Source: Komagataeibacter oboediens
GTDB taxonomy: Bacteria; Pseudomonadota; Alphaproteobacteria; Acetobacterales; Acetobacteraceae
Length of the DNA: 59,530 bases
Direction of reading: 5' to 3'
Assembly (NCBI RefSeq): GCF_003207815.1
Contig: NZ_NKTX01000017.1
Location: 1 to 59,530, forward strand
The notes beneath the pieces are model-generated. The model did no database searches and was not told the origin of the DNA. It saw only the letters and a program-made list of their open reading frames with translations. Every line of letters begins with the position of its first letter. Within the stretch, counting starts at the first letter, position 1. The position numbers and the translations under genes are program-made. Positions 1-59,530 of this stretch are shown piece after piece.

Positions 1-1
1 A

Positions 2-235
2 GCCTTCGACACCGGCATATGTTCGTACAACGTGCTGGAGGCGCTGCCCCGTGACGTGAAGCCGCTGCTACGTGCCGCCATCGCGCTGTATGCCCGCTTC
101 CGCCGCACGCGCGACGAACTGACCGAAGCGCAGGCCTATCGATGGCTCCAGCGCCGGGCCATGCAGACATCGCGTCGCATTGCGGCCGTCGCAGGGGAGT
201 ATCTGGCATCGCACAAAAGGGATGAGGCATCATGA
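2..235 (+). CDS. nasT: NasT/AmiR-type ANTAR antiterminator, C-terminal part only
   Basis: Only the 3' end is in the window; the frame is open from base 2, so the gene starts upstream. The roughly 77 visible residues end in EAQAYRWLQRRAMQTSRRI followed by AAVAGEYLAS, the pattern of the ANTAR domain, a small C-terminal helical RNA-binding module of NasT/AmiR response regulators. These proteins bind paired hairpins in leader transcripts and prevent termination. The stop overlaps the next ATG as ATGA, and the next product is a NrtA-like protein without signal peptide, the usual NasS partner that holds NasT inactive. The usual helix-1 region looks shortened, so the exact subfamily is uncertain. 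A truncated GTG at 32 is not the real start. Confidence 0.7.
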   Translation, partial: AFDTGICSYNVLEALPRDVKPLLRAAIALYARFRRTRDELTEAQAYRWLQRRAMQTSRRIAAVAGEYLASHKRDEAS

Positions 236-1227
236 ACACACCGTTACGGATCGGCGTGCTGAAGCTGGCTGACAGCGCACCGGTGATCATGGGGCGACAG
301 CAGGGCATTTTTGCCCGTCATGGTCTGGAGAGCGAGATCGTCGTCTCCCCATCGTGGGCCAACATTGCCGATGGTCTGGCATGGAACAGACTGGATGCCG
401 CCGTCATTTTCGCGCCGCTGGCCATGATGACCGCTCTCGGGCGGCGCGGGCATGATACGGGGCTGCGCCCGCTGGGCCTGATCAGCCGGGGCGGCAACAC
501 GATCATGCTGCGCGGCGCGAACCCGGTGGAAGGGGCATGGAATGCCGGCCGTCAGGGGCGGCAGGCCTTTGACCGGTGGTCCACGGCCATCGGGCGGAAG
601 CCGCGTATTGCCGTCGTGCATATGTATTCCACCCATCTCCTCATCCTCCGGCGCTTTCTGAAGATGATCGATGTCAGCATGGAGGATGAAATCGACCTGT
701 CGGTCATGCCCCCGACCGACATGATCCATGCGCTTGCGGAAAACGCGATTGATGGCGGCTGTGTCGGTCCGCCATGGGGTACCGAGGCGGAACAGCTCGG
801 GCTTGCCTTTCGCGTGGGCGGGTCAGCCACCGTCCTGCCCGGCCATGTTGAAAAGATCATTGTCGCATCGGGAAAGCTGCTGTCATGCACCGCGACGGCG
901 CGGCGCATGTCGCATGCCCTGCGGGACGCGATTGCGTTCTGCCAGCAGCCGGCCCACCGCGCGGACATCGCGCGCGCGCTGGCGGCCCCTGTCGCGGATG
1001 GCGGGCTGACACTGCCGCTGGCGGCGACGGACGCCGTCCTGCCCGGTGGGGATGCCCGCGAATGCGTGACCTTTGCCGGGGGCAGCCTGCTGCCGTCCGA
1101 CCTTGACTGGATCATAAGCGATATGACGGCGCTGGGATGGGTGGACAATGCCGAGCAGCAGATACTCATGCGCTGGATCGGTCCCATGCCCGCGGATCCC
1201 CCCCACGCCTGTGCGCGGTCACTGTGA
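232..1227 (+). CDS. nasS: NasS-like cytoplasmic NrtA/CmpA-family ligand sensor
   Basis: 331 aa with the fold of nitrate/bicarbonate-binding proteins NrtA/CmpA: it begins directly with the first beta strand (LRIGVLKLADSAPVIMGRQQ) and carries the typical GIFARHGLESEI helix. There is no signal peptide or lipobox, so it should stay in the cytoplasm. In nitrate-assimilating proteobacteria this architecture, encoded next to an ANTAR protein, is NasS, which sequesters NasT until nitrate or nitrite is bound. The ATGA overlap with the upstream ANTAR gene supports that pairing. The ligand here is not proven; nitrate is favoured by the downstream nitrate-reductase-associated gene. The ATG at 232 is the natural translationally coupled start. 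Confidence 0.75.
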   Translation: MNTPLRIGVLKLADSAPVIMGRQQGIFARHGLESEIVVSPSWANIADGLAWNRLDAAVIFAPLAMMTALGRRGHDTGLRPLGLISRGGNTIMLRGANPVEGAWNAGRQGRQAFDRWSTAIGRKPRIAVVHMYSTHLLILRRFLKMIDVSMEDEIDLSVMPPTDMIHALAENAIDGGCVGPPWGTEAEQLGLAFRVGGSATVLPGHVEKIIVASGKLLSCTATARRMSHALRDAIAFCQQPAHRADIARALAAPVADGGLTLPLAATDAVLPGGDARECVTFAGGSLLPSDLDWIISDMTALGWVDNAEQQILMRWIGPMPADPPHACARSL

Positions 1228-1249
1228 ACCGCGCGGGGAGAGGGAGGCC

Positions 1250-1705
1250 ATGCTGTTCAATTTTGAAATGGATTTTGCCCTGTCGTTACGCTGTGTTCCC
1301 ATGATCGTGCGCATGAAGCTGGACCTGTGCGGGGTAAAACTCAGCCTGCGTCAATGGAGCCGTTTCACGCCGCACGACAGGCAGGCACTGGTGGACCGTC
1401 CCGCCACCACGCCGCCGGAACAGGTGGCGTACCGGTCCTTCCTCCTGCACCTGATCAGGACCCGGGCAGGGGAAGAACCAAAACTGCTTCCACCTGCCCA
1501 GACCGAAGCATGGCAACTGGCTGCTGGCGTGCCTGATGCGATCAGGCTGAAAGCACAATCCAGCGGGTTGCGGCCTCCTACACCCGAACAGTGGGGGCAC
1601 CTGTCCTGCCTGCAGCGCTTTGCGCTGGTCAAACTGACACGGCCGGGCCATGAAAACCGGAATTTCGGACCCGCCTTACGGGAATTTCTTGATACGGATG
1701 CATGA
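1250..1705 (+). CDS. Nitrate reductase-associated protein (Nitr_red_assoc family)
   Basis: 151 aa counting from the ATG at 1250, which follows a GGGGAGAGGGAGG ribosome-binding stretch; an upstream in-frame GTG would only add residues overlapping nasS. The start (FNFEMDFALSLRCVPMIVR), the middle (KLDLCGVKLSLRQW) and the end (LQRFALVKLTRPGHENRNF) match the small protein family named for its linkage to assimilatory nitrate reductase in cyanobacteria and proteobacteria. The biochemical role of that family is not established. It lies 22 bases after the NasS-like gene, so the three genes probably form one transcript that ends at the hairpin beginning at 1708. This gene is the best local evidence that the sensor pair responds to nitrate or nitrite. 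Confidence 0.8.
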   Translation: MLFNFEMDFALSLRCVPMIVRMKLDLCGVKLSLRQWSRFTPHDRQALVDRPATTPPEQVAYRSFLLHLIRTRAGEEPKLLPPAQTEAWQLAAGVPDAIRLKAQSSGLRPPTPEQWGHLSCLQRFALVKLTRPGHENRNFGPALREFLDTDA

Positions 1706-1707
1706 CG

Positions 1708-1738
1708 AATGCCGCCCGTTTCAAACAGGCGGCATTTT
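1708..1738 (+). terminator. Rho-independent terminator after the nitrate genes
   Basis: A perfect 9-bp stem, AATGCCGCC at 1708-1716 pairing with GGCGGCATT at 1728-1736, with an 11-base loop, running into TTTT. It begins three bases after the stop codon at 1705. Confidence 0.85.
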
Positions 1739-1767
1739 CCAGGAAACCGTCTGAAAAGTCGGCTCAT

Positions 1768-1854
1768 GAAACATCCCGTAAATCTGCTGGATGTTTCTGG
1801 TGGAGCCTGCTTCAGGAAAACCCGAAAAACGTCGCCTTTCTGAAAAATGGCGAC
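1768..1854 (-). repeat. Paired-hairpin intergenic repeat, copy 1
   Basis: Two inverted repeats in a row: GAAACATCC (1768-1776) with GGATGTTTC (1789-1797), loop 12 bases, then GTCGCC (1831-1836) with GGCGAC (1849-1854). The same two hairpins, in the opposite order and therefore opposite orientation, occur at 16025-16111. It sits between convergent genes, at 3' ends. It may be a mobile palindromic repeat family or an mRNA end stabiliser; function is unknown. Confidence 0.6.
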
Positions 1855-1906
1855 ACCCGGAAACGTTCCATTTTCCTGAAAACCAGCCCGTCACGCCAGA
1901 AGCTGG

Positions 1907-2689
1907 TCATGCCTGTTCATCAAAACCATCGGCAAGCATGTTCGTCAGCGTATCCGCCATGGAATGAAACTGCTCCGTGCGCATGATCGCGGCATCGCGC
2001 GGGCGGGGAGAGGGGACGTCAACCTCATGGGCGATGCGACCGGGGCGGGGCCTGAGCACAATGATGCGATCCGCAAGGAACAGGGCCTCGGCGACATCGT
2101 GCGTAATCAGCAGGGTGGTGATCTGCTGCGTGCTCCACAGCCGCATGAGTTCAAGGTTCATGCTGCGGCGCGTGACCGCATCCAGCGCACCAAAGGGTTC
2201 ATCCAGCAACAGCACCTCTGGCGAAAGCACAAGCGCACGCGCAATGGCCGCACGCTGGCGCATGCCGCCGGAAAGCTGGCTGGGTCGCGCATGGGCGAAA
2301 TCCGCCAGCCCGACCCGCCGGATCAGGTCATCCACCCGCGCCTGATCGACCGGATACCCGGCCAGGCGGAAGGGCAGGCTGATATTCGCCGTGATCGACA
2401 GCCATGGCAGCAGCGCCGCATCCTGAAAGGCGACACCAAGACGATGGGCGCGCGACAGTTCGGCGGGTGCCACACCTTCAACCCGGATCTGGCCCGCGCT
2501 GGGCGTGGCCAGTGCCGCGATCAGGCGCAGGATCGTGCTTTTCCCGCAACCGCTCGGCCCCAGCAGCGCGACGAATTCACCCTCCCTGATGGCAAGGGAA
2601 ATATCGTCCAGCGCCAGAATGTTCCGACCGTCATTCAGCTGGAACGTCTTGGAAACGTGGCTCAGCTCGATTGCCGGGACCCGCTGCAT
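1907..2689 (-). CDS. ABC transporter ATP-binding protein, nitrate/taurine/NMT1 type
   Basis: 260 aa with all nucleotide-binding motifs of the SsuB/TauB/NrtD family: Walker [10 protein letters not shown] (44-52), Q-loop (VAFQD, Q89), signature LSGGM (139-143), Walker B VLLLDEP (159-165) and switch His in LLITHD (H197). It should energise uptake of a small organic nitrogen compound together with the binding protein at 4082-5104 and the two permeases encoded divergently at 5463-6952, since no permease is on this strand. The ATG shares one base with the stop of the amidohydrolase gene (TGATG), so it is translationally coupled. The substrate cannot be read from the ATPase. Confidence 0.92.
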   Translation of the reverse strand: MQRVPAIELSHVSKTFQLNDGRNILALDDISLAIREGEFVALLGPSGCGKSTILRLIAALATPSAGQIRVEGVAPAELSRAHRLGVAFQDAALLPWLSITANISLPFRLAGYPVDQARVDDLIRRVGLADFAHARPSQLSGGMRQRAAIARALVLSPEVLLLDEPFGALDAVTRRSMNLELMRLWSTQQITTLLITHDVAEALFLADRIIVLRPRPGRIAHEVDVPSPRPRDAAIMRTEQFHSMADTLTNMLADGFDEQA

Positions 2690-4080
2690 CAGCTCTGGAC
2701 CATCGCGTCAAACCTTTCCATGATCCTTGCCCTGCGTTCATTCACCCTTGCGCGCAGGGCCTCGATATCGATGTTGAGCAGCCTGCGGTCACGCATCACC
2801 ACGGCGCCTTCGATAATCACATCGCGCACATCCCGCCCGACCACGCAATGCGCTGCAAGGAAAAGCGGGTCCATCGACCCCATGTGATCAAGGTCGGATG
2901 TATCCACCAGGATCAGGTCCGCGTGGCGCCCGGCCTCCAGACAGCCCAGTTCGTCCCCCATTCCCACGGCGCGCGCGCCGCCACGTGTCGCAATCTTGAG
3001 CAGTTCCTCCCCGGACATGGGAACACGCTGGTGATAGGCATGTCCAATGGCCGCGGCCTGACCGACCCGCGCGGCATGAGCGACCTGAAAGAGGTCGAGC
3101 GTAAAGGACGAGGCCGCGCCATCGGTCCCCATCCCGATATCCACCCCGCGCCGCCACATTTCCTGCAGGCGGGGCACGCCGATCCCGTAATTGCCAAAGG
3201 CACAGTGGCAGGCGGACATGCGGTGCGTGGCGTACAGATCGACTTCCTCGGCGGACAGGATGACCGAATGGGCGCAGTGCAGGTGTGGCCCAAGTGCGCC
3301 AAGGTCGTTCAGGTATTCGGTGGGCCGCTTGCCGTGCTGTTCCAGCGCGTAATCCACCTCATACGTCCCTTCGGCCAGATGGGTGTGGATCTTCACGCCG
3401 TGGGCACGCGCCGCGTCCGCCATGCCCGCAATCAGCGTGGGACTGCACACGATGATCTGGCGCAGCGACATCCAGGCCCTGACGCGGGGGTGATCGCGCC
3501 ACCGTTCAACCAGGGCGATGTTCCTGGCCAGCGCCTCGTCCGTCGTCATCATCATCGACGGCGGCATGTCCCTTCCTGCGAAACTGGTATTCAGGTCCGA
3601 TGTCGTCAGGGCGACAAAACCGCGAATGCCGGTTTCAACCGCCGCCCGGGCCATTTCATCTGGGTGGGGGCCACCAGCTTCGGCAAAGCAGGTCGTGCCG
3701 CACATGATCATGTTGGCATAGGCCAGCAGGCCGCTCAGATAGATGTCTTCGGGATCGAGAAGGGCCTCGAACGGGACATAATAGTTTTTCCATGGCGGGT
3801 TGCGCAGCGGGCCGAGGCGGCTCATTTCAGCCAGTTTGCCGCGCAACAGCTGCTGCGCGGTATGGACATGCGCGTCGATCATGCCTGGCATGGCGATCCG
3901 GCCCCGTCCGTCGATTACGGTCGTGGCGGCAATGTCGCCAATATCGGCACGAGGGCCCACATGCACCAGCCGGCCGTCGCTTATGACAATCACGCCATCG
4001 CGGATGACGTCCCCGGCATCGTTCATTGTTACGATATCGCATCCATGAATGACGATATCCGCCTTAGAGGGAAGCGCCAT
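2689..4080 (-). CDS. MtaD/TrzN-like metal-dependent amidohydrolase (aminohydrolase)
   Basis: 463 aa. N-terminal small beta domain, then the amidohydrolase barrel opening with GMIDAHVH (H71, H73), later IHTHLAE (H234, E237), LHCAHS (H271) and GTDG (D320): the full mononuclear-metal ligand and catalytic set of the ATZ/TRZ/MtaD deaminase group. Members remove amino or other leaving groups from purines, S-adenosylhomocysteine, s-triazines or similar N-heterocycles. The start at 4080 has an AAAGGAA ribosome-binding site; an upstream in-frame extension of 32 residues would run into the binding-protein gene. Lying between a transporter binding protein and its ATPase, it probably acts on the imported compound in the cytoplasm. 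The real substrate is unknown. Confidence 0.88.
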   Translation of the reverse strand: MALPSKADIVIHGCDIVTMNDAGDVIRDGVIVISDGRLVHVGPRADIGDIAATTVIDGRGRIAMPGMIDAHVHTAQQLLRGKLAEMSRLGPLRNPPWKNYYVPFEALLDPEDIYLSGLLAYANMIMCGTTCFAEAGGPHPDEMARAAVETGIRGFVALTTSDLNTSFAGRDMPPSMMMTTDEALARNIALVERWRDHPRVRAWMSLRQIIVCSPTLIAGMADAARAHGVKIHTHLAEGTYEVDYALEQHGKRPTEYLNDLGALGPHLHCAHSVILSAEEVDLYATHRMSACHCAFGNYGIGVPRLQEMWRRGVDIGMGTDGAASSFTLDLFQVAHAARVGQAAAIGHAYHQRVPMSGEELLKIATRGGARAVGMGDELGCLEAGRHADLILVDTSDLDHMGSMDPLFLAAHCVVGRDVRDVIIEGAVVMRDRRLLNIDIEALRARVNERRARIMERFDAMVQS

Positions 4081-4081
4081 G

Positions 4082-5104
4082 TCAAATTCCTTTAAAAGCT
4101 TCGGGAACAACCGTGAAATCGGCAATCCGGTCGATATCGGGCAGGGCGGTGCGCCCCGCCGCGCGGGCAGCGGCATACATCGGCCCGGCCATCATGTCCC
4201 GGTCGAGGGAGAGTAGCGGGCGCGACGGCATCCCGCGGTAATGGGTGAAGGGGATCTGGCTTCTGTTCTGCAGGATCTGCTGGTCAAGGTCGAAACCGTA
4301 ATCCTCACCATATTTTTCAACCACCAGACGGGCGGCGACCGCGGGATCGGTTTCGTTGAAGGTCCACCCCTGTATCAACCCGCGCAGGAAGGCCACGACC
4401 CGGGGCCGGTTCTGCGCAAGGTAGGCGCGGGTCGTCACCAGAAGGGCGGCAGGGGTGACAAATCCCAGATCGGCGAAATTCGTGAAAATGAAGTCCCGGT
4501 CCTGTTTCAGGCCCATCATTTCAAGCGTAAGCTTCTGGTTGGTATCGAACCCCACGAACGCGTCACCCTGCCCATCAAGCAGGGGATCGGGGGAAAAACC
4601 GGCGGGGACGAAGGTCCATTTCTGGGGCAGGCCCGCAATGGCGAGTACGGCATTGATTGACGTCGTCTCGTTAATACCCTGCGCAAGGATGCGCAGGCCA
4701 AGCAGGTCGCGCGGCACGCGCACAGGATGGGCGGGCAGTGAAATGACCCCGAGCGGATTACGGGGCATTTCGGTGCCGAGGATCACAAGGTCGTTGCCAC
4801 GTGCGACCGCATCCAGAAACGGCAGCCATGACATGTAGGACAGGTCGGCCCGTCCCGCCGCCAGCATGACGGCCGGGTCCGGCGCGTTGGGACCGCCGGC
4901 CGTCCATGTGACGTCCAGCCCCTGGTTACGGAAAAACCCGTGATCAAGGGCGATCCATTCGCCTGCGTACTGGACATTGGCGATCCAGCCGAGCTTCAGC
5001 CTGACAACCGGCAGGGACGACGTTTCGGCCGCCCGTATGGAACCGGGCGCCACAGCACGGCACAGGACAAGGCTGGCGAGGAACGATCTTCGATGCCACT
5101 TCAT
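4082..5104 (-). CDS. NMT1/THI5-like ABC transporter substrate-binding protein
   Basis: 340 aa. The N-terminus has paired arginines before a hydrophobic stretch (HRRSFLASLVL), consistent with a Tat- or Sec-type signal peptide. The mature part opens with VRLKLGWIANVQYAG and contains HGFFRNQGLDV, standard for the NMT1/THI5 family that binds pyrimidine, sulfonate or aromatic ligands. It resembles the binding protein at 34802-35803 more than the ThiY-like one at 24535. It is the first gene of a three-gene operon (binding protein, amidohydrolase, ATPase) read leftwards; the permeases are on the divergent arm. No ligand-specific residues were recognised. Confidence 0.9.
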   Translation of the reverse strand: MKWHRRSFLASLVLCRAVAPGSIRAAETSSLPVVRLKLGWIANVQYAGEWIALDHGFFRNQGLDVTWTAGGPNAPDPAVMLAAGRADLSYMSWLPFLDAVARGNDLVILGTEMPRNPLGVISLPAHPVRVPRDLLGLRILAQGINETTSINAVLAIAGLPQKWTFVPAGFSPDPLLDGQGDAFVGFDTNQKLTLEMMGLKQDRDFIFTNFADLGFVTPAALLVTTRAYLAQNRPRVVAFLRGLIQGWTFNETDPAVAARLVVEKYGEDYGFDLDQQILQNRSQIPFTHYRGMPSRPLLSLDRDMMAGPMYAAARAAGRTALPDIDRIADFTVVPEAFKGI

Positions 5105-5462
5105 GCCATGATCCCCGCCTGCTGTTCCGGCCTGCGCCGAAACCTGTCACGCAATTTTTCCCTGATGAAAAAATGTTACTTTATTTTCGAAATAACCGTC
5201 AACGTGTAAATTATATTACTGACATGACGGGGGCAGGCCGCTATCATCGTTTCTGTAAAGTTACGATTCCAATGCAGGCCACGCCATGCATTGCCACGTT
5301 TTCCCGCCGACTGTTCATATCCTGAGGGGGAGGGTGCGACATGCCCGTCCGGTATTCACGGAAGCGTAGCACGGGAACTCAACACAGGGGTGATGGCACA
5401 GGCCACACGATCCTGCGATCCCGACACGGGCACGCCCCGATACATCGCCACGGTGCGACAGC
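5105..5462. promoter_or_regulatory. Divergent promoter region of the first ABC system
   Basis: 358 bases without a gene between the leftward binding-protein operon and the rightward permease operon. The left half is AT-rich and holds two dyads: a near-palindrome centred on TTCGAA (5181-5195, TTATTTTCGAAATAA) and GTAA-N6-TTAC (5206-5219). Either could be an operator, for instance for the RpiR regulator at 8086. The right half (about 5290-5462) shows no feature I can name. Confidence 0.45.
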
Positions 5463-6218
5463 ATGAAATACGTCACCCGCTTCCGTGCAGCCATCACTGC
5501 GACCGTGGGGTTCGCCATTGTTCTGGTCCTGTGGCAGGTCATCGGGAGCGCAAAGCTGCTTGGCCCGACCTTCCCGCCACCGAGCAGTGTCATCGCCAGC
5601 CTTACGGTGCCATACCGGCGGCATCTTTATATCCGTGCAAGTCTGGCAACGCTTTCAACAGCGGCATGGGGATATGGCATCGGGCAGGCTGGGGGGCTTG
5701 CAACTGCGCTGTTCGGGCATCTCCTGCCTTTTTCCCGGGCCGGGCTGGACCGGCTGGCAAGCGTTATCCATGCGATACCCATGATCGCACTGGGGCCGCT
5801 GTTCATGGCCGTGCTGTCCCCTGCGTGGGCCGGGACGGCCATCGCCGCAATCGGGGTCTTTTTCGTCTCCTACATCGCCGGCTGTACTGCAATTGAGTCG
5901 GCCGCGCCAACACATAGGGATCTGTTCCAGATATTCGGCGCATCCCCCCTGCGCAGGCTTTGGCTGCTTGATGTCCCGTCCGCCCTACCGGCACTGGTGA
6001 CCGGATTGCGGCAGGCGGTGCCGGTGGCTTTTCTGGGTACCATACTGGGCGAATGGTTCGGCTCTGCCCATGGTCTTGGGCTGCTGATCCTCAGCGCAAT
6101 GGAAAACTTCCAGATCGCCCTGCTGTGGAGCACGGTCATCCTGTGCTGCGGGCTGTCGCTCGTCATTTTTGTCCTGCTTGGCTATGTCGAGCGTATCGTG
6201 GGGCGGCATTACCGATGA
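5463..6218 (+). CDS. ABC transporter permease 1 of the divergent transporter
   Basis: 251 aa integral membrane protein of the SsuC/TauC/NMT1 permease type. A first membrane helix (AITATVGFAIVLVLWQVIG) is followed by five more hydrophobic segments; the cytoplasmic EAA loop region reads IFGASPLRRLWLLDVPSALP and is followed by GEWFGSAHGLG, where the ATPase docks. Its stop overlaps the ATG of a second permease (ATGA), so the two are made together and probably form a heterodimer. The matching ATPase and binding protein are on the opposite arm, an uncommon split arrangement. Confidence 0.9.
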   Translation: MKYVTRFRAAITATVGFAIVLVLWQVIGSAKLLGPTFPPPSSVIASLTVPYRRHLYIRASLATLSTAAWGYGIGQAGGLATALFGHLLPFSRAGLDRLASVIHAIPMIALGPLFMAVLSPAWAGTAIAAIGVFFVSYIAGCTAIESAAPTHRDLFQIFGASPLRRLWLLDVPSALPALVTGLRQAVPVAFLGTILGEWFGSAHGLGLLILSAMENFQIALLWSTVILCCGLSLVIFVLLGYVERIVGRHYR

Positions 6219-6952
6219 GACGTTTCCTTGCGCGCTGGTGGGGCCCCTGCCTGCTGCTGCTGGCCTGGCAGGTCGGGGTGCAGGCCAGCGGGGTCAACCA
6301 GATCGTCATGCCGCACCCCATGGCCGTCATCATGGATATAGCGTCCAACCCATTGGTTTATGGCCGCGCCGCAGCAAGGACGCTGCTGGTCGCCGTTCCG
6401 GGCCTTACGGCGGGACTGGCGATGGGGGGCATGCTGGCGCTGCTGTGCCAGTTTTCCGCGGTAATGGAATATCTGCTGACGCCGCTTGCAATGATGCTGT
6501 CCTCCATCCCGGTTGTCGCCATCATTCCCGTTCTGTCGCGCCTGTTCGGTTACCACATGACAACGCTGGTCGTTATCGTGGCCATCATCTGTTTTCTGCC
6601 TGCCTTCGTGTATATGCACGCGGGGTTACGGTCGGTCCCGGCGGGCAGCCTGGATGTCTTCAGCGTGTTCGGGGCCAGCGCACGGATGCGGCTGCTGCTG
6701 CTTCGGCTGCCTGCATCCGTGCCATCCTGTATGACAGCCCTGCGCATTGCCGCCCCGACCGCGATCCTGGCAAGCCTGACTGCCGAATACCTCATGCAGA
6801 CAGGGGGGCTGGGCGCGCTGTTCCGCATTACAACGGCCGAATTCCGGTCCGAACGCGCCTTCGGGTGCAGTCTTGTGGCAATGGTGCTGTCGGTCTGCTG
6901 TTTCTTTGTGGCCCTGCATGCCGAACGGGCCGTAACCCGACGCTGGCAATAG
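6215..6952 (+). CDS. ABC transporter permease 2 of the divergent transporter
   Basis: 245 aa from the ATG at 6215, which overlaps the previous stop. About six membrane helices, an EAA-like loop (VFGASARMRLLLLRLPASVP) and AEYLMQTGGLGALF place it in the same binding-protein-dependent permease family as its upstream neighbour. The two proteins are homologous but clearly diverged, consistent with a heterodimeric channel. Longer readings starting further upstream belong to the frame inside permease 1 and are not real. Confidence 0.9.
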   Translation: MRRFLARWWGPCLLLLAWQVGVQASGVNQIVMPHPMAVIMDIASNPLVYGRAAARTLLVAVPGLTAGLAMGGMLALLCQFSAVMEYLLTPLAMMLSSIPVVAIIPVLSRLFGYHMTTLVVIVAIICFLPAFVYMHAGLRSVPAGSLDVFSVFGASARMRLLLLRLPASVPSCMTALRIAAPTAILASLTAEYLMQTGGLGALFRITTAEFRSERAFGCSLVAMVLSVCCFFVALHAERAVTRRWQ

Positions 6953-6967
6953 GCAAGGGGGGACGTG

Positions 6968-7846
6968 ATGCACATCGCGGTTGTGGCTGACCTGAAAACA
7001 ACGCTGGGCGAAAATCCGTTATGGGATGCCGGGACACAGCGCATCTTCTGGGTGGACAGCCTGGGCAGGCGCCTGTTCCGCGCGACGGCCGATGGACATG
7101 AAATCCGGGCATGGGATTTTCCCGCCAGCATCGGTTCAATGGCGTTACGCCATGGGGGCGGGGCGGTTGTCGCGTTGCGCACGGGGATCTTCATGCTGGA
7201 TTTCCATACCGGCGCCCTGACCCGTGTGGTGGACCCCGGACATGATCGGGCGCACCTGACGCTGAATGACGGCAAGGTTGACCGGCAGGGCCGGTTTATC
7301 TTCGGCTCCATGGTTGTCGATGCGGCGGAAAACCGTTTTGCCGAACTGTACCGCCTTGATGCCGACCTGTCATTACACCGGCTGCGCGGCGGGATTGGTG
7401 TCAGTAATGGACCATGCTGGAGCCCGGATGGACGCCGTTTCTATTTCTCCGACAGTCATTCAAACGAAATGATGGTTTACGATTACGACACGACCGAAGG
7501 CACCCTGTCGCGCGGGCGGCCCTTCGCCTCCCTGCCGCACGACGGAACAGGCAGGCTTGATGGCGCCTGCGTCGATGCCGAAGGCTGTGTCTGGAGCGCG
7601 CATTGTGGTGCGGGACAGATCGTGCGCTACCGGCCCGACGGCAACATTGACCGGGTCATCCAGATACCGGTGAGACGTGTGACCAGCGTTGCCTTTGGCG
7701 GGGCCGGACTGGACATCCTGTTCGTCACATCCATGGCGCATGGCCTGCAACCCGACGCGGTGGCCGATCACCCCCTGCGGGGCGCCCTGTTTGCCGTGCA
7801 CGGCCTTGGCGTGAGAGGCATGGTCGAACCACGCTTTGCCGGTTAA
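6968..7846 (+). CDS. SMP-30/gluconolactonase family lactonase
   Basis: 292 aa six-bladed propeller hydrolase. The metal site of this family is intact: E15 in LGENPLW, N100 in LNDGK, N147 in SNGPCW and D198 in LDGACVD, corresponding to the Glu/Asn/Asn/Asp set of human SMP-30 and bacterial lactonases. Members open sugar or other lactones in the cytoplasm or periplasm; no signal peptide is visible. It follows the permeases by 15 bases and is probably in the same transcript, suggesting that breakdown of the imported compound passes through a lactone, or that the transported compound is one. A GTG immediately before the ATG could be an alternative start. Confidence 0.85.
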   Translation: MHIAVVADLKTTLGENPLWDAGTQRIFWVDSLGRRLFRATADGHEIRAWDFPASIGSMALRHGGGAVVALRTGIFMLDFHTGALTRVVDPGHDRAHLTLNDGKVDRQGRFIFGSMVVDAAENRFAELYRLDADLSLHRLRGGIGVSNGPCWSPDGRRFYFSDSHSNEMMVYDYDTTEGTLSRGRPFASLPHDGTGRLDGACVDAEGCVWSAHCGAGQIVRYRPDGNIDRVIQIPVRRVTSVAFGGAGLDILFVTSMAHGLQPDAVADHPLRGALFAVHGLGVRGMVEPRFAG

Positions 7847-8085
7847 GCCTGTTTTCCTGCGGTCCTGCACGTCGCGCGGAAAACGAAAAAAAAAAGCGAC
7901 CGCAACGCGAAAACCGGGTTTTGTAGGAGGGAGAGTTGCCACGACGCGCAATGCGCTGCAGAAAACATCCCCCAGGCGCGTATTCACCGTCCTTATGCGT
8001 CCGCCCTGCCTGCCATGTCCCATCCGCTGCGAAAGGGGAGGGGGCTAGATGAAATGATGATAAGGCCAAGTCAGGATACTGCCGA

Positions 8086-9015
8086 ATGCAGCCACCCACA
8101 TCCCTGCCACCACACAGCCCCATGGCGGAACGGATTGCCCGCGTCTATCCGGATCTTACGCAGGCGCTCAGGGATCTTGCCGATTTCGTGGTGGATGAGC
8201 CCATCAACGCCGCACGGCTGAGCATTCATGACATTGCAGCCCATGTCGGTGTTTCGACCGCAACCGCCAACCGGCTGGCGCGTGCGCTGGGATTTTCCGG
8301 CTATGCGGCATTCCGGGCGGAACTGATCCGCAGTTTTGAATCCGCTTTCGTGCCGGTTGACCGCCTGATCAGGAACCTGGACGGACGGTCGAACGCGCTG
8401 GAAGTCATGGCCGCCTCCCTGCAGGAGGACGTGCGCAATATTGAGGCAACAATGCGCGGACTATCCGCAGAGGGCTGCAGCAATGCCGTCCAGGCCATCC
8501 TCACGGCACGGCGCATTTATGTGGTTGGCATGGAAAATGGCAGTCATCTTGCAGCCATGCTGTCCAACGGCCTTGATATCTACCGTGACAATATTGATTC
8601 CGTTGGCATTACAGGCGGTGGGGTCAGCGCCGCACGCAGGGTGCGCCGATATGGCAGCAAGGACCTGGTCATTGCGGTGGCCTTCCCGCGTTATATGGCT
8701 GACACGATCACGGTGGCACGGGATGCCCGGGCACAGGGCGCGCGTGTCATGGCGATTACCGACAGCCCGGCTTCACCACTGGCGGCCCTGACCGATCTTG
8801 TCCTGTATGTCACGGCAGAGCGTCAGTTTGCCGCCAATTCGGATGCAAGCGTTCTGGCGATGATGGAAGCACTTTGCGCGGCGGTTGCCCACAGCACGCG
8901 CGGCGCGGCAGATTCCGCCAACAAGTATACACGCACGATCCTGCGTTGGCTCGATATGGAATCACGCCCCGGCAACCCCGGCGGGCCCAAGCGGGCGACC
9001 GCACCACGGAAATAA
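8086..9015 (+). CDS. RpiR-family transcriptional regulator (HTH plus SIS domain)
   Basis: 309 aa. The N-terminal helix-turn-helix (IHDIAAHVGVSTATANRLAR) with the GFSGYAAFR segment is typical of RpiR regulators; the C-terminal half (about residues 130-270) is a sugar-isomerase SIS domain with RRIYVVGMENGSH and ITDSPASPLA. RpiR proteins usually sense a phosphosugar and control nearby catabolic genes. It is 239 bases after the lactonase in the same direction and is the only regulator of the 1.9-9.0 kb cluster, so it probably controls the divergent transporter. An internal ATG at 8122 is a possible alternative start because no strong ribosome-binding site precedes 8086. Confidence 0.88.
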   Translation: MQPPTSLPPHSPMAERIARVYPDLTQALRDLADFVVDEPINAARLSIHDIAAHVGVSTATANRLARALGFSGYAAFRAELIRSFESAFVPVDRLIRNLDGRSNALEVMAASLQEDVRNIEATMRGLSAEGCSNAVQAILTARRIYVVGMENGSHLAAMLSNGLDIYRDNIDSVGITGGGVSAARRVRRYGSKDLVIAVAFPRYMADTITVARDARAQGARVMAITDSPASPLAALTDLVLYVTAERQFAANSDASVLAMMEALCAAVAHSTRGAADSANKYTRTILRWLDMESRPGNPGGPKRATAPRK

Positions 9016-9060
9016 GTAAAAGATTAATTCAGAATACAATATTCATATTTCATGGATACT

Positions 9061-9106
9061 GCTTTTTGAAAAAGCAGCCTGTCTGAAGCTTTCTGAAAAC
9101 AGCTTC
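9061..9106. repeat. Acetic-acid-bacterium type palindromic intergenic repeat
   Basis: GCTTTTTGAAAAAGC (9061-9075) is an uninterrupted palindrome with a one-base centre, followed by GAAGCT (9085-9090) pairing with AGCTTC (9101-9106) and then an A/T-rich tail. Elements of this composition are scattered between genes in Komagataeibacter and Gluconacetobacter genomes. It may also act as a terminator for the RpiR gene. Confidence 0.6.
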
Positions 9107-9308
9107 ACCAAAAACTTTCCATATGGTTTTCAGGACATGTCACAGGCAGAGGGTCGGGAAGAGGCTACCTGTGAATCTGGTGAAGTCAAAAATGTAAACG
9201 ACTGCCCATTTCCTGTTGTCGTTTCTGCATGTCCTGTGCCTGGAAACCGCATCTTCCTGATCCAGGCACATAAATATCAAACGCGCCAACCATATTCTTT
9301 TGTCGAAA

Positions 9309-9336
9309 GGAAAGCCTGATCCCGTTCAGGCTTTCC
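9309..9336 (-). terminator. Hairpin terminator of the TonB receptor gene
   Basis: A perfect 11-bp stem, GGAAAGCCTGA (9309-9319) with TCAGGCTTTCC (9326-9336), loop six bases, 11 bases beyond the stop of the leftward receptor gene. A strong U-tract is missing, so termination may be partial. Confidence 0.65.
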
Positions 9337-9347
9337 GTCCACTGGCT

Positions 9348-11870
9348 TCAGAAACCTGTCGAAACCGTTACCATCGCGGCAAATGTACTGGCGACGTAAT
9401 AGGCTGGCGAGTTCTGCGCGACTGTCTGACCATTGGCGGCCGTCGTCTGATAGGCGTTGGTAGTTACGGCTTCCACGCCTGACAGATAATGGAAGTCACC
9501 AAGGTTGTAGATGTTCAGCTGGATCTGGGGATGCTTGAGATACCAGACGTTTTTCAGACGATACCCAAGGGTCAGGTCAAGCTGGCCATGGGCGGGCAAG
9601 GCCTCGGTATTCATTTCGTCGGCCCACTGTTTTCCAGTCCAGTGGTAACGCAGGCTGCCGAAGATATGGCCATCATCATAGTTCAGTGCCGCGTTGACCA
9701 TCCATTCGGGGGCCAGAACCGATGTTTTACCCTTCGTATGAATTGTCGATATGGCGCCGTTTTCGGTTACCGCCGTCACATCATTATCTTCTGACGCATG
9801 CAGGTAGGATGCTGAAACGTAAGGCGAGAAGTGATGCCATGGGCGCGTGCTGAATTCCATGTCCGCGCCGCGCAGCGTATTGCCGCCACCGTTCAGGGTG
9901 GTCTGGTAGGCAACGGTATTCGAACCGCTACCCATATTGATCACCGAGTTGAGGTTACGGTTCGTGATATTGATATTATACAGCGATACGGCAAAATTCA
10001 GCAGCGACCCGTAGTGGCGGAAGCCCAGTTCTTCCGTAATGGCGTATTCGTTCTTGGTGTTATACCCGCCCGGATAACCCGTGCCATCCCACGGGTTGTT
10101 ATAGAACCCCGTGAAGTAGGTGGACGCCGACGGCATCTTGAAGTTTGTCGTGCCGGAAATATAGACCTGATCATGCTGGTTGATCTTGTAGCTGGCCGAT
10201 ACGCGCGGTTCCGGAACAGCGGTATTCATGCCGACGCGATAGGGGAAGTCGGAGCTTGATCCCGCGCCAGGCAGGTTGTTGGTGCCGCCACGGTTGACAA
10301 TGACTTCACGGAAACCGGCACTCAGTTTCAGCCTGTCATGAAGATACGATGCCGAATCACCGAAGTAGATGCCGTTTGTCTGCGTGATCAGGTGGTAGTT
10401 CACCCCATACAGGATGTTCCCGCCCGATGTGCGCAGCTTGCCGCTGCCCCACACGCTGTTGGGCGATCCGTCCGTTCCGTACTGGGAATAGGTCTCGCTT
10501 TCATAGTCATCGTTATAATCATACCACCAGCCAAGGGTCAGCTTGTTGTGGCGATCGGCCTTGAAATCCACCGATGCATTGATGCCGGGGTGGAATTCGA
10601 TTTCCGTATAATAAGCCTGTCCATTGAAATAGCCGTCAGACGTCTGGCCCGGATAGGGAAGGGCGATGGACTGCCCGGGATAGGCCTGCGACACGGTTTC
10701 CGACCCGGTATAGAAGGTGGATGCCGTCCCGGGGAAGGACGAACCATAGCCGCCGCCACCCGCACCATAATAGAAGTACGGCGATACATGCAGCTTCCAG
10801 CGATCCGACAGCTTGAAATGCATGGGCATGACAAGGATCAGGTTGCTCCATCCACCTTCCGAGCTTTTCCAGTAGGAAGATGGGTCGGATTTGTCACCTG
10901 TATACTCGCTCAGGCCCTTGATGCCCCCCTGTTGCCAATCTGCCATGCTGGGGTTGGTATAGCCGGGCGTGTTGTTTTCGTTATAGGCCTCGACAAAGCT
11001 GACCGAGTTCCCGTCACCCCATTCCTTGACGAATTTGGAATCGATATGACGGCGCTGGCCCGACCCGTAACCACGCCACACATCCCATGTCGCGTTGGAA
11101 TAGGAGATATAGCCACGCAGGCCGGTATTGCCGATGTCACCTGTTTCCAGACGGATGAATTCACGGTTCGTGCGATGCGATCCATATGAATAATCAACCA
11201 GGCCACCATAATGGTGGGAGGGGTTGATTGTCTTCACGTTCATCGTGCCGGCCGTGGCGTTTGCCAGCGGCGCATTGATGTCCGACTGCCCCTGCGACAG
11301 CTGCACTTCCTGATAGTTTTCGGTATCGCCCCATTCCGTTGTATACGGGGTATAGGTGTCAACGTCCGCGATCGGCGCGCCTTCATACAGGTACCCGATT
11401 TCAGACTGCTGCATGCCACGGACATTGATCGATGTGGCATCGGACAGCCCGAACGGATCGGACGATGCGATATTGGCACCCGGTGCAAACTGCAGCATCT
11501 GTGCCGCGGATGTGGCGGGCGCCAGCTTCGAAATGAAATCACGGCTGACCGTGGTCTGGGACTTGGCCTCGGTCTCACGGTGCATCAGGCCGCCGCCCAT
11601 CGCCCGGCCGGTCACGCCGTCGGCGCTGACGCCGCTGCTGGTGACACGGATATGTTCCGCAGCAGGCGCAGCCTGAACGCCGTTGACGGGCGTTGCGTCA
11701 GTGGCCGGGTTTGCTTTCGAGGCAGGCGTTGACGCATGCGCACGACCAGTTGCGCGCGCATGCGAGGCCACGGTTGCCGTCTGGGCGCTGGAGGTTGCGC
11801 TCTCCGCTATTCCGACCGTGGACAGGGCGGTACTGGCCGCCAGAATTTTTGTAATACGCCAGCTGATCAA
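9348..11870 (-). CDS. TonB-dependent outer membrane receptor
   Basis: 840 aa with an N-terminal export signal, an Ala/Thr-rich linker, a plug domain (about residues 100-215, with VSRDFISKLAPATSAAQML and INVRGM) and a long beta barrel ending in the terminal aromatic residue (VSTGF) required for outer-membrane insertion. It should import a substrate too large or too scarce for porins using TonB energy. The best start is a TTG at 11870, preceded by GAAGGG at suitable distance; no in-frame ATG is nearby. A palindrome shared with the thiamine-pyrimidine genes lies in its promoter region (12003-12012), suggesting that it belongs to the same regulon and may carry thiamine or a related pyrimidine. 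The ligand is otherwise unknown. Confidence 0.92.
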   Translation of the reverse strand: MISWRITKILAASTALSTVGIAESATSSAQTATVASHARATGRAHASTPASKANPATDATPVNGVQAAPAAEHIRVTSSGVSADGVTGRAMGGGLMHRETEAKSQTTVSRDFISKLAPATSAAQMLQFAPGANIASSDPFGLSDATSINVRGMQQSEIGYLYEGAPIADVDTYTPYTTEWGDTENYQEVQLSQGQSDINAPLANATAGTMNVKTINPSHHYGGLVDYSYGSHRTNREFIRLETGDIGNTGLRGYISYSNATWDVWRGYGSGQRRHIDSKFVKEWGDGNSVSFVEAYNENNTPGYTNPSMADWQQGGIKGLSEYTGDKSDPSSYWKSSEGGWSNLILVMPMHFKLSDRWKLHVSPYFYYGAGGGGYGSSFPGTASTFYTGSETVSQAYPGQSIALPYPGQTSDGYFNGQAYYTEIEFHPGINASVDFKADRHNKLTLGWWYDYNDDYESETYSQYGTDGSPNSVWGSGKLRTSGGNILYGVNYHLITQTNGIYFGDSASYLHDRLKLSAGFREVIVNRGGTNNLPGAGSSSDFPYRVGMNTAVPEPRVSASYKINQHDQVYISGTTNFKMPSASTYFTGFYNNPWDGTGYPGGYNTKNEYAITEELGFRHYGSLLNFAVSLYNINITNRNLNSVINMGSGSNTVAYQTTLNGGGNTLRGADMEFSTRPWHHFSPYVSASYLHASEDNDVTAVTENGAISTIHTKGKTSVLAPEWMVNAALNYDDGHIFGSLRYHWTGKQWADEMNTEALPAHGQLDLTLGYRLKNVWYLKHPQIQLNIYNLGDFHYLSGVEAVTTNAYQTTAANGQTVAQNSPAYYVASTFAAMVTVSTGF

Positions 11871-11989
11871 TGGTTTTACCCTTCGCTGATAACGGCCACT
11901 TGATTATGATTTCGTAACATATCAGTCAGGTTCGGTTTGCCTAAGGTAAAAGTTGACCATCCGTACGACATTTTTGGGTATGATGCATT

Positions 11990-12014
11990 TATACAACATG
12001 TTTTGTATACAACA
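11990..12014. promoter_or_regulatory. GntR-type operator TTGTATACAA in the receptor/oxygenase intergenic region
   Basis: A 10-bp perfect palindrome TTGTATACAA at 12003-12012, plus a direct repeat TATACAACA at 11990-11998 and 12006-12014 (16-base step). The same core occurs at 16403-16416, 24314-24323 and 24471-24480. Operators of this shape fit FCD-type GntR regulators, one of which is encoded at 29721-30443. Confidence 0.6.
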
Positions 12015-12101
12015 CGGCCCGGGCGCGGTCTGTTTGTGCCCCGGGATCCATGCTAAATGCATCATGCGATACGAACCCGACAGAAAAGTAGAGCAAGTGC
12101 C

Positions 12102-13190
12102 ATGTCCGTAAATCCATCCATCCTGGTAGGGGACCCCGCCCCATGGTTTGTGCAGCAGGGGTCCGACGCACATGGCGACTATCATTTCGACAAGGCCGCC
12201 GGACGTTACAGCGTCCTTTTCTTCTTTCACTCCAGTCTGGAATCGGATGTCACCCCCAGCCTTGAACGGCTGGCGGCCCACGGTTCGCGCATTGACGGCA
12301 TCCATACTCTTTTCTTCGGCGTTACGAACGACCCGCAGGACAGGGAGCGACTGCAGGCGCTGTCATCCAACCCTGCCATAAGGTTTTTCTGGGATACGGA
12401 CTGCAAGGTCAGCACCCTGTACGGCTTTGCCGCCGATACGCGCCCGTTCTGGCTGCTGGTTGATCCCATGCTGCGAGTCCGCGCGGTCTTCCCCCACGGC
12501 CCGCATGTCATTGATGAGATCCTGCCCATCCTCGCCGCCATTCCATCCATGATGATGCGTGAGACATCCGGACCTGTTCCCGCGCTGATCCTGTCTGATG
12601 TATTCGAACCCGAATTCTGCGACCGGCTGATACGTCATTATAAGGAAAAAGGTGCGCGACCATCGGGCATATTCATGGAAAATACGCCCGGCCGTTCGGT
12701 GCCCGTGCTGGATTCCATGTTCAAGCGCCGCCGTGACTGCCCCATTGAGGACGCACACCTGGTCAATCAGGTGCAGTTACGCATCACACGGCGAATCGTT
12801 CCCGAAATACGCAAGGTTTTCCAGTTCAACGCAACACGGCTGGAACGCCTGATCATTGCCTGTTACGCGGCCCGTGAACGCGGGCGGTTTGGTCCCCACC
12901 GTGATGATACCCTGACAGCCGCCGCCCACCGGCGTTTCGCGGTGTCCATCAACCTCAATGACGCCTTTGCCGGCGGGCAGGTCACATTTCCTGAATTCAG
13001 TCCGCGTGGCCTGGCGCCCCCGGCTGGCGGCGCACTCGTATTCTCCTGCGGCCTCATGCACAAGGTCGAGCCCATTACACAGGGGGAACGTTTTGCATGC
13101 CTGACCTTCCTTTATGATGAGGAAGCCGCACGCATACGCGAAGCCAACTGGCAGGCCGCGCGCGCGTCACGGCGCAACACGGCGGGCTGA
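12102..13190 (+). CDS. Fusion of a cysteine-less peroxiredoxin-like domain and a 2OG-Fe(II) oxygenase
   Basis: 362 aa from the ATG at 12102; an ATG at 12057 would add 15 unlikely residues. Residues 1-150 have the AhpC/TSA peroxiredoxin outline (LVGDPAPWF near the start, FFFHSSLESDVTPSLERL, then FWDTDCKVSTLYG), but the peroxidatic cysteine position in the active-site loop is Ser/Thr. Residues about 160-345 are a prolyl-4-hydroxylase/PiuC-like dioxygenase with the iron ligands H266 and D268 (FGPHRDD), H320 (LMHKVEP) and the 2-oxoglutarate arginine R330 (GERFACL). PiuC-type oxygenases often stand next to TonB receptors, as here. Substrate unknown; hydroxylation of an imported small molecule or of a protein are both possible. 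Confidence 0.82.
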   Translation: MSVNPSILVGDPAPWFVQQGSDAHGDYHFDKAAGRYSVLFFFHSSLESDVTPSLERLAAHGSRIDGIHTLFFGVTNDPQDRERLQALSSNPAIRFFWDTDCKVSTLYGFAADTRPFWLLVDPMLRVRAVFPHGPHVIDEILPILAAIPSMMMRETSGPVPALILSDVFEPEFCDRLIRHYKEKGARPSGIFMENTPGRSVPVLDSMFKRRRDCPIEDAHLVNQVQLRITRRIVPEIRKVFQFNATRLERLIIACYAARERGRFGPHRDDTLTAAAHRRFAVSINLNDAFAGGQVTFPEFSPRGLAPPAGGALVFSCGLMHKVEPITQGERFACLTFLYDEEAARIREANWQAARASRRNTAG

Positions 13191-13322
13191 CCGATGCGCA
13201 TGGCGCGGGCCATATCGACGGGCGGCGTGTCACGGTGCCCTGCGTACCCGTGCAATTGCCATGCCCGGATTCCATTCATACGGTGGTGAAACGATGATCA
13301 TGACACAAGCGAATCGAAACCC

Positions 13323-14696
13323 GTGGCAAAGATAGAAGGTGCCGGTCCGGAAACCGTCGAACGCCCCGTGCCGCCAGAATTGCAGACCATGTCTGCCGAC
13401 CGGATATTCTGGAGTCATTTCTCCCCCAACCTCGCGCCGGCGGCGTGGGTCATTGGCGTGCTGGTGGTCAGCCTGGGGCTGGGCGGCTGGTCCGCCTTTG
13501 TGGTCCTGCTGATCGGCAACGTGCTGGGGGCCCTGCCGGTCGCAGCCTGCGCGGTCATGGGGCCGGATACCGGATTGCCGCAGATGGAAGCATCGCGGTT
13601 TTCCTTCGGCAGCAGGGGCAAACGCCTTCCCGCCCTGATCAACTGGGTGAACTGCATTGGCTGGGATGCCGTCAATAACGTCCCGTCTGCCATAGCACTC
13701 ATCCTGCTGGTGCAGACATGGGGCATGACCCTGCCATTCTGGCTTGCGATGGCGATTCTGGCGTTGGCGCAGCTTCTGGCCAGTGCCGCCGGGCACGACA
13801 CCGTGCAGACCATTGAGAAATATCTTGGGTGGATTCTTCTGGCGGCCTTTGCATTTAGCGGGTGGATGGCCGTCACGCATCGACCCGATGGCACACCGAT
13901 GGTCGCCGCCCGTCCCGCACCGGACGGTGCGCATATCCTGCTGGCACTGGGCGCGGTCAGCAGTTTCACGCTGGCCTGGACGGCCTATGCATCGGATTAC
14001 ACGCGCTATGTCTCGCGCCGGACCGGGCGGGGCAAGGTGTTTGCGCTGACTTTTGGCGGCATATTCAGTTCCGCCATGCTCATGGAACTGTTCGGGCTGC
14101 TGACGGGCGCCATGATCGCCAGCCCTTCGCCGGAATCCGTCATTCTTGCCCTGCAGTCCTGGATGGGGCCGCTGGCACCCGTTGCCCTTGCGGCCATCGC
14201 GCTGTCATCCATCGCCATCAACGCGGCCAATGACAATACGGCCGCTTATGCCCTGATCTCCGCCGGGTCACGGCTGCCCCGTCCGCTCAGCGCCGTGCTG
14301 ACGGCTGGACTGGCCTATGTGCTGGCCGTCATGGGGGAAGGGCGTTTTACGACCCTGTATGAAAACGCCCTGCTGATGGCGCTGTACTGGATTGCCCCAT
14401 GGTGCGGGATCGTCCTGACGGACTGGTACGCCCGACCTCCTTCCCTGAAAGCGCGCCGCATGGTGACCCCGCAGGGCTGGAGTCCGTCCGCCATCCTGTT
14501 TGTTGCCGTGACGGTGGCCACGATCATCCTGTTCTCATCCACGCCGCTATATATCAGCCCTGTCGCCCGCCTGCTGCAGGGGGCTGACATTGGCTATTTC
14601 GTTGGTTTTGCAATGGCCGCGACCGGCCAGTATCTTCTTCTACGCCAGCAGGCGCGAAAGTACCGCCTGACCGGCATCAAGGTGACCCAGGCATGA
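13323..14696 (+). CDS. codB: NCS1 family cytosine/purine permease, CodB-like
   Basis: 457 aa with about twelve membrane segments and the NCS1 pattern: an acidic/proline-rich N-terminus before RIFWSHFSPNLAP, then INWVNCIGWDAVNNV and TAYASDYTRYVSR. CodB imports cytosine with a cation. The gene overlaps codA by ATGA, so permease and deaminase form one unit as in enteric bacteria. The start is a GTG at 13323 without a clear ribosome-binding site, so the exact N-terminus is uncertain. It lies 132 bases after the oxygenase fusion in the same direction and may be cotranscribed. A methylated or otherwise substituted aminopyrimidine is a possible alternative substrate, given the neighbouring thiamine-pyrimidine genes. 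Confidence 0.85.
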   Translation: MAKIEGAGPETVERPVPPELQTMSADRIFWSHFSPNLAPAAWVIGVLVVSLGLGGWSAFVVLLIGNVLGALPVAACAVMGPDTGLPQMEASRFSFGSRGKRLPALINWVNCIGWDAVNNVPSAIALILLVQTWGMTLPFWLAMAILALAQLLASAAGHDTVQTIEKYLGWILLAAFAFSGWMAVTHRPDGTPMVAARPAPDGAHILLALGAVSSFTLAWTAYASDYTRYVSRRTGRGKVFALTFGGIFSSAMLMELFGLLTGAMIASPSPESVILALQSWMGPLAPVALAAIALSSIAINAANDNTAAYALISAGSRLPRPLSAVLTAGLAYVLAVMGEGRFTTLYENALLMALYWIAPWCGIVLTDWYARPPSLKARRMVTPQGWSPSAILFVAVTVATIILFSSTPLYISPVARLLQGADIGYFVGFAMAATGQYLLLRQQARKYRLTGIKVTQA

Positions 14697-15973
14697 TGGA
14701 TCTCGTTCTTACCAATGCAACGCTACCCGACGGCACGCGCGCCGATATCGCAATCCGCAATGGGCTGATTGCCGACATCGCGCCCCGGTTCACTGGTGAG
14801 GCCGGGCGGAAGATAGACGTGGGCGGCCACCTTGTTTCCCCCCCGTTCGTGGATTCGCACTTCCATCTGGATTCCACGCTTACGGCCGGGATCATACGGC
14901 ACAACACCAGCGGTACGCTGGCGGAAGGCATTGCAATCTGGAAGGAACTGAAACCGACCCTGACCGAGGAAGACATCTATAACCGGGCAAAACGCCTGTG
15001 TGAAATGGCGATTGCCAAGGGAAACCTGGCCATTCGCAGCCATGTCGATACCAGCCCGGAGGAGCCGCGCGCCGTGCGCGCGCTGCTGGCACTGCAGAAA
15101 GACATGAAGCCGTGGATCGACATCCAGCTGGTCGCGTTCCCGCAGGATGGATTTTTCCGCATGCCGGGGGCGGCGGCACGTCTGGAGCACGCGCTGGACA
15201 TGGGGGTGAATCTGGTCGGGGGCATACCGCATTTCGAACGGACCACCAACGAAGGCACGCTGTCGATTGAAGCCCTGTTCCGCATTGCGGCGGATCGGGG
15301 GCTGAGTGTCGACATGCATTGCGATGAGACGGATGACGCATCTTCCCGTCATGCCGAAACCATGGCGGCCTGCACGATCCGCTACGGCCTGCAGGGCAGG
15401 GTGGCCGGGTCCCATCTTGCATCGATGCATTCGATCGACAATGCCTATGCTGGCAAGCTGATCGGGATGCTGGCGGACTCCGGAATGGGCGTTATCGCGA
15501 ATCCGCTGATCAACATCACGTTGCAGGGGCGCTATGATACCTATCCCAAGCGGCGGGGCCTTGCACGGATTCGCGAACTGGTGCAGGCGGGCGTGCCGGT
15601 CGGTTTCGGTCATGACTGCGTCATGGACCCGTGGTACCGCCTTGGCAGCCATGACATGCTGGAAGTGGCCTCAATGGGCGCGCATGTCGGACATATGACC
15701 GGTGAGGAAGAACTGCTGGACTGCTACCGCGCCGTGACGGAAAATGCAGCACGTATCATGGAACTTGACGGATACGGCCTGGCGGTGGGCAAGCGGGCGG
15801 ATATGGTGGTGCTGCAAGCATCTTCCCCGATCGAGGCACTGCGGCTGCGTCCCACCCGTCTGTATGTAATCCGGGCGGGAAAGGTCATTGCGCAAAGCCC
15901 CGCGCAGACAACCACCCTGCATCTCGATACCCCGTTTGAGGAACAGCCAATCCGGGATTCCGGGCAGAACTGA
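14693..15973 (+). CDS. codA: Cytosine deaminase, CodA type
   Basis: 426 aa. Very close to Escherichia coli CodA through most of its length. The residues of the metal and substrate site are all present with a constant offset of about five: H56 and H58 (DSHFHLD), Q151 (AFPQDG), H209 and E212 (DMHCDE), H241 (GSHLASMHS) and D308 (GFGHD). It converts cytosine to uracil and ammonia in the cytoplasm and may accept related 4-aminopyrimidines. Translation is coupled to codB. A second ATG directly follows the first, so the start is 14693 or 14696. The usual downstream genes for uracil breakdown are not in the window. Confidence 0.92.
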   Translation: MMDLVLTNATLPDGTRADIAIRNGLIADIAPRFTGEAGRKIDVGGHLVSPPFVDSHFHLDSTLTAGIIRHNTSGTLAEGIAIWKELKPTLTEEDIYNRAKRLCEMAIAKGNLAIRSHVDTSPEEPRAVRALLALQKDMKPWIDIQLVAFPQDGFFRMPGAAARLEHALDMGVNLVGGIPHFERTTNEGTLSIEALFRIAADRGLSVDMHCDETDDASSRHAETMAACTIRYGLQGRVAGSHLASMHSIDNAYAGKLIGMLADSGMGVIANPLINITLQGRYDTYPKRRGLARIRELVQAGVPVGFGHDCVMDPWYRLGSHDMLEVASMGAHVGHMTGEEELLDCYRAVTENAARIMELDGYGLAVGKRADMVVLQASSPIEALRLRPTRLYVIRAGKVIAQSPAQTTTLHLDTPFEEQPIRDSGQN

Positions 15974-16024
15974 CCGGCCCGTACCGTCGGACGGTCGTAC
16001 AGAAATCATGACCGTTTCCGAATG

Positions 16025-16111
16025 TCGCCTTTTTGGCAAAAAAGGCGATATGTCCCGACATCTGTCCAGAAAACCTCGACAGAAACATCCGTGGAATTTT
16101 CAGGATGTTTC
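16025..16111 (+). repeat. Paired-hairpin intergenic repeat, copy 2
   Basis: TCGCCTTTTT (16025-16034) pairs with AAAAAGGCGA (16039-16048); then GAAACATCC (16082-16090) pairs with GGATGTTTC (16103-16111) over a 12-base loop. Both stems and the 12-base loop length recur at 1768-1854 in reverse order. The first hairpin also resembles a terminator for codA. Confidence 0.6.
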
Positions 16112-16309
16112 ACTGATCTCTTATTAAAGCAACCGGCCATCATTTTTCCCTGATTCCCATCAGGTTCAGTAACGCGGCGGCCCGATCGGGCTGTCGCGAC
16201 GGAACGCCACGACCCGATCCGGGCAGCATGCCGCGCGTGACGTAATGGCATGGGCAGGCAGGTACGTTCACTCCCAGACCGCTCCGCACGAAACCAAGAA
16301 TAGATTGTG

Positions 16310-16370
16310 GTAATTAATAGATATTACGTAACAGAATATGTAATATTACATTTAAAAATACCTGTAATAC
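16310..16370. promoter_or_regulatory. Array of TGTAAT/ATTACA dyads
   Basis: GTAAT (16310-16314) with ATTAC (16323-16327), then the perfect 14-bp palindrome ATGTAATATTACAT (16338-16351), then TGTAATAC (16363-16370). The regular recurrence suggests cooperative binding of a second regulator different from the one recognising TGTATACA. A related GTAA-N6-TTAC dyad is at 5206-5219. Confidence 0.45.
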
Positions 16371-16402
16371 AATATGTACGTTGCTGATGTGAAATGATTA
16401 GG

Positions 16403-16416
16403 ATATGTATACATAT
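16403..16416. promoter_or_regulatory. GntR-type operator ATATGTATACATAT
   Basis: A 14-bp perfect palindrome with the core TGTATACA, 49 bases before the alcohol dehydrogenase start. It shares its core with sites at 12003-12012, 24314-24323 and 24471-24480, linking this gene to the divergent thiamine-pyrimidine operons. Confidence 0.65.
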
Positions 16417-16464
16417 GTTGATTTATCCTTGTTCATGATCATTTAGAAAATGGGAGAATTGTCC

Positions 16465-17499
16465 ATGTCTGAAACCGATACCATGCGCGTTGTCCGCTTT
16501 ATGGAACCCAGGCGCCCGTTTGCCCTGCGCGCGGTATCCGTGCCGTCCCCCGGCCCGGATCAGGTGCGCGTGCGCGTTGCCGCATGCGGCGTCTGCCGGA
16601 CCGACCTGCACCTGCGTGACGGGCTGCTTGACCTGGGAAAAAGGGATTTCACCGTAGGCCACGAAATCTCCGGCACCATCGAATCCTGTGGCGACAACGT
16701 ACCCGCGCAATGGCAGGGCAAGCGCGTGGTGATCTATTACTATATCGGCTGCGGCCTGTGCCGGTACTGCCGCAGTGGCGAGGAATATCTGTGCCCCACG
16801 CCCAAGGCGCAGCCCGGCTTTTCCAGCGACGGGGGATACGCCGAAAATATCGTGGTACCGCTGCGCAACTGCGTGCCGCTGCCGGACAATGTGGACATGG
16901 CGGAAGCCGCCCCCATGGGCTGTGCCGGTTCCACTGCGGTACATGCGGGCAAGATGGCTGAAATCCGCCCTGGGGAATGGGTGGTGATCAATGGCGCGGG
17001 CGGCGTTGGCATGGCCGTGGTGCAATATGCACGTTATGCCGGCGGCCGGGTCATTGCGGTGGGCATGGGGGCCGAACGGATGGCGCTGGCCCGGCAACTT
17101 GGCGCGGAATACACGATCGACGCAGCGGAGGTGCCCGATGTCGCGGCCCGTGTGGCGGAAATCACGGGCGAGGGGGCGGACGTCGTTTTCGAACTGGTCG
17201 GCACCAGTGCCACGATGAAGGCCGCCATCACCATGCTGCGTCGACGCGGGCGGATGGTCATGATCGGGTATACCGCCGAGGACTTCCATGTTCATCCCGT
17301 TGAGCTGATCGTGCGTGAAATTACCGTGCGCGGGTCAGTCGGTTCATCGCTTGAGGATCTGTATGAAGCCATCGACCTGCTGGCGCGCGGGGTCATCCAG
17401 TCGCCCGTGGCACGTCGTCACAGTCTTGAAGAATTCGAAACCGCATTGTCCGAAGTGCAGGACGGCGAACTGCCCGGTCGTGTCGTACTGCTTCCGTAA
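16465..17499 (+). CDS. Zinc-dependent alcohol dehydrogenase (MDR family)
   Basis: 344 aa. Catalytic zinc ligands in CGVCRTDLH (C44) and GHEISG (H66, E67); structural zinc cysteines at about 96, 99, 102 and 110 (GCGLCRYCRSGEEYLC); NAD(P)-binding loop NGAGGVGMAVVQYA. It should oxidise a primary or secondary alcohol to an aldehyde or ketone in the cytoplasm. The ATG at 16465 follows GGGAGAATTGTCC; the ATG at 16450 would overlap that ribosome-binding site. Its promoter carries the TGTATACA operator of the thiamine-pyrimidine genes, and it converges on the end of their leftward operon. Oxidation of the hydroxymethyl group of the thiamine pyrimidine is a reasonable guess, together with the aldehyde dehydrogenase at 28213. 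Confidence 0.9.
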   Translation: MSETDTMRVVRFMEPRRPFALRAVSVPSPGPDQVRVRVAACGVCRTDLHLRDGLLDLGKRDFTVGHEISGTIESCGDNVPAQWQGKRVVIYYYIGCGLCRYCRSGEEYLCPTPKAQPGFSSDGGYAENIVVPLRNCVPLPDNVDMAEAAPMGCAGSTAVHAGKMAEIRPGEWVVINGAGGVGMAVVQYARYAGGRVIAVGMGAERMALARQLGAEYTIDAAEVPDVAARVAEITGEGADVVFELVGTSATMKAAITMLRRRGRMVMIGYTAEDFHVHPVELIVREITVRGSVGSSLEDLYEAIDLLARGVIQSPVARRHSLEEFETALSEVQDGELPGRVVLLP

Positions 17500-17505
17500 T
17501 CATGG

Positions 17506-17533
17506 CAGGCAGGGAAGGTCGCTTCCCTGCCTG
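17506..17533. terminator. Bidirectional hairpin between convergent transcripts
   Basis: A perfect 12-bp stem, CAGGCAGGGAAG (17506-17517) with CTTCCCTGCCTG (17522-17533), four-base loop, lying between the stop of the rightward dehydrogenase (17499) and the end of the leftward eight-gene operon (17541). No U-tract follows on either side. Confidence 0.7.
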
Positions 17534-17540
17534 TAACACC

Positions 17541-18377
17541 TTACGCCGCGCTGACTACAAGGCGCTGCAGAAGGGGCACGACAACCGCATCGAATGCTTC
17601 GGGCTGTTCCAGGTAAGGCACGTGGTTTGACTTATCGATAAACACCAGCTCCGGGTTCCCCAGCGCGGTACGGCACGCTTCACCGACCTCGGGCGGGACA
17701 GCCTTGTCCTGCCTGCCCCATACCAGCAGCATTTTCTCTGGCGGATAGAGCGCGGACAGCCGCTCCGCCACATAGTCGGCAGAAATGCCGTTAACCAGAT
17801 AATCCCCCAGTCGACCGAACGCAGCCCCGGCACCAGGGAATGTATTGATCCGCCATTCTTCCTCGATCATGGCCGGGGTAATGCCCGACGTATCGTACAG
17901 GACAAATTTCAGCTTGTTTCCAAACAGGTTTTTATCCTGCACCCGAACGTTCCGGCTGATGGTCTCGGCCACGTCCTGGCTGATCGGCACGACACCCAGT
18001 GCGCCGACCAGAACAAGTCCCGGCACGCGCCCGGGGGCAGTACATGCCGCATAGGCCGCGATATGCGCCCCAAGCGATGTCCCGACCAGCGGGGCGGACT
18101 GGATATCCAGCGTATCCATGACCTGCAGGATGAAATCGGCAATGGCGGGAACGGTCGAGGGCGCCGTTTCTTCCTTGCTGGCAAACCCGTGTCCGGGCAG
18201 GTCGCACGCAATTGCGCGAAAACCCAGCGCACCAATGCGTTCAACGGTCGTACGCCAGCGGTCGGCGCGCGCGCCCAGACCATGGATGAACAGGACGGCG
18301 GGACCGGTTCCGGCCTCGATAATACGGGTAAAGCCGTTGCCAACAGCCAGCGGATAGCAGATGGAGGGAGTGGTCAT
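17541..18377 (-). CDS. Alpha/beta hydrolase, last gene of the Rieske operon
   Basis: 278 aa. Oxyanion-hole motif LFIHGLGA, nucleophile elbow VGTSLGAH (S101), catalytic acid in WGRQDKAVP (D223) and base in KSNHVPYLEQP (H251): a complete triad. Families of this shape include C-C bond hydrolases, esterases and RutD-like hydrolases. It overlaps the RidA-family gene by ATGA, the same gene pair type as RutC-RutD of uracil breakdown, although the rest of the Rut system is absent. It probably hydrolyses a late, ring-opened intermediate in the cytoplasm. It is the most distal gene of an eight-gene operon that begins at 24315. Confidence 0.87.
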   Translation of the reverse strand: MTTPSICYPLAVGNGFTRIIEAGTGPAVLFIHGLGARADRWRTTVERIGALGFRAIACDLPGHGFASKEETAPSTVPAIADFILQVMDTLDIQSAPLVGTSLGAHIAAYAACTAPGRVPGLVLVGALGVVPISQDVAETISRNVRVQDKNLFGNKLKFVLYDTSGITPAMIEEEWRINTFPGAGAAFGRLGDYLVNGISADYVAERLSALYPPEKMLLVWGRQDKAVPPEVGEACRTALGNPELVFIDKSNHVPYLEQPEAFDAVVVPLLQRLVVSAA

Positions 18378-18775
18378 GAAACTGGGCTTTCAGCTAGGGT
18401 TGCGATGGCTTCGATTTCCATCAGGGTGCCATCACCAATCAGTCCGGCAACCTGCACCAGCGTGCTGGCGGGACGCCATTCGCCAAAGATTTCGGACCGC
18501 ACCTGATTCAGCGCGAAACGGTCCTGCAGGTCCGTCAGGAAAAAGGTGAGTTTCACCACATGGCGCAGGTCGGACCCGACACCTTCCAGAATGCGCGACA
18601 GAAGGGCGAAAATATGCCGGGCCTGTGCCTCGGCATCATTCACACCCACCAGGCTGCCATCCTCGGCCAGTGCAAGCAGGCCGGATACATGGATCTGTTC
18701 CCCCGCCAGCACGGCATGCGAATATGGCCCCACCGGCGCGGACAGGCCGGGGGGGCAGAGGGCACGCGGCATCAT
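18374..18775 (-). CDS. RidA/YjgF family enamine/imine deaminase
   Basis: 133 aa, the normal length for the family. The conserved substrate-binding arginine region reads WRPASTLVQVAGLIGDGT and the end MEIEAIA, both hallmarks of RidA proteins, which form trimers and hydrolyse reactive enamines or imines to ketones and ammonia. Both flanking overlaps (ATGATG with the oxygenase small subunit, ATGA with the hydrolase) show tight coupling. In a pathway degrading an aminopyrimidine such an enzyme would deal with aminoacrylate-like products after ring opening. RutC of the uracil pathway belongs to the same superfamily. Confidence 0.88.
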   Translation of the reverse strand: MMPRALCPPGLSAPVGPYSHAVLAGEQIHVSGLLALAEDGSLVGVNDAEAQARHIFALLSRILEGVGSDLRHVVKLTFFLTDLQDRFALNQVRSEIFGEWRPASTLVQVAGLIGDGTLMEIEAIATLAESPVS

Positions 18776-19257
18776 ATCGGCGTGGCCAGCAGGGTCAGGA
18801 TCGCACCGGTATCAACCAGAACCCGCATTTTTGCGATCCGCAGCACGCCGTCGACACGCTTCAGTTCGGCATGGTAGCGCCCGACGCTGAACAGCCGCGT
18901 CTCACCTGCCTGAATGGACTGGAACAGGGAATACGCGGCCGTGGCGGTCCACATACCGTCCTGCGCCGTGACGCGCACCGGGCCGATGATATGGCAGTCG
19001 TAATGAATGTTGAAGACGTTCGCTTCACGCAGGGAATAGACGCGGTCGTCAAGCATATCGCGGCTGTCACACAGCATGAGCGATAGTGGCAGGTTCTGTT
19101 CCACGTTTTCCCGGCTGATGATTTCATAGAGGCAGTCGGGCAGGAACAGGGTTGTCCAGTCTTCCAGCCTGTCCGCGTCCAGAAGACGGCCGTATTCCTC
19201 GAACAACATCGTGACTTCCAGATGCATCTCGGGTGAGATGCCACATATGGCGTTCAT
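18772..19257 (-). CDS. Rieske ring-hydroxylating oxygenase small (beta) subunit
   Basis: 161 aa, matching the NTF2-like beta subunits of benzoate/anthranilate-type dioxygenases: N-terminal helices with EVTMLFEEYGRLLDADRLEDW, then LFLPDCLYEI and the sheet ending in ILTLLATPI. The beta subunit has a structural role, forming alpha3beta3 hexamers with the Rieske subunit encoded directly upstream; the genes overlap by one base at 19257. No catalytic metal is expected. Confidence 0.88.
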   Translation of the reverse strand: MNAICGISPEMHLEVTMLFEEYGRLLDADRLEDWTTLFLPDCLYEIISRENVEQNLPLSLMLCDSRDMLDDRVYSLREANVFNIHYDCHIIGPVRVTAQDGMWTATAAYSLFQSIQAGETRLFSVGRYHAELKRVDGVLRIAKMRVLVDTGAILTLLATPI

Positions 19258-20537
19258 TATGCCGTCTCTCCCGCCCTGATACCCATAAGCTTGCAGTAAT
19301 AGATCCAGAACCCGCGCATCGGCACGTCACTGATCAGGTTTTCCTGATCCGTTACCGGGCCACGGCCACCGAATTCGACAATGGAATGCTTGTCCATGTC
19401 CCGCACGATGGCACGGTGCACCAGTTCAACCGCTTCGCCATCCTCCATCGAGACCAGACCCGCAGGCCCCGCCAGATTCGCCTTGCGCAGGCGGTGACGC
19501 GTCATGGCCTCATCATCATCTTCGTAGCCGAAAAAGGTCGAGACGATTTCAAACTCATCGGCTGAACGCGGGCGCAACTGGCGTACGGCCAACGTATTGC
19601 CGATCTGCTGCAACGCCGCATTGGCAAACAGCGATGTCACCGCCAGCGTCAGATTGTCGGGAAATTCCTTGTAGTAACGCAGAAGGGAGGGATCCTTCAG
19701 CTTGATGTTCATGTCCCCACGGTCGGTCCCGGCATAGCCGCCATCGCTGGCGCCGTCCTGATCCGTGCGTCCCCCCTGTGCAGCCCAGGACAGGTTATGC
19801 TTGCCATCGGCGTCCACGCGCGCGCCGCCGGTCCCGCTCAGGCGCGCAATGCCGAAGGTGATCTGGAACATGTGCAGCAGACCGCCATGGTTGGGGTCGC
19901 GCAGGTTGTCCGTATAAAGCTTCCAGTTGCCGAAAATCCTCTGGCGCTGGTAGCCCAGGACCTTGACGGGCTTATGAAACAGCCGCTTGACCTGATGGGT
20001 GAACACCGGGCCCAGATACTCCTCCAGCGGCGGTGTCTCCTCGCAGAAGGTGCCGAAAATGGCGCCGTTCATCGTTTCCACCCGCAGGCGCTGCAGGTTG
20101 TGGCAGGCCTTGTCAAAATCGGCGGGCAGTCCGCCCACCCCCTTGATCCCCTTCTGGAACGGCACGCCGATCAGCTTGCCTGTCAGGTCAAAGGACCACT
20201 GGTGGTAGCAGCAGGTGTGCACCTTGGTATTGCCATGCAGGTTGCGCTGCACTTCCGCCCCGCGGTGGCTGCACCGGTTGACAAGGGCATGCAGGCTGCC
20301 GTCGCGCGCACGGTTGACGATGACCGGCGTATCGCCCACCTCAATCAGGCGGTAATCACCCGGATTGGGAATCTCCGCTTCCAGCGCAAGGTAATTCCAT
20401 ATCGGGCCACGAAAGATACGTTCCTGTTCCAGTTCGAATACGTCAGGATCGCGGTACATGCCGTATGGTATGCGACTACAGTCAGCCGCGGGGAAAGTAT
20501 AGCGTGACAGGGCATCAGCCCCGGCGGGTGCGGTCAT
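19257..20537 (-). CDS. Rieske ring-hydroxylating oxygenase large (alpha) subunit, anthranilate-dioxygenase-like
   Basis: 426 aa from the ATG at 20537 (ribosome-binding GGAG upstream). The [2Fe-2S] Rieske site is C89/H91 (CSHRG) and C109/H112 (CCYHQW). The mononuclear iron site is D214, H217, H222 in NLRDPNHGGLLH, with the acidic third ligand in the later GPAGLVSMEDGE region. The sequence style is closest to the AndAc/salicylate-hydroxylase group. These enzymes add O2 to aromatic acids, often removing carboxylate and amino groups. In this operon a 4-amino-pyrimidine-5-carboxylate, an ortho-amino acid like anthranilate, would be a logical substrate (inference). No ferredoxin or reductase gene is nearby, so electrons must come from elsewhere. 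Confidence 0.93.
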   Translation of the reverse strand: MTAPAGADALSRYTFPAADCSRIPYGMYRDPDVFELEQERIFRGPIWNYLALEAEIPNPGDYRLIEVGDTPVIVNRARDGSLHALVNRCSHRGAEVQRNLHGNTKVHTCCYHQWSFDLTGKLIGVPFQKGIKGVGGLPADFDKACHNLQRLRVETMNGAIFGTFCEETPPLEEYLGPVFTHQVKRLFHKPVKVLGYQRQRIFGNWKLYTDNLRDPNHGGLLHMFQITFGIARLSGTGGARVDADGKHNLSWAAQGGRTDQDGASDGGYAGTDRGDMNIKLKDPSLLRYYKEFPDNLTLAVTSLFANAALQQIGNTLAVRQLRPRSADEFEIVSTFFGYEDDDEAMTRHRLRKANLAGPAGLVSMEDGEAVELVHRAIVRDMDKHSIVEFGGRGPVTDQENLISDVPMRGFWIYYCKLMGIRAGETA

Positions 20538-20580
20538 GAAGGATACTCCGTATGGGTCGATCCGGAATGTGGAAAGGGCA

Positions 20581-21927
20581 CTATGGCAACTGCATTGGCG
20601 TATGGCCGGTGGACGCGCGGGTGTATGTCCGCGTCCAGTATCCCTGCGCGTTTTCACAGGGGTGACGTGGTATCTCCATCGGCATGTCAGGCAGCACGAC
20701 ACGCGCACCGCCAAGCCAGACATCCGTCATGCGTTTCCTGTCTTCAAGCTGCGTGATATCGGCCAGCGGGTCACCGTCAAACACAAGCAGGTCAGCCAGT
20801 TTTCCCGGTGCTATGCTGTCAAACTCCTGGCCACCACGCAGCAGGCAGCGGTTGCGGTGCGTTGCCGTACGCAGCACCTCGTCGGTCGGCATGCCAAGGA
20901 AGCTGACAAGGATCGACAGTTCCCGGGTTGCCCATTCGCCATAGGGCGTCATGGAGAAGCCGGTTTCGGATCCACTCAGGATCGGAACGCCTGCGTCATA
21001 CGCGCGGCGCAGGTTATCGGTCGCTTCCGCCAGTTCCTGACGCTGCACGTTGGGCCACCAGTCATAGGACGGGTCATCGGGCTGGGCATACTGGATGTTG
21101 TTGACCAGCATGAGCAGGGAAGGGCAGATCGTGCAGCCTTCCCCCGCAGCGGCGCGCACGCCTTCGTCATCAATGCGGGAAGCATGATAGAGGATGTCCG
21201 CCCCGGCGCGCGCGGCATACAGCACGCCTTCGCGCCCGCGGGCATGTATGGCGACCCGGCGGCCAAGGCGGTGGGCCTCCCGGATCATGGCCGTCGTTTC
21301 ATCCTGCGTGAAGGTTGCATACAGGCCACCCGAATTGCCGCCCTGTATCCCGTCCATCGCGATCTTGATGATATCGACGCCATCCTTTGTCTGCTGACGG
21401 ATGGCCTCGATCGCCTCGGGAAGGGATGTGACCAGCCGGCCGGTCGAACATGGCGGGCAGCCGATCCATGACGGATAATAGTCATAAAGCCCCTGGCGGG
21501 CCGTCAGGGCCTGCCCGGCTGCGGTAATGCGCGGCCCCTGGAACATCCCGACATACAGGGCATTGCGCAGCGATGGCGTGACCAGACCCGCGCAGGCGGG
21601 GTCCAGCAGGCTGGTAAAGCCTGCGGCCAGCATGCGCTGGGCCGCCGCCAAAGCACGGATGGCGCGGTATTCCAGATTGGGGTAAAGATCCACTTCCTCT
21701 TCCGAACGGGCATTGCCGTACGACAGGTGGGTGTGCAGATCGCTCAGTCCCGGCATGACCAGGTGGCGGCTGTAATCAACCACCACGTCATCAGGACCGG
21801 GAGCGGGCAGGGAGGCTGCGGGATAAAGGCCCACAATACGGCCATCTTCGATCACCAGTGCGTGATCATGGCGGTAGGTGGACTCCGTGCCGGTAAAGAC
21901 ACGCCCGCATTTCAGAATGGTTCTCAT
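20581..21927 (-). CDS. Amidohydrolase of the imidazolonepropionase/cyclic amidase type
   Basis: 448 aa from the ATG at 21927, which overlaps the upstream hydrolase stop. The metal motif HLVMPGLSDLHTHLS gives the two N-terminal His ligands; a Lys is present in DIIKIAMDG; further His ligands lie in VAIHARG and ILYHAS; the final Asp is probably replaced or shifted, because the region reads LSGSETGFSM. This corresponds to the binuclear-type amidohydrolases acting on cyclic amides, imidazolones or peptides. Within the Rieske operon it is the best candidate for hydrolytic opening of an oxidised pyrimidine ring. Substrate not determinable from sequence. Confidence 0.85.
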   Translation of the reverse strand: MRTILKCGRVFTGTESTYRHDHALVIEDGRIVGLYPAASLPAPGPDDVVVDYSRHLVMPGLSDLHTHLSYGNARSEEEVDLYPNLEYRAIRALAAAQRMLAAGFTSLLDPACAGLVTPSLRNALYVGMFQGPRITAAGQALTARQGLYDYYPSWIGCPPCSTGRLVTSLPEAIEAIRQQTKDGVDIIKIAMDGIQGGNSGGLYATFTQDETTAMIREAHRLGRRVAIHARGREGVLYAARAGADILYHASRIDDEGVRAAAGEGCTICPSLLMLVNNIQYAQPDDPSYDWWPNVQRQELAEATDNLRRAYDAGVPILSGSETGFSMTPYGEWATRELSILVSFLGMPTDEVLRTATHRNRCLLRGGQEFDSIAPGKLADLLVFDGDPLADITQLEDRKRMTDVWLGGARVVLPDMPMEIPRHPCENAQGYWTRTYTRASTGHTPMQLP

Positions 21928-22784
21928 GCGGAATATCCGGTGGCTAGAAGCAGAAGGGAAAGCGCTGCGTCCACATCCGCTGCCCGTTCGGACATGATGG
22001 CATGACCGCAGTCGCCCAGAAGGGTCAGATCGGCATGGGGCATATGGTCCAGCACCAGTCGGGCCATGGGGCCGGGCGGACATGCCCGGTCCTGCAGGCC
22101 GTGCAGGATGCGGACGGGCATGCGTATGGTGGATGCCTCCCTTGCCGGAAGGGATGCCGCCAGCAGGCAGGCATCGGGATCGGCCAGCATGGCGGCAAAG
22201 GCGGCGCGGCGCGCGCTGTCGCCTGCGGCCTGCCAGCGGGCCTCCACCACCATGGATGGCGGGGGGGCGCAATCGGCTGTCATCGGGCGCATGGCCGCCG
22301 CCAGCGCCGCACGGTCGGCCGGGGCGGACCAGAAATCACGCAGCGCAGGTGTTGCCTGCCGCTGCCCCGCCGGGGCGCCGATAACCATGACCCCACGCAG
22401 GGAAGGACGCCGTGCCGCCACGCGCAGCGACAGCGCGCCGCCGACCGAATTGCCAATCAGGTGGGCATCCGGCCCGGCATGGTCCAGCACCCGGTCAACC
22501 TGTTCGATCCACAGCGGCACATCGAAGGTACATGTCCTGCCGGGCGGCACGGCGCCGCCAAAACCGATCAGGTCGATAACGTGCACGTCATGGCCAGCGG
22601 GCAACCGGGCCAGCAGGGGGGCAAAATTAATCTGCCCCGTCGTGCCCGGACCGATGCCATGAACCAGTACCAGTGGGGGAGCCCCGCCCGTGCCACGGCG
22701 GATGCGCCATGAAAAGTTGATGTCGTCCACCCTGTCATGCGCCTGGACCCACTGCTGGGCCGCACCCTGTGCCGGGGCGTTCAT
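21924..22784 (-). CDS. Alpha/beta hydrolase
   Basis: 286 aa. HGIGPGTTG forms the oxyanion region, LIGNSVGGAL carries the nucleophile serine, LHGLQDRACPP the acid and DCGHAIMSE the catalytic His. It differs clearly from the second alpha/beta hydrolase of the same operon (17541-18377), so two distinct hydrolytic steps are likely. Start at 22784 overlaps the permease stop (ATGA). Probable role: hydrolysis of an ester, amide or beta-diketone-like intermediate in the cytoplasm. Confidence 0.85.
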   Translation of the reverse strand: MNAPAQGAAQQWVQAHDRVDDINFSWRIRRGTGGAPPLVLVHGIGPGTTGQINFAPLLARLPAGHDVHVIDLIGFGGAVPPGRTCTFDVPLWIEQVDRVLDHAGPDAHLIGNSVGGALSLRVAARRPSLRGVMVIGAPAGQRQATPALRDFWSAPADRAALAAAMRPMTADCAPPPSMVVEARWQAAGDSARRAAFAAMLADPDACLLAASLPAREASTIRMPVRILHGLQDRACPPGPMARLVLDHMPHADLTLLGDCGHAIMSERAADVDAALSLLLLATGYSA

Positions 22785-23542
22785 CGGGCTGCCCCGCCAT
22801 TGCCGGGCGCCCAGTACAGGATGCGGCGCAGGACCCGGTCCACCACCGTCCAGATCAGGACCGTCATGACCGCCAGCACGAACAGAGCAGCAAACATGAC
22901 ATCGGTCTGTATGCGGGCATTGGCGTTCAGCATGACATAGCCCAGCCCTGCGGACGCGCCCACCCATTCACCCACGATCGCACCGATGGGCGCGATGGCC
23001 GTGGCGACACGCAGCCCGGACCCGAAGGCCGGCATGGCTGCGGGCAGCCGCACATGGCGCAGGATGGCACCCTGTTTCGCCCCCATTGTATGGGCCAAGT
23101 CCAGCCAGCCGGGATCGGTATGGCGCAACCCATCGGAAAATGCGGCGGCGACGGGAAAGAAAATGACAATGGTGGCCATGACCACCTTCGACATCATGCC
23201 GAACCCGAACCACAGCACCAGAAGCGGCGCCATGGCAAAGGCCGGGATGGCCTGACTCAGCAGCAGCAGCGGCATGATCCAGCGCTGCAGGCGCGGGGAA
23301 AAGGCCATTGCCAGCGCACACAGGCTACCCAGAAGCGTGCCGATGGCCAGCCCGAGCGCCATTTCGGAAAATGTGGTGAATGTGGCTGACGCCAGCAGCA
23401 TGCGCTGCTGCCACAGTGCATGCAGCACGGCGGGCGGCTGCGGCAGCAGGTAGAACGGAATGCTGCCCAGACGTGTCACAGCCCACCATGCGCCGATCAG
23501 CACGACAAACGTGACAACGGGCCGGACCAGTGTCGGGATCAT
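22781..23542 (-). CDS. thiX: ABC transporter permease, ThiX-like
   Basis: 253 aa with about six membrane helices. The ATPase-contact loop reads TMGAKQGAILRHVRLPAAMP and the end of the core is GEWVGASAGLGYVMLNANARIQTD, which agrees with ThiX permeases of the thiamine-pyrimidine (HMP precursor) transporter. It overlaps the ATPase gene by ATGA. The assignment rests mainly on the partner binding protein at 24535, which is clearly ThiY-like. It would pass a pyrimidine compound into the cytoplasm. Confidence 0.85.
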   Translation of the reverse strand: MIPTLVRPVVTFVVLIGAWWAVTRLGSIPFYLLPQPPAVLHALWQQRMLLASATFTTFSEMALGLAIGTLLGSLCALAMAFSPRLQRWIMPLLLLSQAIPAFAMAPLLVLWFGFGMMSKVVMATIVIFFPVAAAFSDGLRHTDPGWLDLAHTMGAKQGAILRHVRLPAAMPAFGSGLRVATAIAPIGAIVGEWVGASAGLGYVMLNANARIQTDVMFAALFVLAVMTVLIWTVVDRVLRRILYWAPGNGGAAR

Positions 23543-24315
23543 GCGCCATGTCCTTCCATGAGAATACGCATGAGGTGCCCCTGTATGTGGAGCAGCGCCT
23601 CATCATCCGGTGCGCGGGGTGTCGGTCCCGGCACTTCTATCGGGGGGCCCAGTCGCGCGGGGTGGCCGGTCAGAACCACCAGCCGGCGCCCGATGCGACA
23701 GGCTTCAAGCGGGTCGTGGGTGATGAGCAGGACGGTATGGTCCTGCAGCAGTTCGGCGGTCAGGTCCTGCACCTGCGCGCGCGTGAAGGTATCCAGTGCG
23801 GAAAAAGGTTCATCCATCAGGACAAAGGGATGGCTTTCATACAGCGTGCGCGCGATGGCGACGCGCTGACGCATGCCGCCGGACAGTTCGGAAGGCAGCG
23901 CCTTTGCCCGATCCTGCAGCGAGACACGTTCCAGCAGGTGCCGCGCACGATCGGGTTCCTGCCGCTCGCCACGCAGGCGTGCGCCCAGCATGACATTCTC
24001 GATCACGGTCAGCCAGGGGTAAAGCAGGTCCTGCTGGCCCATATAGGCAATGCGCCCGGCCAGGGGCAGCCCGTCCGTCGCCGTGACCGTACCCGCGCTG
24101 GCGCGCGTCAGGCCGGCGACGATCTTGAGCAGGCTGCTCTTGCCCACGCCGCTCGTACCCAGCAGGACAACGAATTCACCGCCCTGAACGGTCAGGTCCA
24201 GATCGGTAAAGATGGCACGTGTGCCGTATTGCAGACCCAGTCCGGAAATGCGCAGTCCCGGCAGGTCGACCGGCTGGTGCGTGGACGGGCGGGGAGGGGC
24301 ATCGTTATCGGTCAT
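23539..24315 (-). CDS. thiZ: ABC transporter ATP-binding protein, ThiZ-like
   Basis: 258 aa. Walker A GTSGVGKSS, Q-loop region AYMGQQDLLYPWLTV, signature LSGGM, Walker B FVLMDEP. The Q-loop wording, with YMGQQDLLYPWLTV and GARLRGE, is characteristic of ThiZ proteins rather than TauB/SsuB. It is the first gene of the leftward operon. The start ATG (24315-24313) touches a TGTATACA palindrome and has no visible Shine-Dalgarno sequence, so the transcript may be leaderless or the operator may act as a block just at the start of transcription. Confidence 0.87.
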   Translation of the reverse strand: MTDNDAPPRPSTHQPVDLPGLRISGLGLQYGTRAIFTDLDLTVQGGEFVVLLGTSGVGKSSLLKIVAGLTRASAGTVTATDGLPLAGRIAYMGQQDLLYPWLTVIENVMLGARLRGERQEPDRARHLLERVSLQDRAKALPSELSGGMRQRVAIARTLYESHPFVLMDEPFSALDTFTRAQVQDLTAELLQDHTVLLITHDPLEACRIGRRLVVLTGHPARLGPPIEVPGPTPRAPDDEALLHIQGHLMRILMEGHGA

Positions 24316-24323
24316 GTATACAA
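24314..24323. promoter_or_regulatory. GntR-type operator at the thiZ start codon
   Basis: ATGTATACAA with the core TGTATACA at 24315-24322; it overlaps the first base of the thiZ start codon on the other strand. It is one of two copies in the 219-base divergent region between thiZ and thiY. Confidence 0.6.
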
Positions 24324-24470
24324 ATTGCCAACGTCGAAACGATAACGCAACATGATTCGATGCTGATTCGAAAAAATTAATCCGTCATGTTCTGTTGTTT
24401 TCTTTATTTTACAAATAATTCTTAATCGGGACGCCACGCGTCGGTTTCTTGTTGCGAACCCGAAATGCCT

Positions 24471-24480
24471 ATGTATACAT
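24471..24480. promoter_or_regulatory. GntR-type operator upstream of thiY
   Basis: Perfect 10-bp palindrome ATGTATACAT, ending 54 bases before the thiY start. Identical core to the sites near 12007, 16410 and 24318. The rest of the 24316-24534 region is AT-rich promoter-like DNA without other recognised sites; no TPP riboswitch is seen. Confidence 0.65.
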
Positions 24481-24534
24481 TTTGGTGAATGTTCTTTTTT
24501 GGCGACATGTCCGGATGAACAGAAAAGGCAGCAC

Positions 24535-25587
24535 ATGAAACAGCAATCAGGGAACGGCGCCGTACAGCGGACCACAGTGGCAGCGCCGCAGGCGGCCCGC
24601 CCGGCAGGCAGGGGAATGATCCCGCTGTCCCGGCGCGGCTTTATGGGTGGTGCGCTGGCCATGGGCGCGCTGGGAACGCCACTGGCCCCCGCGCGCGCCG
24701 CGGGAGGCGAGAAATTTACGGTCATTCTGGACTGGCTGCTCAATGTCAATCACGCGGTCCTGTTTGCCGCGCAGGAATGCGGGGCATTCACGCGCGCAGG
24801 GCTGGATGTGGAACTGATTTCCCCCTCCGACCCCGATTCCCCATCCCGGCTGGTCATGGCGGGTCAGGCGGACGTGGCGCTGGGTTACGGCACACAGATC
24901 AACCTGCTGGTGGATCGCGGGCTGCAGCTCCTGCGCTTTGGCACGCTGATTGACCGGCCGATCAATGTCGTTGCGGCGATGGGAAACGGCTCCATCCGCA
25001 ATCTGGCCGACCTGAAGGGCAAGCGTGTCGGCATTTCGGTCAGCGGGGTGGAAGAAAGCCTGCTGGCGGCAATGCTGCATTCCGTCGGGCTGTCGATTTC
25101 CGACGTGACGGTCACCAAGGTCAATTACCAGATGGTGACGGCATTGCTGACCAACCGGATTGACGCGGCCATCGGGGCCTACCGCAATGCCGAGGTGCTG
25201 GAGATCGAACAGACATCAGGCGTGGCCCCCGTCATTTTCGCACCCGAAGACCATGGCGTGCCGATGTATGACGAACTGATCGTCCTGACGCGACAGGATC
25301 TGCGCAACGATCCCCGCATGGCACGCTTCGTTGCAGCCATTGCACAGGGACGCGAAGCACTCGTCGCGCATCCCGATGACATGCGTCGTGCCTTTGTCGC
25401 CAGGCACCCTGAACAGGATACCCCGATCCTTGAAAAGGCGTGGGCCATGACAATCGGGGGGATACCCGAATCCCCCGGTCATCTGGACACGGCACGGTAC
25501 GAAGCATTTGAAAAGTTCTGCCTGTCTTACGGCGTCATTTCAAAACTGGCGCCTCTGGACAGTTTTGCAATGGAAACCGGCGCATGA
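24535..25587 (+). CDS. thiY: ThiY-like thiamine-pyrimidine (HMP precursor) binding protein
   Basis: 350 aa. A twin-arginine signal (LSRRGFMGGALAMGALG, cleavage after ARA) precedes the mature protein. The beginning (VILDWLLNVNHAVLFAAQE), AGLDVELISPSDPDSP, DLKGKRVGISVSGVEESLL and PEDHGVPMYDELIV follow ThiY nearly segment by segment; ThiY binds formyl-aminopyrimidine or HMP in the periplasm for ThiXZ. It starts the rightward operon, with the dimethylformamidase-like genes coupled by ATGA. An upstream in-frame start would add 12 residues; 24535 has AAAGGCAG in front. Exact ligand is inferred from the family. Confidence 0.88.
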   Translation: MKQQSGNGAVQRTTVAAPQAARPAGRGMIPLSRRGFMGGALAMGALGTPLAPARAAGGEKFTVILDWLLNVNHAVLFAAQECGAFTRAGLDVELISPSDPDSPSRLVMAGQADVALGYGTQINLLVDRGLQLLRFGTLIDRPINVVAAMGNGSIRNLADLKGKRVGISVSGVEESLLAAMLHSVGLSISDVTVTKVNYQMVTALLTNRIDAAIGAYRNAEVLEIEQTSGVAPVIFAPEDHGVPMYDELIVLTRQDLRNDPRMARFVAAIAQGREALVAHPDDMRRAFVARHPEQDTPILEKAWAMTIGGIPESPGHLDTARYEAFEKFCLSYGVISKLAPLDSFAMETGA

Positions 25588-25952
25588 GAGCCAACGCCCC
25601 CCGGATCGATCCGGCCGACCTTGACCCGGTGCGTGAATTCCGGGCCTGCCCCATTGGTTTGCACAGCCCCGCGCTGGAAGCGATGCTGAATATCCTGCGC
25701 GCGGGAACAATGGGCGGGAAATACTGCATCATCTGCCTAGAACCCCACAGAAAATGGGCGCTGGGCCGCCTGTCGGGCATACGCGGCGTACCACCGGAGG
25801 TCGTGCCCGCCGTGGAATATGACGACCTTGAAGAAGCGGAATGGGATGTTTTCCGCCGACGGTGGGAGGCGGAAACCCGCACGCGCCTGCCCCCCGAATT
25901 CGACGCCCCCCTGCGCGAAACGCCCACGAACAGGGCAGGAGAAAGCCGATGA
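25584..25952 (+). CDS. dmfA1: N,N-dimethylformamidase-like small subunit
   Basis: 122 aa, close to the size of the DMFase alpha (small) subunit, and encoded immediately before a DMFase-like large subunit as in Paracoccus. It contains HRKWALGRLSGIRG and an acidic C-terminal part (VEYDDLEEAEWDVFRRRW). The small subunit is thought to stabilise the heterotetramer and carries no known catalytic residue. Both junctions are ATGA overlaps (with thiY upstream and the large subunit downstream), so stoichiometric synthesis is likely. The call depends largely on size, order and the strong large-subunit match. Confidence 0.75.
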   Translation: MRANAPRIDPADLDPVREFRACPIGLHSPALEAMLNILRAGTMGGKYCIICLEPHRKWALGRLSGIRGVPPEVVPAVEYDDLEEAEWDVFRRRWEAETRTRLPPEFDAPLRETPTNRAGESR

Positions 25953-28177
25953 AAACCCTGCTTGGCTATGCCGACCAGATCAGCGTGACGGCGGGAGACG
26001 AAATTGCGTTCCGTGTCAGCAGCGAAACGGCCGAAGCGTATGACGCCACGATCGTGCGGATTGTAAATGGTGACCTGAACCCTGCTGGTTCCGGCTACCG
26101 CGAGGAAGAAGTGTCCGGCACCGCATGGCATATCCAGGGCCGGCCACAGAAGATTCACGCGGGTTCGTGCATCGTGGTTGACGCGGCGGTGCCGCTGGAA
26201 CGCCTGGCCGATGGCTGGAGTGTCACGCTGCTGGCACGTCCGACCCTGCCGGACAGCAGCGGGCAGGACGGGACCGGACAGGTCATGTTCAGCCTGCGCG
26301 ATCGTATGTCGGGCGGCGGAATGGAAATTGGCATAAAGGGGGAAGAAGGCGCTTACGTCACGGTGCAGGGCAGTCAGGCACGCGTGACCTGTGCCGCGGG
26401 CGTGCCCATGCGCCGCCATGAATGGTACAGGCTCCGCGTCGCATTTGACGCCGCAAAGGGCGAACTGACCCTGTCGCAGGCGGCGCTGGAAAGCTGCGCC
26501 GGCATTGCCGACAGCGCGGACGTCACGGTTGCCTGCTCCGTTGAACCGGCATGGACATCCGCCGCGCGCATCATCATCGCGGCCCGCGCCACCGCCGAAG
26601 GCGAAACCATTTTTGGTGGGTTCTATAATGGCAAGCTCGAAGCGCCCTGCCTGCTGGACCACGCGGGCGCAGTGATCGGGCAGTGGGACTTTTCCATCGG
26701 GATCGACGGACAGGACATATGCGATCAGGGACCATTCCACCTGCATGGTCATACTTGGCAGATGCCCGGACGCGCCATGACCGGCCACAACTGGAACGGC
26801 AGCATACGCGCATGGCAGGATGCGCCGGAACAGTATGGCGCCATTCATTTCCATGAAGACGATATTATTGACGCGGGATGGGCCACGGATTTTTCGTGGC
26901 AGGTTCCCCCAGGTCTGAAAAGCGGGCTTTATGCCGCCCGCCTGCGCAGTGCGACAGACGAGGACCATATCCCCTTTGTCATCCGTCGCACAGCGGGCAC
27001 AGGGCATGCACCGCTGGTTTTTGTCCTGCCGACCGCAAGTTACCTGGCATACGCCAACGAACATCTTGCCATTGATGCCGCGCTGGCGGAGCGGGTGCAC
27101 GACCACGTGCCCGTATTTGGCGCGTCGGACGTATTTCTGGCGGAACGGCGCGAATTCGGCGCATCGCTGTATGACCGGCACATCGACGGGTCGGGCATCA
27201 TGATATCCTCGCGCCTGCGCCCGGTGCTGAACATGCGCCCCAAATATCAGTCATGGCTTGGGGGAACCGGGTCGGGCCTGTGGCAGATGAACGCCGACAC
27301 GCATATCATCGACTGGCTGGAACACGAAGGTTTTGACTACGACATCATTACCGACGAGGACCTGGACCGCGAAGGGATAAAGGCACTTTCCCCCTATCGG
27401 TGCGTCATGCTGGCCAGCCACCCTGAATATGTCTCGACCCGGATGCTTGATGCGCTGGCGGCGCACCGTGCGGATGGCGGGCGACTGGTGTCGCTGGGGG
27501 GCAACGCGCTGTACTGGCGCGTGGTCTATCACCCCATCATGCCCGGCGTGATGGAATTGCGCCGTTGCGAGGTCGGCAATGGCTGGATTACCGACCCGGG
27601 TGAAAGCTGCCATGCCTTTGGCGGTGAATATGGTGGCCTGTGGGAACGCATCGGCCGTCCGCCGCACGAAACGCTGGGATCAGGCTTTATCGGACAGGGT
27701 TTTGACAAATGCACCTATTTCCGCCGGCAGGCGGACAGCTACAACCCGCGCGTGACCTTCATATTTGACGGAATAGAGGGCGACATCATCGGGGATTTCG
27801 GGCTGATTGGCGGGGGGGCCGCAGGCATAGAACTGGACCGTGCCAACAGCGCGAAGGGCACGCCGCTGAACACGCTGGTACTGGCGCGGTCGGAAGGGCA
27901 TACCAACACCTATCTTCCCTCGACCTGTGCGCTGCTGATCAATTACGCGGGGCAGGGGGCGGCGCAGTCCGACCTTGTCCGTGCCGAAATCGTATTTTTC
28001 GAAACAGCCGAAGGCGGCGCGGTCTTTTCCACCGGTTCGATCGCATGGAGCGGCAGCCTGTCCCATGCGGATTACGACAATTCCGTCTCCCGCATGACGG
28101 GCAATGTCGTGCGGCGCTTTATCGACCCGGCACCCTTTGAACTGCCTGCATCGGCAGCCAGACCCGTCTCTTTCTGA
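25949..28177 (+). CDS. dmfA2: N,N-dimethylformamidase-like large subunit (iron amidohydrolase)
   Basis: 742 aa, similar in size to the DMFase large subunit. An N-terminal half with beta-sandwich/lectin-like character (about 1-340) is followed by the DMFase catalytic C-terminal half. The family's metal site is a mononuclear Fe(III) bound by two Tyr and one Glu next to a His; here HPE (H491, E493 in LASHPEYVS) is present, with Tyr candidates at 365, 368, 408 and 433 (ASYLAYAN, SLYDRH, RPKYQSW). Known members hydrolyse dimethylformamide and related simple amides. Inside a thiY operon it may deformylate formyl-aminopyrimidine, or cleave an amide after ring opening. Start at 25949 overlaps the small-subunit stop. 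Confidence 0.87.
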   Translation: MKTLLGYADQISVTAGDEIAFRVSSETAEAYDATIVRIVNGDLNPAGSGYREEEVSGTAWHIQGRPQKIHAGSCIVVDAAVPLERLADGWSVTLLARPTLPDSSGQDGTGQVMFSLRDRMSGGGMEIGIKGEEGAYVTVQGSQARVTCAAGVPMRRHEWYRLRVAFDAAKGELTLSQAALESCAGIADSADVTVACSVEPAWTSAARIIIAARATAEGETIFGGFYNGKLEAPCLLDHAGAVIGQWDFSIGIDGQDICDQGPFHLHGHTWQMPGRAMTGHNWNGSIRAWQDAPEQYGAIHFHEDDIIDAGWATDFSWQVPPGLKSGLYAARLRSATDEDHIPFVIRRTAGTGHAPLVFVLPTASYLAYANEHLAIDAALAERVHDHVPVFGASDVFLAERREFGASLYDRHIDGSGIMISSRLRPVLNMRPKYQSWLGGTGSGLWQMNADTHIIDWLEHEGFDYDIITDEDLDREGIKALSPYRCVMLASHPEYVSTRMLDALAAHRADGGRLVSLGGNALYWRVVYHPIMPGVMELRRCEVGNGWITDPGESCHAFGGEYGGLWERIGRPPHETLGSGFIGQGFDKCTYFRRQADSYNPRVTFIFDGIEGDIIGDFGLIGGGAAGIELDRANSAKGTPLNTLVLARSEGHTNTYLPSTCALLINYAGQGAAQSDLVRAEIVFFETAEGGAVFSTGSIAWSGSLSHADYDNSVSRMTGNVVRRFIDPAPFELPASAARPVSF

Positions 28178-28212
28178 AAAAGATGAAGATACATGATGAA
28201 AAGGATTTCGCG

Positions 28213-29724
28213 ATGACGGCTTCCCGCATGGAACCCGACCTTGCAACCCTGCTGGGGCCGGATGCGTCCGCCATCCTGTCAGCGCCGCATCGTAATTTCA
28301 TTGATGGCCAGTGGCGTGACAGCCTGTCGGGGGAAACCTTTCCCGTGACCGACCCGGCAACCGGGCAGGAAATCACACGCATTCCCCTGTCGGGCAGCGC
28401 GGATGTCGACCTTGCAGTGGCCAGCGCGCGCCGTGCGCTGCAGGACGGACCATGGGCGCGCATGAACGGCGCGGAGCGTGGCCGCCTGCTGTGGCGGCTG
28501 GCCGACCTGCTGGCGCAGCAGACGGACGTGTTCGCCCGCCTGGAGGCGCTTGATACCGGGCGGCCGGTTTTTGAAACCCGCCTTGTGGACCTGCCCGGAT
28601 CGATCGGCATGCTGGAATACATGGCAGGCTGGTCCACCAAGATAAACGGGGAAAGCATACCCGTATCCGCCCCCGGCACGTTCCATGCCTATACCGAACG
28701 TGAACCGGTTGGCGTGGTGGCGGTTATCGTGCCGTGGAATTACCCGTTGGAGCTGGCAATATGGCGCATGGCCCCGGCACTGGCGGCCGGGTGCACCGTG
28801 GTCCTCAAGCCCGCGGAACAGACGGCACTGACCACGCTGCATCTGGGCCGCCTGATCGCGGAAGCAGGCTTCCCGTCCGGCGTTGTCAATATCGTGTCGG
28901 GGGAAGGTGAAACCGCCGGGGCGGCGCTTGCCGGACATGGGGATGTCAACGCGATCTCCTTTACCGGTTCCACGCAGGTCGGGCGCGAAATCATCCGCGC
29001 GGCAGCGGGGAACATGAAGCGGGTCTTTCTGGAACTTGGCGGCAAATCGCCCATGATCGTGCTGGACGATGCCGATCTGGAACAGGCGGTGCCGGGTATT
29101 GCATCCGCCATTTTCTTCAGCGCGGGGCAGGTCTGTACGGCGGGGTCGCGCGTGTTCGTGCACGAACGCATATATGACCGCCTGCTTGATGGCATTGTCG
29201 CCTTTGCCCGCAACCTGGAAATCGGGCACGGTCTGAATGATGCCACCCGCCTTGGCCCGCTGGTTTCAGCCGAGCAGCGTGACAGGGTAGCCGGGTATCT
29301 GGCGGAAGCAGCGCGCACCGGCACACACTTCGCGACGGGTGGCGCACCGGTTGATGGCCCGGGCTATTTCATGCAGCCGACCATTGCGGTTGATGTCGAC
29401 CCACAGGCGGCACTGTACCGTGAGGAAATTTTCGGCCCGGTCCTGTGTGTCCGACGTTTTGGCGATGACCAGATCGATGATGTCGTGCGCATGGCCAATG
29501 ACACGATCTACGGCCTGCACGCCAGTATCTGGACAACCGGCCTGTCACGCGCCCACACCCTGGCGCGGCGCATCAAGGCAGGCAATGTATGCATCAACAC
29601 GCATAATTTCTTCGATCCTGCGTTTCCCATGGGCGGGTTCAAGCAGTCGGGCTGGGGACGCGCTGCGGGTTTCCCTGCTATAGAGCATTATACGGAACTG
29701 AAGGGAATTGTTGCGCGCCTATGA
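28213..29724 (+). CDS. NAD(P)-dependent aldehyde dehydrogenase
   Basis: 503 aa from the ATG at 28213, which has AAAGGA upstream; an ATG at 28183 is less likely. Complete ALDH motif set: PWNYP, cofactor-binding SFTGSTQVG, catalytic Glu in LELGGKSPM and nucleophile Cys in FFSAGQVCTAGSR, ending with GGFKQSGWGR. It oxidises an aldehyde to a carboxylic acid in the cytoplasm. Betaine-, gamma-aminobutyraldehyde- and aromatic-aldehyde enzymes all look like this, so the substrate must come from context. With the alcohol dehydrogenase at 16465 it could carry a hydroxymethyl group to the carboxylate needed by the Rieske oxygenase. Its stop overlaps the GntR gene by ATGA. Confidence 0.93.
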   Translation: MTASRMEPDLATLLGPDASAILSAPHRNFIDGQWRDSLSGETFPVTDPATGQEITRIPLSGSADVDLAVASARRALQDGPWARMNGAERGRLLWRLADLLAQQTDVFARLEALDTGRPVFETRLVDLPGSIGMLEYMAGWSTKINGESIPVSAPGTFHAYTEREPVGVVAVIVPWNYPLELAIWRMAPALAAGCTVVLKPAEQTALTTLHLGRLIAEAGFPSGVVNIVSGEGETAGAALAGHGDVNAISFTGSTQVGREIIRAAAGNMKRVFLELGGKSPMIVLDDADLEQAVPGIASAIFFSAGQVCTAGSRVFVHERIYDRLLDGIVAFARNLEIGHGLNDATRLGPLVSAEQRDRVAGYLAEAARTGTHFATGGAPVDGPGYFMQPTIAVDVDPQAALYREEIFGPVLCVRRFGDDQIDDVVRMANDTIYGLHASIWTTGLSRAHTLARRIKAGNVCINTHNFFDPAFPMGGFKQSGWGRAAGFPAIEHYTELKGIVARL

Positions 29725-30443
29725 CCGATGAAGATGCACTGACAGGAAACGTCACGCCGGCAACAGCCCGGGCGCGGGGCCGCCGCACCGCCCGCAAGGG
29801 GACGACGCGCGCGCCCACGCTGGCCAGTATCGTGCAGGAGCGTATCCAGAAGGCGATCGTATCCGGGGTCTTTACGCCCGGCATGTGGCTGGAGGAAGAA
29901 AGCCTGGGGCAGATGTTCAGTGTATCGCGCACGCCGGTGCGCGAGGCGCTGCGCCGCCTTGCCGCGCAGGGGACAGTTGAAATCCGCCCCCGTCAGGGCG
30001 TGATCGTCACCAAAATGAATGATGCCCGCGTATTGCAGACGCTGGAAGTCATAGCCGAACTTGAAGCAGCAACCGCAAGACTTGCGGCAGAACGCATGAG
30101 CGACGCGGAACGCGACAACCTGCATACGATCAACGAAGAACTGTCAGACATCATACGCAAGGGCAGCCGTGCCGGTTTCGACCGGCATAACGAACGCCTG
30201 CATGCCGCAATCAGGCAGGGTGCCCATAACGAGATCATGGCCGATTCCGTGGCGCAGATGCGCCAGCGCGTGCTGCCCTATACACGCGTCGAACGGATGG
30301 AATCAGTCGAACAGATGACCGTATCCCACGGCCAGCACCAGACGATTGTCTTTGCCATTCTGGAAGGACACGGCGAACTGGCTTACCAGACAATGCGCGT
30401 GCACGTCATGCAGACAGGCCAGCTGGCTGAAGACGGGGAATGA
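29721..30443 (+). CDS. GntR family regulator, FCD (FadR/VanR) subfamily
   Basis: 240 aa. A basic N-terminus (RARGRRTARKG) leads into the winged helix-turn-helix (VQERIQKAIVSGVFTPG, then LGQMFSVSRTPVREALRRLAAQG). The all-helical FCD ligand domain follows, with His-containing segments (DRHNERLH, SHGQHQTIV, RVHV) that usually bind a metal next to the effector acid. It lies within the catabolic operon and is the obvious candidate to bind the TGTATACA palindromes at the three promoter regions. Most such regulators are repressors released by a pathway substrate or product, often a carboxylate. Confidence 0.9.
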   Translation: MTDEDALTGNVTPATARARGRRTARKGTTRAPTLASIVQERIQKAIVSGVFTPGMWLEEESLGQMFSVSRTPVREALRRLAAQGTVEIRPRQGVIVTKMNDARVLQTLEVIAELEAATARLAAERMSDAERDNLHTINEELSDIIRKGSRAGFDRHNERLHAAIRQGAHNEIMADSVAQMRQRVLPYTRVERMESVEQMTVSHGQHQTIVFAILEGHGELAYQTMRVHVMQTGQLAEDGE

Positions 30444-30501
30444 ACCATCCGGCCGGCAATCCACCACAGCAGGGCACGCCAGATAGAGAAAGCATGCAGA
30501 C

Positions 30502-31212
30502 ATGAATATCCAGACAGGACCGGATACCACCCCCGAATGCATCAAGGGGACGTTTTTTGCACGGCTGCGCAACGCGGCGCCGGCCGCGTGGCAGGGTTAC
30601 GTGGGACACCCGTTCGTACGCGGCATGGCGGATGGCACGCTGGATCCCGCGCGGTTCCGGGCGTTTCTCATGCAGGATTACCTGTACCTGCTCAATTACG
30701 CCCGGGCGTACGCGCTTGCGGTCTATAAAAGCGACAGTTTTGAAGAAATGCGGGAATCGGCCGATATCGTAGCGGGTATCCTGAATACGGAAATGGCCAT
30801 GCATTTTTCGTATTGCGAAGGCTGGGGCCTTAGCCGCGCAGAAATGGAAGCCCATCCCCCAGCGCAGGAACTGCGTGCCTATGCGGGCTTCATCCTTGAC
30901 CGCGCGCAGGCAGGCGACCTGCTTGACCTCCTGGTGGCACTTTCGGCCTGCCTGGTGGGATATGGCGAAATCGGTCTGGCGCTGGCGAATGATCCGGCGA
31001 CCGTGCGCGAAGGCAATCCCTATTTCTCCTGGGTCAGCGTCTATGCCGATGAACCCTACCAGGACCTGATGCGCAGGGGCCTAAGCCGCCTTGATATCGT
31101 GGCCGCCCGGCGCGGGGGCGTGGCACGCCTGCCGGAACTGACGCGCCTGTTCACGACGGCCGTATCGCTGGAAACCGCTTTCTGGACCGCCGGACAGGCG
31201 GAGATGACGTAA
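30502..31212 (+). CDS. tenA: TenA family aminopyrimidine aminohydrolase (thiaminase II)
   Basis: 236 aa helical protein. The TenA active site is preserved: acidic residue D59 in FLMQDYLYLL, catalytic Cys C150 in ALSACLVGYGEIG and Glu E224 in SLETAFW. TenA hydrolyses 4-amino-5-aminomethyl-2-methylpyrimidine to HMP and can cleave thiamine. It is 58 bases after the GntR gene and just before a thiaminase-I-like gene. In salvage it would feed HMP to thiamine synthesis; here no thiD or thiE is present and the neighbours are oxidative, so it may feed breakdown. Confidence 0.9.
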   Translation: MNIQTGPDTTPECIKGTFFARLRNAAPAAWQGYVGHPFVRGMADGTLDPARFRAFLMQDYLYLLNYARAYALAVYKSDSFEEMRESADIVAGILNTEMAMHFSYCEGWGLSRAEMEAHPPAQELRAYAGFILDRAQAGDLLDLLVALSACLVGYGEIGLALANDPATVREGNPYFSWVSVYADEPYQDLMRRGLSRLDIVAARRGGVARLPELTRLFTTAVSLETAFWTAGQAEMT

Positions 31213-31275
31213 ATATACAACGCCATCATGGCAGCATGACAGCACACGGCTACAGTACAACGACAGGATACCGGT

Positions 31276-32787
31276 ATGTCTTCAGCAAGTAATCGCCAGC
31301 GTGTCATGCGGTCACACGGTGCGCCGGTGCGACAGGGGGCGGGGCTGTGCGCCCTCATGGGAATGCTGGCGCTGCCGCATGCGGCGCTGTGCGGTGATCT
31401 GGTTATCCGCAATACAGGCGCGGCAGATGCACAATGCCACATCGTGGACAGCGGCAGGGCGGATGCCGTCTTTACCGTAAAGGCGCAGGACACGGCGCAT
31501 GTGGGCGTCCCGGCTGGCGGCATGATCAACAGTGTTGAATGCAACGGCCTGAAAACCCGTGAAATGCACATAACCCCAAAGGGAATGGACGGGTACGTCG
31601 TGCTGAACGGCAGGCAGAAGCGCGTGCTGAATGTATCGCTCTATCCATTCATTCCCAGCCTGCCAAACGGCAATTTCCAGACACTGGTCCAGCATGTCAT
31701 CACCACCTATCAGGACAGCAACCCGGACGTGCTGCTGAACGCCGTAATGAGCGAGGACGTGGATATCTATAATCCCGCCCGCCTGCTGCAGCTCCTGTCC
31801 GGCAGGGGGTATGATGTCGTCGAACTGGATACGTTATACATCGAATTCCTTGCCGCCCATAAACGCATCGCGCCGGTACGCATAAGCGGGGACGCCCCAT
31901 GGCAACCGGGCCACGATGCGGTACTGTACCATGGCGTGACCTATGCCGTGCCAAGCTGGCTGTGTCTCGATTTCCTCTATTCCTATTCCCCGGATATCAA
32001 GGACATACATGGACTGGATCAGTTCATGTCCTACCTCAATCGCGAACCGGCGGGAAAACGCCATATTTCCGCTGATTTTTCAGGCACGACCCGCCTGCCG
32101 TCCCTTTATATAGACGGATACGTGCAACGTTATGGCTATGACCATATCCGCGATGCCTTCCGTATGCCGCCCGACCCGCAGGTCGTGAACAGCCTCATGC
32201 GCCTCGCCATTACCTGCACGGATGGGAAGGAAAACCATTGTGTTGACGGGACGCTCAGCCGCGCCGCGGATGGTGATGTCGACAGGATCTTTGCCGAAGG
32301 AAAAAGCGGTTTTGATATCGGTTTTTCTGAACAGAGCTTCTATATCAACCTGTTCAACCCCACCCATGCCGCATCCCTTGCCATGATCCCCGTGCCATGG
32401 GGCGAAAATGGCCAGACCATGCTGTACAGCGATGCCTTTGTCACGAACAGGACATCATGTTCCAGTGCGTCATGCCAGGCCGACAGCACCGCATTCACGA
32501 CCATGATGACGGGAAAGGAAATAAAGACATATATCGCCTTTTCCCAGGATTTGCCGCAGGGAACGCCCGCACGACACCTTCTGGTCGGCACCCGTCCGTT
32601 CTGGGATCAGCAGCAGGTTCGTGACGATCCCGTCTACAGCCAGGTCAGGACTGTTATCGAAACGGGTCAGGCGTTTCCGCATGACCTGAATGAATCCCTG
32701 CGCGACCGGATGGCGCGGGATGTATGCCTCATGCTCAGGAAAGATATTCCCCAGTATGACTGCGACATGACGAAGGGACCTATGTAG
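31276..32787 (+). CDS. Secreted thiaminase-I-like protein (thiamine pyridinylase family)
   Basis: 503 aa. N-terminal signal sequence to about residue 40 (GLCALMGMLALPHAALCG), then a 75-residue beta-rich stretch not found in classic thiaminase I, then the family domain from LNVSLYPFIPSLPNGNFQTL (119-138). The thiaminase I catalytic Cys is C230 in YAVPSWLCLDFLY, equivalent to the Cys in PQILC of the Paenibacillus enzyme, and the catalytic Glu is E352 in DIGFSEQSF; their spacing (122) is close to the known enzyme (128). Thiaminase I exchanges the thiazole of thiamine for another base. The start may be 31276 or the ATG at 31306. It follows tenA by 63 bases. Confidence 0.8.
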   Translation: MSSASNRQRVMRSHGAPVRQGAGLCALMGMLALPHAALCGDLVIRNTGAADAQCHIVDSGRADAVFTVKAQDTAHVGVPAGGMINSVECNGLKTREMHITPKGMDGYVVLNGRQKRVLNVSLYPFIPSLPNGNFQTLVQHVITTYQDSNPDVLLNAVMSEDVDIYNPARLLQLLSGRGYDVVELDTLYIEFLAAHKRIAPVRISGDAPWQPGHDAVLYHGVTYAVPSWLCLDFLYSYSPDIKDIHGLDQFMSYLNREPAGKRHISADFSGTTRLPSLYIDGYVQRYGYDHIRDAFRMPPDPQVVNSLMRLAITCTDGKENHCVDGTLSRAADGDVDRIFAEGKSGFDIGFSEQSFYINLFNPTHAASLAMIPVPWGENGQTMLYSDAFVTNRTSCSSASCQADSTAFTTMMTGKEIKTYIAFSQDLPQGTPARHLLVGTRPFWDQQQVRDDPVYSQVRTVIETGQAFPHDLNESLRDRMARDVCLMLRKDIPQYDCDMTKGPM

Positions 32788-32810
32788 GAGACGGGCCGGA
32801 CGCAATCGCG

Positions 32811-33740
32811 TCATGACACGGCCAGTGCATCCTGTTCATGCTGGAGCAGGCTGCCCGCCAGGGCCCTGACCTCATCCGCCTCCCGGCCGGTCAGGCTTGC
32901 GAAAAACGGTCCCATGACGCCCGTATCGGCAATTCCGGCCAGACGCACGCCGTCATGCAGGACCGGGATGAGGGATATCCGGGCACGCAGGGCTTCAAAT
33001 GGCGCGAACAGCGATGCAATGCGCTCCGCTTCCTCCATCTTACCCGCGCGGATCGCGGCATGGAGCTGCGTTGACAGCCGTGGCGCGATGACACCGGACC
33101 CGGATGTGTAGTTCCGGACGCCATACCCGGCCGTGGCGACGATACTCTTTTCCCCGGCGCCATCAATGATACGCTCGGGACTGCCCAGCACGTCGACCAG
33201 CTGCGCAAGGTAGGGATGCGTCCCGTCGTCGTCCGCCGCTATGCCGTATTCGATCGTGCACAGCACACCATCGCGGATCAGGGCCGCGGCATCCGTCACG
33301 CACAGATAAGCCGGATCCTTGAAGAACACCATCAGCGGCTTTCCCAGCCGGTCTGTCAGGCGACGCAGGCCGGTTGCGACACCGTTGCCATTGACAGGAG
33401 CAAACGGCAGGAGGATGGCAGTGGGAAAATCCCGTTCCCGCAGGATCGCGACCTGATCCCATGCCTTGCCAAAATCAGCGCCGATGGAGGGGATGACCCA
33501 CTCATCCGGCTGCGCCATGTCCTCGATCAGGTCCAGCAGCGCCCCATAGGTGCTGAGCGGCTGGTTGAACAGGTTGGCCACGCCGCCATACATGAATGAA
33601 CGGACGCCGCCATCGCGCAGCCATGCGTTCAGGCGCCGGTTTTCCGTCAGGTCGAACGACCCGTCCCCATGCCGCGCAACCGGGGGCAGGGCCATGATGG
33701 CGGCATTGATATCATTGGGGCTGATCTCGGTGGTTTTCAT
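32811..33740 (-). CDS. DapA/NAL-superfamily lyase-like protein with altered active site
   Basis: 309 aa from the ATG at 33740. The fold is that of dihydrodipicolinate synthase/N-acetylneuraminate lyase: strand order, LREGGV-like LRDGGVRSFMYGG and the GKPLMVFF strand all align. However, the Schiff-base lysine strand (normally IVGIKEA) reads CTIEYGIA, giving E164 in place of Lys, and the catalytic Tyr strand (normally LYNVP) reads FFKDP. The enzyme therefore either uses K141 or another residue, or has a different chemistry. It is divergent from a creatininase-led ABC operon and shares its control region. Confidence 0.78.
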   Translation of the reverse strand: MKTTEISPNDINAAIMALPPVARHGDGSFDLTENRRLNAWLRDGGVRSFMYGGVANLFNQPLSTYGALLDLIEDMAQPDEWVIPSIGADFGKAWDQVAILRERDFPTAILLPFAPVNGNGVATGLRRLTDRLGKPLMVFFKDPAYLCVTDAAALIRDGVLCTIEYGIAADDDGTHPYLAQLVDVLGSPERIIDGAGEKSIVATAGYGVRNYTSGSGVIAPRLSTQLHAAIRAGKMEEAERIASLFAPFEALRARISLIPVLHDGVRLAGIADTGVMGPFFASLTGREADEVRALAGSLLQHEQDALAVS

Positions 33741-33818
33741 CGCGTATCCAGGGCTCCATGCAGATATGTCGGTATCGCCACGTCTCCATTGAGCGTGCGC
33801 CCGGCATGTCAGGCAAAC

Positions 33819-33851
33819 ATCAATTTGATGTCGTTTCGGCATCAAATTGAT
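33819..33851. promoter_or_regulatory. Double operator ATCAATTTGATG / CATCAAATTGAT
   Basis: Two 12-base arms (33819-33830 and 33840-33851) are perfect inverted copies separated by TCGTTTCGG, and each arm is itself a near-palindrome. The two arm centres are about 21 bases apart, two turns of the helix. It lies between the divergent DapA-like and creatininase genes, 75 bases from the latter. Confidence 0.7.
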
Positions 33852-33925
33852 TGTTTGATACGCATTGCAGTGCGCTATCGTGTTTCCGAACCCACTGCCA
33901 CCCTTACCCGCAGGGATATGCCGTA

Positions 33926-34780
33926 ATGCTTCCTCCGTCTTCGGATGACATTCTGTACGAGGTCCGTGGCCCCAAATCATGGGAATGTATGACATCGGCC
34001 GAACTGGCGGGCCAGCTTGACATGACGGACTGCGCCATCGTGCCCGTCGGCGCGGTGGAACAGCACGCCGGGCATCTGCCGCTGGGTCAGGACAATTTCC
34101 AGATCAGCGAAATTGTCCGGCGCAGCGTCCTGCAGCTTGCGCATGAAAACCGGCATGTCATTTTCGGCCCGACAATTCCGTTCGGGCCCGTATCCAATGT
34201 CCGGTTTGCGGGCTGCATCAACATCCGCCCCTCGACACTTGCGGTCCTGACCAAGGAAGTCTGCCTGAACCTGCACCGCGACGGCGTGAATACCATCGTG
34301 CTGGCCATGGGCCATGATCTGTCACTTGGCGCACTGATGGTCGCGGCACGTGAACTGACCGAGGAAACCGGGGACCGGCTGCGTGTTATCGTCGCAAACT
34401 GGCTGCCCTATGTTGTCTCCCTCCTGCCACAGGTCTTTACGGACCTGCCGCCCGGCGCGCGCGACGGGCATGGCGGCGCGGGGGAAACCGCCCGGATGCT
34501 GGCACAGCATCCCGCGCTGGTCCGCATGGACCTTGCGCGCGACTACCATGTTGCCGCCACGCGCTCCGCCACGCCATTCGCCCATCCGGTCACGGCCGGG
34601 GGCGGGGTTTACATACCGCGGGCCACCACGATCAGGGATGAGGCATTCCAGGGCATTCTGGGCTGTCCATCGCTGGGGACGCCGGAAATTGGTGAGAAGC
34701 TTTATGACGCCCTGAGCAGCTGGCTGAGTGACATCGTGCGCGAATACTGTTTTGGCGCATCGGAATCCTATAATTACTGA
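33926..34780 (+). CDS. Creatininase-family amidohydrolase
   Basis: 284 aa from the ATG at 33926. The first metal set of creatininase is conserved with exact spacing: E45, H47 and D56 in PVGAVEQHAGHLPLGQD (creatininase E34/H36/D45). The second motif is partly changed (MGHDLSLG instead of NGHGGN), and a later DGHGGAGETARML provides His and Glu. Members hydrolyse cyclic or linear amides (creatinine, formamides in riboflavin/F420 synthesis, mycofactocin peptide). It leads the operon containing a complete ABC transporter, so it probably hydrolyses the imported compound. Substrate unknown. Confidence 0.83.
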   Translation: MLPPSSDDILYEVRGPKSWECMTSAELAGQLDMTDCAIVPVGAVEQHAGHLPLGQDNFQISEIVRRSVLQLAHENRHVIFGPTIPFGPVSNVRFAGCINIRPSTLAVLTKEVCLNLHRDGVNTIVLAMGHDLSLGALMVAARELTEETGDRLRVIVANWLPYVVSLLPQVFTDLPPGARDGHGGAGETARMLAQHPALVRMDLARDYHVAATRSATPFAHPVTAGGGVYIPRATTIRDEAFQGILGCPSLGTPEIGEKLYDALSSWLSDIVREYCFGASESYNY

Positions 34781-34801
34781 AACGGGGGAAGTAGTCGGAT
34801 C

Positions 34802-35803
34802 ATGAATCGTCGCGGCTTCATCTCTTCATGTATCGCAGGCTCGCTTGCCATAAGCACACGCGCCTTTGCTGAAACGCAGTTGCGACCGTGCAGTTACCAG
34901 CTCAGCTGGATCAAGAACTTTCAGGGCGCGGGTGAATATATTGCGCTGGCAAAGGGATTTTTCCGGGAGCAGGGGCTGGATGTCACACTGCTTGCAGGTG
35001 GACCGACCATGCCGCATGAGCCGGTCGTCATGTCTGGCAAGGCGCTTTTGGCCCAGACCATGCCCGATAACACCGTCATGGCGAACATGCACGGCGCCAC
35101 GCTGAAAGTCATCGGGGCGGGATACCAGAAAAGCCCGTTCTGCATCGCCTCCCTGCTGTCCGGGCACCCGATGCGCACGCCGCAGGACATGATCGGTCGC
35201 AGGATCGGCGTCCAGAGCGTCAACCTTGTCGTATGGCGTACTTTCCTGCGCCTCAACCATATCGATCCGGCGTCCATTACGGTCGTGCCGGTCCAGTTCG
35301 ACATGGCGCCCCTTATCGCGGGCGACGTGGACGGGTTCTTTGGCTACCTGAATGACAACGTCGTGCACCTTGAGGTCGCGGGGCACCAGACGGCGGTCGT
35401 GCCCTTCGCCCGGTTCGGCTATACCGTGATGGGCGCGACACTTGTGGTCCGGGCGGACAGCCTGCAGGATCCGGCCCGGCGCGCCATGCTGGTATCATTC
35501 ATGCGCGCGGACATTCAGGGATGGCAGGCCGCGATTGCCGATCCCGCGCTGGGGGCGGACCTGACCGTCAACACGTTCGGGAAGGGCAATGGCCTGGACC
35601 TGAAGGCGGAAGAACAGTCCTGCCGGGCCAGCAACGACCTGATGATGGACGCAAATACGGACAGCAAGGGCCTGTTCTGGATGAGCGATGCCAGCATAGC
35701 GGACACGGTGCGTATCCTGCGCCTGGGCGGGCTGGCCGCAAGCCCGGACATGTTTACCAACGAAATCCTTGTCGAAGCGCGCCAGGGCGCCACGACACGC
35801 TGA
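34802..35803 (+). CDS. NMT1/THI5-like ABC transporter substrate-binding protein
   Basis: 333 aa. Signal sequence at the N-terminus (MNRRGFISSCIAGSLAIS, with RR) and cleavage near AFA. The mature part starts CSYQLSWIKNFQGAGEYIALAKGFF and continues with EQGLDVTLLAGGP, typical of the NMT1/THI5 family and similar to the binding protein at 4082-5104. It is 21 bases downstream of the creatininase gene. The transporter is completed by the ATPase and double permease downstream. Ligand not recognised. Confidence 0.9.
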   Translation: MNRRGFISSCIAGSLAISTRAFAETQLRPCSYQLSWIKNFQGAGEYIALAKGFFREQGLDVTLLAGGPTMPHEPVVMSGKALLAQTMPDNTVMANMHGATLKVIGAGYQKSPFCIASLLSGHPMRTPQDMIGRRIGVQSVNLVVWRTFLRLNHIDPASITVVPVQFDMAPLIAGDVDGFFGYLNDNVVHLEVAGHQTAVVPFARFGYTVMGATLVVRADSLQDPARRAMLVSFMRADIQGWQAAIADPALGADLTVNTFGKGNGLDLKAEEQSCRASNDLMMDANTDSKGLFWMSDASIADTVRILRLGGLAASPDMFTNEILVEARQGATTR

Positions 35804-35824
35804 TTGTTCCCGAAAGGAATGCCG

Positions 35825-36412
35825 ATGGCCGAAAATTACCAGAGTCAGGATTTATGGAGCCGCACGACCACCCGCAACGGCTATGCTGCTGATGAACTGC
35901 GCTCGGTGCTGCAGAAATCAATCCGGCGCGGAATGGTGGAAGAAGCCATTCTGGCCGGATGCGAACTGTTTTTCGACAGCACGGAAACCGAGGAGATGCT
36001 CTGGCGGCGTCTGGAAATCATCACGACGGAAGATGTCGGCATGGGCTTCCCCGATGGACCAGCGGTGATCGAGGCGCTGTACCAGCAGGCGAAACGGATG
36101 GCTGATCCGGGTGATCGCTGGATGTACGGCGCCCATGCCATACGGATACTGGCCACCGCGCGGAAGGACCGGCTGAGTATGGAACTCGCCTGCTGGGCAC
36201 GCGAAAGTCTGGCGCGGGGTGAACGCCGCATAGAAATCGAGGACTACCACCTCGACATGCATACCCGCCGGGGCGTTGAACGCGGCAACGGGCCCGAACA
36301 CTGGTGGCGCAATGGCGCGCGACTGGACAACCAGATCAATGAGGTCCCCTCCAGATACAACGCATACCTGCGCAGACTGTACCTCGGGGACGGGGATGGA
36401 GAAGGCAGCTGA
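35825..36412 (+). CDS. Stand-alone RarA/MgsA C-terminal-like protein
   Basis: 195 aa from the ATG at 35825 (GAAAGGA upstream). It lacks the AAA+ ATPase part but resembles the C-terminal helical tetramerisation domain of RarA/Mgs[13 protein letters not shown]...EEAI, then [19 protein letters not shown], where RarA has RR(L)xxxASEDxG. Such a domain alone, inside an ABC transporter operon between binding protein and ATPase, has no known role that I can name. It has no signal peptide or membrane segment, so it is cytoplasmic. It could be an adaptor or a repurposed fold; the function is open. Confidence 0.6.
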
Positions 36413-36450
36413 ACGCGCCCGCACCGGACAGCGCGGGTGCCGCGATCATA

Positions 36451-37227
36451 GTGCGTGGCGTCACACGCACGTTCGCGCTTGGCGTGACACCCGTCGTCGC
36501 GCTGGAGGCCATGGACCTTGATGTCCCGGCCGGAACGCTTGTCTCCCTGCTCGGGCCATCGGGGTGCGGCAAATCGACGCTGCTGCGTCTTTTCGCAGGA
36601 CTGGACGTGCCCGATGCCGGTTCGATCCTGATCGACGGGCGTCATCCCGGTGACATGCGCGCCAGCCACCAGATCGGTATTGCGTTTCAGGATGCGTCCC
36701 TCCTGCCGTGGCGTTCCGTCCGGTCGAATATCTGCCTGCCGCTGGAACTCGCACGGCGGCCGGCGGACCACCATCAGATCCAGGGACTGATCGACATGGT
36801 GGGACTTTCGGGTTTCGAGAATGCCCTGCCGGCACAGCTGTCAGGCGGCATGCGCCAGCGCGTGGCGATCGCCCGTGCACTGGCCGCCACCCCGGCCGTT
36901 CTGCTGCTGGATGAGCCGTTCGGCGCGCTGGACGAGGTGGTGCGGCTGCACCTCCATCTGGAACTGCAGCGCATCCGTGCCGCGCGTCCGGTCACGACGG
37001 TTCTGGTCACCCATACCATTGCCGAAGCCGTGTTCCTGTCGGATCAGGTGGTGGTCATGGCGTCCCGCCCGGGGCGGGCCGTCAGTACGATCGCGATCGA
37101 CCTGCCATATCCACGCACGCCCGCCATGCTGCGTAGCGCGCGTTTCCATGAACTCTGCGATCGCTGTAGCGAGGTCCTGTTCGCGAACGTGGCGGGCACG
37201 GCAGCGTCCGCCGGAATGCGGGAATGA
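36451..37227 (+). CDS. ABC transporter ATP-binding protein
   Basis: 258 aa. Walker [11 protein letters not shown]-loop [11 protein letters not shown], signature LSGGM, Walker [13 protein letters not shown] and LVTHT. Same SsuB/TauB-type family as the ATPases at 1907 and 52255. The listed start is a GTG at 36451; it has no good ribosome-binding site and the frame is open back to the upstream gene's end, so a rarer start (CTG at 36409) cannot be excluded. It couples by ATGA to the double permease. Note LVTHT at the switch position, where His is kept but the following Asp is replaced by Thr. Confidence 0.88.
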
Positions 37228-38819
37228 CCATGCGGCGGTACAGTAACCTACGGCCTGCCCTGGCGTGGGGCGGCAGTTTCGGGGCGGTCGTACTGTTATG
37301 GCAGTGCGCGGCCCTTGTCGTGGCGCTGCCCGGGCCACTTGCCATCATGCGCCGTATCGGAACCGACGGGCCGGCACTTTACTGGAATGCGGGACTTGCG
37401 ACCCTGCGCTGCGCACTGCCGGGATGGGCAGGGGCCACCGTGGCCGCCGCCCTGTGCGCCCTGCCTGCCACGATGTGGCCCGTCTTGGCGCCCGGCCTGT
37501 TCCAGCTTGGCGTCATGTCCTACTGCCTGCCGTCACTGGCCATCGGGCCTGTCCTGATGATCGTGCTGGACGGCGACGGGCCACGCATCATGCTCGCGGC
37601 CCTCGCGTCATTCTTCACGATGCTGGTGGGAACGATGACGGGGCTGCGCGCGTGTTCGCCATCGCAGACGTTACTGGTCACGGCATTTGGCGGCACTGCG
37701 CTTCAGGCCCTGTTGCGGGTGCGGTTGCATGCTGCGCTGCCTGCGTGGTTCGCGGCACTGCGGATCTCAGCGCCCGCTTCGGTGCTGGGGGCGATGGTCG
37801 GGGAATTCCTGGGTGCGGAACATGGACTCGGGGTATTGCTGATCAATGCCCAGCAGAGCCTCGATCTGTCGCGGACATGCGCCGTCACACTGGTTTCGGC
37901 GGCATTCGCGGGGGTGCTTTATGCCGGCGTCGGCATTGTGGGACATGCCTGTACGCACTGGGCACGCGACATGCCCCTTGATCTGGCACGCGACAGCGAG
38001 GCCCTGCGTGCCGGCTGGACGGCAGGCCCGAACCGCATGCGGGTGCTGCTGCATGGCGCGGGACGGCTGGCCGGGACGACGGCACTCGCGCTGGGCGCAT
38101 GGTGGCTGGTGCTGCGCATGTCCGGGGTGACGCCCTATGTGGGGCGGTCCCCGTATGATGTGCTTCTTTACCTGACCGATGGGGCGGAAGGACCGCCGCG
38201 GATCAGCGCGATTGCCGGGGAACTGGGGATAACCCTGCAGGACATGGCGGCGGGGCTGGTCGGCGGGATCATGGCCGGGCTGGTTCTGGCCATGTGCTCA
38301 CAGCTCTGGCCGCCGCTTCATCGGCTGCTTGCCGGGCCGGTCTTCATCATGCAGGCCATACCGCTCATCGCCACGACGCCCCTGCTGATCCTGCTGTTCG
38401 GCCGCGGGGAGGCAATTGTTGTGACTGTCGGCACCATCGTCACGTTCTTTCCGGTGTTCGTCACCGTTTCCCAGTCTTTTGCACAGACGCCCCGCACGGC
38501 GCTTGCCCTGATTGCGGCCAATGGCGGGGGGCGTGTAGACGCGCTGCGCAGGGTCCAGTTGCCGGCGGCCCTGCCGTCCATATTCGCGGCACTCCGCATT
38601 GCCGCCCCGCTGGCGATGACGGGGGCGCTGATCGCTGAATGGCTGGCAACGGGGCGCGGCATGGGGTACATGCTGCTCAACGCCGTATCGATGTCGGATT
38701 ATGACGGGTTATGGGCGCGCGTCACCGTGACAACCACCGTTTCCATGATCCTCTACGGCCTGGTCGGGCTGGGCGAGGTTGTGGCCATGCGCGCCCTGAC
38801 GGGGGGACGTGACCGGTGA
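37224..38819 (+). CDS. Fused double ABC permease
   Basis: 531 aa, about twice the normal length for this permease family. The first half (about 1-250) has its own helices, EAA-like loop ([20 protein letters not shown]) and [14 protein letters not shown]; the second half (about 275-531) repeats the design with [19 protein letters not shown] and [14 protein letters not shown]. The two halves differ, so this is a fused heterodimer rather than a duplication of identical domains. It replaces the two separate permeases seen at 5463-6952 and would pair with the ATPase translated just upstream. Confidence 0.9.
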
Positions 38820-38840
38820 TTTTCCCGCACATGTGCACGA

Positions 38841-39785
38841 TCATGCAAGCGCGCCATCAAGGATGCCCAGACCGTGGTCAAGGAAACCCCGGCAGGCATC
38901 CGAAAGGCCGTCATCTGTCATGATACAGCACCCCATCAGGCTGTACCGCGCAAGGGGTTCCGTAACCCGCACGTAGGACAGGGCCGGGTTACGTGGGCAC
39001 AGTTGCGCCGGCAGCGGCGTCTGTAGCGAGACAAGGTCGCTCCGGGCTGCGAAATCCCGCATGATCTGGAAGGAATTTGTTGTCAGGAACGGCAGGCATC
39101 CCGACGGTTCGCGCATGGCAAGCCGTTTCCGGAACGCATTCAGGTAGGCGGCATCATCCGGCAGGGCCAGTGGGTAGGCGCTGCAGTCGTGCAGTGTCAC
39201 GAAGTCCCGTGATGCCAGCGGGTGGTCATGACGCATGACGGCACAGGTTTCGAGCGCGTATTCCCGCACGACCCTGATATTGATGTCTGTCGGGGCATCA
39301 TAGACAAAGACCATATCAAGACGTCCACCGCCAAGATGCGCCAGCAGTTCGGGCGCGCGTCCTGTCCGGATGGTGAAACGGACATGCGGATCACGTGATG
39401 CAAAGGACAGGATCAGGTGCGGCAGCATTTCACGTGCCAGCGCGTCATGGGCACCGATCCGGACATGCCCGGGCGACAGGCGGTGCAGGTCGGCCAGTTC
39501 CTCGCCCGTCATCGCGACTTCATCAAGGATCCGGGTCACCCTGCGCAGCAGCGTCTCACCCGCATCGGTCAGCGTGAGCGCGCGGCTACGGCGTTCAAAC
39601 AGCGGCAGGCCGATGGCGGCCTCAAGCTGGCGCACATGACGGTTGACCGCGGATGCGGCGATATTCAGCTTCTCCGCTGCCGCACGAAACGAACCGGTCA
39701 GGGCGACCGTATGGAAATAGCGCAGGGCTGGCAGGTTCTGCAGCACGCGCGTCAGCCCGGACTGCATCTGGTCGGCTTTTCCCAT
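38841..39785 (-). CDS. LysR-type transcriptional regulator
   Basis: 314 aa from the ATG at 39785; an ATG six codons later (39767), preceded by GGGAAAAG, is equally possible. The long upstream open frame is not convincing. Helix-turn-helix LRYFHTVALTGSFRAAAEKLNIAASAVNRHV and QLEAAIGLPLFERRSRALTLT are classic LysR, followed by the two-lobed effector domain. It converges on the creatininase/ABC operon and is a candidate for the double operator at 33819-33851, although distance makes this only a guess. A palindrome TATTTGCAAATA (40029-40040) in its own upstream region could serve autoregulation. Confidence 0.9.
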   Translation of the reverse strand: MGKADQMQSGLTRVLQNLPALRYFHTVALTGSFRAAAEKLNIAASAVNRHVRQLEAAIGLPLFERRSRALTLTDAGETLLRRVTRILDEVAMTGEELADLHRLSPGHVRIGAHDALAREMLPHLILSFASRDPHVRFTIRTGRAPELLAHLGGGRLDMVFVYDAPTDINIRVVREYALETCAVMRHDHPLASRDFVTLHDCSAYPLALPDDAAYLNAFRKRLAMREPSGCLPFLTTNSFQIMRDFAARSDLVSLQTPLPAQLCPRNPALSYVRVTEPLARYSLMGCCIMTDDGLSDACRGFLDHGLGILDGALA

Positions 39786-40296
39786 GGCGTTGGTAGGTGC
39801 TGTGCCCGACACGAACGTACTCCTGCAGATAACCTGACGTCTGATAGATAACAGGTCACGGGCTGGTGCAAAGAAACTCATGGTGATCGACGTATCATGG
39901 CGGGATGCAGGCGCTACGGGTGGCAGGCCCCGGCCCGTGACGGGCCACCACGGATCATGCGGGGACACCATCATGCACGGCAATGGCCATCGCTGCCGGG
40001 TCGCACACCAGCCAGACAAACTGGATATTATTTGCAAATAGTTCACTGACATGGATGACAGATGGCTTCGGGTGTCGCTGGCCAACTTTTCAAACAGAAT
40101 TCAAAGTAATGACACATCGGCATGCGTCATGGAGAACGATTTTTATTTAAATGATAATCATTTTCATAATAGAATTTCATATAAATTCCTTCCCTGAACC
40201 GGATATTCAGGTTCGCGTCAGGTTTTCCTGTTATCAGCAGGGTGTCATCATCACGATGACCGGCACTTTATATATGACGGGGAATGGACGCATATC
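39786..40296. promoter_or_regulatory. Divergent regulatory region with palindrome and Fur-like box
   Basis: 511 bases without a convincing gene. It holds a perfect 12-bp palindrome TATTTGCAAATA (40029-40040) and, in an AT-rich part, the Fur-like box at 40152-40166. Bases 39786-40020 show nothing I can name; the open frames there read against codon use. Confidence 0.5.
40152..40166. promoter_or_regulatory. Fur-like box TGATAATCATTTTCA
   Basis: Matches the 7-1-7 Fur consensus TGATAAT-N-ATTATCA in 13 of 14 defined positions. It is about 130 bases upstream of the first gene of the RND efflux operon. It suggests control by Fur or a Fur paralogue such as Mur or Zur. Confidence 0.6.
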
Positions 40297-40773
40297 ATGC
40301 GAAGGATGTTGCTGGCCTGCCTGTATGCCGCGTGTCATGTCGTCCTGACCACGCAGGCCGCCCGGGCAGAAAGCGGGCCGGAAAGCATATGCGCGACAGA
40401 CCGGGGCGGTATCCGGCTGCATGTGGATGGCATGTACGGGGGCTATCCGCACTCGGTGCTGCATGATGCCGTGGTGCGGGGCGTATCCTGCCCGTCCGGT
40501 GCGGCGCAACTGCATGCGTTCAGCCTTATTGCAGACCCATCGCCACACCTGCGCATTTCCGTTACGCGGCCCATAGGCCAGGGGCAGCAGGGCGCGATTT
40601 CCACCCGGCTGTTTTCAAAAGGGCATTTCGTGATCGGGGAGCGCATGTCCCTTTCCCCGCTGGCGCGTTCTCAGTCCCCGTTTTCGGTCACCTCCGACAT
40701 CAATCTGACAATGGCGCGGCTGTGGGAGGATCTGGCCGCGCGGATCGGCCACGGCGGTCCCGTCATTCCATGA
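40297..40773 (+). CDS. Secreted protein of unknown function at the head of the efflux operon
   Basis: 158 aa. A clear Sec signal (MRRMLLACLYAACHVVLTTQAARA) and a mature part of about 134 residues with two cysteines (ICATD and VSCPSG). I do not recognise a family. It ends 10 bases before the outer-membrane efflux gene and runs in the same direction, so it is probably part of the RND operon, perhaps a periplasmic metal-handling protein. His residues are scattered (HVDG, YPHSVLHDA, LHAF), but no fixed metal motif is seen. Confidence 0.65.
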   Translation: MRRMLLACLYAACHVVLTTQAARAESGPESICATDRGGIRLHVDGMYGGYPHSVLHDAVVRGVSCPSGAAQLHAFSLIADPSPHLRISVTRPIGQGQQGAISTRLFSKGHFVIGERMSLSPLARSQSPFSVTSDINLTMARLWEDLAARIGHGGPVIP

Positions 40774-40777
40774 CGGG
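40759..40777 (+). other. Stem-loop over the stop codon of the secreted protein
   Basis: CCCGTCA (40759-40765) pairs with TGACGGG (40771-40777), loop TTCCA; the second arm contains the TGA stop. Followed by AAAAGC rather than U residues. It may lower expression of downstream efflux genes or just reflect chance. Confidence 0.4.
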
Positions 40778-40783
40778 AAAAGC

Positions 40784-42040
40784 GTGAACACTCCCATGCC
40801 GCCCATGCGCCTGCCTGTTGCCATGACCTGTATCGTGATGTGGTTCTCTCCCGCATGGGCGCAGGTGCCGCAGTCCGGCCCGTCATTCCATGATGCGGTC
40901 GGCATGGCATGGGCCATCGATCCCGTCCGCACCGAACTGCAGGTCGGCCACCATTCCGCCACGGCGCGCGCCAGCGCCGCCGGGTCATGGTTTGCCGGCG
41001 GGCCGACCCTGTCGGGGGAATACATGGATGACCACATGCTGGGCAGTAATGAAGGCTATACGACCTATCAGGGCGGGGTGTCCGTGCCGCTATGGCTGCC
41101 GGGGCAGGGCAGCGCGACCCGGCAGGTGGCCAGCGCGGAAGCGGCCTCCATTACTGAACAGCTCAATGTCGAACACATGGCGCTCTCCATCCGGGTGCTT
41201 GATGCCAGCGCCGCCGCCCTGATCGCCCGTACCCGCATGGACACGGCCCGCACCCTGTACGACGCGACGGCACGCATGGCCACCAGCGCCACGCACGCGC
41301 TGCGCGGGGGCGAACTGGCCCAGGCCGATACCCAGATGGCACAGGCGGCCATGGAAAACGCCCGGAATGAACTGGCACTGGCACGGGAGGAGGCAGAAAA
41401 CGCCACTTCCACACTGGAGGCACTGCTGGGCCGCCCGGTCATGCCGGATCTGGCGCGTTATGGGGACGGTGATGTCACCCATGCCCGCTTCGTCGCACCC
41501 CGTGACATGGAGGACAACGACCCCCGCATAAAGGTTGCGCACCGGAATGTGGAGGCCGCGGAAGCCAATATGACGCTGGCACGCCGTTCCTTCATGCCCA
41601 ACCCGGAAATTGGCGTGGATGCGATTCATGAAAAGCAGTACGGCAGCCCGTGGGATGATCGCGTGGGGCTGAATTTCAGCATTCCCCTGCCCAGCGAGGT
41701 CCGCAACACCCCCATCATGTCCGAAGCGCGCAACCGGCTGGCCACGGCCACCAGTCAGGAAACACAGGCAAGACGCATGGTACACCTGGAACTGATGCGC
41801 GTGCGTGAACGCCTGATCGCAGCCACCACGGCGCGACAGGCCACCCGCACCGCCGCCGAAAGCATGGAACGGCGCGCCGCGGCACAGGAACATGCATGGC
41901 GCGTGGGTGAGGCCAGTCTGGACACGGCACTGGCCGCCCGACAGGCGGCTGCCAGCACCCGGCTGGCCAGCACGCGGGCCGAGGTGGAATGGCATGTCGC
42001 AAGCATCCGCATGCTGATCGCCACGGGCATCGTGCCATGA
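40784..42040 (+). CDS. Outer membrane efflux protein (TolC/CzcC-like)
   Basis: 418 aa with a signal peptide (AMTCIVMWFSPAWAQ) and two repeats of long alpha-helical hairpins rich in Ala, Glu and Arg, the TolC-type tunnel. SIPLP and the strand regions around QGGVSVPLW supply the barrel. The gene starts at a GTG (40784) or an ATG four codons later. It overlaps the membrane-fusion gene by ATGA. With the two following products it forms a tripartite pump from periplasm/cytoplasm to outside. Confidence 0.88.
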   Translation: MNTPMPPMRLPVAMTCIVMWFSPAWAQVPQSGPSFHDAVGMAWAIDPVRTELQVGHHSATARASAAGSWFAGGPTLSGEYMDDHMLGSNEGYTTYQGGVSVPLWLPGQGSATRQVASAEAASITEQLNVEHMALSIRVLDASAAALIARTRMDTARTLYDATARMATSATHALRGGELAQADTQMAQAAMENARNELALAREEAENATSTLEALLGRPVMPDLARYGDGDVTHARFVAPRDMEDNDPRIKVAHRNVEAAEANMTLARRSFMPNPEIGVDAIHEKQYGSPWDDRVGLNFSIPLPSEVRNTPIMSEARNRLATATSQETQARRMVHLELMRVRERLIAATTARQATRTAAESMERRAAAQEHAWRVGEASLDTALAARQAAASTRLASTRAEVEWHVASIRMLIATGIVP

Positions 42041-43188
42041 AACGCATTGCCCTTTCCCTGCTGCTTCTGGCGCCCGGCTGCCTGCAGGCCCGGGCGGATG
42101 AGGGAACACTGCCCCCCGTCGTGAAGCTAGACGCGGCGGCTGTCACCAATGAGGGCGTGACCATCGCCACGGCTACACCCGGCACGGTTGCGCCCGTGCT
42201 GCCGGTCATAAGCCGGATCATGCCCGATACGACGCGGGTCGTGCATATATACCCGGCGGGAAGTGGCAAGGTGCTGTCGGTTCTGGTCCAGCCGGGCACG
42301 CATGTGGCACGCGGGCAGGCGCTGCTGCGGTACCAGGATCATTCCCTGCATGTCGCCCGCATGCAGGCCATCCAGATGCATGCGGCGCTGACAGCCGCCA
42401 TCGCGGCCAGGAACGATGCCGCCGCCGCCGTGCAGCGGGCCAGGACGCTTGTCGGGGAAACCATCTCCGTAGCCGAACTGCGCCACAGGCAGGATGCACT
42501 GGCGCAGGCGGACGCCACCACGCGCGCGCGACAGGCGGATGTGGACACGCTGGGCCACCGTTTCGCGGAGGAATTCAATTCCACGTCCGAACAGACCGGA
42601 CACGCGGGACAGGACGAGACATCGACCCTGATCTCCCCGGTAGATGGCATGGTACAGGCGCTTGATGCCGCCGTAGCGGGCGACCTGACGCCAGCCACGG
42701 ACGTCACGACGGTGGCGGACCTGTCAACCGTATGGATCGTTTCCGACATTCCGCCCGATCAGGCGGCGCTGGTCCGGCCCGGAGGGCAGCAGGTCACGCG
42801 CACGGCGGACGGGATGCTGATGTCGCGGATCGACACGGTCGGGGGGATGGCCAGTCCATTGACGGGACTGGTGCGGGTGACAGGACACGTGGCCAACCCG
42901 CATGGTGTCCTGATGCCCGGCATGGTGCTGGACAGCACACTGGCGCAGCGCGACAGCGTGGCGGGGATCGTCATACCGTCGGGGGCCATACAGCACATCG
43001 ACAGACGCAGCGTGGTGTTCGTGCGGGAAAGCGAGACGGATTACCGGCCCGTCGTGGTCGATATCGCACTGGATGACGGGACGCAGGCGGTCGTACGCTC
43101 GGGGCTGAACGGGGGCGCAGCGGTGGTGGACCACGGCAGCTTCGCCCTGCGCTCGGTCATCGGACTTGCCGGGATGGATGCGGACTGA
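42037..43188 (+). CDS. RND efflux membrane fusion protein (CzcB-like)
   Basis: 383 aa from the ATG at 42037. Signal or anchor segment IALSLLLLAPGCLQARA, then the lipoyl/barrel halves (VLSVLVQPGTHVARGQALL; TLISPVDGMVQALD) flanking a helical hairpin of about residues 105-180. The C-terminal part reads VVVDIALDDGTQAVVRSGL. It links the inner-membrane pump to the outer-membrane channel. No His- or Met-rich N-terminal metal-binding tail is seen. One-base overlap with the pump gene. Confidence 0.87.
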   Translation: MKRIALSLLLLAPGCLQARADEGTLPPVVKLDAAAVTNEGVTIATATPGTVAPVLPVISRIMPDTTRVVHIYPAGSGKVLSVLVQPGTHVARGQALLRYQDHSLHVARMQAIQMHAALTAAIAARNDAAAAVQRARTLVGETISVAELRHRQDALAQADATTRARQADVDTLGHRFAEEFNSTSEQTGHAGQDETSTLISPVDGMVQALDAAVAGDLTPATDVTTVADLSTVWIVSDIPPDQAALVRPGGQQVTRTADGMLMSRIDTVGGMASPLTGLVRVTGHVANPHGVLMPGMVLDSTLAQRDSVAGIVIPSGAIQHIDRRSVVFVRESETDYRPVVVDIALDDGTQAVVRSGLNGGAAVVDHGSFALRSVIGLAGMDAD

Positions 43189-46100
43189 TGGCGCGCAGGT
43201 ATCTTGAATCCCTGCTGCGTGCGCGCATGCTTGTGCTGGGCGGGCTTGGCCTGCTGCTGGTGGCCGGACTTGCGGCGGTACTGGGCCTGCCGGTGGAGGC
43301 CGTGCCCGATATTTCGCCAAAACAGGTGCTTGTCTCGGTCGTCGCACCCGGCCTTGCGACGGAGGAAGTGGAAAAGCTCATAACCTTTCCTGTCGAGGCC
43401 AGCATGACCGGCATTCCCCGCATGACCGACCTGCGCTCGGTCTCCCGCGGGGGGGTATCGGTCGTGTACGTGCAGTTTGCCGATGACACCGACATCAACC
43501 TTGACCGCACGCGCGTGAACGAACGCATACAGCAGGCGCGCGCCACCATATCCGTGCCCGGCATTACGGTCAGCATGGGACCGCTGGCCACCGGCATGGG
43601 CGAAATCATGCAGTTTCAGATTCATGGCGGCGGGCGGTCTCTCATGGACCTCAACCGCATCATGAACTGGACCGTGGTACCGCAGATGCGCCTTGTGCCC
43701 GGCGTGGTTGATGTCAACGTCAATGGCGGGACGGAAGAAACCTATGAGATCATACTGGACCCCGCGCGGCTGATCGGGGCCGGCCTGTCGGCAGGTGATG
43801 TCTATCGCGCCGTGGATGCGAACAACGCGGCATCCGGCGGCGGATGGATCGCCCACCATGCCGAACAGCAGAGCGTGGTCGGACGCGGGCTGGTGGGCAG
43901 CCTTGCCGATTTCGGCAATATTGCCGTGCGGACCAATGCCGATGGCTCGATCGTGCGGCTGCGTGACCTTGGCCGCGTCACCACCGGGGCGCGTACCCGG
44001 CTGGGCGCCGTGACCCGGGACGGGCAGGGGGAAATCGTGATCGGCGTGGTCATGATGGAAAGCGGGGCCAGTTCCAACGCCACCCTTGCCGCCATCCAGC
44101 GCGCCCTGCCGGGCATAAGGCAGGCGCTGCCCGCGGGGGTTACGCTGGAACCTTACTATACCCGTGCCACCCTGACCGGGCAGACCATCGCCACCGTGCG
44201 CGACAACCTGATAATGGGGGCGGTGCTGGTGGTGGGCGTGCTGGTGGTGGTGATCGGCAGCTGGCAGGCGGCTCTTGTCATTGCCTCCGTCATTCCCGTG
44301 GCCCTTGTATGCGCCATGGCCGGAATGCGACAGTTCGGGATTTCGGCCAACCTGCTCAGCCTTGGCGCGATCGATTTTGGCATGATCGTCGATGGATCGC
44401 TGGTGGTGATCGAACACGTGCTGTCGCGGCGGGAGGCGGAACCGGACGTGGAATTCGCACCCCTGGTCATCTCGTCCGTGCAGCAGGTCATGCGCCCGGT
44501 GGGGTTCGCCATACTGGTCATCGTCATGGTTTACCTGCCGATCCTGACCCTGCAGGGGATCGAGGGACACATGTTCCGCCCCATGGCACAGACGGTCATC
44601 ATGGCATTGCTGGCATCGCTTGCGTACTGCTTCATCTGCATGCCCGTACTGGCCAGCGTTGCGCTGGGGCGTATGCGGCCCGTGGGCGATACAAGGCTGA
44701 TTGCCCTCATGCGCCGCCCCTATACACGCATGATGGCATGGGGGGAGGCGCATCCACGCATCCTGTTTGGCGGCACGGTTGCGGTGCTGGCCATATCGGC
44801 AGGGCTTGCGACACGGCTGGGGGGTGAGTTCATACCCCAGCTTGACGAAGGGGCGCTGGCGGTCACCACCACGCGGTTGCCCTCGGCCTCGCTCGATACC
44901 GTGCTGACGTCGGTCACGAAGCAGGAGCAGATCCTGCGCCGCTTTCCCGAAGTTCGCTCCGTGATCAGCAATACGGGCACGTCCGCCATTCCCACCGACC
45001 CGATGGGCGTGAACGAGACCGACAGCTTCATCTTCCTCAATCCACCCTCCACATGGAAAACCGCACGCACGCAGGCAGGCCTTGTGGCCGCGATGGATGA
45101 TACCCTGCGGCGCGAACTGCCCGATGCGCTGTATTCCTGGAGCCAGCCGGTGCAGATGCGCATGGATGACCTGCTGTCGGGCGTGCGCACCCAGATTGCC
45201 GTCTCGATCTTCGGCGATGACCTGATGACGCTGGCCGATCTGGGCGACCGGGTCGTGACCACCATGTCGGGGGTGAGGGGGGCAGCGGATGTTGCGGCAG
45301 CGGGTGATGGCACCGTGCCGCTGATCGTGGCCGACATCGACCGCACGCAGGCGGCCAGCCGCAACGTGGCGGTGCAGGACATTCTGGACACGGTGGAGGC
45401 CATAGGCGGGCATATCGGCAGTCGGCCGGTGATTGTGGATAACGCCATCATCAGCACGCAGGTGCGCCTTGATCCCCGCATTGCCGGTTCTGCCGCCGCC
45501 ATTGGCGCGCTGCAGGTCCGGCGCATGGACGGGCAGGGCAGCGTCATGCTGTCGCAGGTGGCGCATGTGCGTGAAGTCGATGGCCCGCCGCGCATAAGCC
45601 GCGACAGGGTGCGCCGACGCATGGTGGTGCAGGCCAACGTGCGCGGACGGGATCTTGCGTCCTACGTGGCCGAGGCACAGGCGCGCGTAGCGCGCGACGT
45701 GAACCTGCCCGCAGGCTATACCATGCAGTGGGACGGGCAATTCCGTAACCTGCAGTCGGCCATGCAGCGGCTGGAAATCGTGCTGCCCATGGCGCTTGGC
45801 CTGATCTTTGCCCTGCTGGTCGTGGCGTTTGGCGCGGTCCCGCCCGCGCTGCTGGTATTCGTCAACCTGCCGGTGGCGGCAACCGGGGGGATTGTGGCGC
45901 TGACGGTGCGGGGCATGCCGTTCAGCATCTCCGCCGGGATCGGCTTCATTGCGCTGTTTGGCGTGGCGATCCTCAACGGCGTGGTGCTGGTCAGCGCGAT
46001 CGCGGCCCTGCGGGCGCGGGGCATGGTGGTGGCGCAGGCGGCCTTCGCCGCTGCCCAGTCTCGGTTCCGCCCGGTCATGGCCACTGCACTTGTGGCGAGC

Positions 46101-46262
46101 CTTGGTTTCTTTCCCATGGCGTTTTCCGACAGCGCCGGGGCAGAGGTCGAACGCCCGCTGGCCAGCGTGGTGATTGGTGGACTGGTGACCTCCACGCTGC
46201 TGACGCTGCTGGTGCTGCCGTCACTTTACGCCCGGATCATGCGTGAAAGGGTTCAGGACTGA
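43188..46262 (+). CDS. Heavy-metal RND efflux pump (CzcA family)
   Basis: 1024 aa, the normal size for CzcA/CusA pumps, with twelve membrane helices and two large periplasmic loops. The fourth membrane segment, about residues 394-408, carries DFGMIVDGSLVVIEH: the Asp-Gly-Asp-Glu proton/metal relay typical of pumps for divalent ions such as Co, Zn, Cd or Ni, unlike the monovalent Cu/Ag type. It uses the proton gradient to expel metal with its partner proteins. The upstream Fur-like box makes iron, manganese or zinc worth considering. A very long antisense frame across this gene is only a codon-bias shadow. Confidence 0.92.
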   Translation: MARRYLESLLRARMLVLGGLGLLLVAGLAAVLGLPVEAVPDISPKQVLVSVVAPGLATEEVEKLITFPVEASMTGIPRMTDLRSVSRGGVSVVYVQFADDTDINLDRTRVNERIQQARATISVPGITVSMGPLATGMGEIMQFQIHGGGRSLMDLNRIMNWTVVPQMRLVPGVVDVNVNGGTEETYEIILDPARLIGAGLSAGDVYRAVDANNAASGGGWIAHHAEQQSVVGRGLVGSLADFGNIAVRTNADGSIVRLRDLGRVTTGARTRLGAVTRDGQGEIVIGVVMMESGASSNATLAAIQRALPGIRQALPAGVTLEPYYTRATLTGQTIATVRDNLIMGAVLVVGVLVVVIGSWQAALVIASVIPVALVCAMAGMRQFGISANLLSLGAIDFGMIVDGSLVVIEHVLSRREAEPDVEFAPLVISSVQQVMRPVGFAILVIVMVYLPILTLQGIEGHMFRPMAQTVIMALLASLAYCFICMPVLASVALGRMRPVGDTRLIALMRRPYTRMMAWGEAHPRILFGGTVAVLAISAGLATRLGGEFIPQLDEGALAVTTTRLPSASLDTVLTSVTKQEQILRRFPEVRSVISNTGTSAIPTDPMGVNETDSFIFLNPPSTWKTARTQAGLVAAMDDTLRRELPDALYSWSQPVQMRMDDLLSGVRTQIAVSIFGDDLMTLADLGDRVVTTMSGVRGAADVAAAGDGTVPLIVADIDRTQAASRNVAVQDILDTVEAIGGHIGSRPVIVDNAIISTQVRLDPRIAGSAAAIGALQVRRMDGQGSVMLSQVAHVREVDGPPRISRDRVRRRMVVQANVRGRDLASYVAEAQARVARDVNLPAGYTMQWDGQFRNLQSAMQRLEIVLPMALGLIFALLVVAFGAVPPALLVFVNLPVAATGGIVALTVRGMPFSISAGIGFIALFGVAILNGVVLVSAIAALRARGMVVAQAAFAAAQSRFRPVMATALVASLGFFPMAFSDSAGAEVERPLASVVIGGLVTSTLLTLLVLPSLYARIMRERVQD

Positions 46263-46933
46263 TGCGTATCCTTATTGTGGAAGATGAACATGACCTCGGC
46301 GCCGCAGTGCAGGAACGCGTGCGGCTGGATGGCCATGCCGTGGACTGGTTCACGACGCTGGAGGATGCGCGTGCGGCCGTGGCGACGGTGGATTATGATT
46401 TCATGCTGCTTGATCTTGGGCTGCCGGACGGGAACGGGCGCGACCTGCTGCGCGAAATCCGCAGGACGTCATCTGACATTGCCATTCTCATCACCACAGC
46501 GGAAGACCAGATCAGCGACCGCATCGCAGGGCTGTCCGATGGTGCGGATGACTATATCGTCAAACCCTATGACCTGAATGAACTTGTCGCCCGCATCGCC
46601 GCCGTGGCGCGACGCTATGCCACCCCGCGCAGACGCGCGCAGTACCGGGCTGGCGACATCATGATCGACCGGGAAAGCCGCGCCGTCCTGCGCAACGGGC
46701 AGGTACTGGACCTGACCGCGCGGGAATGGGCCATCATGGAACTGCTGTCGCGTCATCCGGGCCGGATCTATTCGCGCCAGCAGATCGACACGGCCCTGTA
46801 CGCGCTGGATCAGGATGTGGACAGCAACACGGTCGAGGTGTTCATAAGCCGCCTGCGTAAGAAGGTGGGCACGGCCACCATCCGGACCGTCCGTGGCCGG
46901 GGCTACTGCCTGGCCGATGGCACGCCGGCATGA
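46262..46933 (+). CDS. OmpR/PhoB-type response regulator
   Basis: 223 aa. Receiver domain with the acidic pocket (VEDEHD), phospho-acceptor Asp in MLLDLGLPDGNG (D51 region), and the switch Lys in IVKPYDLNEL; C-terminal winged helix with LTAREWAIMELLSRHPGRIYSR and RGRGYCL. One-base overlap with the pump gene, so the pump and its control system are coexpressed. It probably activates the efflux operon when the metal sensor kinase phosphorylates it. Confidence 0.93.
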   Translation: MRILIVEDEHDLGAAVQERVRLDGHAVDWFTTLEDARAAVATVDYDFMLLDLGLPDGNGRDLLREIRRTSSDIAILITTAEDQISDRIAGLSDGADDYIVKPYDLNELVARIAAVARRYATPRRRAQYRAGDIMIDRESRAVLRNGQVLDLTAREWAIMELLSRHPGRIYSRQQIDTALYALDQDVDSNTVEVFISRLRKKVGTATIRTVRGRGYCLADGTPA

Positions 46934-48264
46934 AAAGCTGGAGCCTTGCCACCCGCATCGTCAGCAGTGTCCTGAGCGCGGTAACGCTCAGCCTGCTGGC
47001 CCTCAGCCTTGCCGTCGCGGGGTTTACCCGCCACGAAATAACGGAACGGCTGGACAATTCCCTGCAGGAAGTGTCCGAACGGCTGCAGGCCACCGTCGCC
47101 GCGCAGCCACACGGGTCGCAGTCGGACAATGTGGCATGGGTTCCCGATGTCGGGCCACGGACGCTGGCCTATCAGGTGGTCGACCAGGCGGGGCATGTGG
47201 TGCTGCGGTCCCAGAACGCACCCGTCCGGCCCTTTGTGTCCGACATCCGTACGGGTTTCACCAGCACGCCGCACTTCCGGGTCTATGTCGCAGCCCCCAC
47301 CATGACGGCCTATCGCGTGCTGGTGGGTGAACCCACGCTGCACCGGCGGGGTGCGACATGGCGGGCAACGGCAATCGCGGTCATGCCGGTGCTGATGTCC
47401 CTGCCTGTCATCTGGTGGCTGGTGCGCCTGATCGTCCGACGCGCCCTGCGCCCGCTAGACCGCCTGCATGACGAAATGCAGTCCCGCGGCAGCGGGAACC
47501 TGCGGCCGGTTCCATCACTCGACCTGCCGGTTGAACTGGTCCCCATCCAGCATGCGGTCAATACCCTTCTGTCGCGGCTGGAAACGGCGCTGTCTACCGA
47601 ACGGGCCTTTGCTGCAAGTGCCGCGCACGAACTGCGCAACCCGCTGGCCGCCCTGCTGGCGCAGGTGCAGATGCTGGGCCGCATGGTACAGCCGGACCCG
47701 GAAGCGGGCAGACGGGTGGACATTATTGCCGAGCGTACCCGCCGGCTGGGCCGGACGGTGGAAAAGCTGCTGCAGTTTTCCCGTGCCACCTCCGGCATTG
47801 CCTTCCGGCGTAACCGGTTCGACCTGCTGACCGTTGTGCATGTGCTGGTAGACGACCTTGGCCACAACCCGCATGACGGACAGGGCATTGTCCTGACACC
47901 CAACGGGATCAGCCATATATTCGTGCATGGCGACATGGATGCGACGGGCATCATGCTGCGCAACCTGCTTGAAAACGCCCTGCTGCATGGGAAACACGGC
48001 ACACCCGTGCGTGTGACCGTACTGCCTGATGGCGGCATCGACATAACCAATGACTGCCCCGCACTGCCGCCGGACATGCTGGACCGGCTGACCAGCCCGT
48101 TCGTGCGCGGCGGGACAGGCACGCATGGCAGCGGCCTTGGCCTGGCCATCGCCAGCAACATCGCGACACAGATGGATGCGATACTGCGCCTGCGCTCCCC
48201 GCTGGACGGGTCCGTCAGGGGGTTTGGCGTGTGCGTCACCTTTCCCGGCTCCGACATGACGTAA
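46930..48264 (+). CDS. Two-component sensor histidine kinase (QseC/PmrB-like)
   Basis: 444 aa. N-terminal membrane helix, a periplasmic domain of about 130 residues, a second helix (IAVMPVLMSLPVIWWLVRLIV), HAMP-like linker, and the phospho-acceptor His in FAASAAHELRNPLAAL. The ATPase has an N box (LLENALLHG) and a G2 box (GSGLGLAIASNI), but the G1 box, usually DxGxG, reads TNDCPALPP, so it is degenerate. Coupled by ATGA to its response regulator. It should sense periplasmic metal. Whether the altered G1 box lowers kinase activity cannot be told from sequence. Confidence 0.9.
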   Translation: MKSWSLATRIVSSVLSAVTLSLLALSLAVAGFTRHEITERLDNSLQEVSERLQATVAAQPHGSQSDNVAWVPDVGPRTLAYQVVDQAGHVVLRSQNAPVRPFVSDIRTGFTSTPHFRVYVAAPTMTAYRVLVGEPTLHRRGATWRATAIAVMPVLMSLPVIWWLVRLIVRRALRPLDRLHDEMQSRGSGNLRPVPSLDLPVELVPIQHAVNTLLSRLETALSTERAFAASAAHELRNPLAALLAQVQMLGRMVQPDPEAGRRVDIIAERTRRLGRTVEKLLQFSRATSGIAFRRNRFDLLTVVHVLVDDLGHNPHDGQGIVLTPNGISHIFVHGDMDATGIMLRNLLENALLHGKHGTPVRVTVLPDGGIDITNDCPALPPDMLDRLTSPFVRGGTGTHGSGLGLAIASNIATQMDAILRLRSPLDGSVRGFGVCVTFPGSDMT

Positions 48265-48285
48265 TCATGCGAAGCTCATGATTAC
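48261..48285. terminator. Hairpin between convergent efflux and activator genes
   Basis: GTAATCATG (48261-48269) pairs with CATGATTAC (48277-48285) over a seven-base loop; the first arm includes the kinase stop codon. No U-tract follows, so it may act as a weak bidirectional terminator or barrier. Confidence 0.5.
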
Positions 48286-48294
48286 ATCCGCGCC

Positions 48295-49857
48295 CTACGC
48301 GACATCAAACAGCTTCAGGCGGTAATGAAGCTGCCGTGCCGTCATGCCCAGCTGCTGCGCGGTGCGTGACTTGTTGCCGCCATTCAGCCTGAGCGCATGC
48401 AGCAGTTCTTCCTTGGAATGGGACGACGCGGGCAGGTACGGCCGGTACGCGCGTTCGCCCTGCACTGCCTGCAGGGGCACCGACTGCGTACTGTCATGCA
48501 GGAACGCGCGTAGGTCCCGCGCCGCCATGACCGGCTGTGGGGCCAGCAGCACGACACGTTCGATCACGTTGGACAGCTGGCGGATATGACCCGGCCAGTC
48601 CTGTTCGGTCAGCAGGTCAACTGCCGAACGGGACAGGCTGATGTTGCGTTCATGCCGCTGGTTGAACTGGCTGAGGAAATGGCTGCACAGCAGGGGAATG
48701 TCCTCCCTGCGGGCGGCAAGGGTCGGCAGCGTGATGGGAATGACATTGAGATGATAGAACAGGTCATAGCGGAACAGCCCCATCTCGACACGCTTGCGCA
48801 GGTTCTGGCTGGTCGCGCTGACAACCCGGATGTCGATCCTGCGCGCAAGACCCGTGCCGGCACGCGTGAACGTGCCCTGTTCGAATACATGCAGAAGCCG
48901 TCCCTGCATGGCCAGGGGAAGTTCGCCGACCTCGTCAAGGAACAGCGTGCCGGTATGCGCCTGCTCAAGCTGTCCCGTCCGGCGTGCCCTTGCACCGGGA
49001 AACGCCCCGCGTTCATGGCCAAAAAGCTCGGTTTCAAAGGCGTTTTCGGGAATGGCGGCGCAGTTGACGCGCACGAAGGGCTGCGTCCGCCGCGGACTGG
49101 CCATATGCAGTGCGCGCGCAAACAGTTCCTTGCCCGTTCCCGCAGCCCCGCACAGCAGCACGCTGGATGACGCGTGCGACACGCCCTCAAGCTCGGCAAT
49201 CGCCTTCAGCAGGGCAGGGGAGGTGCCAATGATGCCATACCGCATGGTGGCGTTTTCCAGCGCGTTTTCCAGCAGCTGGTTATGCTCATGCAGGGCGCGC
49301 GTCTGTTCTTCCACCGTATCGCCCAGTTTCATTAACTGCCCGATCAGGGTGGATATGATCTGCAGGATCATGATGTCATCGGACAGGTTCCTGTTCCGGT
49401 GCCGCAGCCGGTGGCACGCGATCAGGCCGACCCGGTTGTGCCCCAGGTCAATGGGCATGGCGATGAAGGCCACCTTTTCCGACGGCAGGTGCTCGCGCAG
49501 GACGGCACGGCCAAGGAAAAGGGGTTCCCTGTCGATATCCTGCACGATAATCAGATGCCGGTTCTTCAGTGCTGTCCCCGTTATGCCCTCACCCAGCCTG
49601 TAGACACCGCGTGTGATCTCGGCCGTTGTCAGGCCATAGGCATGGCGGATGCGGTAGGTGTCCCCCTCCGGATCCTTGAAAATGATACGCACGCGGTTGA
49701 GCCCCAGCAGTTCCGACAGCAGGTGCACGACCTCACGTAGGACGCCATCAAGGTCAAGCCCTCGCCCGACAAGGGCCATGACGTTCTTGAGCAGCAGGAT
49801 TTCCTGTGAACGCCAGAACTCGGCAGGGAAACCATCATGGGTGTCGGGAGCGGACAT
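48295..49857 (-). CDS. GAF-AAA-Fis enhancer-binding activator (sigma-54 type) with GAFPGA loop
   Basis: 520 aa from the ATG at 49857 (a TTG four codons upstream is an alternative). Domain order: GAF sensor (about 25-180), short coiled linker, AAA+ domain with Walker A CGAAGTGKE (G237-K243), Walker B LFLDEVGELP (305-314), WPGHIRQLSN, then a Fis-type helix-turn-helix (NGGNKSRTAQQLGMTARQLHYRL). The loop that contacts sigma-54, normally GAFTGA, is GAFPGA (284-289): the key Thr is Pro. It is downstream of the porin and cyanase operon on the same strand and probably regulates them. Confidence 0.9.
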   Translation of the reverse strand: MSAPDTHDGFPAEFWRSQEILLLKNVMALVGRGLDLDGVLREVVHLLSELLGLNRVRIIFKDPEGDTYRIRHAYGLTTAEITRGVYRLGEGITGTALKNRHLIIVQDIDREPLFLGRAVLREHLPSEKVAFIAMPIDLGHNRVGLIACHRLRHRNRNLSDDIMILQIISTLIGQLMKLGDTVEEQTRALHEHNQLLENALENATMRYGIIGTSPALLKAIAELEGVSHASSSVLLCGAAGTGKELFARALHMASPRRTQPFVRVNCAAIPENAFETELFGHERGAFPGARARRTGQLEQAHTGTLFLDEVGELPLAMQGRLLHVFEQGTFTRAGTGLARRIDIRVVSATSQNLRKRVEMGLFRYDLFYHLNVIPITLPTLAARREDIPLLCSHFLSQFNQRHERNISLSRSAVDLLTEQDWPGHIRQLSNVIERVVLLAPQPVMAARDLRAFLHDSTQSVPLQAVQGERAYRPYLPASSHSKEELLHALRLNGGNKSRTAQQLGMTARQLHYRLKLFDVA

Positions 49858-49962
49858 ATGCGCCAGCAAGCCTGATAAGAAAAAGGAACCATCTGGCTGG
49901 CTGCCCGCGACGGAACGCCGGCAGCCAGATCGCAGCCTACATGGATAGAGTGCTCCTGTCAG

Positions 49963-51648
49963 TCAGAATACGAACTGCATGGTCTGCATGTAATAGGCGC
50001 CCGAGTTCAGCCCCGCCTCACGCACCCCGCGGGAGGCCAGGATACCGGCAATGTCATGCGTCCAGACCCAGTGCGGGGCGAAAGACCAACTGACCTGGAA
50101 CTGTGGTATGGCGCCTACGTACCCCCCATGCAGCCCGTCACGCGGGGTATAGACGCGTCCGATCCCGTATAGCGCGTCCTGCGTGCTGTCACGCCAGAAG
50201 AATGGCGCGTGCAGTCGTAGCGAGACCTTTTTCGCCGCCGCAAAGGTCATGACCGGGCCCACGCCAACCAGGTTCTGGTTGTTCAGGGTCATGGTCACGT
50301 CATTGTAGTAGGGAAGCGGAAAATAGGGCGTGCCGAACGTCCCCACCGATCCCGATGTCTGGTTGTAATTTCCCCCCGAAAACAGGTCCGCCTGCACGCC
50401 GAATGTCGGTGCGCCCGTAACCTTGGGAATGGTATAATTGATACCGCCATTGACCGCGTAGGCGTCTACCCGCCGGTGCGCACCGTTATTGACAGGATGG
50501 AACGAGCCGCCCTGATAGATGCCATCCAGATTTACGGTAAAGGGGCCGACCTTGCCCCACAGCCGTCCGCCTATGCCATCCCGACGCGTCGTGCCTGCCG
50601 TGGCTCCCCCGACCGTTGCCGTGGGAACCGACGCCAGCGGGCTGCCATACAGGTAGCCCATGAAGAACGCATCAAGGTAAAGCTGGGACCGCTGCCCCAT
50701 GAACCGGAAGGCGGGAAGGGCGCCGGACGCATAGGCCCCGTACAGCCGGCCGGAATAGTTCGTGCCATTGGAAAATATGCCGACAGGCTGTTTGTTCGTC
50801 TGGAAGAAATCAAAAATATCAATACGGAAATTCTTCCATAACGCATAACCGCGAAACCCGTCCCATGTCTGCTGCACGTTGGGGATATCGCGCGCGGACT
50901 GCATCATGACCGGTGCATCAAGGAACAGTTGCCGTCCCCCCATTACTCCCATATGCGCACCAAGAAATTTGCCCCGCAGTTCGACAAAGCCCTGCTGCAT
51001 GTCGAGCCGTTCACGTTGCAGGCCGGTCTGGTAGCCATATGTATTCGACCCGCCAGCCACGGCATCAAGCAGTTCGGCATAGATACGGACATGCGACCCC
51101 AGATGCAGGTCGGCCCCGTACTGGTTGCGCAGCAGGACACGGCTGGCATCCGTCACCCCGGCCTTGCCCAGTGCCGGCTGGTTTTCAAACACATAGCGCA
51201 GACGTTCTTCGCCGCTGAAGCTGACCCATATGGAGCCACTGTCGTTCAGCCGCACGTATTTCAGGCGGTTGAACCAGTCCCTGCGCCGGACATCGGCGGG
51301 TTCATGGGCAAGAAAGCTCCAGTCCTCGGCCCAGCGGGCCTGCCCGTACGGGCCAACCGTGCCGAAGCCGGATGCCGCGCCATTGGCCGCGGTGAACCGG
51401 CCAAGCCAGGCAGGCATGGGCACGGTCTTTTTAACCTGTGGCGCTCCCTGCGCAGGCCGGGTTGTGACCACCTTTGGCACCAGTCGCGCCGTATTGGGTG
51501 GTGGCAGGCCGCCGCGTGTACTGTCCGTGACAGGGGTCGCTCCGTATGCGCCCGATGAACCCAGACCTGCAAGCGTGATGGACAGGGCGGCAGCCTTTCT
51601 GAACGACTGCGCCTGTCCGGGAAGAAGAGTCCTGTAGGCATGCGACAT
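49963..51648 (-). CDS. Outer membrane beta-barrel porin, alginate-export (AlgE) type
   Basis: 561 aa. Export signal (KAAALSITLAGLGSSGAYGA), a proline-rich linker, then alternating amphipathic strands ending in the terminal Phe motif (MQTMQFVF). The segment SGEERLRYVFENQPALGKAG and DRLLLRNQ-like ASRVLLRNQYGADLHLG match the alginate-export porin family, many members of which take up small organic compounds rather than export alginate. It lies 130 bases after cynS and 105 bases before the activator gene, so it may admit the substrate of the cyanase operon. Confidence 0.85.
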   Translation of the reverse strand: MSHAYRTLLPGQAQSFRKAAALSITLAGLGSSGAYGATPVTDSTRGGLPPPNTARLVPKVVTTRPAQGAPQVKKTVPMPAWLGRFTAANGAASGFGTVGPYGQARWAEDWSFLAHEPADVRRRDWFNRLKYVRLNDSGSIWVSFSGEERLRYVFENQPALGKAGVTDASRVLLRNQYGADLHLGSHVRIYAELLDAVAGGSNTYGYQTGLQRERLDMQQGFVELRGKFLGAHMGVMGGRQLFLDAPVMMQSARDIPNVQQTWDGFRGYALWKNFRIDIFDFFQTNKQPVGIFSNGTNYSGRLYGAYASGALPAFRFMGQRSQLYLDAFFMGYLYGSPLASVPTATVGGATAGTTRRDGIGGRLWGKVGPFTVNLDGIYQGGSFHPVNNGAHRRVDAYAVNGGINYTIPKVTGAPTFGVQADLFSGGNYNQTSGSVGTFGTPYFPLPYYNDVTMTLNNQNLVGVGPVMTFAAAKKVSLRLHAPFFWRDSTQDALYGIGRVYTPRDGLHGGYVGAIPQFQVSWSFAPHWVWTHDIAGILASRGVREAGLNSGAYYMQTMQFVF

Positions 51649-51778
51649 GGTCTGTACTCCTTGTTACGATGTCGGACCGTAAAGAGCGCAAGAAACCGTA
51701 CCGTACTGGGACGATCATTTTATTTTCTGTTATTTTATTGTGGTGGGCAGAATTTTGAATTCCGCCCATTTTATACTG

Positions 51779-52234
51779 TCAGTATTTTTTGTAAGGTAGG
51801 AATTTACCGGAAATATTGACATGGACCCGGTCACCAGCGGGATCAGGCTCGCGTTCAATATGCATCCTGAAGTCGATGGCGCTCATGATCCCGTCCCCGA
51901 ACTCCTCATGGATCAGTTCCTTGATGGCGGGACCATAGACGCTGATCATTTCATACCAGCGATACAGCAGCGGATCATCCGGCGCGCCGCCGCCCAGCGT
52001 GCCCTTGTAGGGCACGGTCTGCAGCCACGGCAGGGCGGAGGGATCAAGCTCAAGCAGTGCGACGAGGGCTTCGGCCTCCCCGGCGCTGAAGGTCATCTGG
52101 CCAAAACAGGCCGCCGTAGTCCATTCCTTGCTCCGGCCCACGGCCGTCGCCACATCCGCCCAGCGGATGCCCCTGGCAACGCGCGCGGCAATGATGGCAT
52201 GCGTGACCTCTTCACGGCTTTCAAATACAGGCAT
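51779..52234 (-). CDS. cynS: Cyanase (cyanate hydratase)
   Basis: 151 aa. N-terminal helical DNA-binding-like domain, then the highly conserved catalytic C-terminal half with R92 and E95 (PLLYRWYEM) and S118 (GIMSAIDF), exactly offset by four from the E. coli residues R96, E99, S122. It converts cyanate plus bicarbonate to ammonia and CO2, acting as a decamer in the cytoplasm. It is the last gene of a seven-gene leftward operon, 20 bases after the ABC ATPase. Cyanate may be taken up directly or be produced by the flavoenzyme encoded upstream. Confidence 0.96.
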   Translation of the reverse strand: MPVFESREEVTHAIIAARVARGIRWADVATAVGRSKEWTTAACFGQMTFSAGEAEALVALLELDPSALPWLQTVPYKGTLGGGAPDDPLLYRWYEMISVYGPAIKELIHEEFGDGIMSAIDFRMHIEREPDPAGDRVHVNISGKFLPYKKY

Positions 52235-52254
52235 GGTATTCTCCTTTCATTACA

Positions 52255-53094
52255 TCAGTTTTCGCCTTTGCCGACCAGCGCGGAGCGGCGGACCAGAAAG
52301 TCGACAAGGTGGTTGCGCAGGTCGTAAAACCCGGTTTCATGATGCATGCTTTCCCGTGTCCGGGTACGGGGCAGCGGATTGTCGATGCTTTCCGCCAGAC
52401 GGGCATCGGGCCCGTTGCTCATCAGTAAAACACGGTCCGCCAGCAGGATGGCTTCATCAACATCATGCGTGATCATGAAGACGGTCTGCCGTGTGCGGGC
52501 ACAGATCTGCAGAAGTTCCTCCTGGATCAGCCCGCGCGTCAGGGCATCCAGCGCGCCAAAGGGTTCGTCCATCAGCAGCATGCGGGGCTGCGTGGAAAAC
52601 GCCCGTGCAATCCCCACGCGCTGGCGCATGCCGCCCGACAGTTCGGCCGGCTTCTTGTCCAGCGCATTATGCAGCCCGACCAGATGCAGGTAATGTTCGG
52701 CCTTTTCCCTGATTTCGGCGCGAGATAAGGTCGGAAAACGTGACCGCACGGCAAAGGCCACGTTCTGCACCGCACTCAGCCACGGCAGCAGGGCATGCCC
52801 CTGAAAGACGACGCCGCGTTCCAGTCCCGGGCGGGTGATCTCGTGCCCATCCATGATGACCGTGCCGCCCGATGGCTGTTCCAGCCCCGCCAGGATATTG
52901 AGGATGGAACTCTTGCCGCAGCCAGAATGACCGATCAGGCAGACGAATTCACCCGGCTGGATGGCGAACGAGACATCGGAAAACACCGGTGGCCCACTCT
53001 CACCATACCGTTTTTCCAGCATGGAGACCTCAACCAGCGGTCGGGAGACGGCATGGGCCGCAGCCGGTGCTGCATGTGCGCTGTCATTCGGCAT
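52255..53094 (-). CDS. ABC transporter ATP-binding protein, NrtD/CynD type
   Basis: 279 aa. Walker A GHSGCGKSS, Q-loop VVFQGHALLPWL, signature LSGGM, Walker [13 protein letters not shown] and ITHDVDEA. The wording, with ILNILAGLEQPSGGTV and the C-terminal LVDFLV, is that of nitrate/cyanate transporter ATPases. It overlaps the permease gene by 11 bases. With the permease and the Tat-exported binding protein it forms the uptake system of the cyanase operon. Confidence 0.9.
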   Translation of the reverse strand: MPNDSAHAAPAAAHAVSRPLVEVSMLEKRYGESGPPVFSDVSFAIQPGEFVCLIGHSGCGKSSILNILAGLEQPSGGTVIMDGHEITRPGLERGVVFQGHALLPWLSAVQNVAFAVRSRFPTLSRAEIREKAEHYLHLVGLHNALDKKPAELSGGMRQRVGIARAFSTQPRMLLMDEPFGALDALTRGLIQEELLQICARTRQTVFMITHDVDEAILLADRVLLMSNGPDARLAESIDNPLPRTRTRESMHHETGFYDLRNHLVDFLVRRSALVGKGEN

Positions 53095-53944
53095 AGGTCA
53101 CGCTCCTCTGCAGGGCCGCCAGCGCGCCGTCCAGCACCATGCCCGTAAAACCGATCAGCAGGACCGCCAGCAGCACGTTCGAAAGGGACAGATTGTTCCA
53201 CTGGTTCCACACGAAATAGCCAATGCCCGAACTGCCCACCAGCATCTCGGCCGCGACAATGGCAAGCCACGCGATCCCCAGCCCGATCCGCATGCCGGTG
53301 ATGATGGTTGGAGCCGCCGCTGGCAGCAGCACGAACAGGATCCTGCGTGTCCAGCTGACTTCCAGCGTGCGGGCGACATTCAGCCATTCCCGGCGCACAC
53401 TGCCCACACCAAAGGCCGTGTTGAGCACAATGGGCCACAGGGAACAGATGAAGATGACAAAGATGCCACAGCCTTCCGCATTGCGGATCGTGTAAAGCGC
53501 AAGCGGCATCCATGCCAGGGGCGAGATCGGACGCAGGATCTGGATGAACGGGTCAACCGCACGACGGATGACGGGATGCAGCCCGATCAGGAACCCGAAC
53601 GGCACGGCAACTACAACCGCCAGCCCGTATCCGATCGCGACACGCAGCAGGGACGCGCCAACCTGCCAGCCAATGCCCCGGTCGCTGGGGCCATTATTGT
53701 GAAACGGCGCATGCAGGGCCTGCAGGGCGGACGCGGCGAAGCGGGCCGGGCCGGGAAAGCCTTCCCGGGTCTGGGTGGTTCCGGGGGCGTGGCCCATCAG
53801 CATCTGGTATTCCGCATTGCCCTGCGGGATACCATACGGGGACCGGGGGGGCGCGGACGCGGTGGACAGCTGCCAGACCAGCAGCAGACCCGCGAAAAGG
53901 GCAAGGAAAAGGAAAAAGGCCCGACGGCTTTCCACTGAAATCAT
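53084..53944 (-). CDS. ABC transporter permease, NrtB/CynB type
   Basis: 286 aa. First helix (AFFLFLALFAGLLLVWQL), a long periplasmic segment of about 70 residues, then five helices with the loop VARTLEVSWTRRILFVLLPAAAP and AEMLVGSSGIGYFVWNQWN. The long first periplasmic segment and these motifs are typical of nitrate/cyanate permeases. Six bases separate it from the binding-protein gene. Confidence 0.9.
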   Translation of the reverse strand: MISVESRRAFFLFLALFAGLLLVWQLSTASAPPRSPYGIPQGNAEYQMLMGHAPGTTQTREGFPGPARFAASALQALHAPFHNNGPSDRGIGWQVGASLLRVAIGYGLAVVVAVPFGFLIGLHPVIRRAVDPFIQILRPISPLAWMPLALYTIRNAEGCGIFVIFICSLWPIVLNTAFGVGSVRREWLNVARTLEVSWTRRILFVLLPAAAPTIITGMRIGLGIAWLAIVAAEMLVGSSGIGYFVWNQWNNLSLSNVLLAVLLIGFTGMVLDGALAALQRSVTYAE

Positions 53945-53949
53945 GGCGG

Positions 53950-55227
53950 CTATCCCTGATTGAAGAAAGACGGATGGTCAGGATCGAAATGCTGCCCCAT
54001 GATAGTGAAGGAGGGCCAGTTATCGCCCCCATCCGCAGGCGGGGGGAGGTTCATGGCCTGCGCCTGCTGCCTGACCGCATCGATCAGGAAGACCTGCTGG
54101 GCCACATCGCGGTAATCCACCGGCCCCTTCAGGTACCCCCACCGTTCGAACTGCGACATGATCCATACCGCCATGGACGGATAGGGGTAGGGCGAATAAG
54201 CCGCCCGGCGCGGGTTGTCGCGCACCACGCCCAGGCCATCCGCGTAATGCCCGGTCAGGCTCTGGCGAATGACCAGTTCGGGCTGGTTCAGGTAGCGCGG
54301 CTGGGCCATGATCCGGGCTGCCTGCGCGCGGTTGTCGGGCTGCTGCATGAAATCGGCAGCGCGGATCATTGCGCGTTGCAGGGCGGCGGCGGTATTGGGG
54401 TTTGCGTCCATGAACGCCGCCGTCATGCCAAAGGCACAGCACGGGTGGCCGTCCCATATCTCCGCCGTCAGGATATGCACGAAGCCCACTTCCTCGATGA
54501 CCGCGCGCTGGTTGAAGGGTTCCGGCCCCAGAAAGCCGTCAATATTGCCGGCCCGCAGGTTGGCGACCATGTCCGGCGGGGCTGTCACGCGCAGGGTCAC
54601 GTCATGATCCGGGTCCAGCCCGTGCCGCGCCAGATAGGCACGCAGCAGCAGGTTGTGCATGGAAAACTCGAAGGGGATGGCGAAGGTCATCCCCTTCCAC
54701 TGCCGCGGGTCGCGCCGGTCATGGTGGCGCAGGGCAAGGGTGATGGCCTGCCCGTTGAGGTTCTGCATGCTGGCCACGCGCACGGCATGCGGCGCATTCC
54801 CGCCCAGCCCGAGCGACAGCGCCAGCGGCATGGGCGAAAGCAGGTGGGATGCATCCAGATGGCCATCCAGCAGCCGGTCGCGGACCAGCGCCCAGTTGGC
54901 CGTTTTCTGCAGCTGCACCCGTAGCCCTTCCTGCGTGAAGAAGCCCTGTGCCTCCGCCATGATCAGCGGTGCGGCGCAGGAAATCGGCACGAAACCGATG
55001 GTGACATCGGGCCGTTCCAGCGGACCCGCCGGCACTGCCGCGCGCAGCGGGGATGGCAGGCTGCCCAGCACCGTTCCCGCCGCCAGCGCGCCCAGCACCG
55101 CCCGGCGGCCGATCCGCACGGGCGTGGCATGCACGACACCGCAGCCACAGACTGCCCCTGCCGGAACAGCGGGGGCACACCGCAGCAGGGCGGCACGGGG
55201 GGGACGCAGGAAGGAAAATCCGCTCAT
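53950..55227 (-). CDS. CmpA/NrtA-family ABC transporter binding protein
   Basis: 425 aa from the ATG at 55227, sharing one base with the preceding stop. A twin-arginine signal (RIGRRAVLGALAAGTVLGSL) comes after a 40-residue leader containing several Cys (RCAPAVPAGAVCGCG), an unusual extension. The mature protein starts TIGFVPISCAAPLIMAEAQGFF and contains FLGPEPFNQRAVIEEVGF, typical of nitrate, cyanate or bicarbonate binders. Its place in a cyanase operon favours cyanate or an organic precursor of it. A downstream ATG could shorten the leader. Confidence 0.88.
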   Translation of the reverse strand: MSGFSFLRPPRAALLRCAPAVPAGAVCGCGVVHATPVRIGRRAVLGALAAGTVLGSLPSPLRAAVPAGPLERPDVTIGFVPISCAAPLIMAEAQGFFTQEGLRVQLQKTANWALVRDRLLDGHLDASHLLSPMPLALSLGLGGNAPHAVRVASMQNLNGQAITLALRHHDRRDPRQWKGMTFAIPFEFSMHNLLLRAYLARHGLDPDHDVTLRVTAPPDMVANLRAGNIDGFLGPEPFNQRAVIEEVGFVHILTAEIWDGHPCCAFGMTAAFMDANPNTAAALQRAMIRAADFMQQPDNRAQAARIMAQPRYLNQPELVIRQSLTGHYADGLGVVRDNPRRAAYSPYPYPSMAVWIMSQFERWGYLKGPVDYRDVAQQVFLIDAVRQQAQAMNLPPPADGGDNWPSFTIMGQHFDPDHPSFFNQG

Positions 55228-56555
55228 CACGATACCTCCAGCCGCGCTGTCGTGGCGCCGCCACAGCGTTGTTGCATGACAAGGCGTTCGGTCGTGTCCG
55301 TCACGATTTCCCATGGCGCGGCCGGATCTGGCGTGCCGGTCAGTTCCAGCGGGGCCACCCTGCTTTTCAGCCGGACCTTCGGGGACTGGTGAGCATACCC
55401 CTCATGGCGCAGCCCCAGGATTTCATGCGCAATTGCATCCGCCTGCGCGGCAATCGGGCCGATATAGCGACATGGCTGTCCATGGATGCTGATGCAGTCA
55501 CCCAATGCATAAATATCGGCCTGGCTGGTACGCAGTGTTGCCGGATCAACCACAATGCCCGCATCCGTATCGAGCCCCGCCGTATGGGCCAGATGCAGGT
55601 TGGTTTCCAGCCCGATGGCGGCAATCACGATATCCGCCTCATACAGGGCAGAGCGACCTGATGTCACAACATCCACCTTCATCGTACGTTCTGACTTCGT
55701 AACATTATGGACAACAGTATCATTCATGACATGAATCCCGGCATGCTCCAGTCGCGCACCAAGACGCCGTCCCGCCGCGGGCGGCACAAGACCATCCAGT
55801 GGATAGGGGCCACGACCAATCAGCGTGACCGTATGCCCGGCCTCGGCCGCGTCTTCTGCCAGTTCGAATCCGACCAGCCCGGCTCCGACCAGAACGATGC
55901 GCCGTGGCGTGTCACCAATGCTCCGGCGCAGCCTGAGCCATGCTGACAGGGAATTGACCCGCCACACCAGATCCGCTGGCAGGCTGGGCAGGCGCACGGG
56001 CTGTGCCCCCTGCGCCAGTACCAACGCGCCATATCGCAGCGTGCCCCGCGTGGTGCGCAGCCGGTGCGCGTGCTGGTCGATGCCAGAGGCGAAGGTCCCA
56101 CCCATCAGCGTGATCCCCATGCCCGCGGCCGTATCCGCACCCTGGCCCCGGCACAGGCTGGCTGCATCCAGATTGCGTGACAGCGCCATGGACAACTGGG
56201 GCTTGGCGTACAGATCACCCGCACACCCGGTGACCAGCGCGATCCGTGCGGACGGACTCAGGGCACGCAGGCGCTCGGCAACTGCCCAGCCTGCCGTGCC
56301 CCCCCCTACGATCACGGCGTCCCAGACGCTGCGGGCGGTGACGGATATGTCGGGCGTCGCCCTGGTAGCAACGGCGACAGCGGGCAGGACATAGGGTTCA
56401 AAATCCGCTTTGGTCACGCCGCACAGGGGGCAGGCCCAGTCATCAGGGATATCATCAAACCGCGTTCCGGGCGGCAGGCCGCCATCGGGGTCCCCCAGTG
56501 CCTCGTCATAGATCCAGCCACAGACCCGGCATATGAATTTGCGGTAGGGGATCAT
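55227..56555 (-). CDS. Rubredoxin fused to NAD(P)H:rubredoxin-type FAD reductase
   Basis: 442 aa. Residues 1-52 are a rubredoxin with the four iron-binding cysteines C9, C12 (CRVCG) and C42, C45 (CPLCG). From about residue 85 there is a pyridine-nucleotide:disulfide-type flavoprotein with [16 protein letters not shown], the NAD-binding [17 protein letters not shown] and IYALGDC near the end. Joined in one chain, it can pass electrons from NAD(P)H through FAD to rubredoxin. The obvious acceptor is the flavoenzyme encoded just upstream, coupled by ATGA. Confidence 0.9.
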
Positions 56556-57673
56556 GCTGGAAGTTCCTCCGTCATGAGCCGCGCCATTTCCAGACGCAGA
56601 TGCTTGATCGCGGGGGTTACGATCGCCACGAACTGCGCCTCCCGGACGCGGCGCTGCGGGGCGGCGGTGCTCAGATATCCCCGTGCCCCCTGATGCAGCA
56701 GGGCTGACTGTGACGCGCGCAGCGCCAGTTCAGACCCGTGCGCCCGCACGTCCAGCACATCCAGCAGGTAGGACGTGTCTGTCTCACCCGGTGTGCGCGC
56801 CAGTTTCAGGGCACGTTGTGTAAAGGCATCCAGTTCGGCCTGCATGGTGTCCGGCCGGTCCTCGAGGAATCGGTTCACATGACCAAGCTGAGGTTCCACC
56901 TCCAGCATGGAATCAATGCATCCCTGCACGATACCGGCCGCCATGCCGGCCTGCAGCAGGATGAAGGGCGCCTTGATGACGCTGACCAGCGGCTGCGCGG
57001 GAACGGCAATGACGTCGCGGGCGGGCAGGAAGTAATCATCCAGCCGGATGCTCCACGTACTTGTACCTTCCATCCCGGAAAAATGGGGGCAGGGGCGAAG
57101 TGTCGCCTGTCCATCGAAGCGGAGCAGGAACAGGATCTCGCGCCCTTTCTGTCCGTCTATCCGGGCCATGGCGCCACAATACTGCCCCGGCGCGATGTGA
57201 CTGACCCACGGCAGCACCCCGCTGACACGGTAGCCACCCGGTGCTGGCGTGGCCTCAAGCGCCATGCGCTCGATCCCGGCCAGGGCCTTCATGGGGTTGG
57301 ACAGCGCCGTGCCACCAAAACTGTGCCCAAGGGCATGGGTGGACAGCAGGTCCGTATTGAGGGCTCTATCGGGCGCTTTTTCCAGATAAAGGCCACAGAC
57401 CATGTGGCACCACATAAGGAAGCCGGTCGCGCCACACTGGCGGCTGACGGTGGCCATGGCCTGAATGGCCAGACCGAAATCCGCCCCATTGCGCTGGAGA
57501 TGGGGGGCCAGCGCCCCCGCTTCCCCCAGCGCACACAGAATTTCGAGCGGATAATGACCGTTCAGGTCAATATCCGTCACGATTGCAGCCAGCGGCCCCC
57601 GTGCGATCCCTTCAACACGCTGGAGAAGAGACGTATCCGCCTGAACGGCCTGTGTCATGTTCCGGGCTGGCAT
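56552..57673 (-). CDS. Acyl-CoA dehydrogenase-fold flavoprotein, probable monooxygenase
   Basis: 373 aa with the three-part ACAD fold: N-terminal helices, a central beta domain ([32 protein letters not shown]) and a C-terminal four-helix bundle. The wording is closer to the DszC/SfnC/XiaF flavin monooxygenase branch than to fatty-acid enzymes, and no beta-oxidation gene is nearby. Start at 57673 has AAAGGAGA upstream. Next to a rubredoxin-reductase fusion and cyanase, it may oxidise a nitrogen- or sulfur-containing compound that then releases cyanate. This role is inferred from context only. Confidence 0.8.
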
Positions 57674-57715
57674 GGAAAGACGGTCTCCTTTTACCGGCGT
57701 GCGGTGCCATAAAAC

Positions 57716-58258
57716 TCAGTCTGCAAGGCTGATCGTCATGGGGACGGGATTGCGCATCGTATTGGCGACGGGGGAGAAATAATTGGCATGCTGCACGATG
57801 GCATCCAGCACCTCACGCGATGCATCGCCTTCCACCGCCACCTTTACGCGAATGCGCTGGAAGCCCATTTCCTCGGGCTTGCGGTCAGCCCCACCAGCGC
57901 CCCATGCCGCCGTATTGCTGATGTCGCCTTCCAGCCAGAGTTCCAGCTTGCTCAGCTTTACTTCGCGGTATGTGGCAACCGCTGTAATACCGACGGCCAG
58001 ACAGCCACCCAGCGCGGACAGAACGATTTCGCCCGGGGCCGGAGCCGTGTTCTGGCCGAACAGATGAAGCGGTTCATCCACCACCACCGGGGCGTGCTGC
58101 CCGACATAGCTGAGCGTGCGGTACTGGCCTTCGCACACGGTATGGACCTTGTTCGTACCGAAGTTATCAGGGTTGTTACGCCCCTTTTCCGCAAAACCCA
58201 GCAGTCCGGTCCGGTCGATGGGACGCAGATAGGTGGAAACAGTTTTGGTATCGGACAT
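57716..58258 (-). CDS. OsmC family protein
   Basis: 180 aa from the ATG at 58258, preceded by AGGAG. The OsmC core is present: EPLHLFGQNTAPAPGEIVLSALGGCLAVG with one conserved Cys, and the final VANTMRNPVPM. Classic OsmC/Ohr peroxidases use two cysteines; only the second is evident here, so peroxide reduction is doubtful. It is the first gene of the leftward cyanase operon, 42 bases before the flavoenzyme. It could protect from or process a reactive product of the flavin step. Confidence 0.83.
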   Translation of the reverse strand: MSDTKTVSTYLRPIDRTGLLGFAEKGRNNPDNFGTNKVHTVCEGQYRTLSYVGQHAPVVVDEPLHLFGQNTAPAPGEIVLSALGGCLAVGITAVATYREVKLSKLELWLEGDISNTAAWGAGGADRKPEEMGFQRIRVKVAVEGDASREVLDAIVQHANYFSPVANTMRNPVPMTISLAD

Positions 58259-58647
58259 GATATTTGCAACTCCTGTTAGGAAACACTTCATCCGGGTTGA
58301 CGAAATGACCTTCCGCAGTGGCGGGAAACGTCTCAAGAAGTTTTTTTGCGCTTTGTAGTGCGCTATTTTTTATAGGTATTTTTTCACGACCTCAGCGCAC
58401 GGCACATGAATTGTCGACATTGTCCACATTGTCATATGGGCGGGATCGGGTCATGCGCCTGTCATAACGTGTCGCCCGATCCTCCCGTTCCGATCAGCAC
58501 GGGGCGAAGCAGGGAAACAGGCAGCCAACCCGGCGGATGTCGTAGACACAGGCGGGGACAATCTGATAGGCGCGAGAATAAAACTATTTACCATAGTGGA
58601 TATTATCCGTTGAAAACGCTCAAACTCCGTTAAATATGTTAAATCAC

Positions 58648-58674
58648 ATAAAACCACATTATGGTAGGTTTTAT
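58648..58674. promoter_or_regulatory. Inverted repeat in the AT-rich region
   Basis: ATAAAACC (58648-58655) pairs with GGTTTTAT (58667-58674) across 11 bases. Position and composition suit an operator or a weak terminator; no adjacent gene decides between them. Confidence 0.35.
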
Positions 58675-58719
58675 ATCGTGAATTATTATAATATCATATT
58701 TTGTGATTAAATTTTTAAT

Positions 58720-58737
58720 ACGCTGACGTTTCAGCGT
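58720..58737. other. Hairpin ACGCTGA-CGTT-TCAGCGT
   Basis: A perfect 7-bp stem with a four-base loop inside the AT-rich region; followed on the right by ATCATTTTTT after a few bases, so it could end an unseen rightward transcript. Confidence 0.4.
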
Positions 58738-59488
58738 GGATAATCATTTTTTCCACAGGCCCGGAAGGCAAGAAATATGGCAGATTTCCAAACCTTGAGG
58801 TCGTGACCGGAGGCACACTGTTTCATCTGAATGAGGCGAAATATCCACGCAATCTATTGAGAATCAGCGAGGATACTTGCTTCAGGATACGCCGCCCAGT
58901 GCTGGCTGGATCAGAATTCCACGAAAATATATGTAATATTTTTTTCAATATCACACATTCTCTTCATTCCAGCCCGTCAGCTTGGACCCGATAACCCGAC
59001 CTCCTGAATATTCTTGTTTTGTTCAGTCCTGCGTGGATGGCAAAAGATTCCATGATGCCGTTCCGCAGGATCAAACACTCATACAATGACCTTAATTCAA
59101 AGCGTCACGCTATCCGCGATGGCATGGGCTCTCATCAGATCTGCCATAGAGCAGCGCAACCGTATGCCTGCTGCAGAACCGGATGGTCCAGACGTGACCC
59201 GCTATGCCTGTTATCATTTAACGCCACATGAGCAGACAGGGAAGAAAGCAGCCTTCTGACGTCACCTGCGGCAGGAACGATGCCCGATGGCAAATCAGTG
59301 CGTCATCCCCGCCCACGACGGCGTAGGGTGTCCCCATCCGCTCATCGGGCATGCACGCACCATCAACCAGCGGTTCCTTGTGGCATCAGCGGGACAGGTG
59401 GGGCAGGGGATAGCAAAAGCTATGTGTCTGAGAGCCCGATCCGAAAGTTTTTCAAGCTTGACAATGCCTTGCTGTCCGTCGTGTGAGC

Positions 59489-59530
59489 ATGCGGATCGAG
59501 GCGATCAATGTCCATGCGGTTGAGGACGCA
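59489..59530 (+). CDS. Possible start of a mandelate-racemase/enolase superfamily gene, cut by the window
   Basis: Only 14 codons are visible: MRIEAINVHAVEDA. This resembles the first strand of many enolase-superfamily racemases and cycloisomerases, which begin with M-K/R-I-x-x-I-x-x-x-x-V. There is no strong ribosome-binding site. Too short to be sure that it is coding. Confidence 0.25.
   Translation, partial: MRIEAINVHAVEDA

Follow-up and report, generated by a model that had tools for sequence, protein, structure and literature searches.

Discussions of how thiamine disappears in nature deal mostly with its cleavage, its chemical decay or its salvage. The described system closest to the locus reported here is the ThiXYZ–YlmB–TenA salvage of base-degraded thiamin in Bacillus and Paenibacillus. 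Excerpts of PMC5627462 place TPP riboswitches at tenA and at a transporter of this kind in Paenibacillus genomes, and term thiaminase I enigmatic. In the parts seen of two further sources, PMC4475313, whose title refers to a unique thiamine degradation pathway, concerns thiaminase I and thiM, and the subject of PMC12815266 is salvage and synthesis. A title among the references of PMC7780320 (seen in part) records that in 1964 the 5-carboxylate of the pyrimidine was isolated from the urine of rats as a metabolite of thiamine. Among open-licence papers, with older and subscription work outside this scope, we found none on genes for the breakdown of the HMP ring.

The window, that is, the whole stretch of 59,530 nucleotides of Komagataeibacter oboediens DNA that was analysed, holds a module that has in common with this salvage system a ThiY-type protein, an ABC permease with its ATPase, TenA and an enzyme occupying the deformylase position (Table 1). 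It differs in having what appears to be a DMFase-type iron amidase for YlmB, an attached oxidative ring-degrading set, and a GntR-type palindrome but not a TPP riboswitch. All of the gene families that a sequence-only reading had named between 16403 and 32787 were found where it had placed them; its start, 16403, lies 3 bases ahead of the probable operator at 16406-16413. We think it likely that the module is a catabolic regulon under GntR control, directed at the pyrimidine half of thiamine. Its parts belong to known enzyme families, and the combined pathway is not found described among open-licence papers.

Table 1. Features of the module and of its putative outer edge (positions in the window)
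Feature	Coordinates	Strand	Remarks
TonB receptor	9348-11870	-	flanks fourth TGTATACA site
Fourth TGTATACA site	12004..12011	.	between TonB receptor and + strand gene
Gene	12057-13190	+	flanks fourth TGTATACA site
Probable GntR operator TGTATACA	16406..16413	.	upstream of ADH
Zinc alcohol dehydrogenase (ADH)	16450..17499	+	Zn-ADH family matches; proposed HMP to 5-aldehyde
Alpha/beta hydrolase ABH1	17541..18377	-	meta-cleavage-product-hydrolase/RutD-like
RidA family (enamine/imine deaminase)	18374..18775	-	PF01042
Rieske oxygenase beta subunit	18772..19257	-	PF00866
Rieske oxygenase alpha subunit	19257..20537	-	aryl-carboxylate subfamily; 426 aa; start inferred
Amidohydrolase	20581..21927	-	448 aa; start inferred; proposed ring opening
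Alpha/beta hydrolase ABH2	21924..22784	-	286 aa; start inferred
ABC permease, ThiX-type	22781..23542	-	PF00528
ABC ATPase, ThiZ-type	23539..24315	-	PF00005
Probable operator TGTATACA	24315..24322	.	at ThiZ start
Probable operator TGTATACA	24472..24479	.	upstream of ThiY
ThiY-type binding protein	24535..25587	+	PF09084, E 2.9e-51
DMFase-type small subunit	25584..25952	+	122 aa; no Pfam match
DMFase-type large subunit	25949..28177	+	proposed FAMP deformylase
Aldehyde dehydrogenase (ALDH)	28183..29724	+	PF00171; proposed 5-aldehyde to 5-carboxylate
GntR/FCD regulator	29721..30443	+	proposed TGTATACA binder
TenA, thiaminase II	30502..31212	+	
Thiaminase I homologue	31276..32787	+	likely signal peptide (by eye)

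Enzymes and binding protein of the module

The solved chain closest to the ThiY of the window is 3ix1, a ThiY that binds N-formylaminopyrimidine (FAMP), with an E value of 2.7e-30 against 4.7e-16 for the next, and the matches after it are 4nmy and THI5/THI13; its proposed ligand is FAMP or related pyrimidine fragments. TenA stands narrowly above the NCBIfam TIGR04306 thiaminase II cut-off (131.6 bits vs 130) and keeps, in 5 aligned rows, the Cys of CxVGY(G/A)E and the Glu of LExxFW, which we take to be its active site. The second PF03070 match of the genome sits in a pqq-like neighbourhood (L001). Single-sequence searches of the thiaminase gave no Pfam, NCBIfam or thiaminase PDB match; a profile of its six-member family matches solved thiaminase I over the catalytic part (2thi, E 8.4e-30; 4kys, 1.7e-19; 4hcw, 3.7e-10), and the catalytic Cys113 and Glu241 align, as counted on the printed alignment, with C230 and E352, which are invariant in all six members. 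The profile and the Cys/Glu pair thus bear out the identity first read from the sequence, and the protein is a thiaminase I homologue, predicted to cleave thiamine, which differs from 2thi and 4kys by an additional N-terminal stretch of about 80 aa and by its place in what would be a degradative regulon.

The characterised N,N-dimethylformamidase (DMFase) acts best on N-alkylformamides (NMF, NEF), shows no activity with acetamide and cuts larger amides poorly, which Phe693 is said to bar (PMC7686228, seen in part). The heteromer of the window is real, since the small-subunit ORF overlaps the start of the large subunit at 25949 and travels with it, and has in common with DMFase (6lvb) the two subunits, the Tyr-Tyr-Glu iron site and the His519/Asn547 equivalents, with Y399, Y440, H519, E521 and N547 represented in 5/5 large-subunit rows. 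In contrast to 6lvb, it is linked to ThiY and TenA, belongs to a clade of its own (the four TenA-linked DMFaseB rows, support 100/99) and has Ile for the narrow-pocket residue F693, as do the 3 other TenA-linked rows (4/4); the Acidocella row, which has a stop in its reading, was omitted from both the tree and this comparison. Large-subunit identity to the window is 88% for K. rhaeticus and 55% for bog or G217, while the sister pair G084/G148 is 51% identical and the remaining rows 38-45%. Since no TenA or ThiY was seen for G084 and G148 within the 20.0 and 14.7 kb read, DMFaseB may first have had another role. DMFaseB and TenA are both present in five of the nine lineages that have the core and both absent from the other four, an agreement that may rest on few events. 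The enzyme had been cast as an end-stage amidase, a role that we set aside, given that it follows TenA and not the core; because it tracks TenA, and lineages without it still have the core, it is probably an early FAMP deformylase feeding TenA.

In the aryl-carboxylate subfamily of Rieske oxygenases, R309 binds the aryl carboxylate (PMC9060491, seen in part). The enzyme of the window has in common with this subfamily (TphA2, NagG, AndAc, AhdA1c) the alpha and beta subunits, the Fe ligands and the R309-type anchor, and differs from it in forming, with its relatives, a separate clade from the two AndAc rows tested (nine rows, support 97/94), in lacking R390 and N224, and in its proposed N-heterocyclic substrate. 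The Fe ligands (His/His/Asp) and the R309 and S243 equivalents are invariant in 10/10 aligned rows of the clade (the window, K. intermedius TF2 and eight others). An identity as terephthalate dioxygenase was rejected, since from its set of N224, S243 and R390 only S243 is kept in all ten. The Rieske pair of G161 (52%) was set aside, since it keeps R390 and falls outside the clade. Given the separation from AndAc, at 46-47% identity, the earlier proposal that the enzyme would treat its substrate as it would anthranilate can be used as an analogy only. The earlier grouping of ADH and ALDH with a Rieske enzyme gained support, the latter having retained the Arg by which its subfamily binds a carboxylate. 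The window shows no Rieske reductase and, among the loci, only the two Pseudomonas loci show a gene for one.

None of the 25 Zn-ADH family matches listed for ADH exceeds its cut-off. The nearest solved relatives of the amidohydrolase carry names such as amide hydrolase and Xaa-Pro dipeptidase, and it is proposed to open the pyrimidine-derived ring. ABH1 reaches 42.7 bits against the RutD equivalog, below the cut-off of 238.5, and the listed PDB relatives of ABH1 and ABH2 are meta-cleavage-product hydrolases, esterases and other alpha/beta hydrolases. The vitamin B6 pathway includes an enamide hydrolase, which was rejected as an identity for either protein, as it is not among the best 60 of 242 PDB matches of ABH1 nor among all 58 of ABH2. 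The module has in common with the Rut pathway of uracil breakdown RidA (as RutC) and a RutD-like alpha/beta hydrolase, whereas a Rieske enzyme and an amidohydrolase stand in the ring-opening place. Luciferase-like monooxygenases, the superfamily of RutA, are found in three relatives. Moreover, amidase genes adjoin the module in bog, G217 and Acidocella, with an FmdA-type gene in Acidocella, which would suit a release of acetamide.

Distribution of the gene set

Nine lineages share the core, which is built around a single Rieske clade; Ramlibacter fits loosely, and K. intermedius TF2, as a near copy, is not counted among them. The gene set is rarely found, being common to bacteria of the vinegar type and to a small number of relatives from soil. 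ADH relatives (54-91%) occur in 7/8 other lineages. The Ramlibacter partners are 25-45% identical, with SDRs replacing ADH and, in the locus, neither ALDH nor the TGTATACA operator; in the bog locus ALDH is a 111-aa match and RidA was not found. No plasmid home was apparent, since 0/72,556 plasmid records cover 80% of the module (megablast) and none of 74 records carries the Rieske gene at 60% identity or more, so that a plasmid-borne module was rejected at these thresholds.

Among 397 genomes of the host's family, the Rieske clade occurs in 5, thiaminase I in 5 and both in 4, an overlap with a hypergeometric value of 2.4e-8 (9.2e-5 when counted by genus), obtained with a thiaminase profile made partly from genomes afterwards counted. 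Together with ThiY and TenA, this co-occurrence supports the suggested link to thiamine fragments. The suggested co-occurrence of TenA with the Rieske core stood in part, as TenA and a close DMFaseB accompany it in 5/9 lineages and the other 4/9 keep the core without TenA. In the Pseudomonas loci ThiY is the only thiamine tie, which counts against the reading that we favour. The four lineages without TenA and the absence of thiaminase I from both Pseudomonas, Ramlibacter, Acidocella and G217 (leaving it in 4/9) speak for an unlikely alternative, in which the core degrades another HMP-like N-heteroaromatic alcohol, aldehyde or carboxylate and Acetobacteraceae gained thiaminase I, TenA and DMFase at a later stage. 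NMT1/THI5-like proteins bind several different ligands, which would also suit it. However, the ThiY of the window is far nearer to the FAMP-binding protein than to any other solved chain, and Tanticharoenia, which is missing TenA, still has two thiaminase I homologues; one of them lies between TonB receptor and PnuC-family transporter genes, and ThiM is only a few kb off.

A shared palindrome and thiamine synthesis elsewhere

An exact gapped-palindrome search gave one match only, which led to TGTATACA. This palindrome has 16 sites against 0.22 expected, in 8/9 loci, ranks best among 64 same-GC palindromes and has zero sites in 34 control loci, having been discovered on the same loci afterwards counted. 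The position equivalent to the site at ADH is occupied in K. intermedius TF2, and in K. rhaeticus the region ahead of ADH gave no site. The fourth site, tentatively the outer edge of the regulon, is also present in K. intermedius TF2, and a search of K. rhaeticus that tolerated up to one mismatch did not find it. TGTATACA is probably the GntR operator and, as it is common to both halves of the module, it supports the earlier suggestion of one regulon, probably governed by one switch.

The lack of thiD and thiE, from which the sequence-only reading had argued against salvage alone, holds for the window as scanned and fails for the genome, where thiC, thiD and thiE are all found; the module would therefore be catabolism beside synthesis. 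A quite unlikely alternative is salvage alone, with ThiXYZ, DMFase and TenA supplying HMP to ThiD, and with ADH, ALDH, the Rieske enzyme and the hydrolases forming an unrelated adjoining catabolic operon. The presence of thiD and thiE and the known salvage route of ThiXYZ with YlmB and TenA (PMC5627462, in excerpts) would suit it. Nevertheless, the two halves that share the palindrome recur together in 5 lineages, ThiX and ThiZ are lined up with the genes for the Rieske enzyme and the hydrolases in the loci of Acetobacteraceae, Acidocella and Pseudomonas, and HMP can be made by the host, since thiC is present. Moreover, unlike the Paenibacillus genes described in the same excerpts, the module has no TPP riboswitch (THI element) that could be found, the sole match, below threshold, lying at thiC (in L036). 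Detoxification of thiamine antivitamins such as bacimethrin, or of their fragments, is very improbable. The existence of natural pyrimidine antivitamins, which probably enter by HMP transporters (PMC12345177, seen in part), would suit it, but a thiaminase combined with a complete oxidative set is more than needed, and the genes scanned include none recognised as serving antivitamin synthesis.

A proposed route for the pyrimidine half of thiamine

For the catabolic regulon that we favour, families, catalytic residues, palindrome, conservation and co-occurrence are observed, and substrates and order are drawn from families and pathways. Thiamine would be cleaved by a secreted or periplasmic thiaminase I, and pyrimidine fragments (FAMP, HMP or relatives) would be imported via ThiXYZ. 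The DMFase-type enzyme, in place of YlmB, could then remove the formyl group of N-formylaminopyrimidine, and TenA would convert the aminopyrimidine into HMP. ADH and ALDH would oxidize HMP to 4-amino-2-methylpyrimidine-5-carboxylate, the ring of which the Rieske enzyme would oxygenate while the conserved Arg holds the 5-carboxylate; we infer both this oxidation and the Rieske attack from families and pathways. The ring may then be opened and dismantled by the amidohydrolase, RidA and the alpha/beta hydrolases, giving ammonia and a C3 acid, with C2 and its methyl group ending up as acetamide or acetate; the order of ring opening is a guess and, with the site of oxygenation, the least certain part. 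A fuller version is held tentatively, as possible rather than likely: complete mineralisation of the B1 pyrimidine, in which an iron-dependent DMFase-type formamidase replaces YlmB non-homologously and a new Rieske subfamily dearomatises the 5-carboxylate ahead of the amidohydrolase (here a cyclic-amide hydrolase), RidA and the alpha/beta hydrolases, with the luciferase-like monooxygenases of some relatives acting on thiamine or its thiazole half.

If true, genes for the destruction of the pyrimidine ring give thiamine loss an end point, and the module offers enzymes that can be tested, along with a regulator and a probable operator. Moreover, it suggests a job for thiaminase I, namely, food supply.

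Gene content and distribution of the module

All the gene families named in the sequence-only reading are present in the window (corrected gene starts in the table), and a contig of K. intermedius TF2 (L033, L047) carries an identical module order, with proteins 96–100% identical to those of the window. In K. rhaeticus, the bog MAG (Acetobacteraceae bog_908, G178), genome G217 and Acidocella, relatives of the DMFase small subunit immediately precede the large subunit, and such relatives also adjoin many other DMFase-type genes of Acetobacteraceae. The window contig is rich in uptake modules.

Positions of features in the window and in related loci
Feature	Position	Remarks
Rieske alpha chain	20537	most likely start
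Amidohydrolase	21927	most likely start
ABH2	22784	most likely start
DMFase small subunit	25584-25952	122 aa
DMFase large subunit	25949	start; overlaps small subunit
Thiaminase I homologue	31276-32787
N-terminal extra part of thiaminase I homologue	31276-31620	about 80 aa between likely signal peptide and catalytic part
TGTATACA sites in the window	12004, 16406, 24315, 24472
TonB receptor and + strand gene	9348-12120	share TTGTATACAA site at 12003-12012; site also in TF2 (L033 18515), not found in K. rhaeticus
PF02133 permease (cytosine/purine/thiamine type) and CodA-like amidohydrolase	13323-15973	adjoin ADH; kept in K. rhaeticus and TF2, unmatched beside the module in other lineages; TGTATACA not found
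Second NMT1-type transporter	32811-38819	separate set, also in TF2; 531-aa double-length permease, creatininase-family protein, weakly dehydratase-like protein (NF002958), 202-aa protein of unknown role
Further NMT1/NMT1_2 transporters	1-8000, 52255-58336	one with amidohydrolase; another with rubredoxin-reductase fusion, weakly acyl-CoA-dehydrogenase-like protein and OsmC
Tanticharoenia row	L046 211-9187
Genome G428, thiaminase I locus	L044 13767-17102
Ramlibacter thiC with TPP riboswitch	L036 14099-16084	just downstream of module variant
Thioclava plasmid, other Rieske gene	L105 5974-13221	with RidA, RraA-like protein, ferredoxin, GntR and ABC transporter; differs from module, branches with genome G161

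The Rieske alpha alignment was used to scan 84,980 species genomes; this search, which relied on only two peptide patterns and is not exhaustive, returned eight loci. Together with the window and G217, and excluding TF2 as a near copy, these represent nine lineages: the window, K. rhaeticus, Tanticharoenia, the bog MAG, G217, an Acidocella MAG, Pseudomonas typographi, Pseudomonas sp. MWU16-30317 and Ramlibacter aurantiacus. By tblastn, all nine have the Rieske beta subunit, the amidohydrolase, the alpha/beta hydrolase ABH1, the ABC permease and ATPase, GntR and a ThiY-type binding protein, the partners being 25–45% identical in Ramlibacter and ThiY lying on a second contig in Acidocella. RidA was matched in eight (not found in bog), the alcohol dehydrogenase (ADH) at 54% or more in eight (Ramlibacter has SDRs), a full-length aldehyde dehydrogenase (ALDH) in seven (a 111-aa match in bog, none in the Ramlibacter locus) and the second hydrolase, ABH2, in six. 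The DMFase-type large subunit (DMFaseB, at least 50%) and TenA occur together in five lineages (window, K. rhaeticus, bog, G217 and Acidocella) and are both absent from four, with the caveat for DMFaseB that the Pseudomonas genomes hold DMFase paralogues at 37–40% elsewhere. Gene order in G217 is ThiY, small subunit, DMFaseB, TenA and a luciferase-like monooxygenase, and one Acidocella contig holds DMFaseB, ThiY and TenA. Tanticharoenia and Pseudomonas have PF03070 matches of about 193–197 bits, which are read as PqqC-like because of their score and because their loci gave no tblastn match to the window TenA; as a further caveat for TenA, the two Pseudomonas also have partial matches below 40 bits.

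A shared palindrome

The palindrome TGTATACA occurs four times in the window against 0.18 expected, a count reached in none of 100 shuffles, and 16 times in the core stretches of the nine loci against 0.22 expected, in eight of the nine; the runner-up among 64 equal-GC palindromes occurs three times in the same stretches. According to the ORF tables, 15 of the 16 sites are intergenic within the core or coincide with a likely gene start, and the remaining one (bog 6465) lies inside the 3′-terminal part of the amidohydrolase gene, close to where the Rieske gene starts. The palindrome is absent from 34 control loci (250,710 bases), a set in which L028 includes L007 and which draws in part on module-bearing genomes. 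Since the motif was discovered on these same loci, the controls and the site positions carry the weight of the case. Evidence on the other side is that no site was found in Ramlibacter, or in the part of the K. rhaeticus locus (L048) that encodes ALDH, TenA and thiaminase. GntR would be the binder, as its gene is present in every locus.

Thiaminase I, thiamine genes and the DMFase

Searched alone, the last protein of the module gave no Pfam, NCBIfam or thiaminase PDB match. Nevertheless, the profile of a six-member alignment (A2), comprising this protein and homologues from four other genomes, one with two copies (L048, L041, L042, L043, L024), matches solved thiaminase I chains (2thi at 8.4e-30, and also 3thi, 4thi, 4kys and 4hcw). 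Cys113 and Glu241 of 2thi align to window C230 and E352, as counted on the printed alignment, and are invariant in all six members. Rieske-clade matches of at least 858 bits occur in five of 397 family genomes (the window genome G000, G305, G178, G217 and G048; the next match scores 534), and thiaminase I in five (G000, G305, G048, G178 and G428). The two share four genomes, with a hypergeometric tail of 2.4e-8 by genome, in a test that ignores the tree and counts genomes from which the A2 profile was partly built; by genus, three are shared, with four and four of 102 (9.2e-5, subject to the same limits). Against this association, thiaminase I was not found in G217, Acidocella, both Pseudomonas or Ramlibacter.

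In Tanticharoenia, one thiaminase I gene has a TonB receptor gene on one side and a PnuC-family transporter gene on the other, and hydroxyethylthiazole kinase (ThiM) is encoded within a few kb. The row there comprises sulfurtransferase-like and LysR-like ORFs (by eye), a luciferase-like monooxygenase, ThiM, the receptor, thiaminase I and the transporter, and is perhaps a thiazole-handling set. In G428, a genome with no Rieske-clade match, the genes after thiaminase I encode a PnuC-family transporter and an ADH that shares 63% identity with that of the window. Both contexts suit thiamine fragments. The bog, G217 and Tanticharoenia modules are accompanied by luciferase-like monooxygenases 67–75% identical to one another, and a second pair (72%) adjoins ThiM in Tanticharoenia and lies near TenA in bog. 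Thiamine or its thiazole may be their substrate; among the genes scanned in the window, no such enzyme was recognised.

The earlier statement that no thiD, thiE or other thiamine synthesis gene is seen does not extend to the genome, which has thiC, thiD and two PF02581 (thiE-type) matches. Its thiC is preceded by a TPP riboswitch that scores below threshold (46.4 bits against a cut-off of 54.3); none was found in the window. The other TENA-family match of the genome (L001) is probably PqqC because of its metallo-beta-lactamase-fold and radical SAM/SPASM neighbours, which we take to be a pqq neighbourhood.

The DMFase-type enzyme is here given an early role, as the probable deformylase acting before TenA rather than an amidase at the end of the route. 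Its proposed substrate, N-formylaminopyrimidine (FAMP), belongs to the N-alkylformamides. DMFaseB rows of the window, K. rhaeticus, bog and G217 form a clade (100/99). The characterised DMFase has catalytic efficiencies of 6166.7 for N-methylformamide, 2104 for N-ethylformamide and 256.5 for DMF and shows no activity on acetamide; its poor cleavage of larger amides is ascribed to a pocket narrowed by Phe693 (PMC7686228), which argues against FAMP as a substrate of that enzyme. The place of Phe693 is taken by Ile in the four rows of the clade, so their pocket could plausibly take a larger amine portion. Ile is also found in the sister pair G084/G148 (51% identical), where the stretches examined show neither TenA nor ThiY. 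Moreover, the family includes N-acetyl-beta-phenylalanine acylase (8huy), thus its acyl range is not fixed.

The Rieske enzyme and the candidate route

4-Amino-2-methylpyrimidine-5-carboxylate is an amino-ortho-carboxylate, as anthranilate is. The closest solved chains to the Rieske alpha subunit are terephthalate dioxygenase TphA2 (7q04), 7vju and salicylate 5-hydroxylase. According to a published study (PMC9060491), a carboxylate of the substrate is bound by R309, a residue conserved among TphA2, NagG, AndAc, AhdA1c and hydroxypicolinate monooxygenase, whereas N224, S243 and R390 are devoted to the other carboxylate group of terephthalate. All ten rows of our alignment (the nine lineages and TF2) keep R309 and, unlike terephthalate dioxygenase, only S243 of the second set, with N224 replaced by Ala and R390 by Leu. 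The nine lineages form one clade (97/94), with a long Ramlibacter branch, apart from two AndAc rows. Given the residues kept and lost and the separate clade, an aromatic monocarboxylate is the best guess for the substrate. One AndAc locus has a catechol-type ring-cleavage enzyme, whereas none was found among the Pfam-scanned part of the ORFs of the module loci; hydrolytic opening of the product would be in keeping with the presence of the amidohydrolase, RidA and the alpha/beta hydrolases. In both Pseudomonas loci the gene beside ADH encodes a reductase that has Fer2 and NAD domains.

Likeness to ThiY supports a predicted import of thiamine pyrimidine fragments. Families and co-occurrence point to a deformylation and a TenA step. 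ADH and ALDH would oxidise HMP, the thiamine pyrimidine alcohol, to the 5-carboxylate, and the clade residues suggest that the Rieske enzyme could attack this compound. Loss of CO2 and ammonia might then yield 5-hydroxy-2-methylpyrimidin-4-one, whose cyclic amide could be hydrolysed, and RidA and the alpha/beta hydrolases could complete enamine and amide hydrolysis, leaving ammonia, a C3 acid and either acetamide or acetate, the order of these last steps being a guess. Amidase genes adjoin the module in bog, G217 and Acidocella (bog and G217 56% identical, Acidocella about 30–36% to both over partial stretches), with an FmdA-type gene in Acidocella, and would suit acetamide as a product.

The component families are already known, and the assembled pathway was not found described among the papers listed in searches of open-licence literature. 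The module is a real, rare and patchily distributed catabolic gene set, and its substrate is most likely the thiamine pyrimidine.
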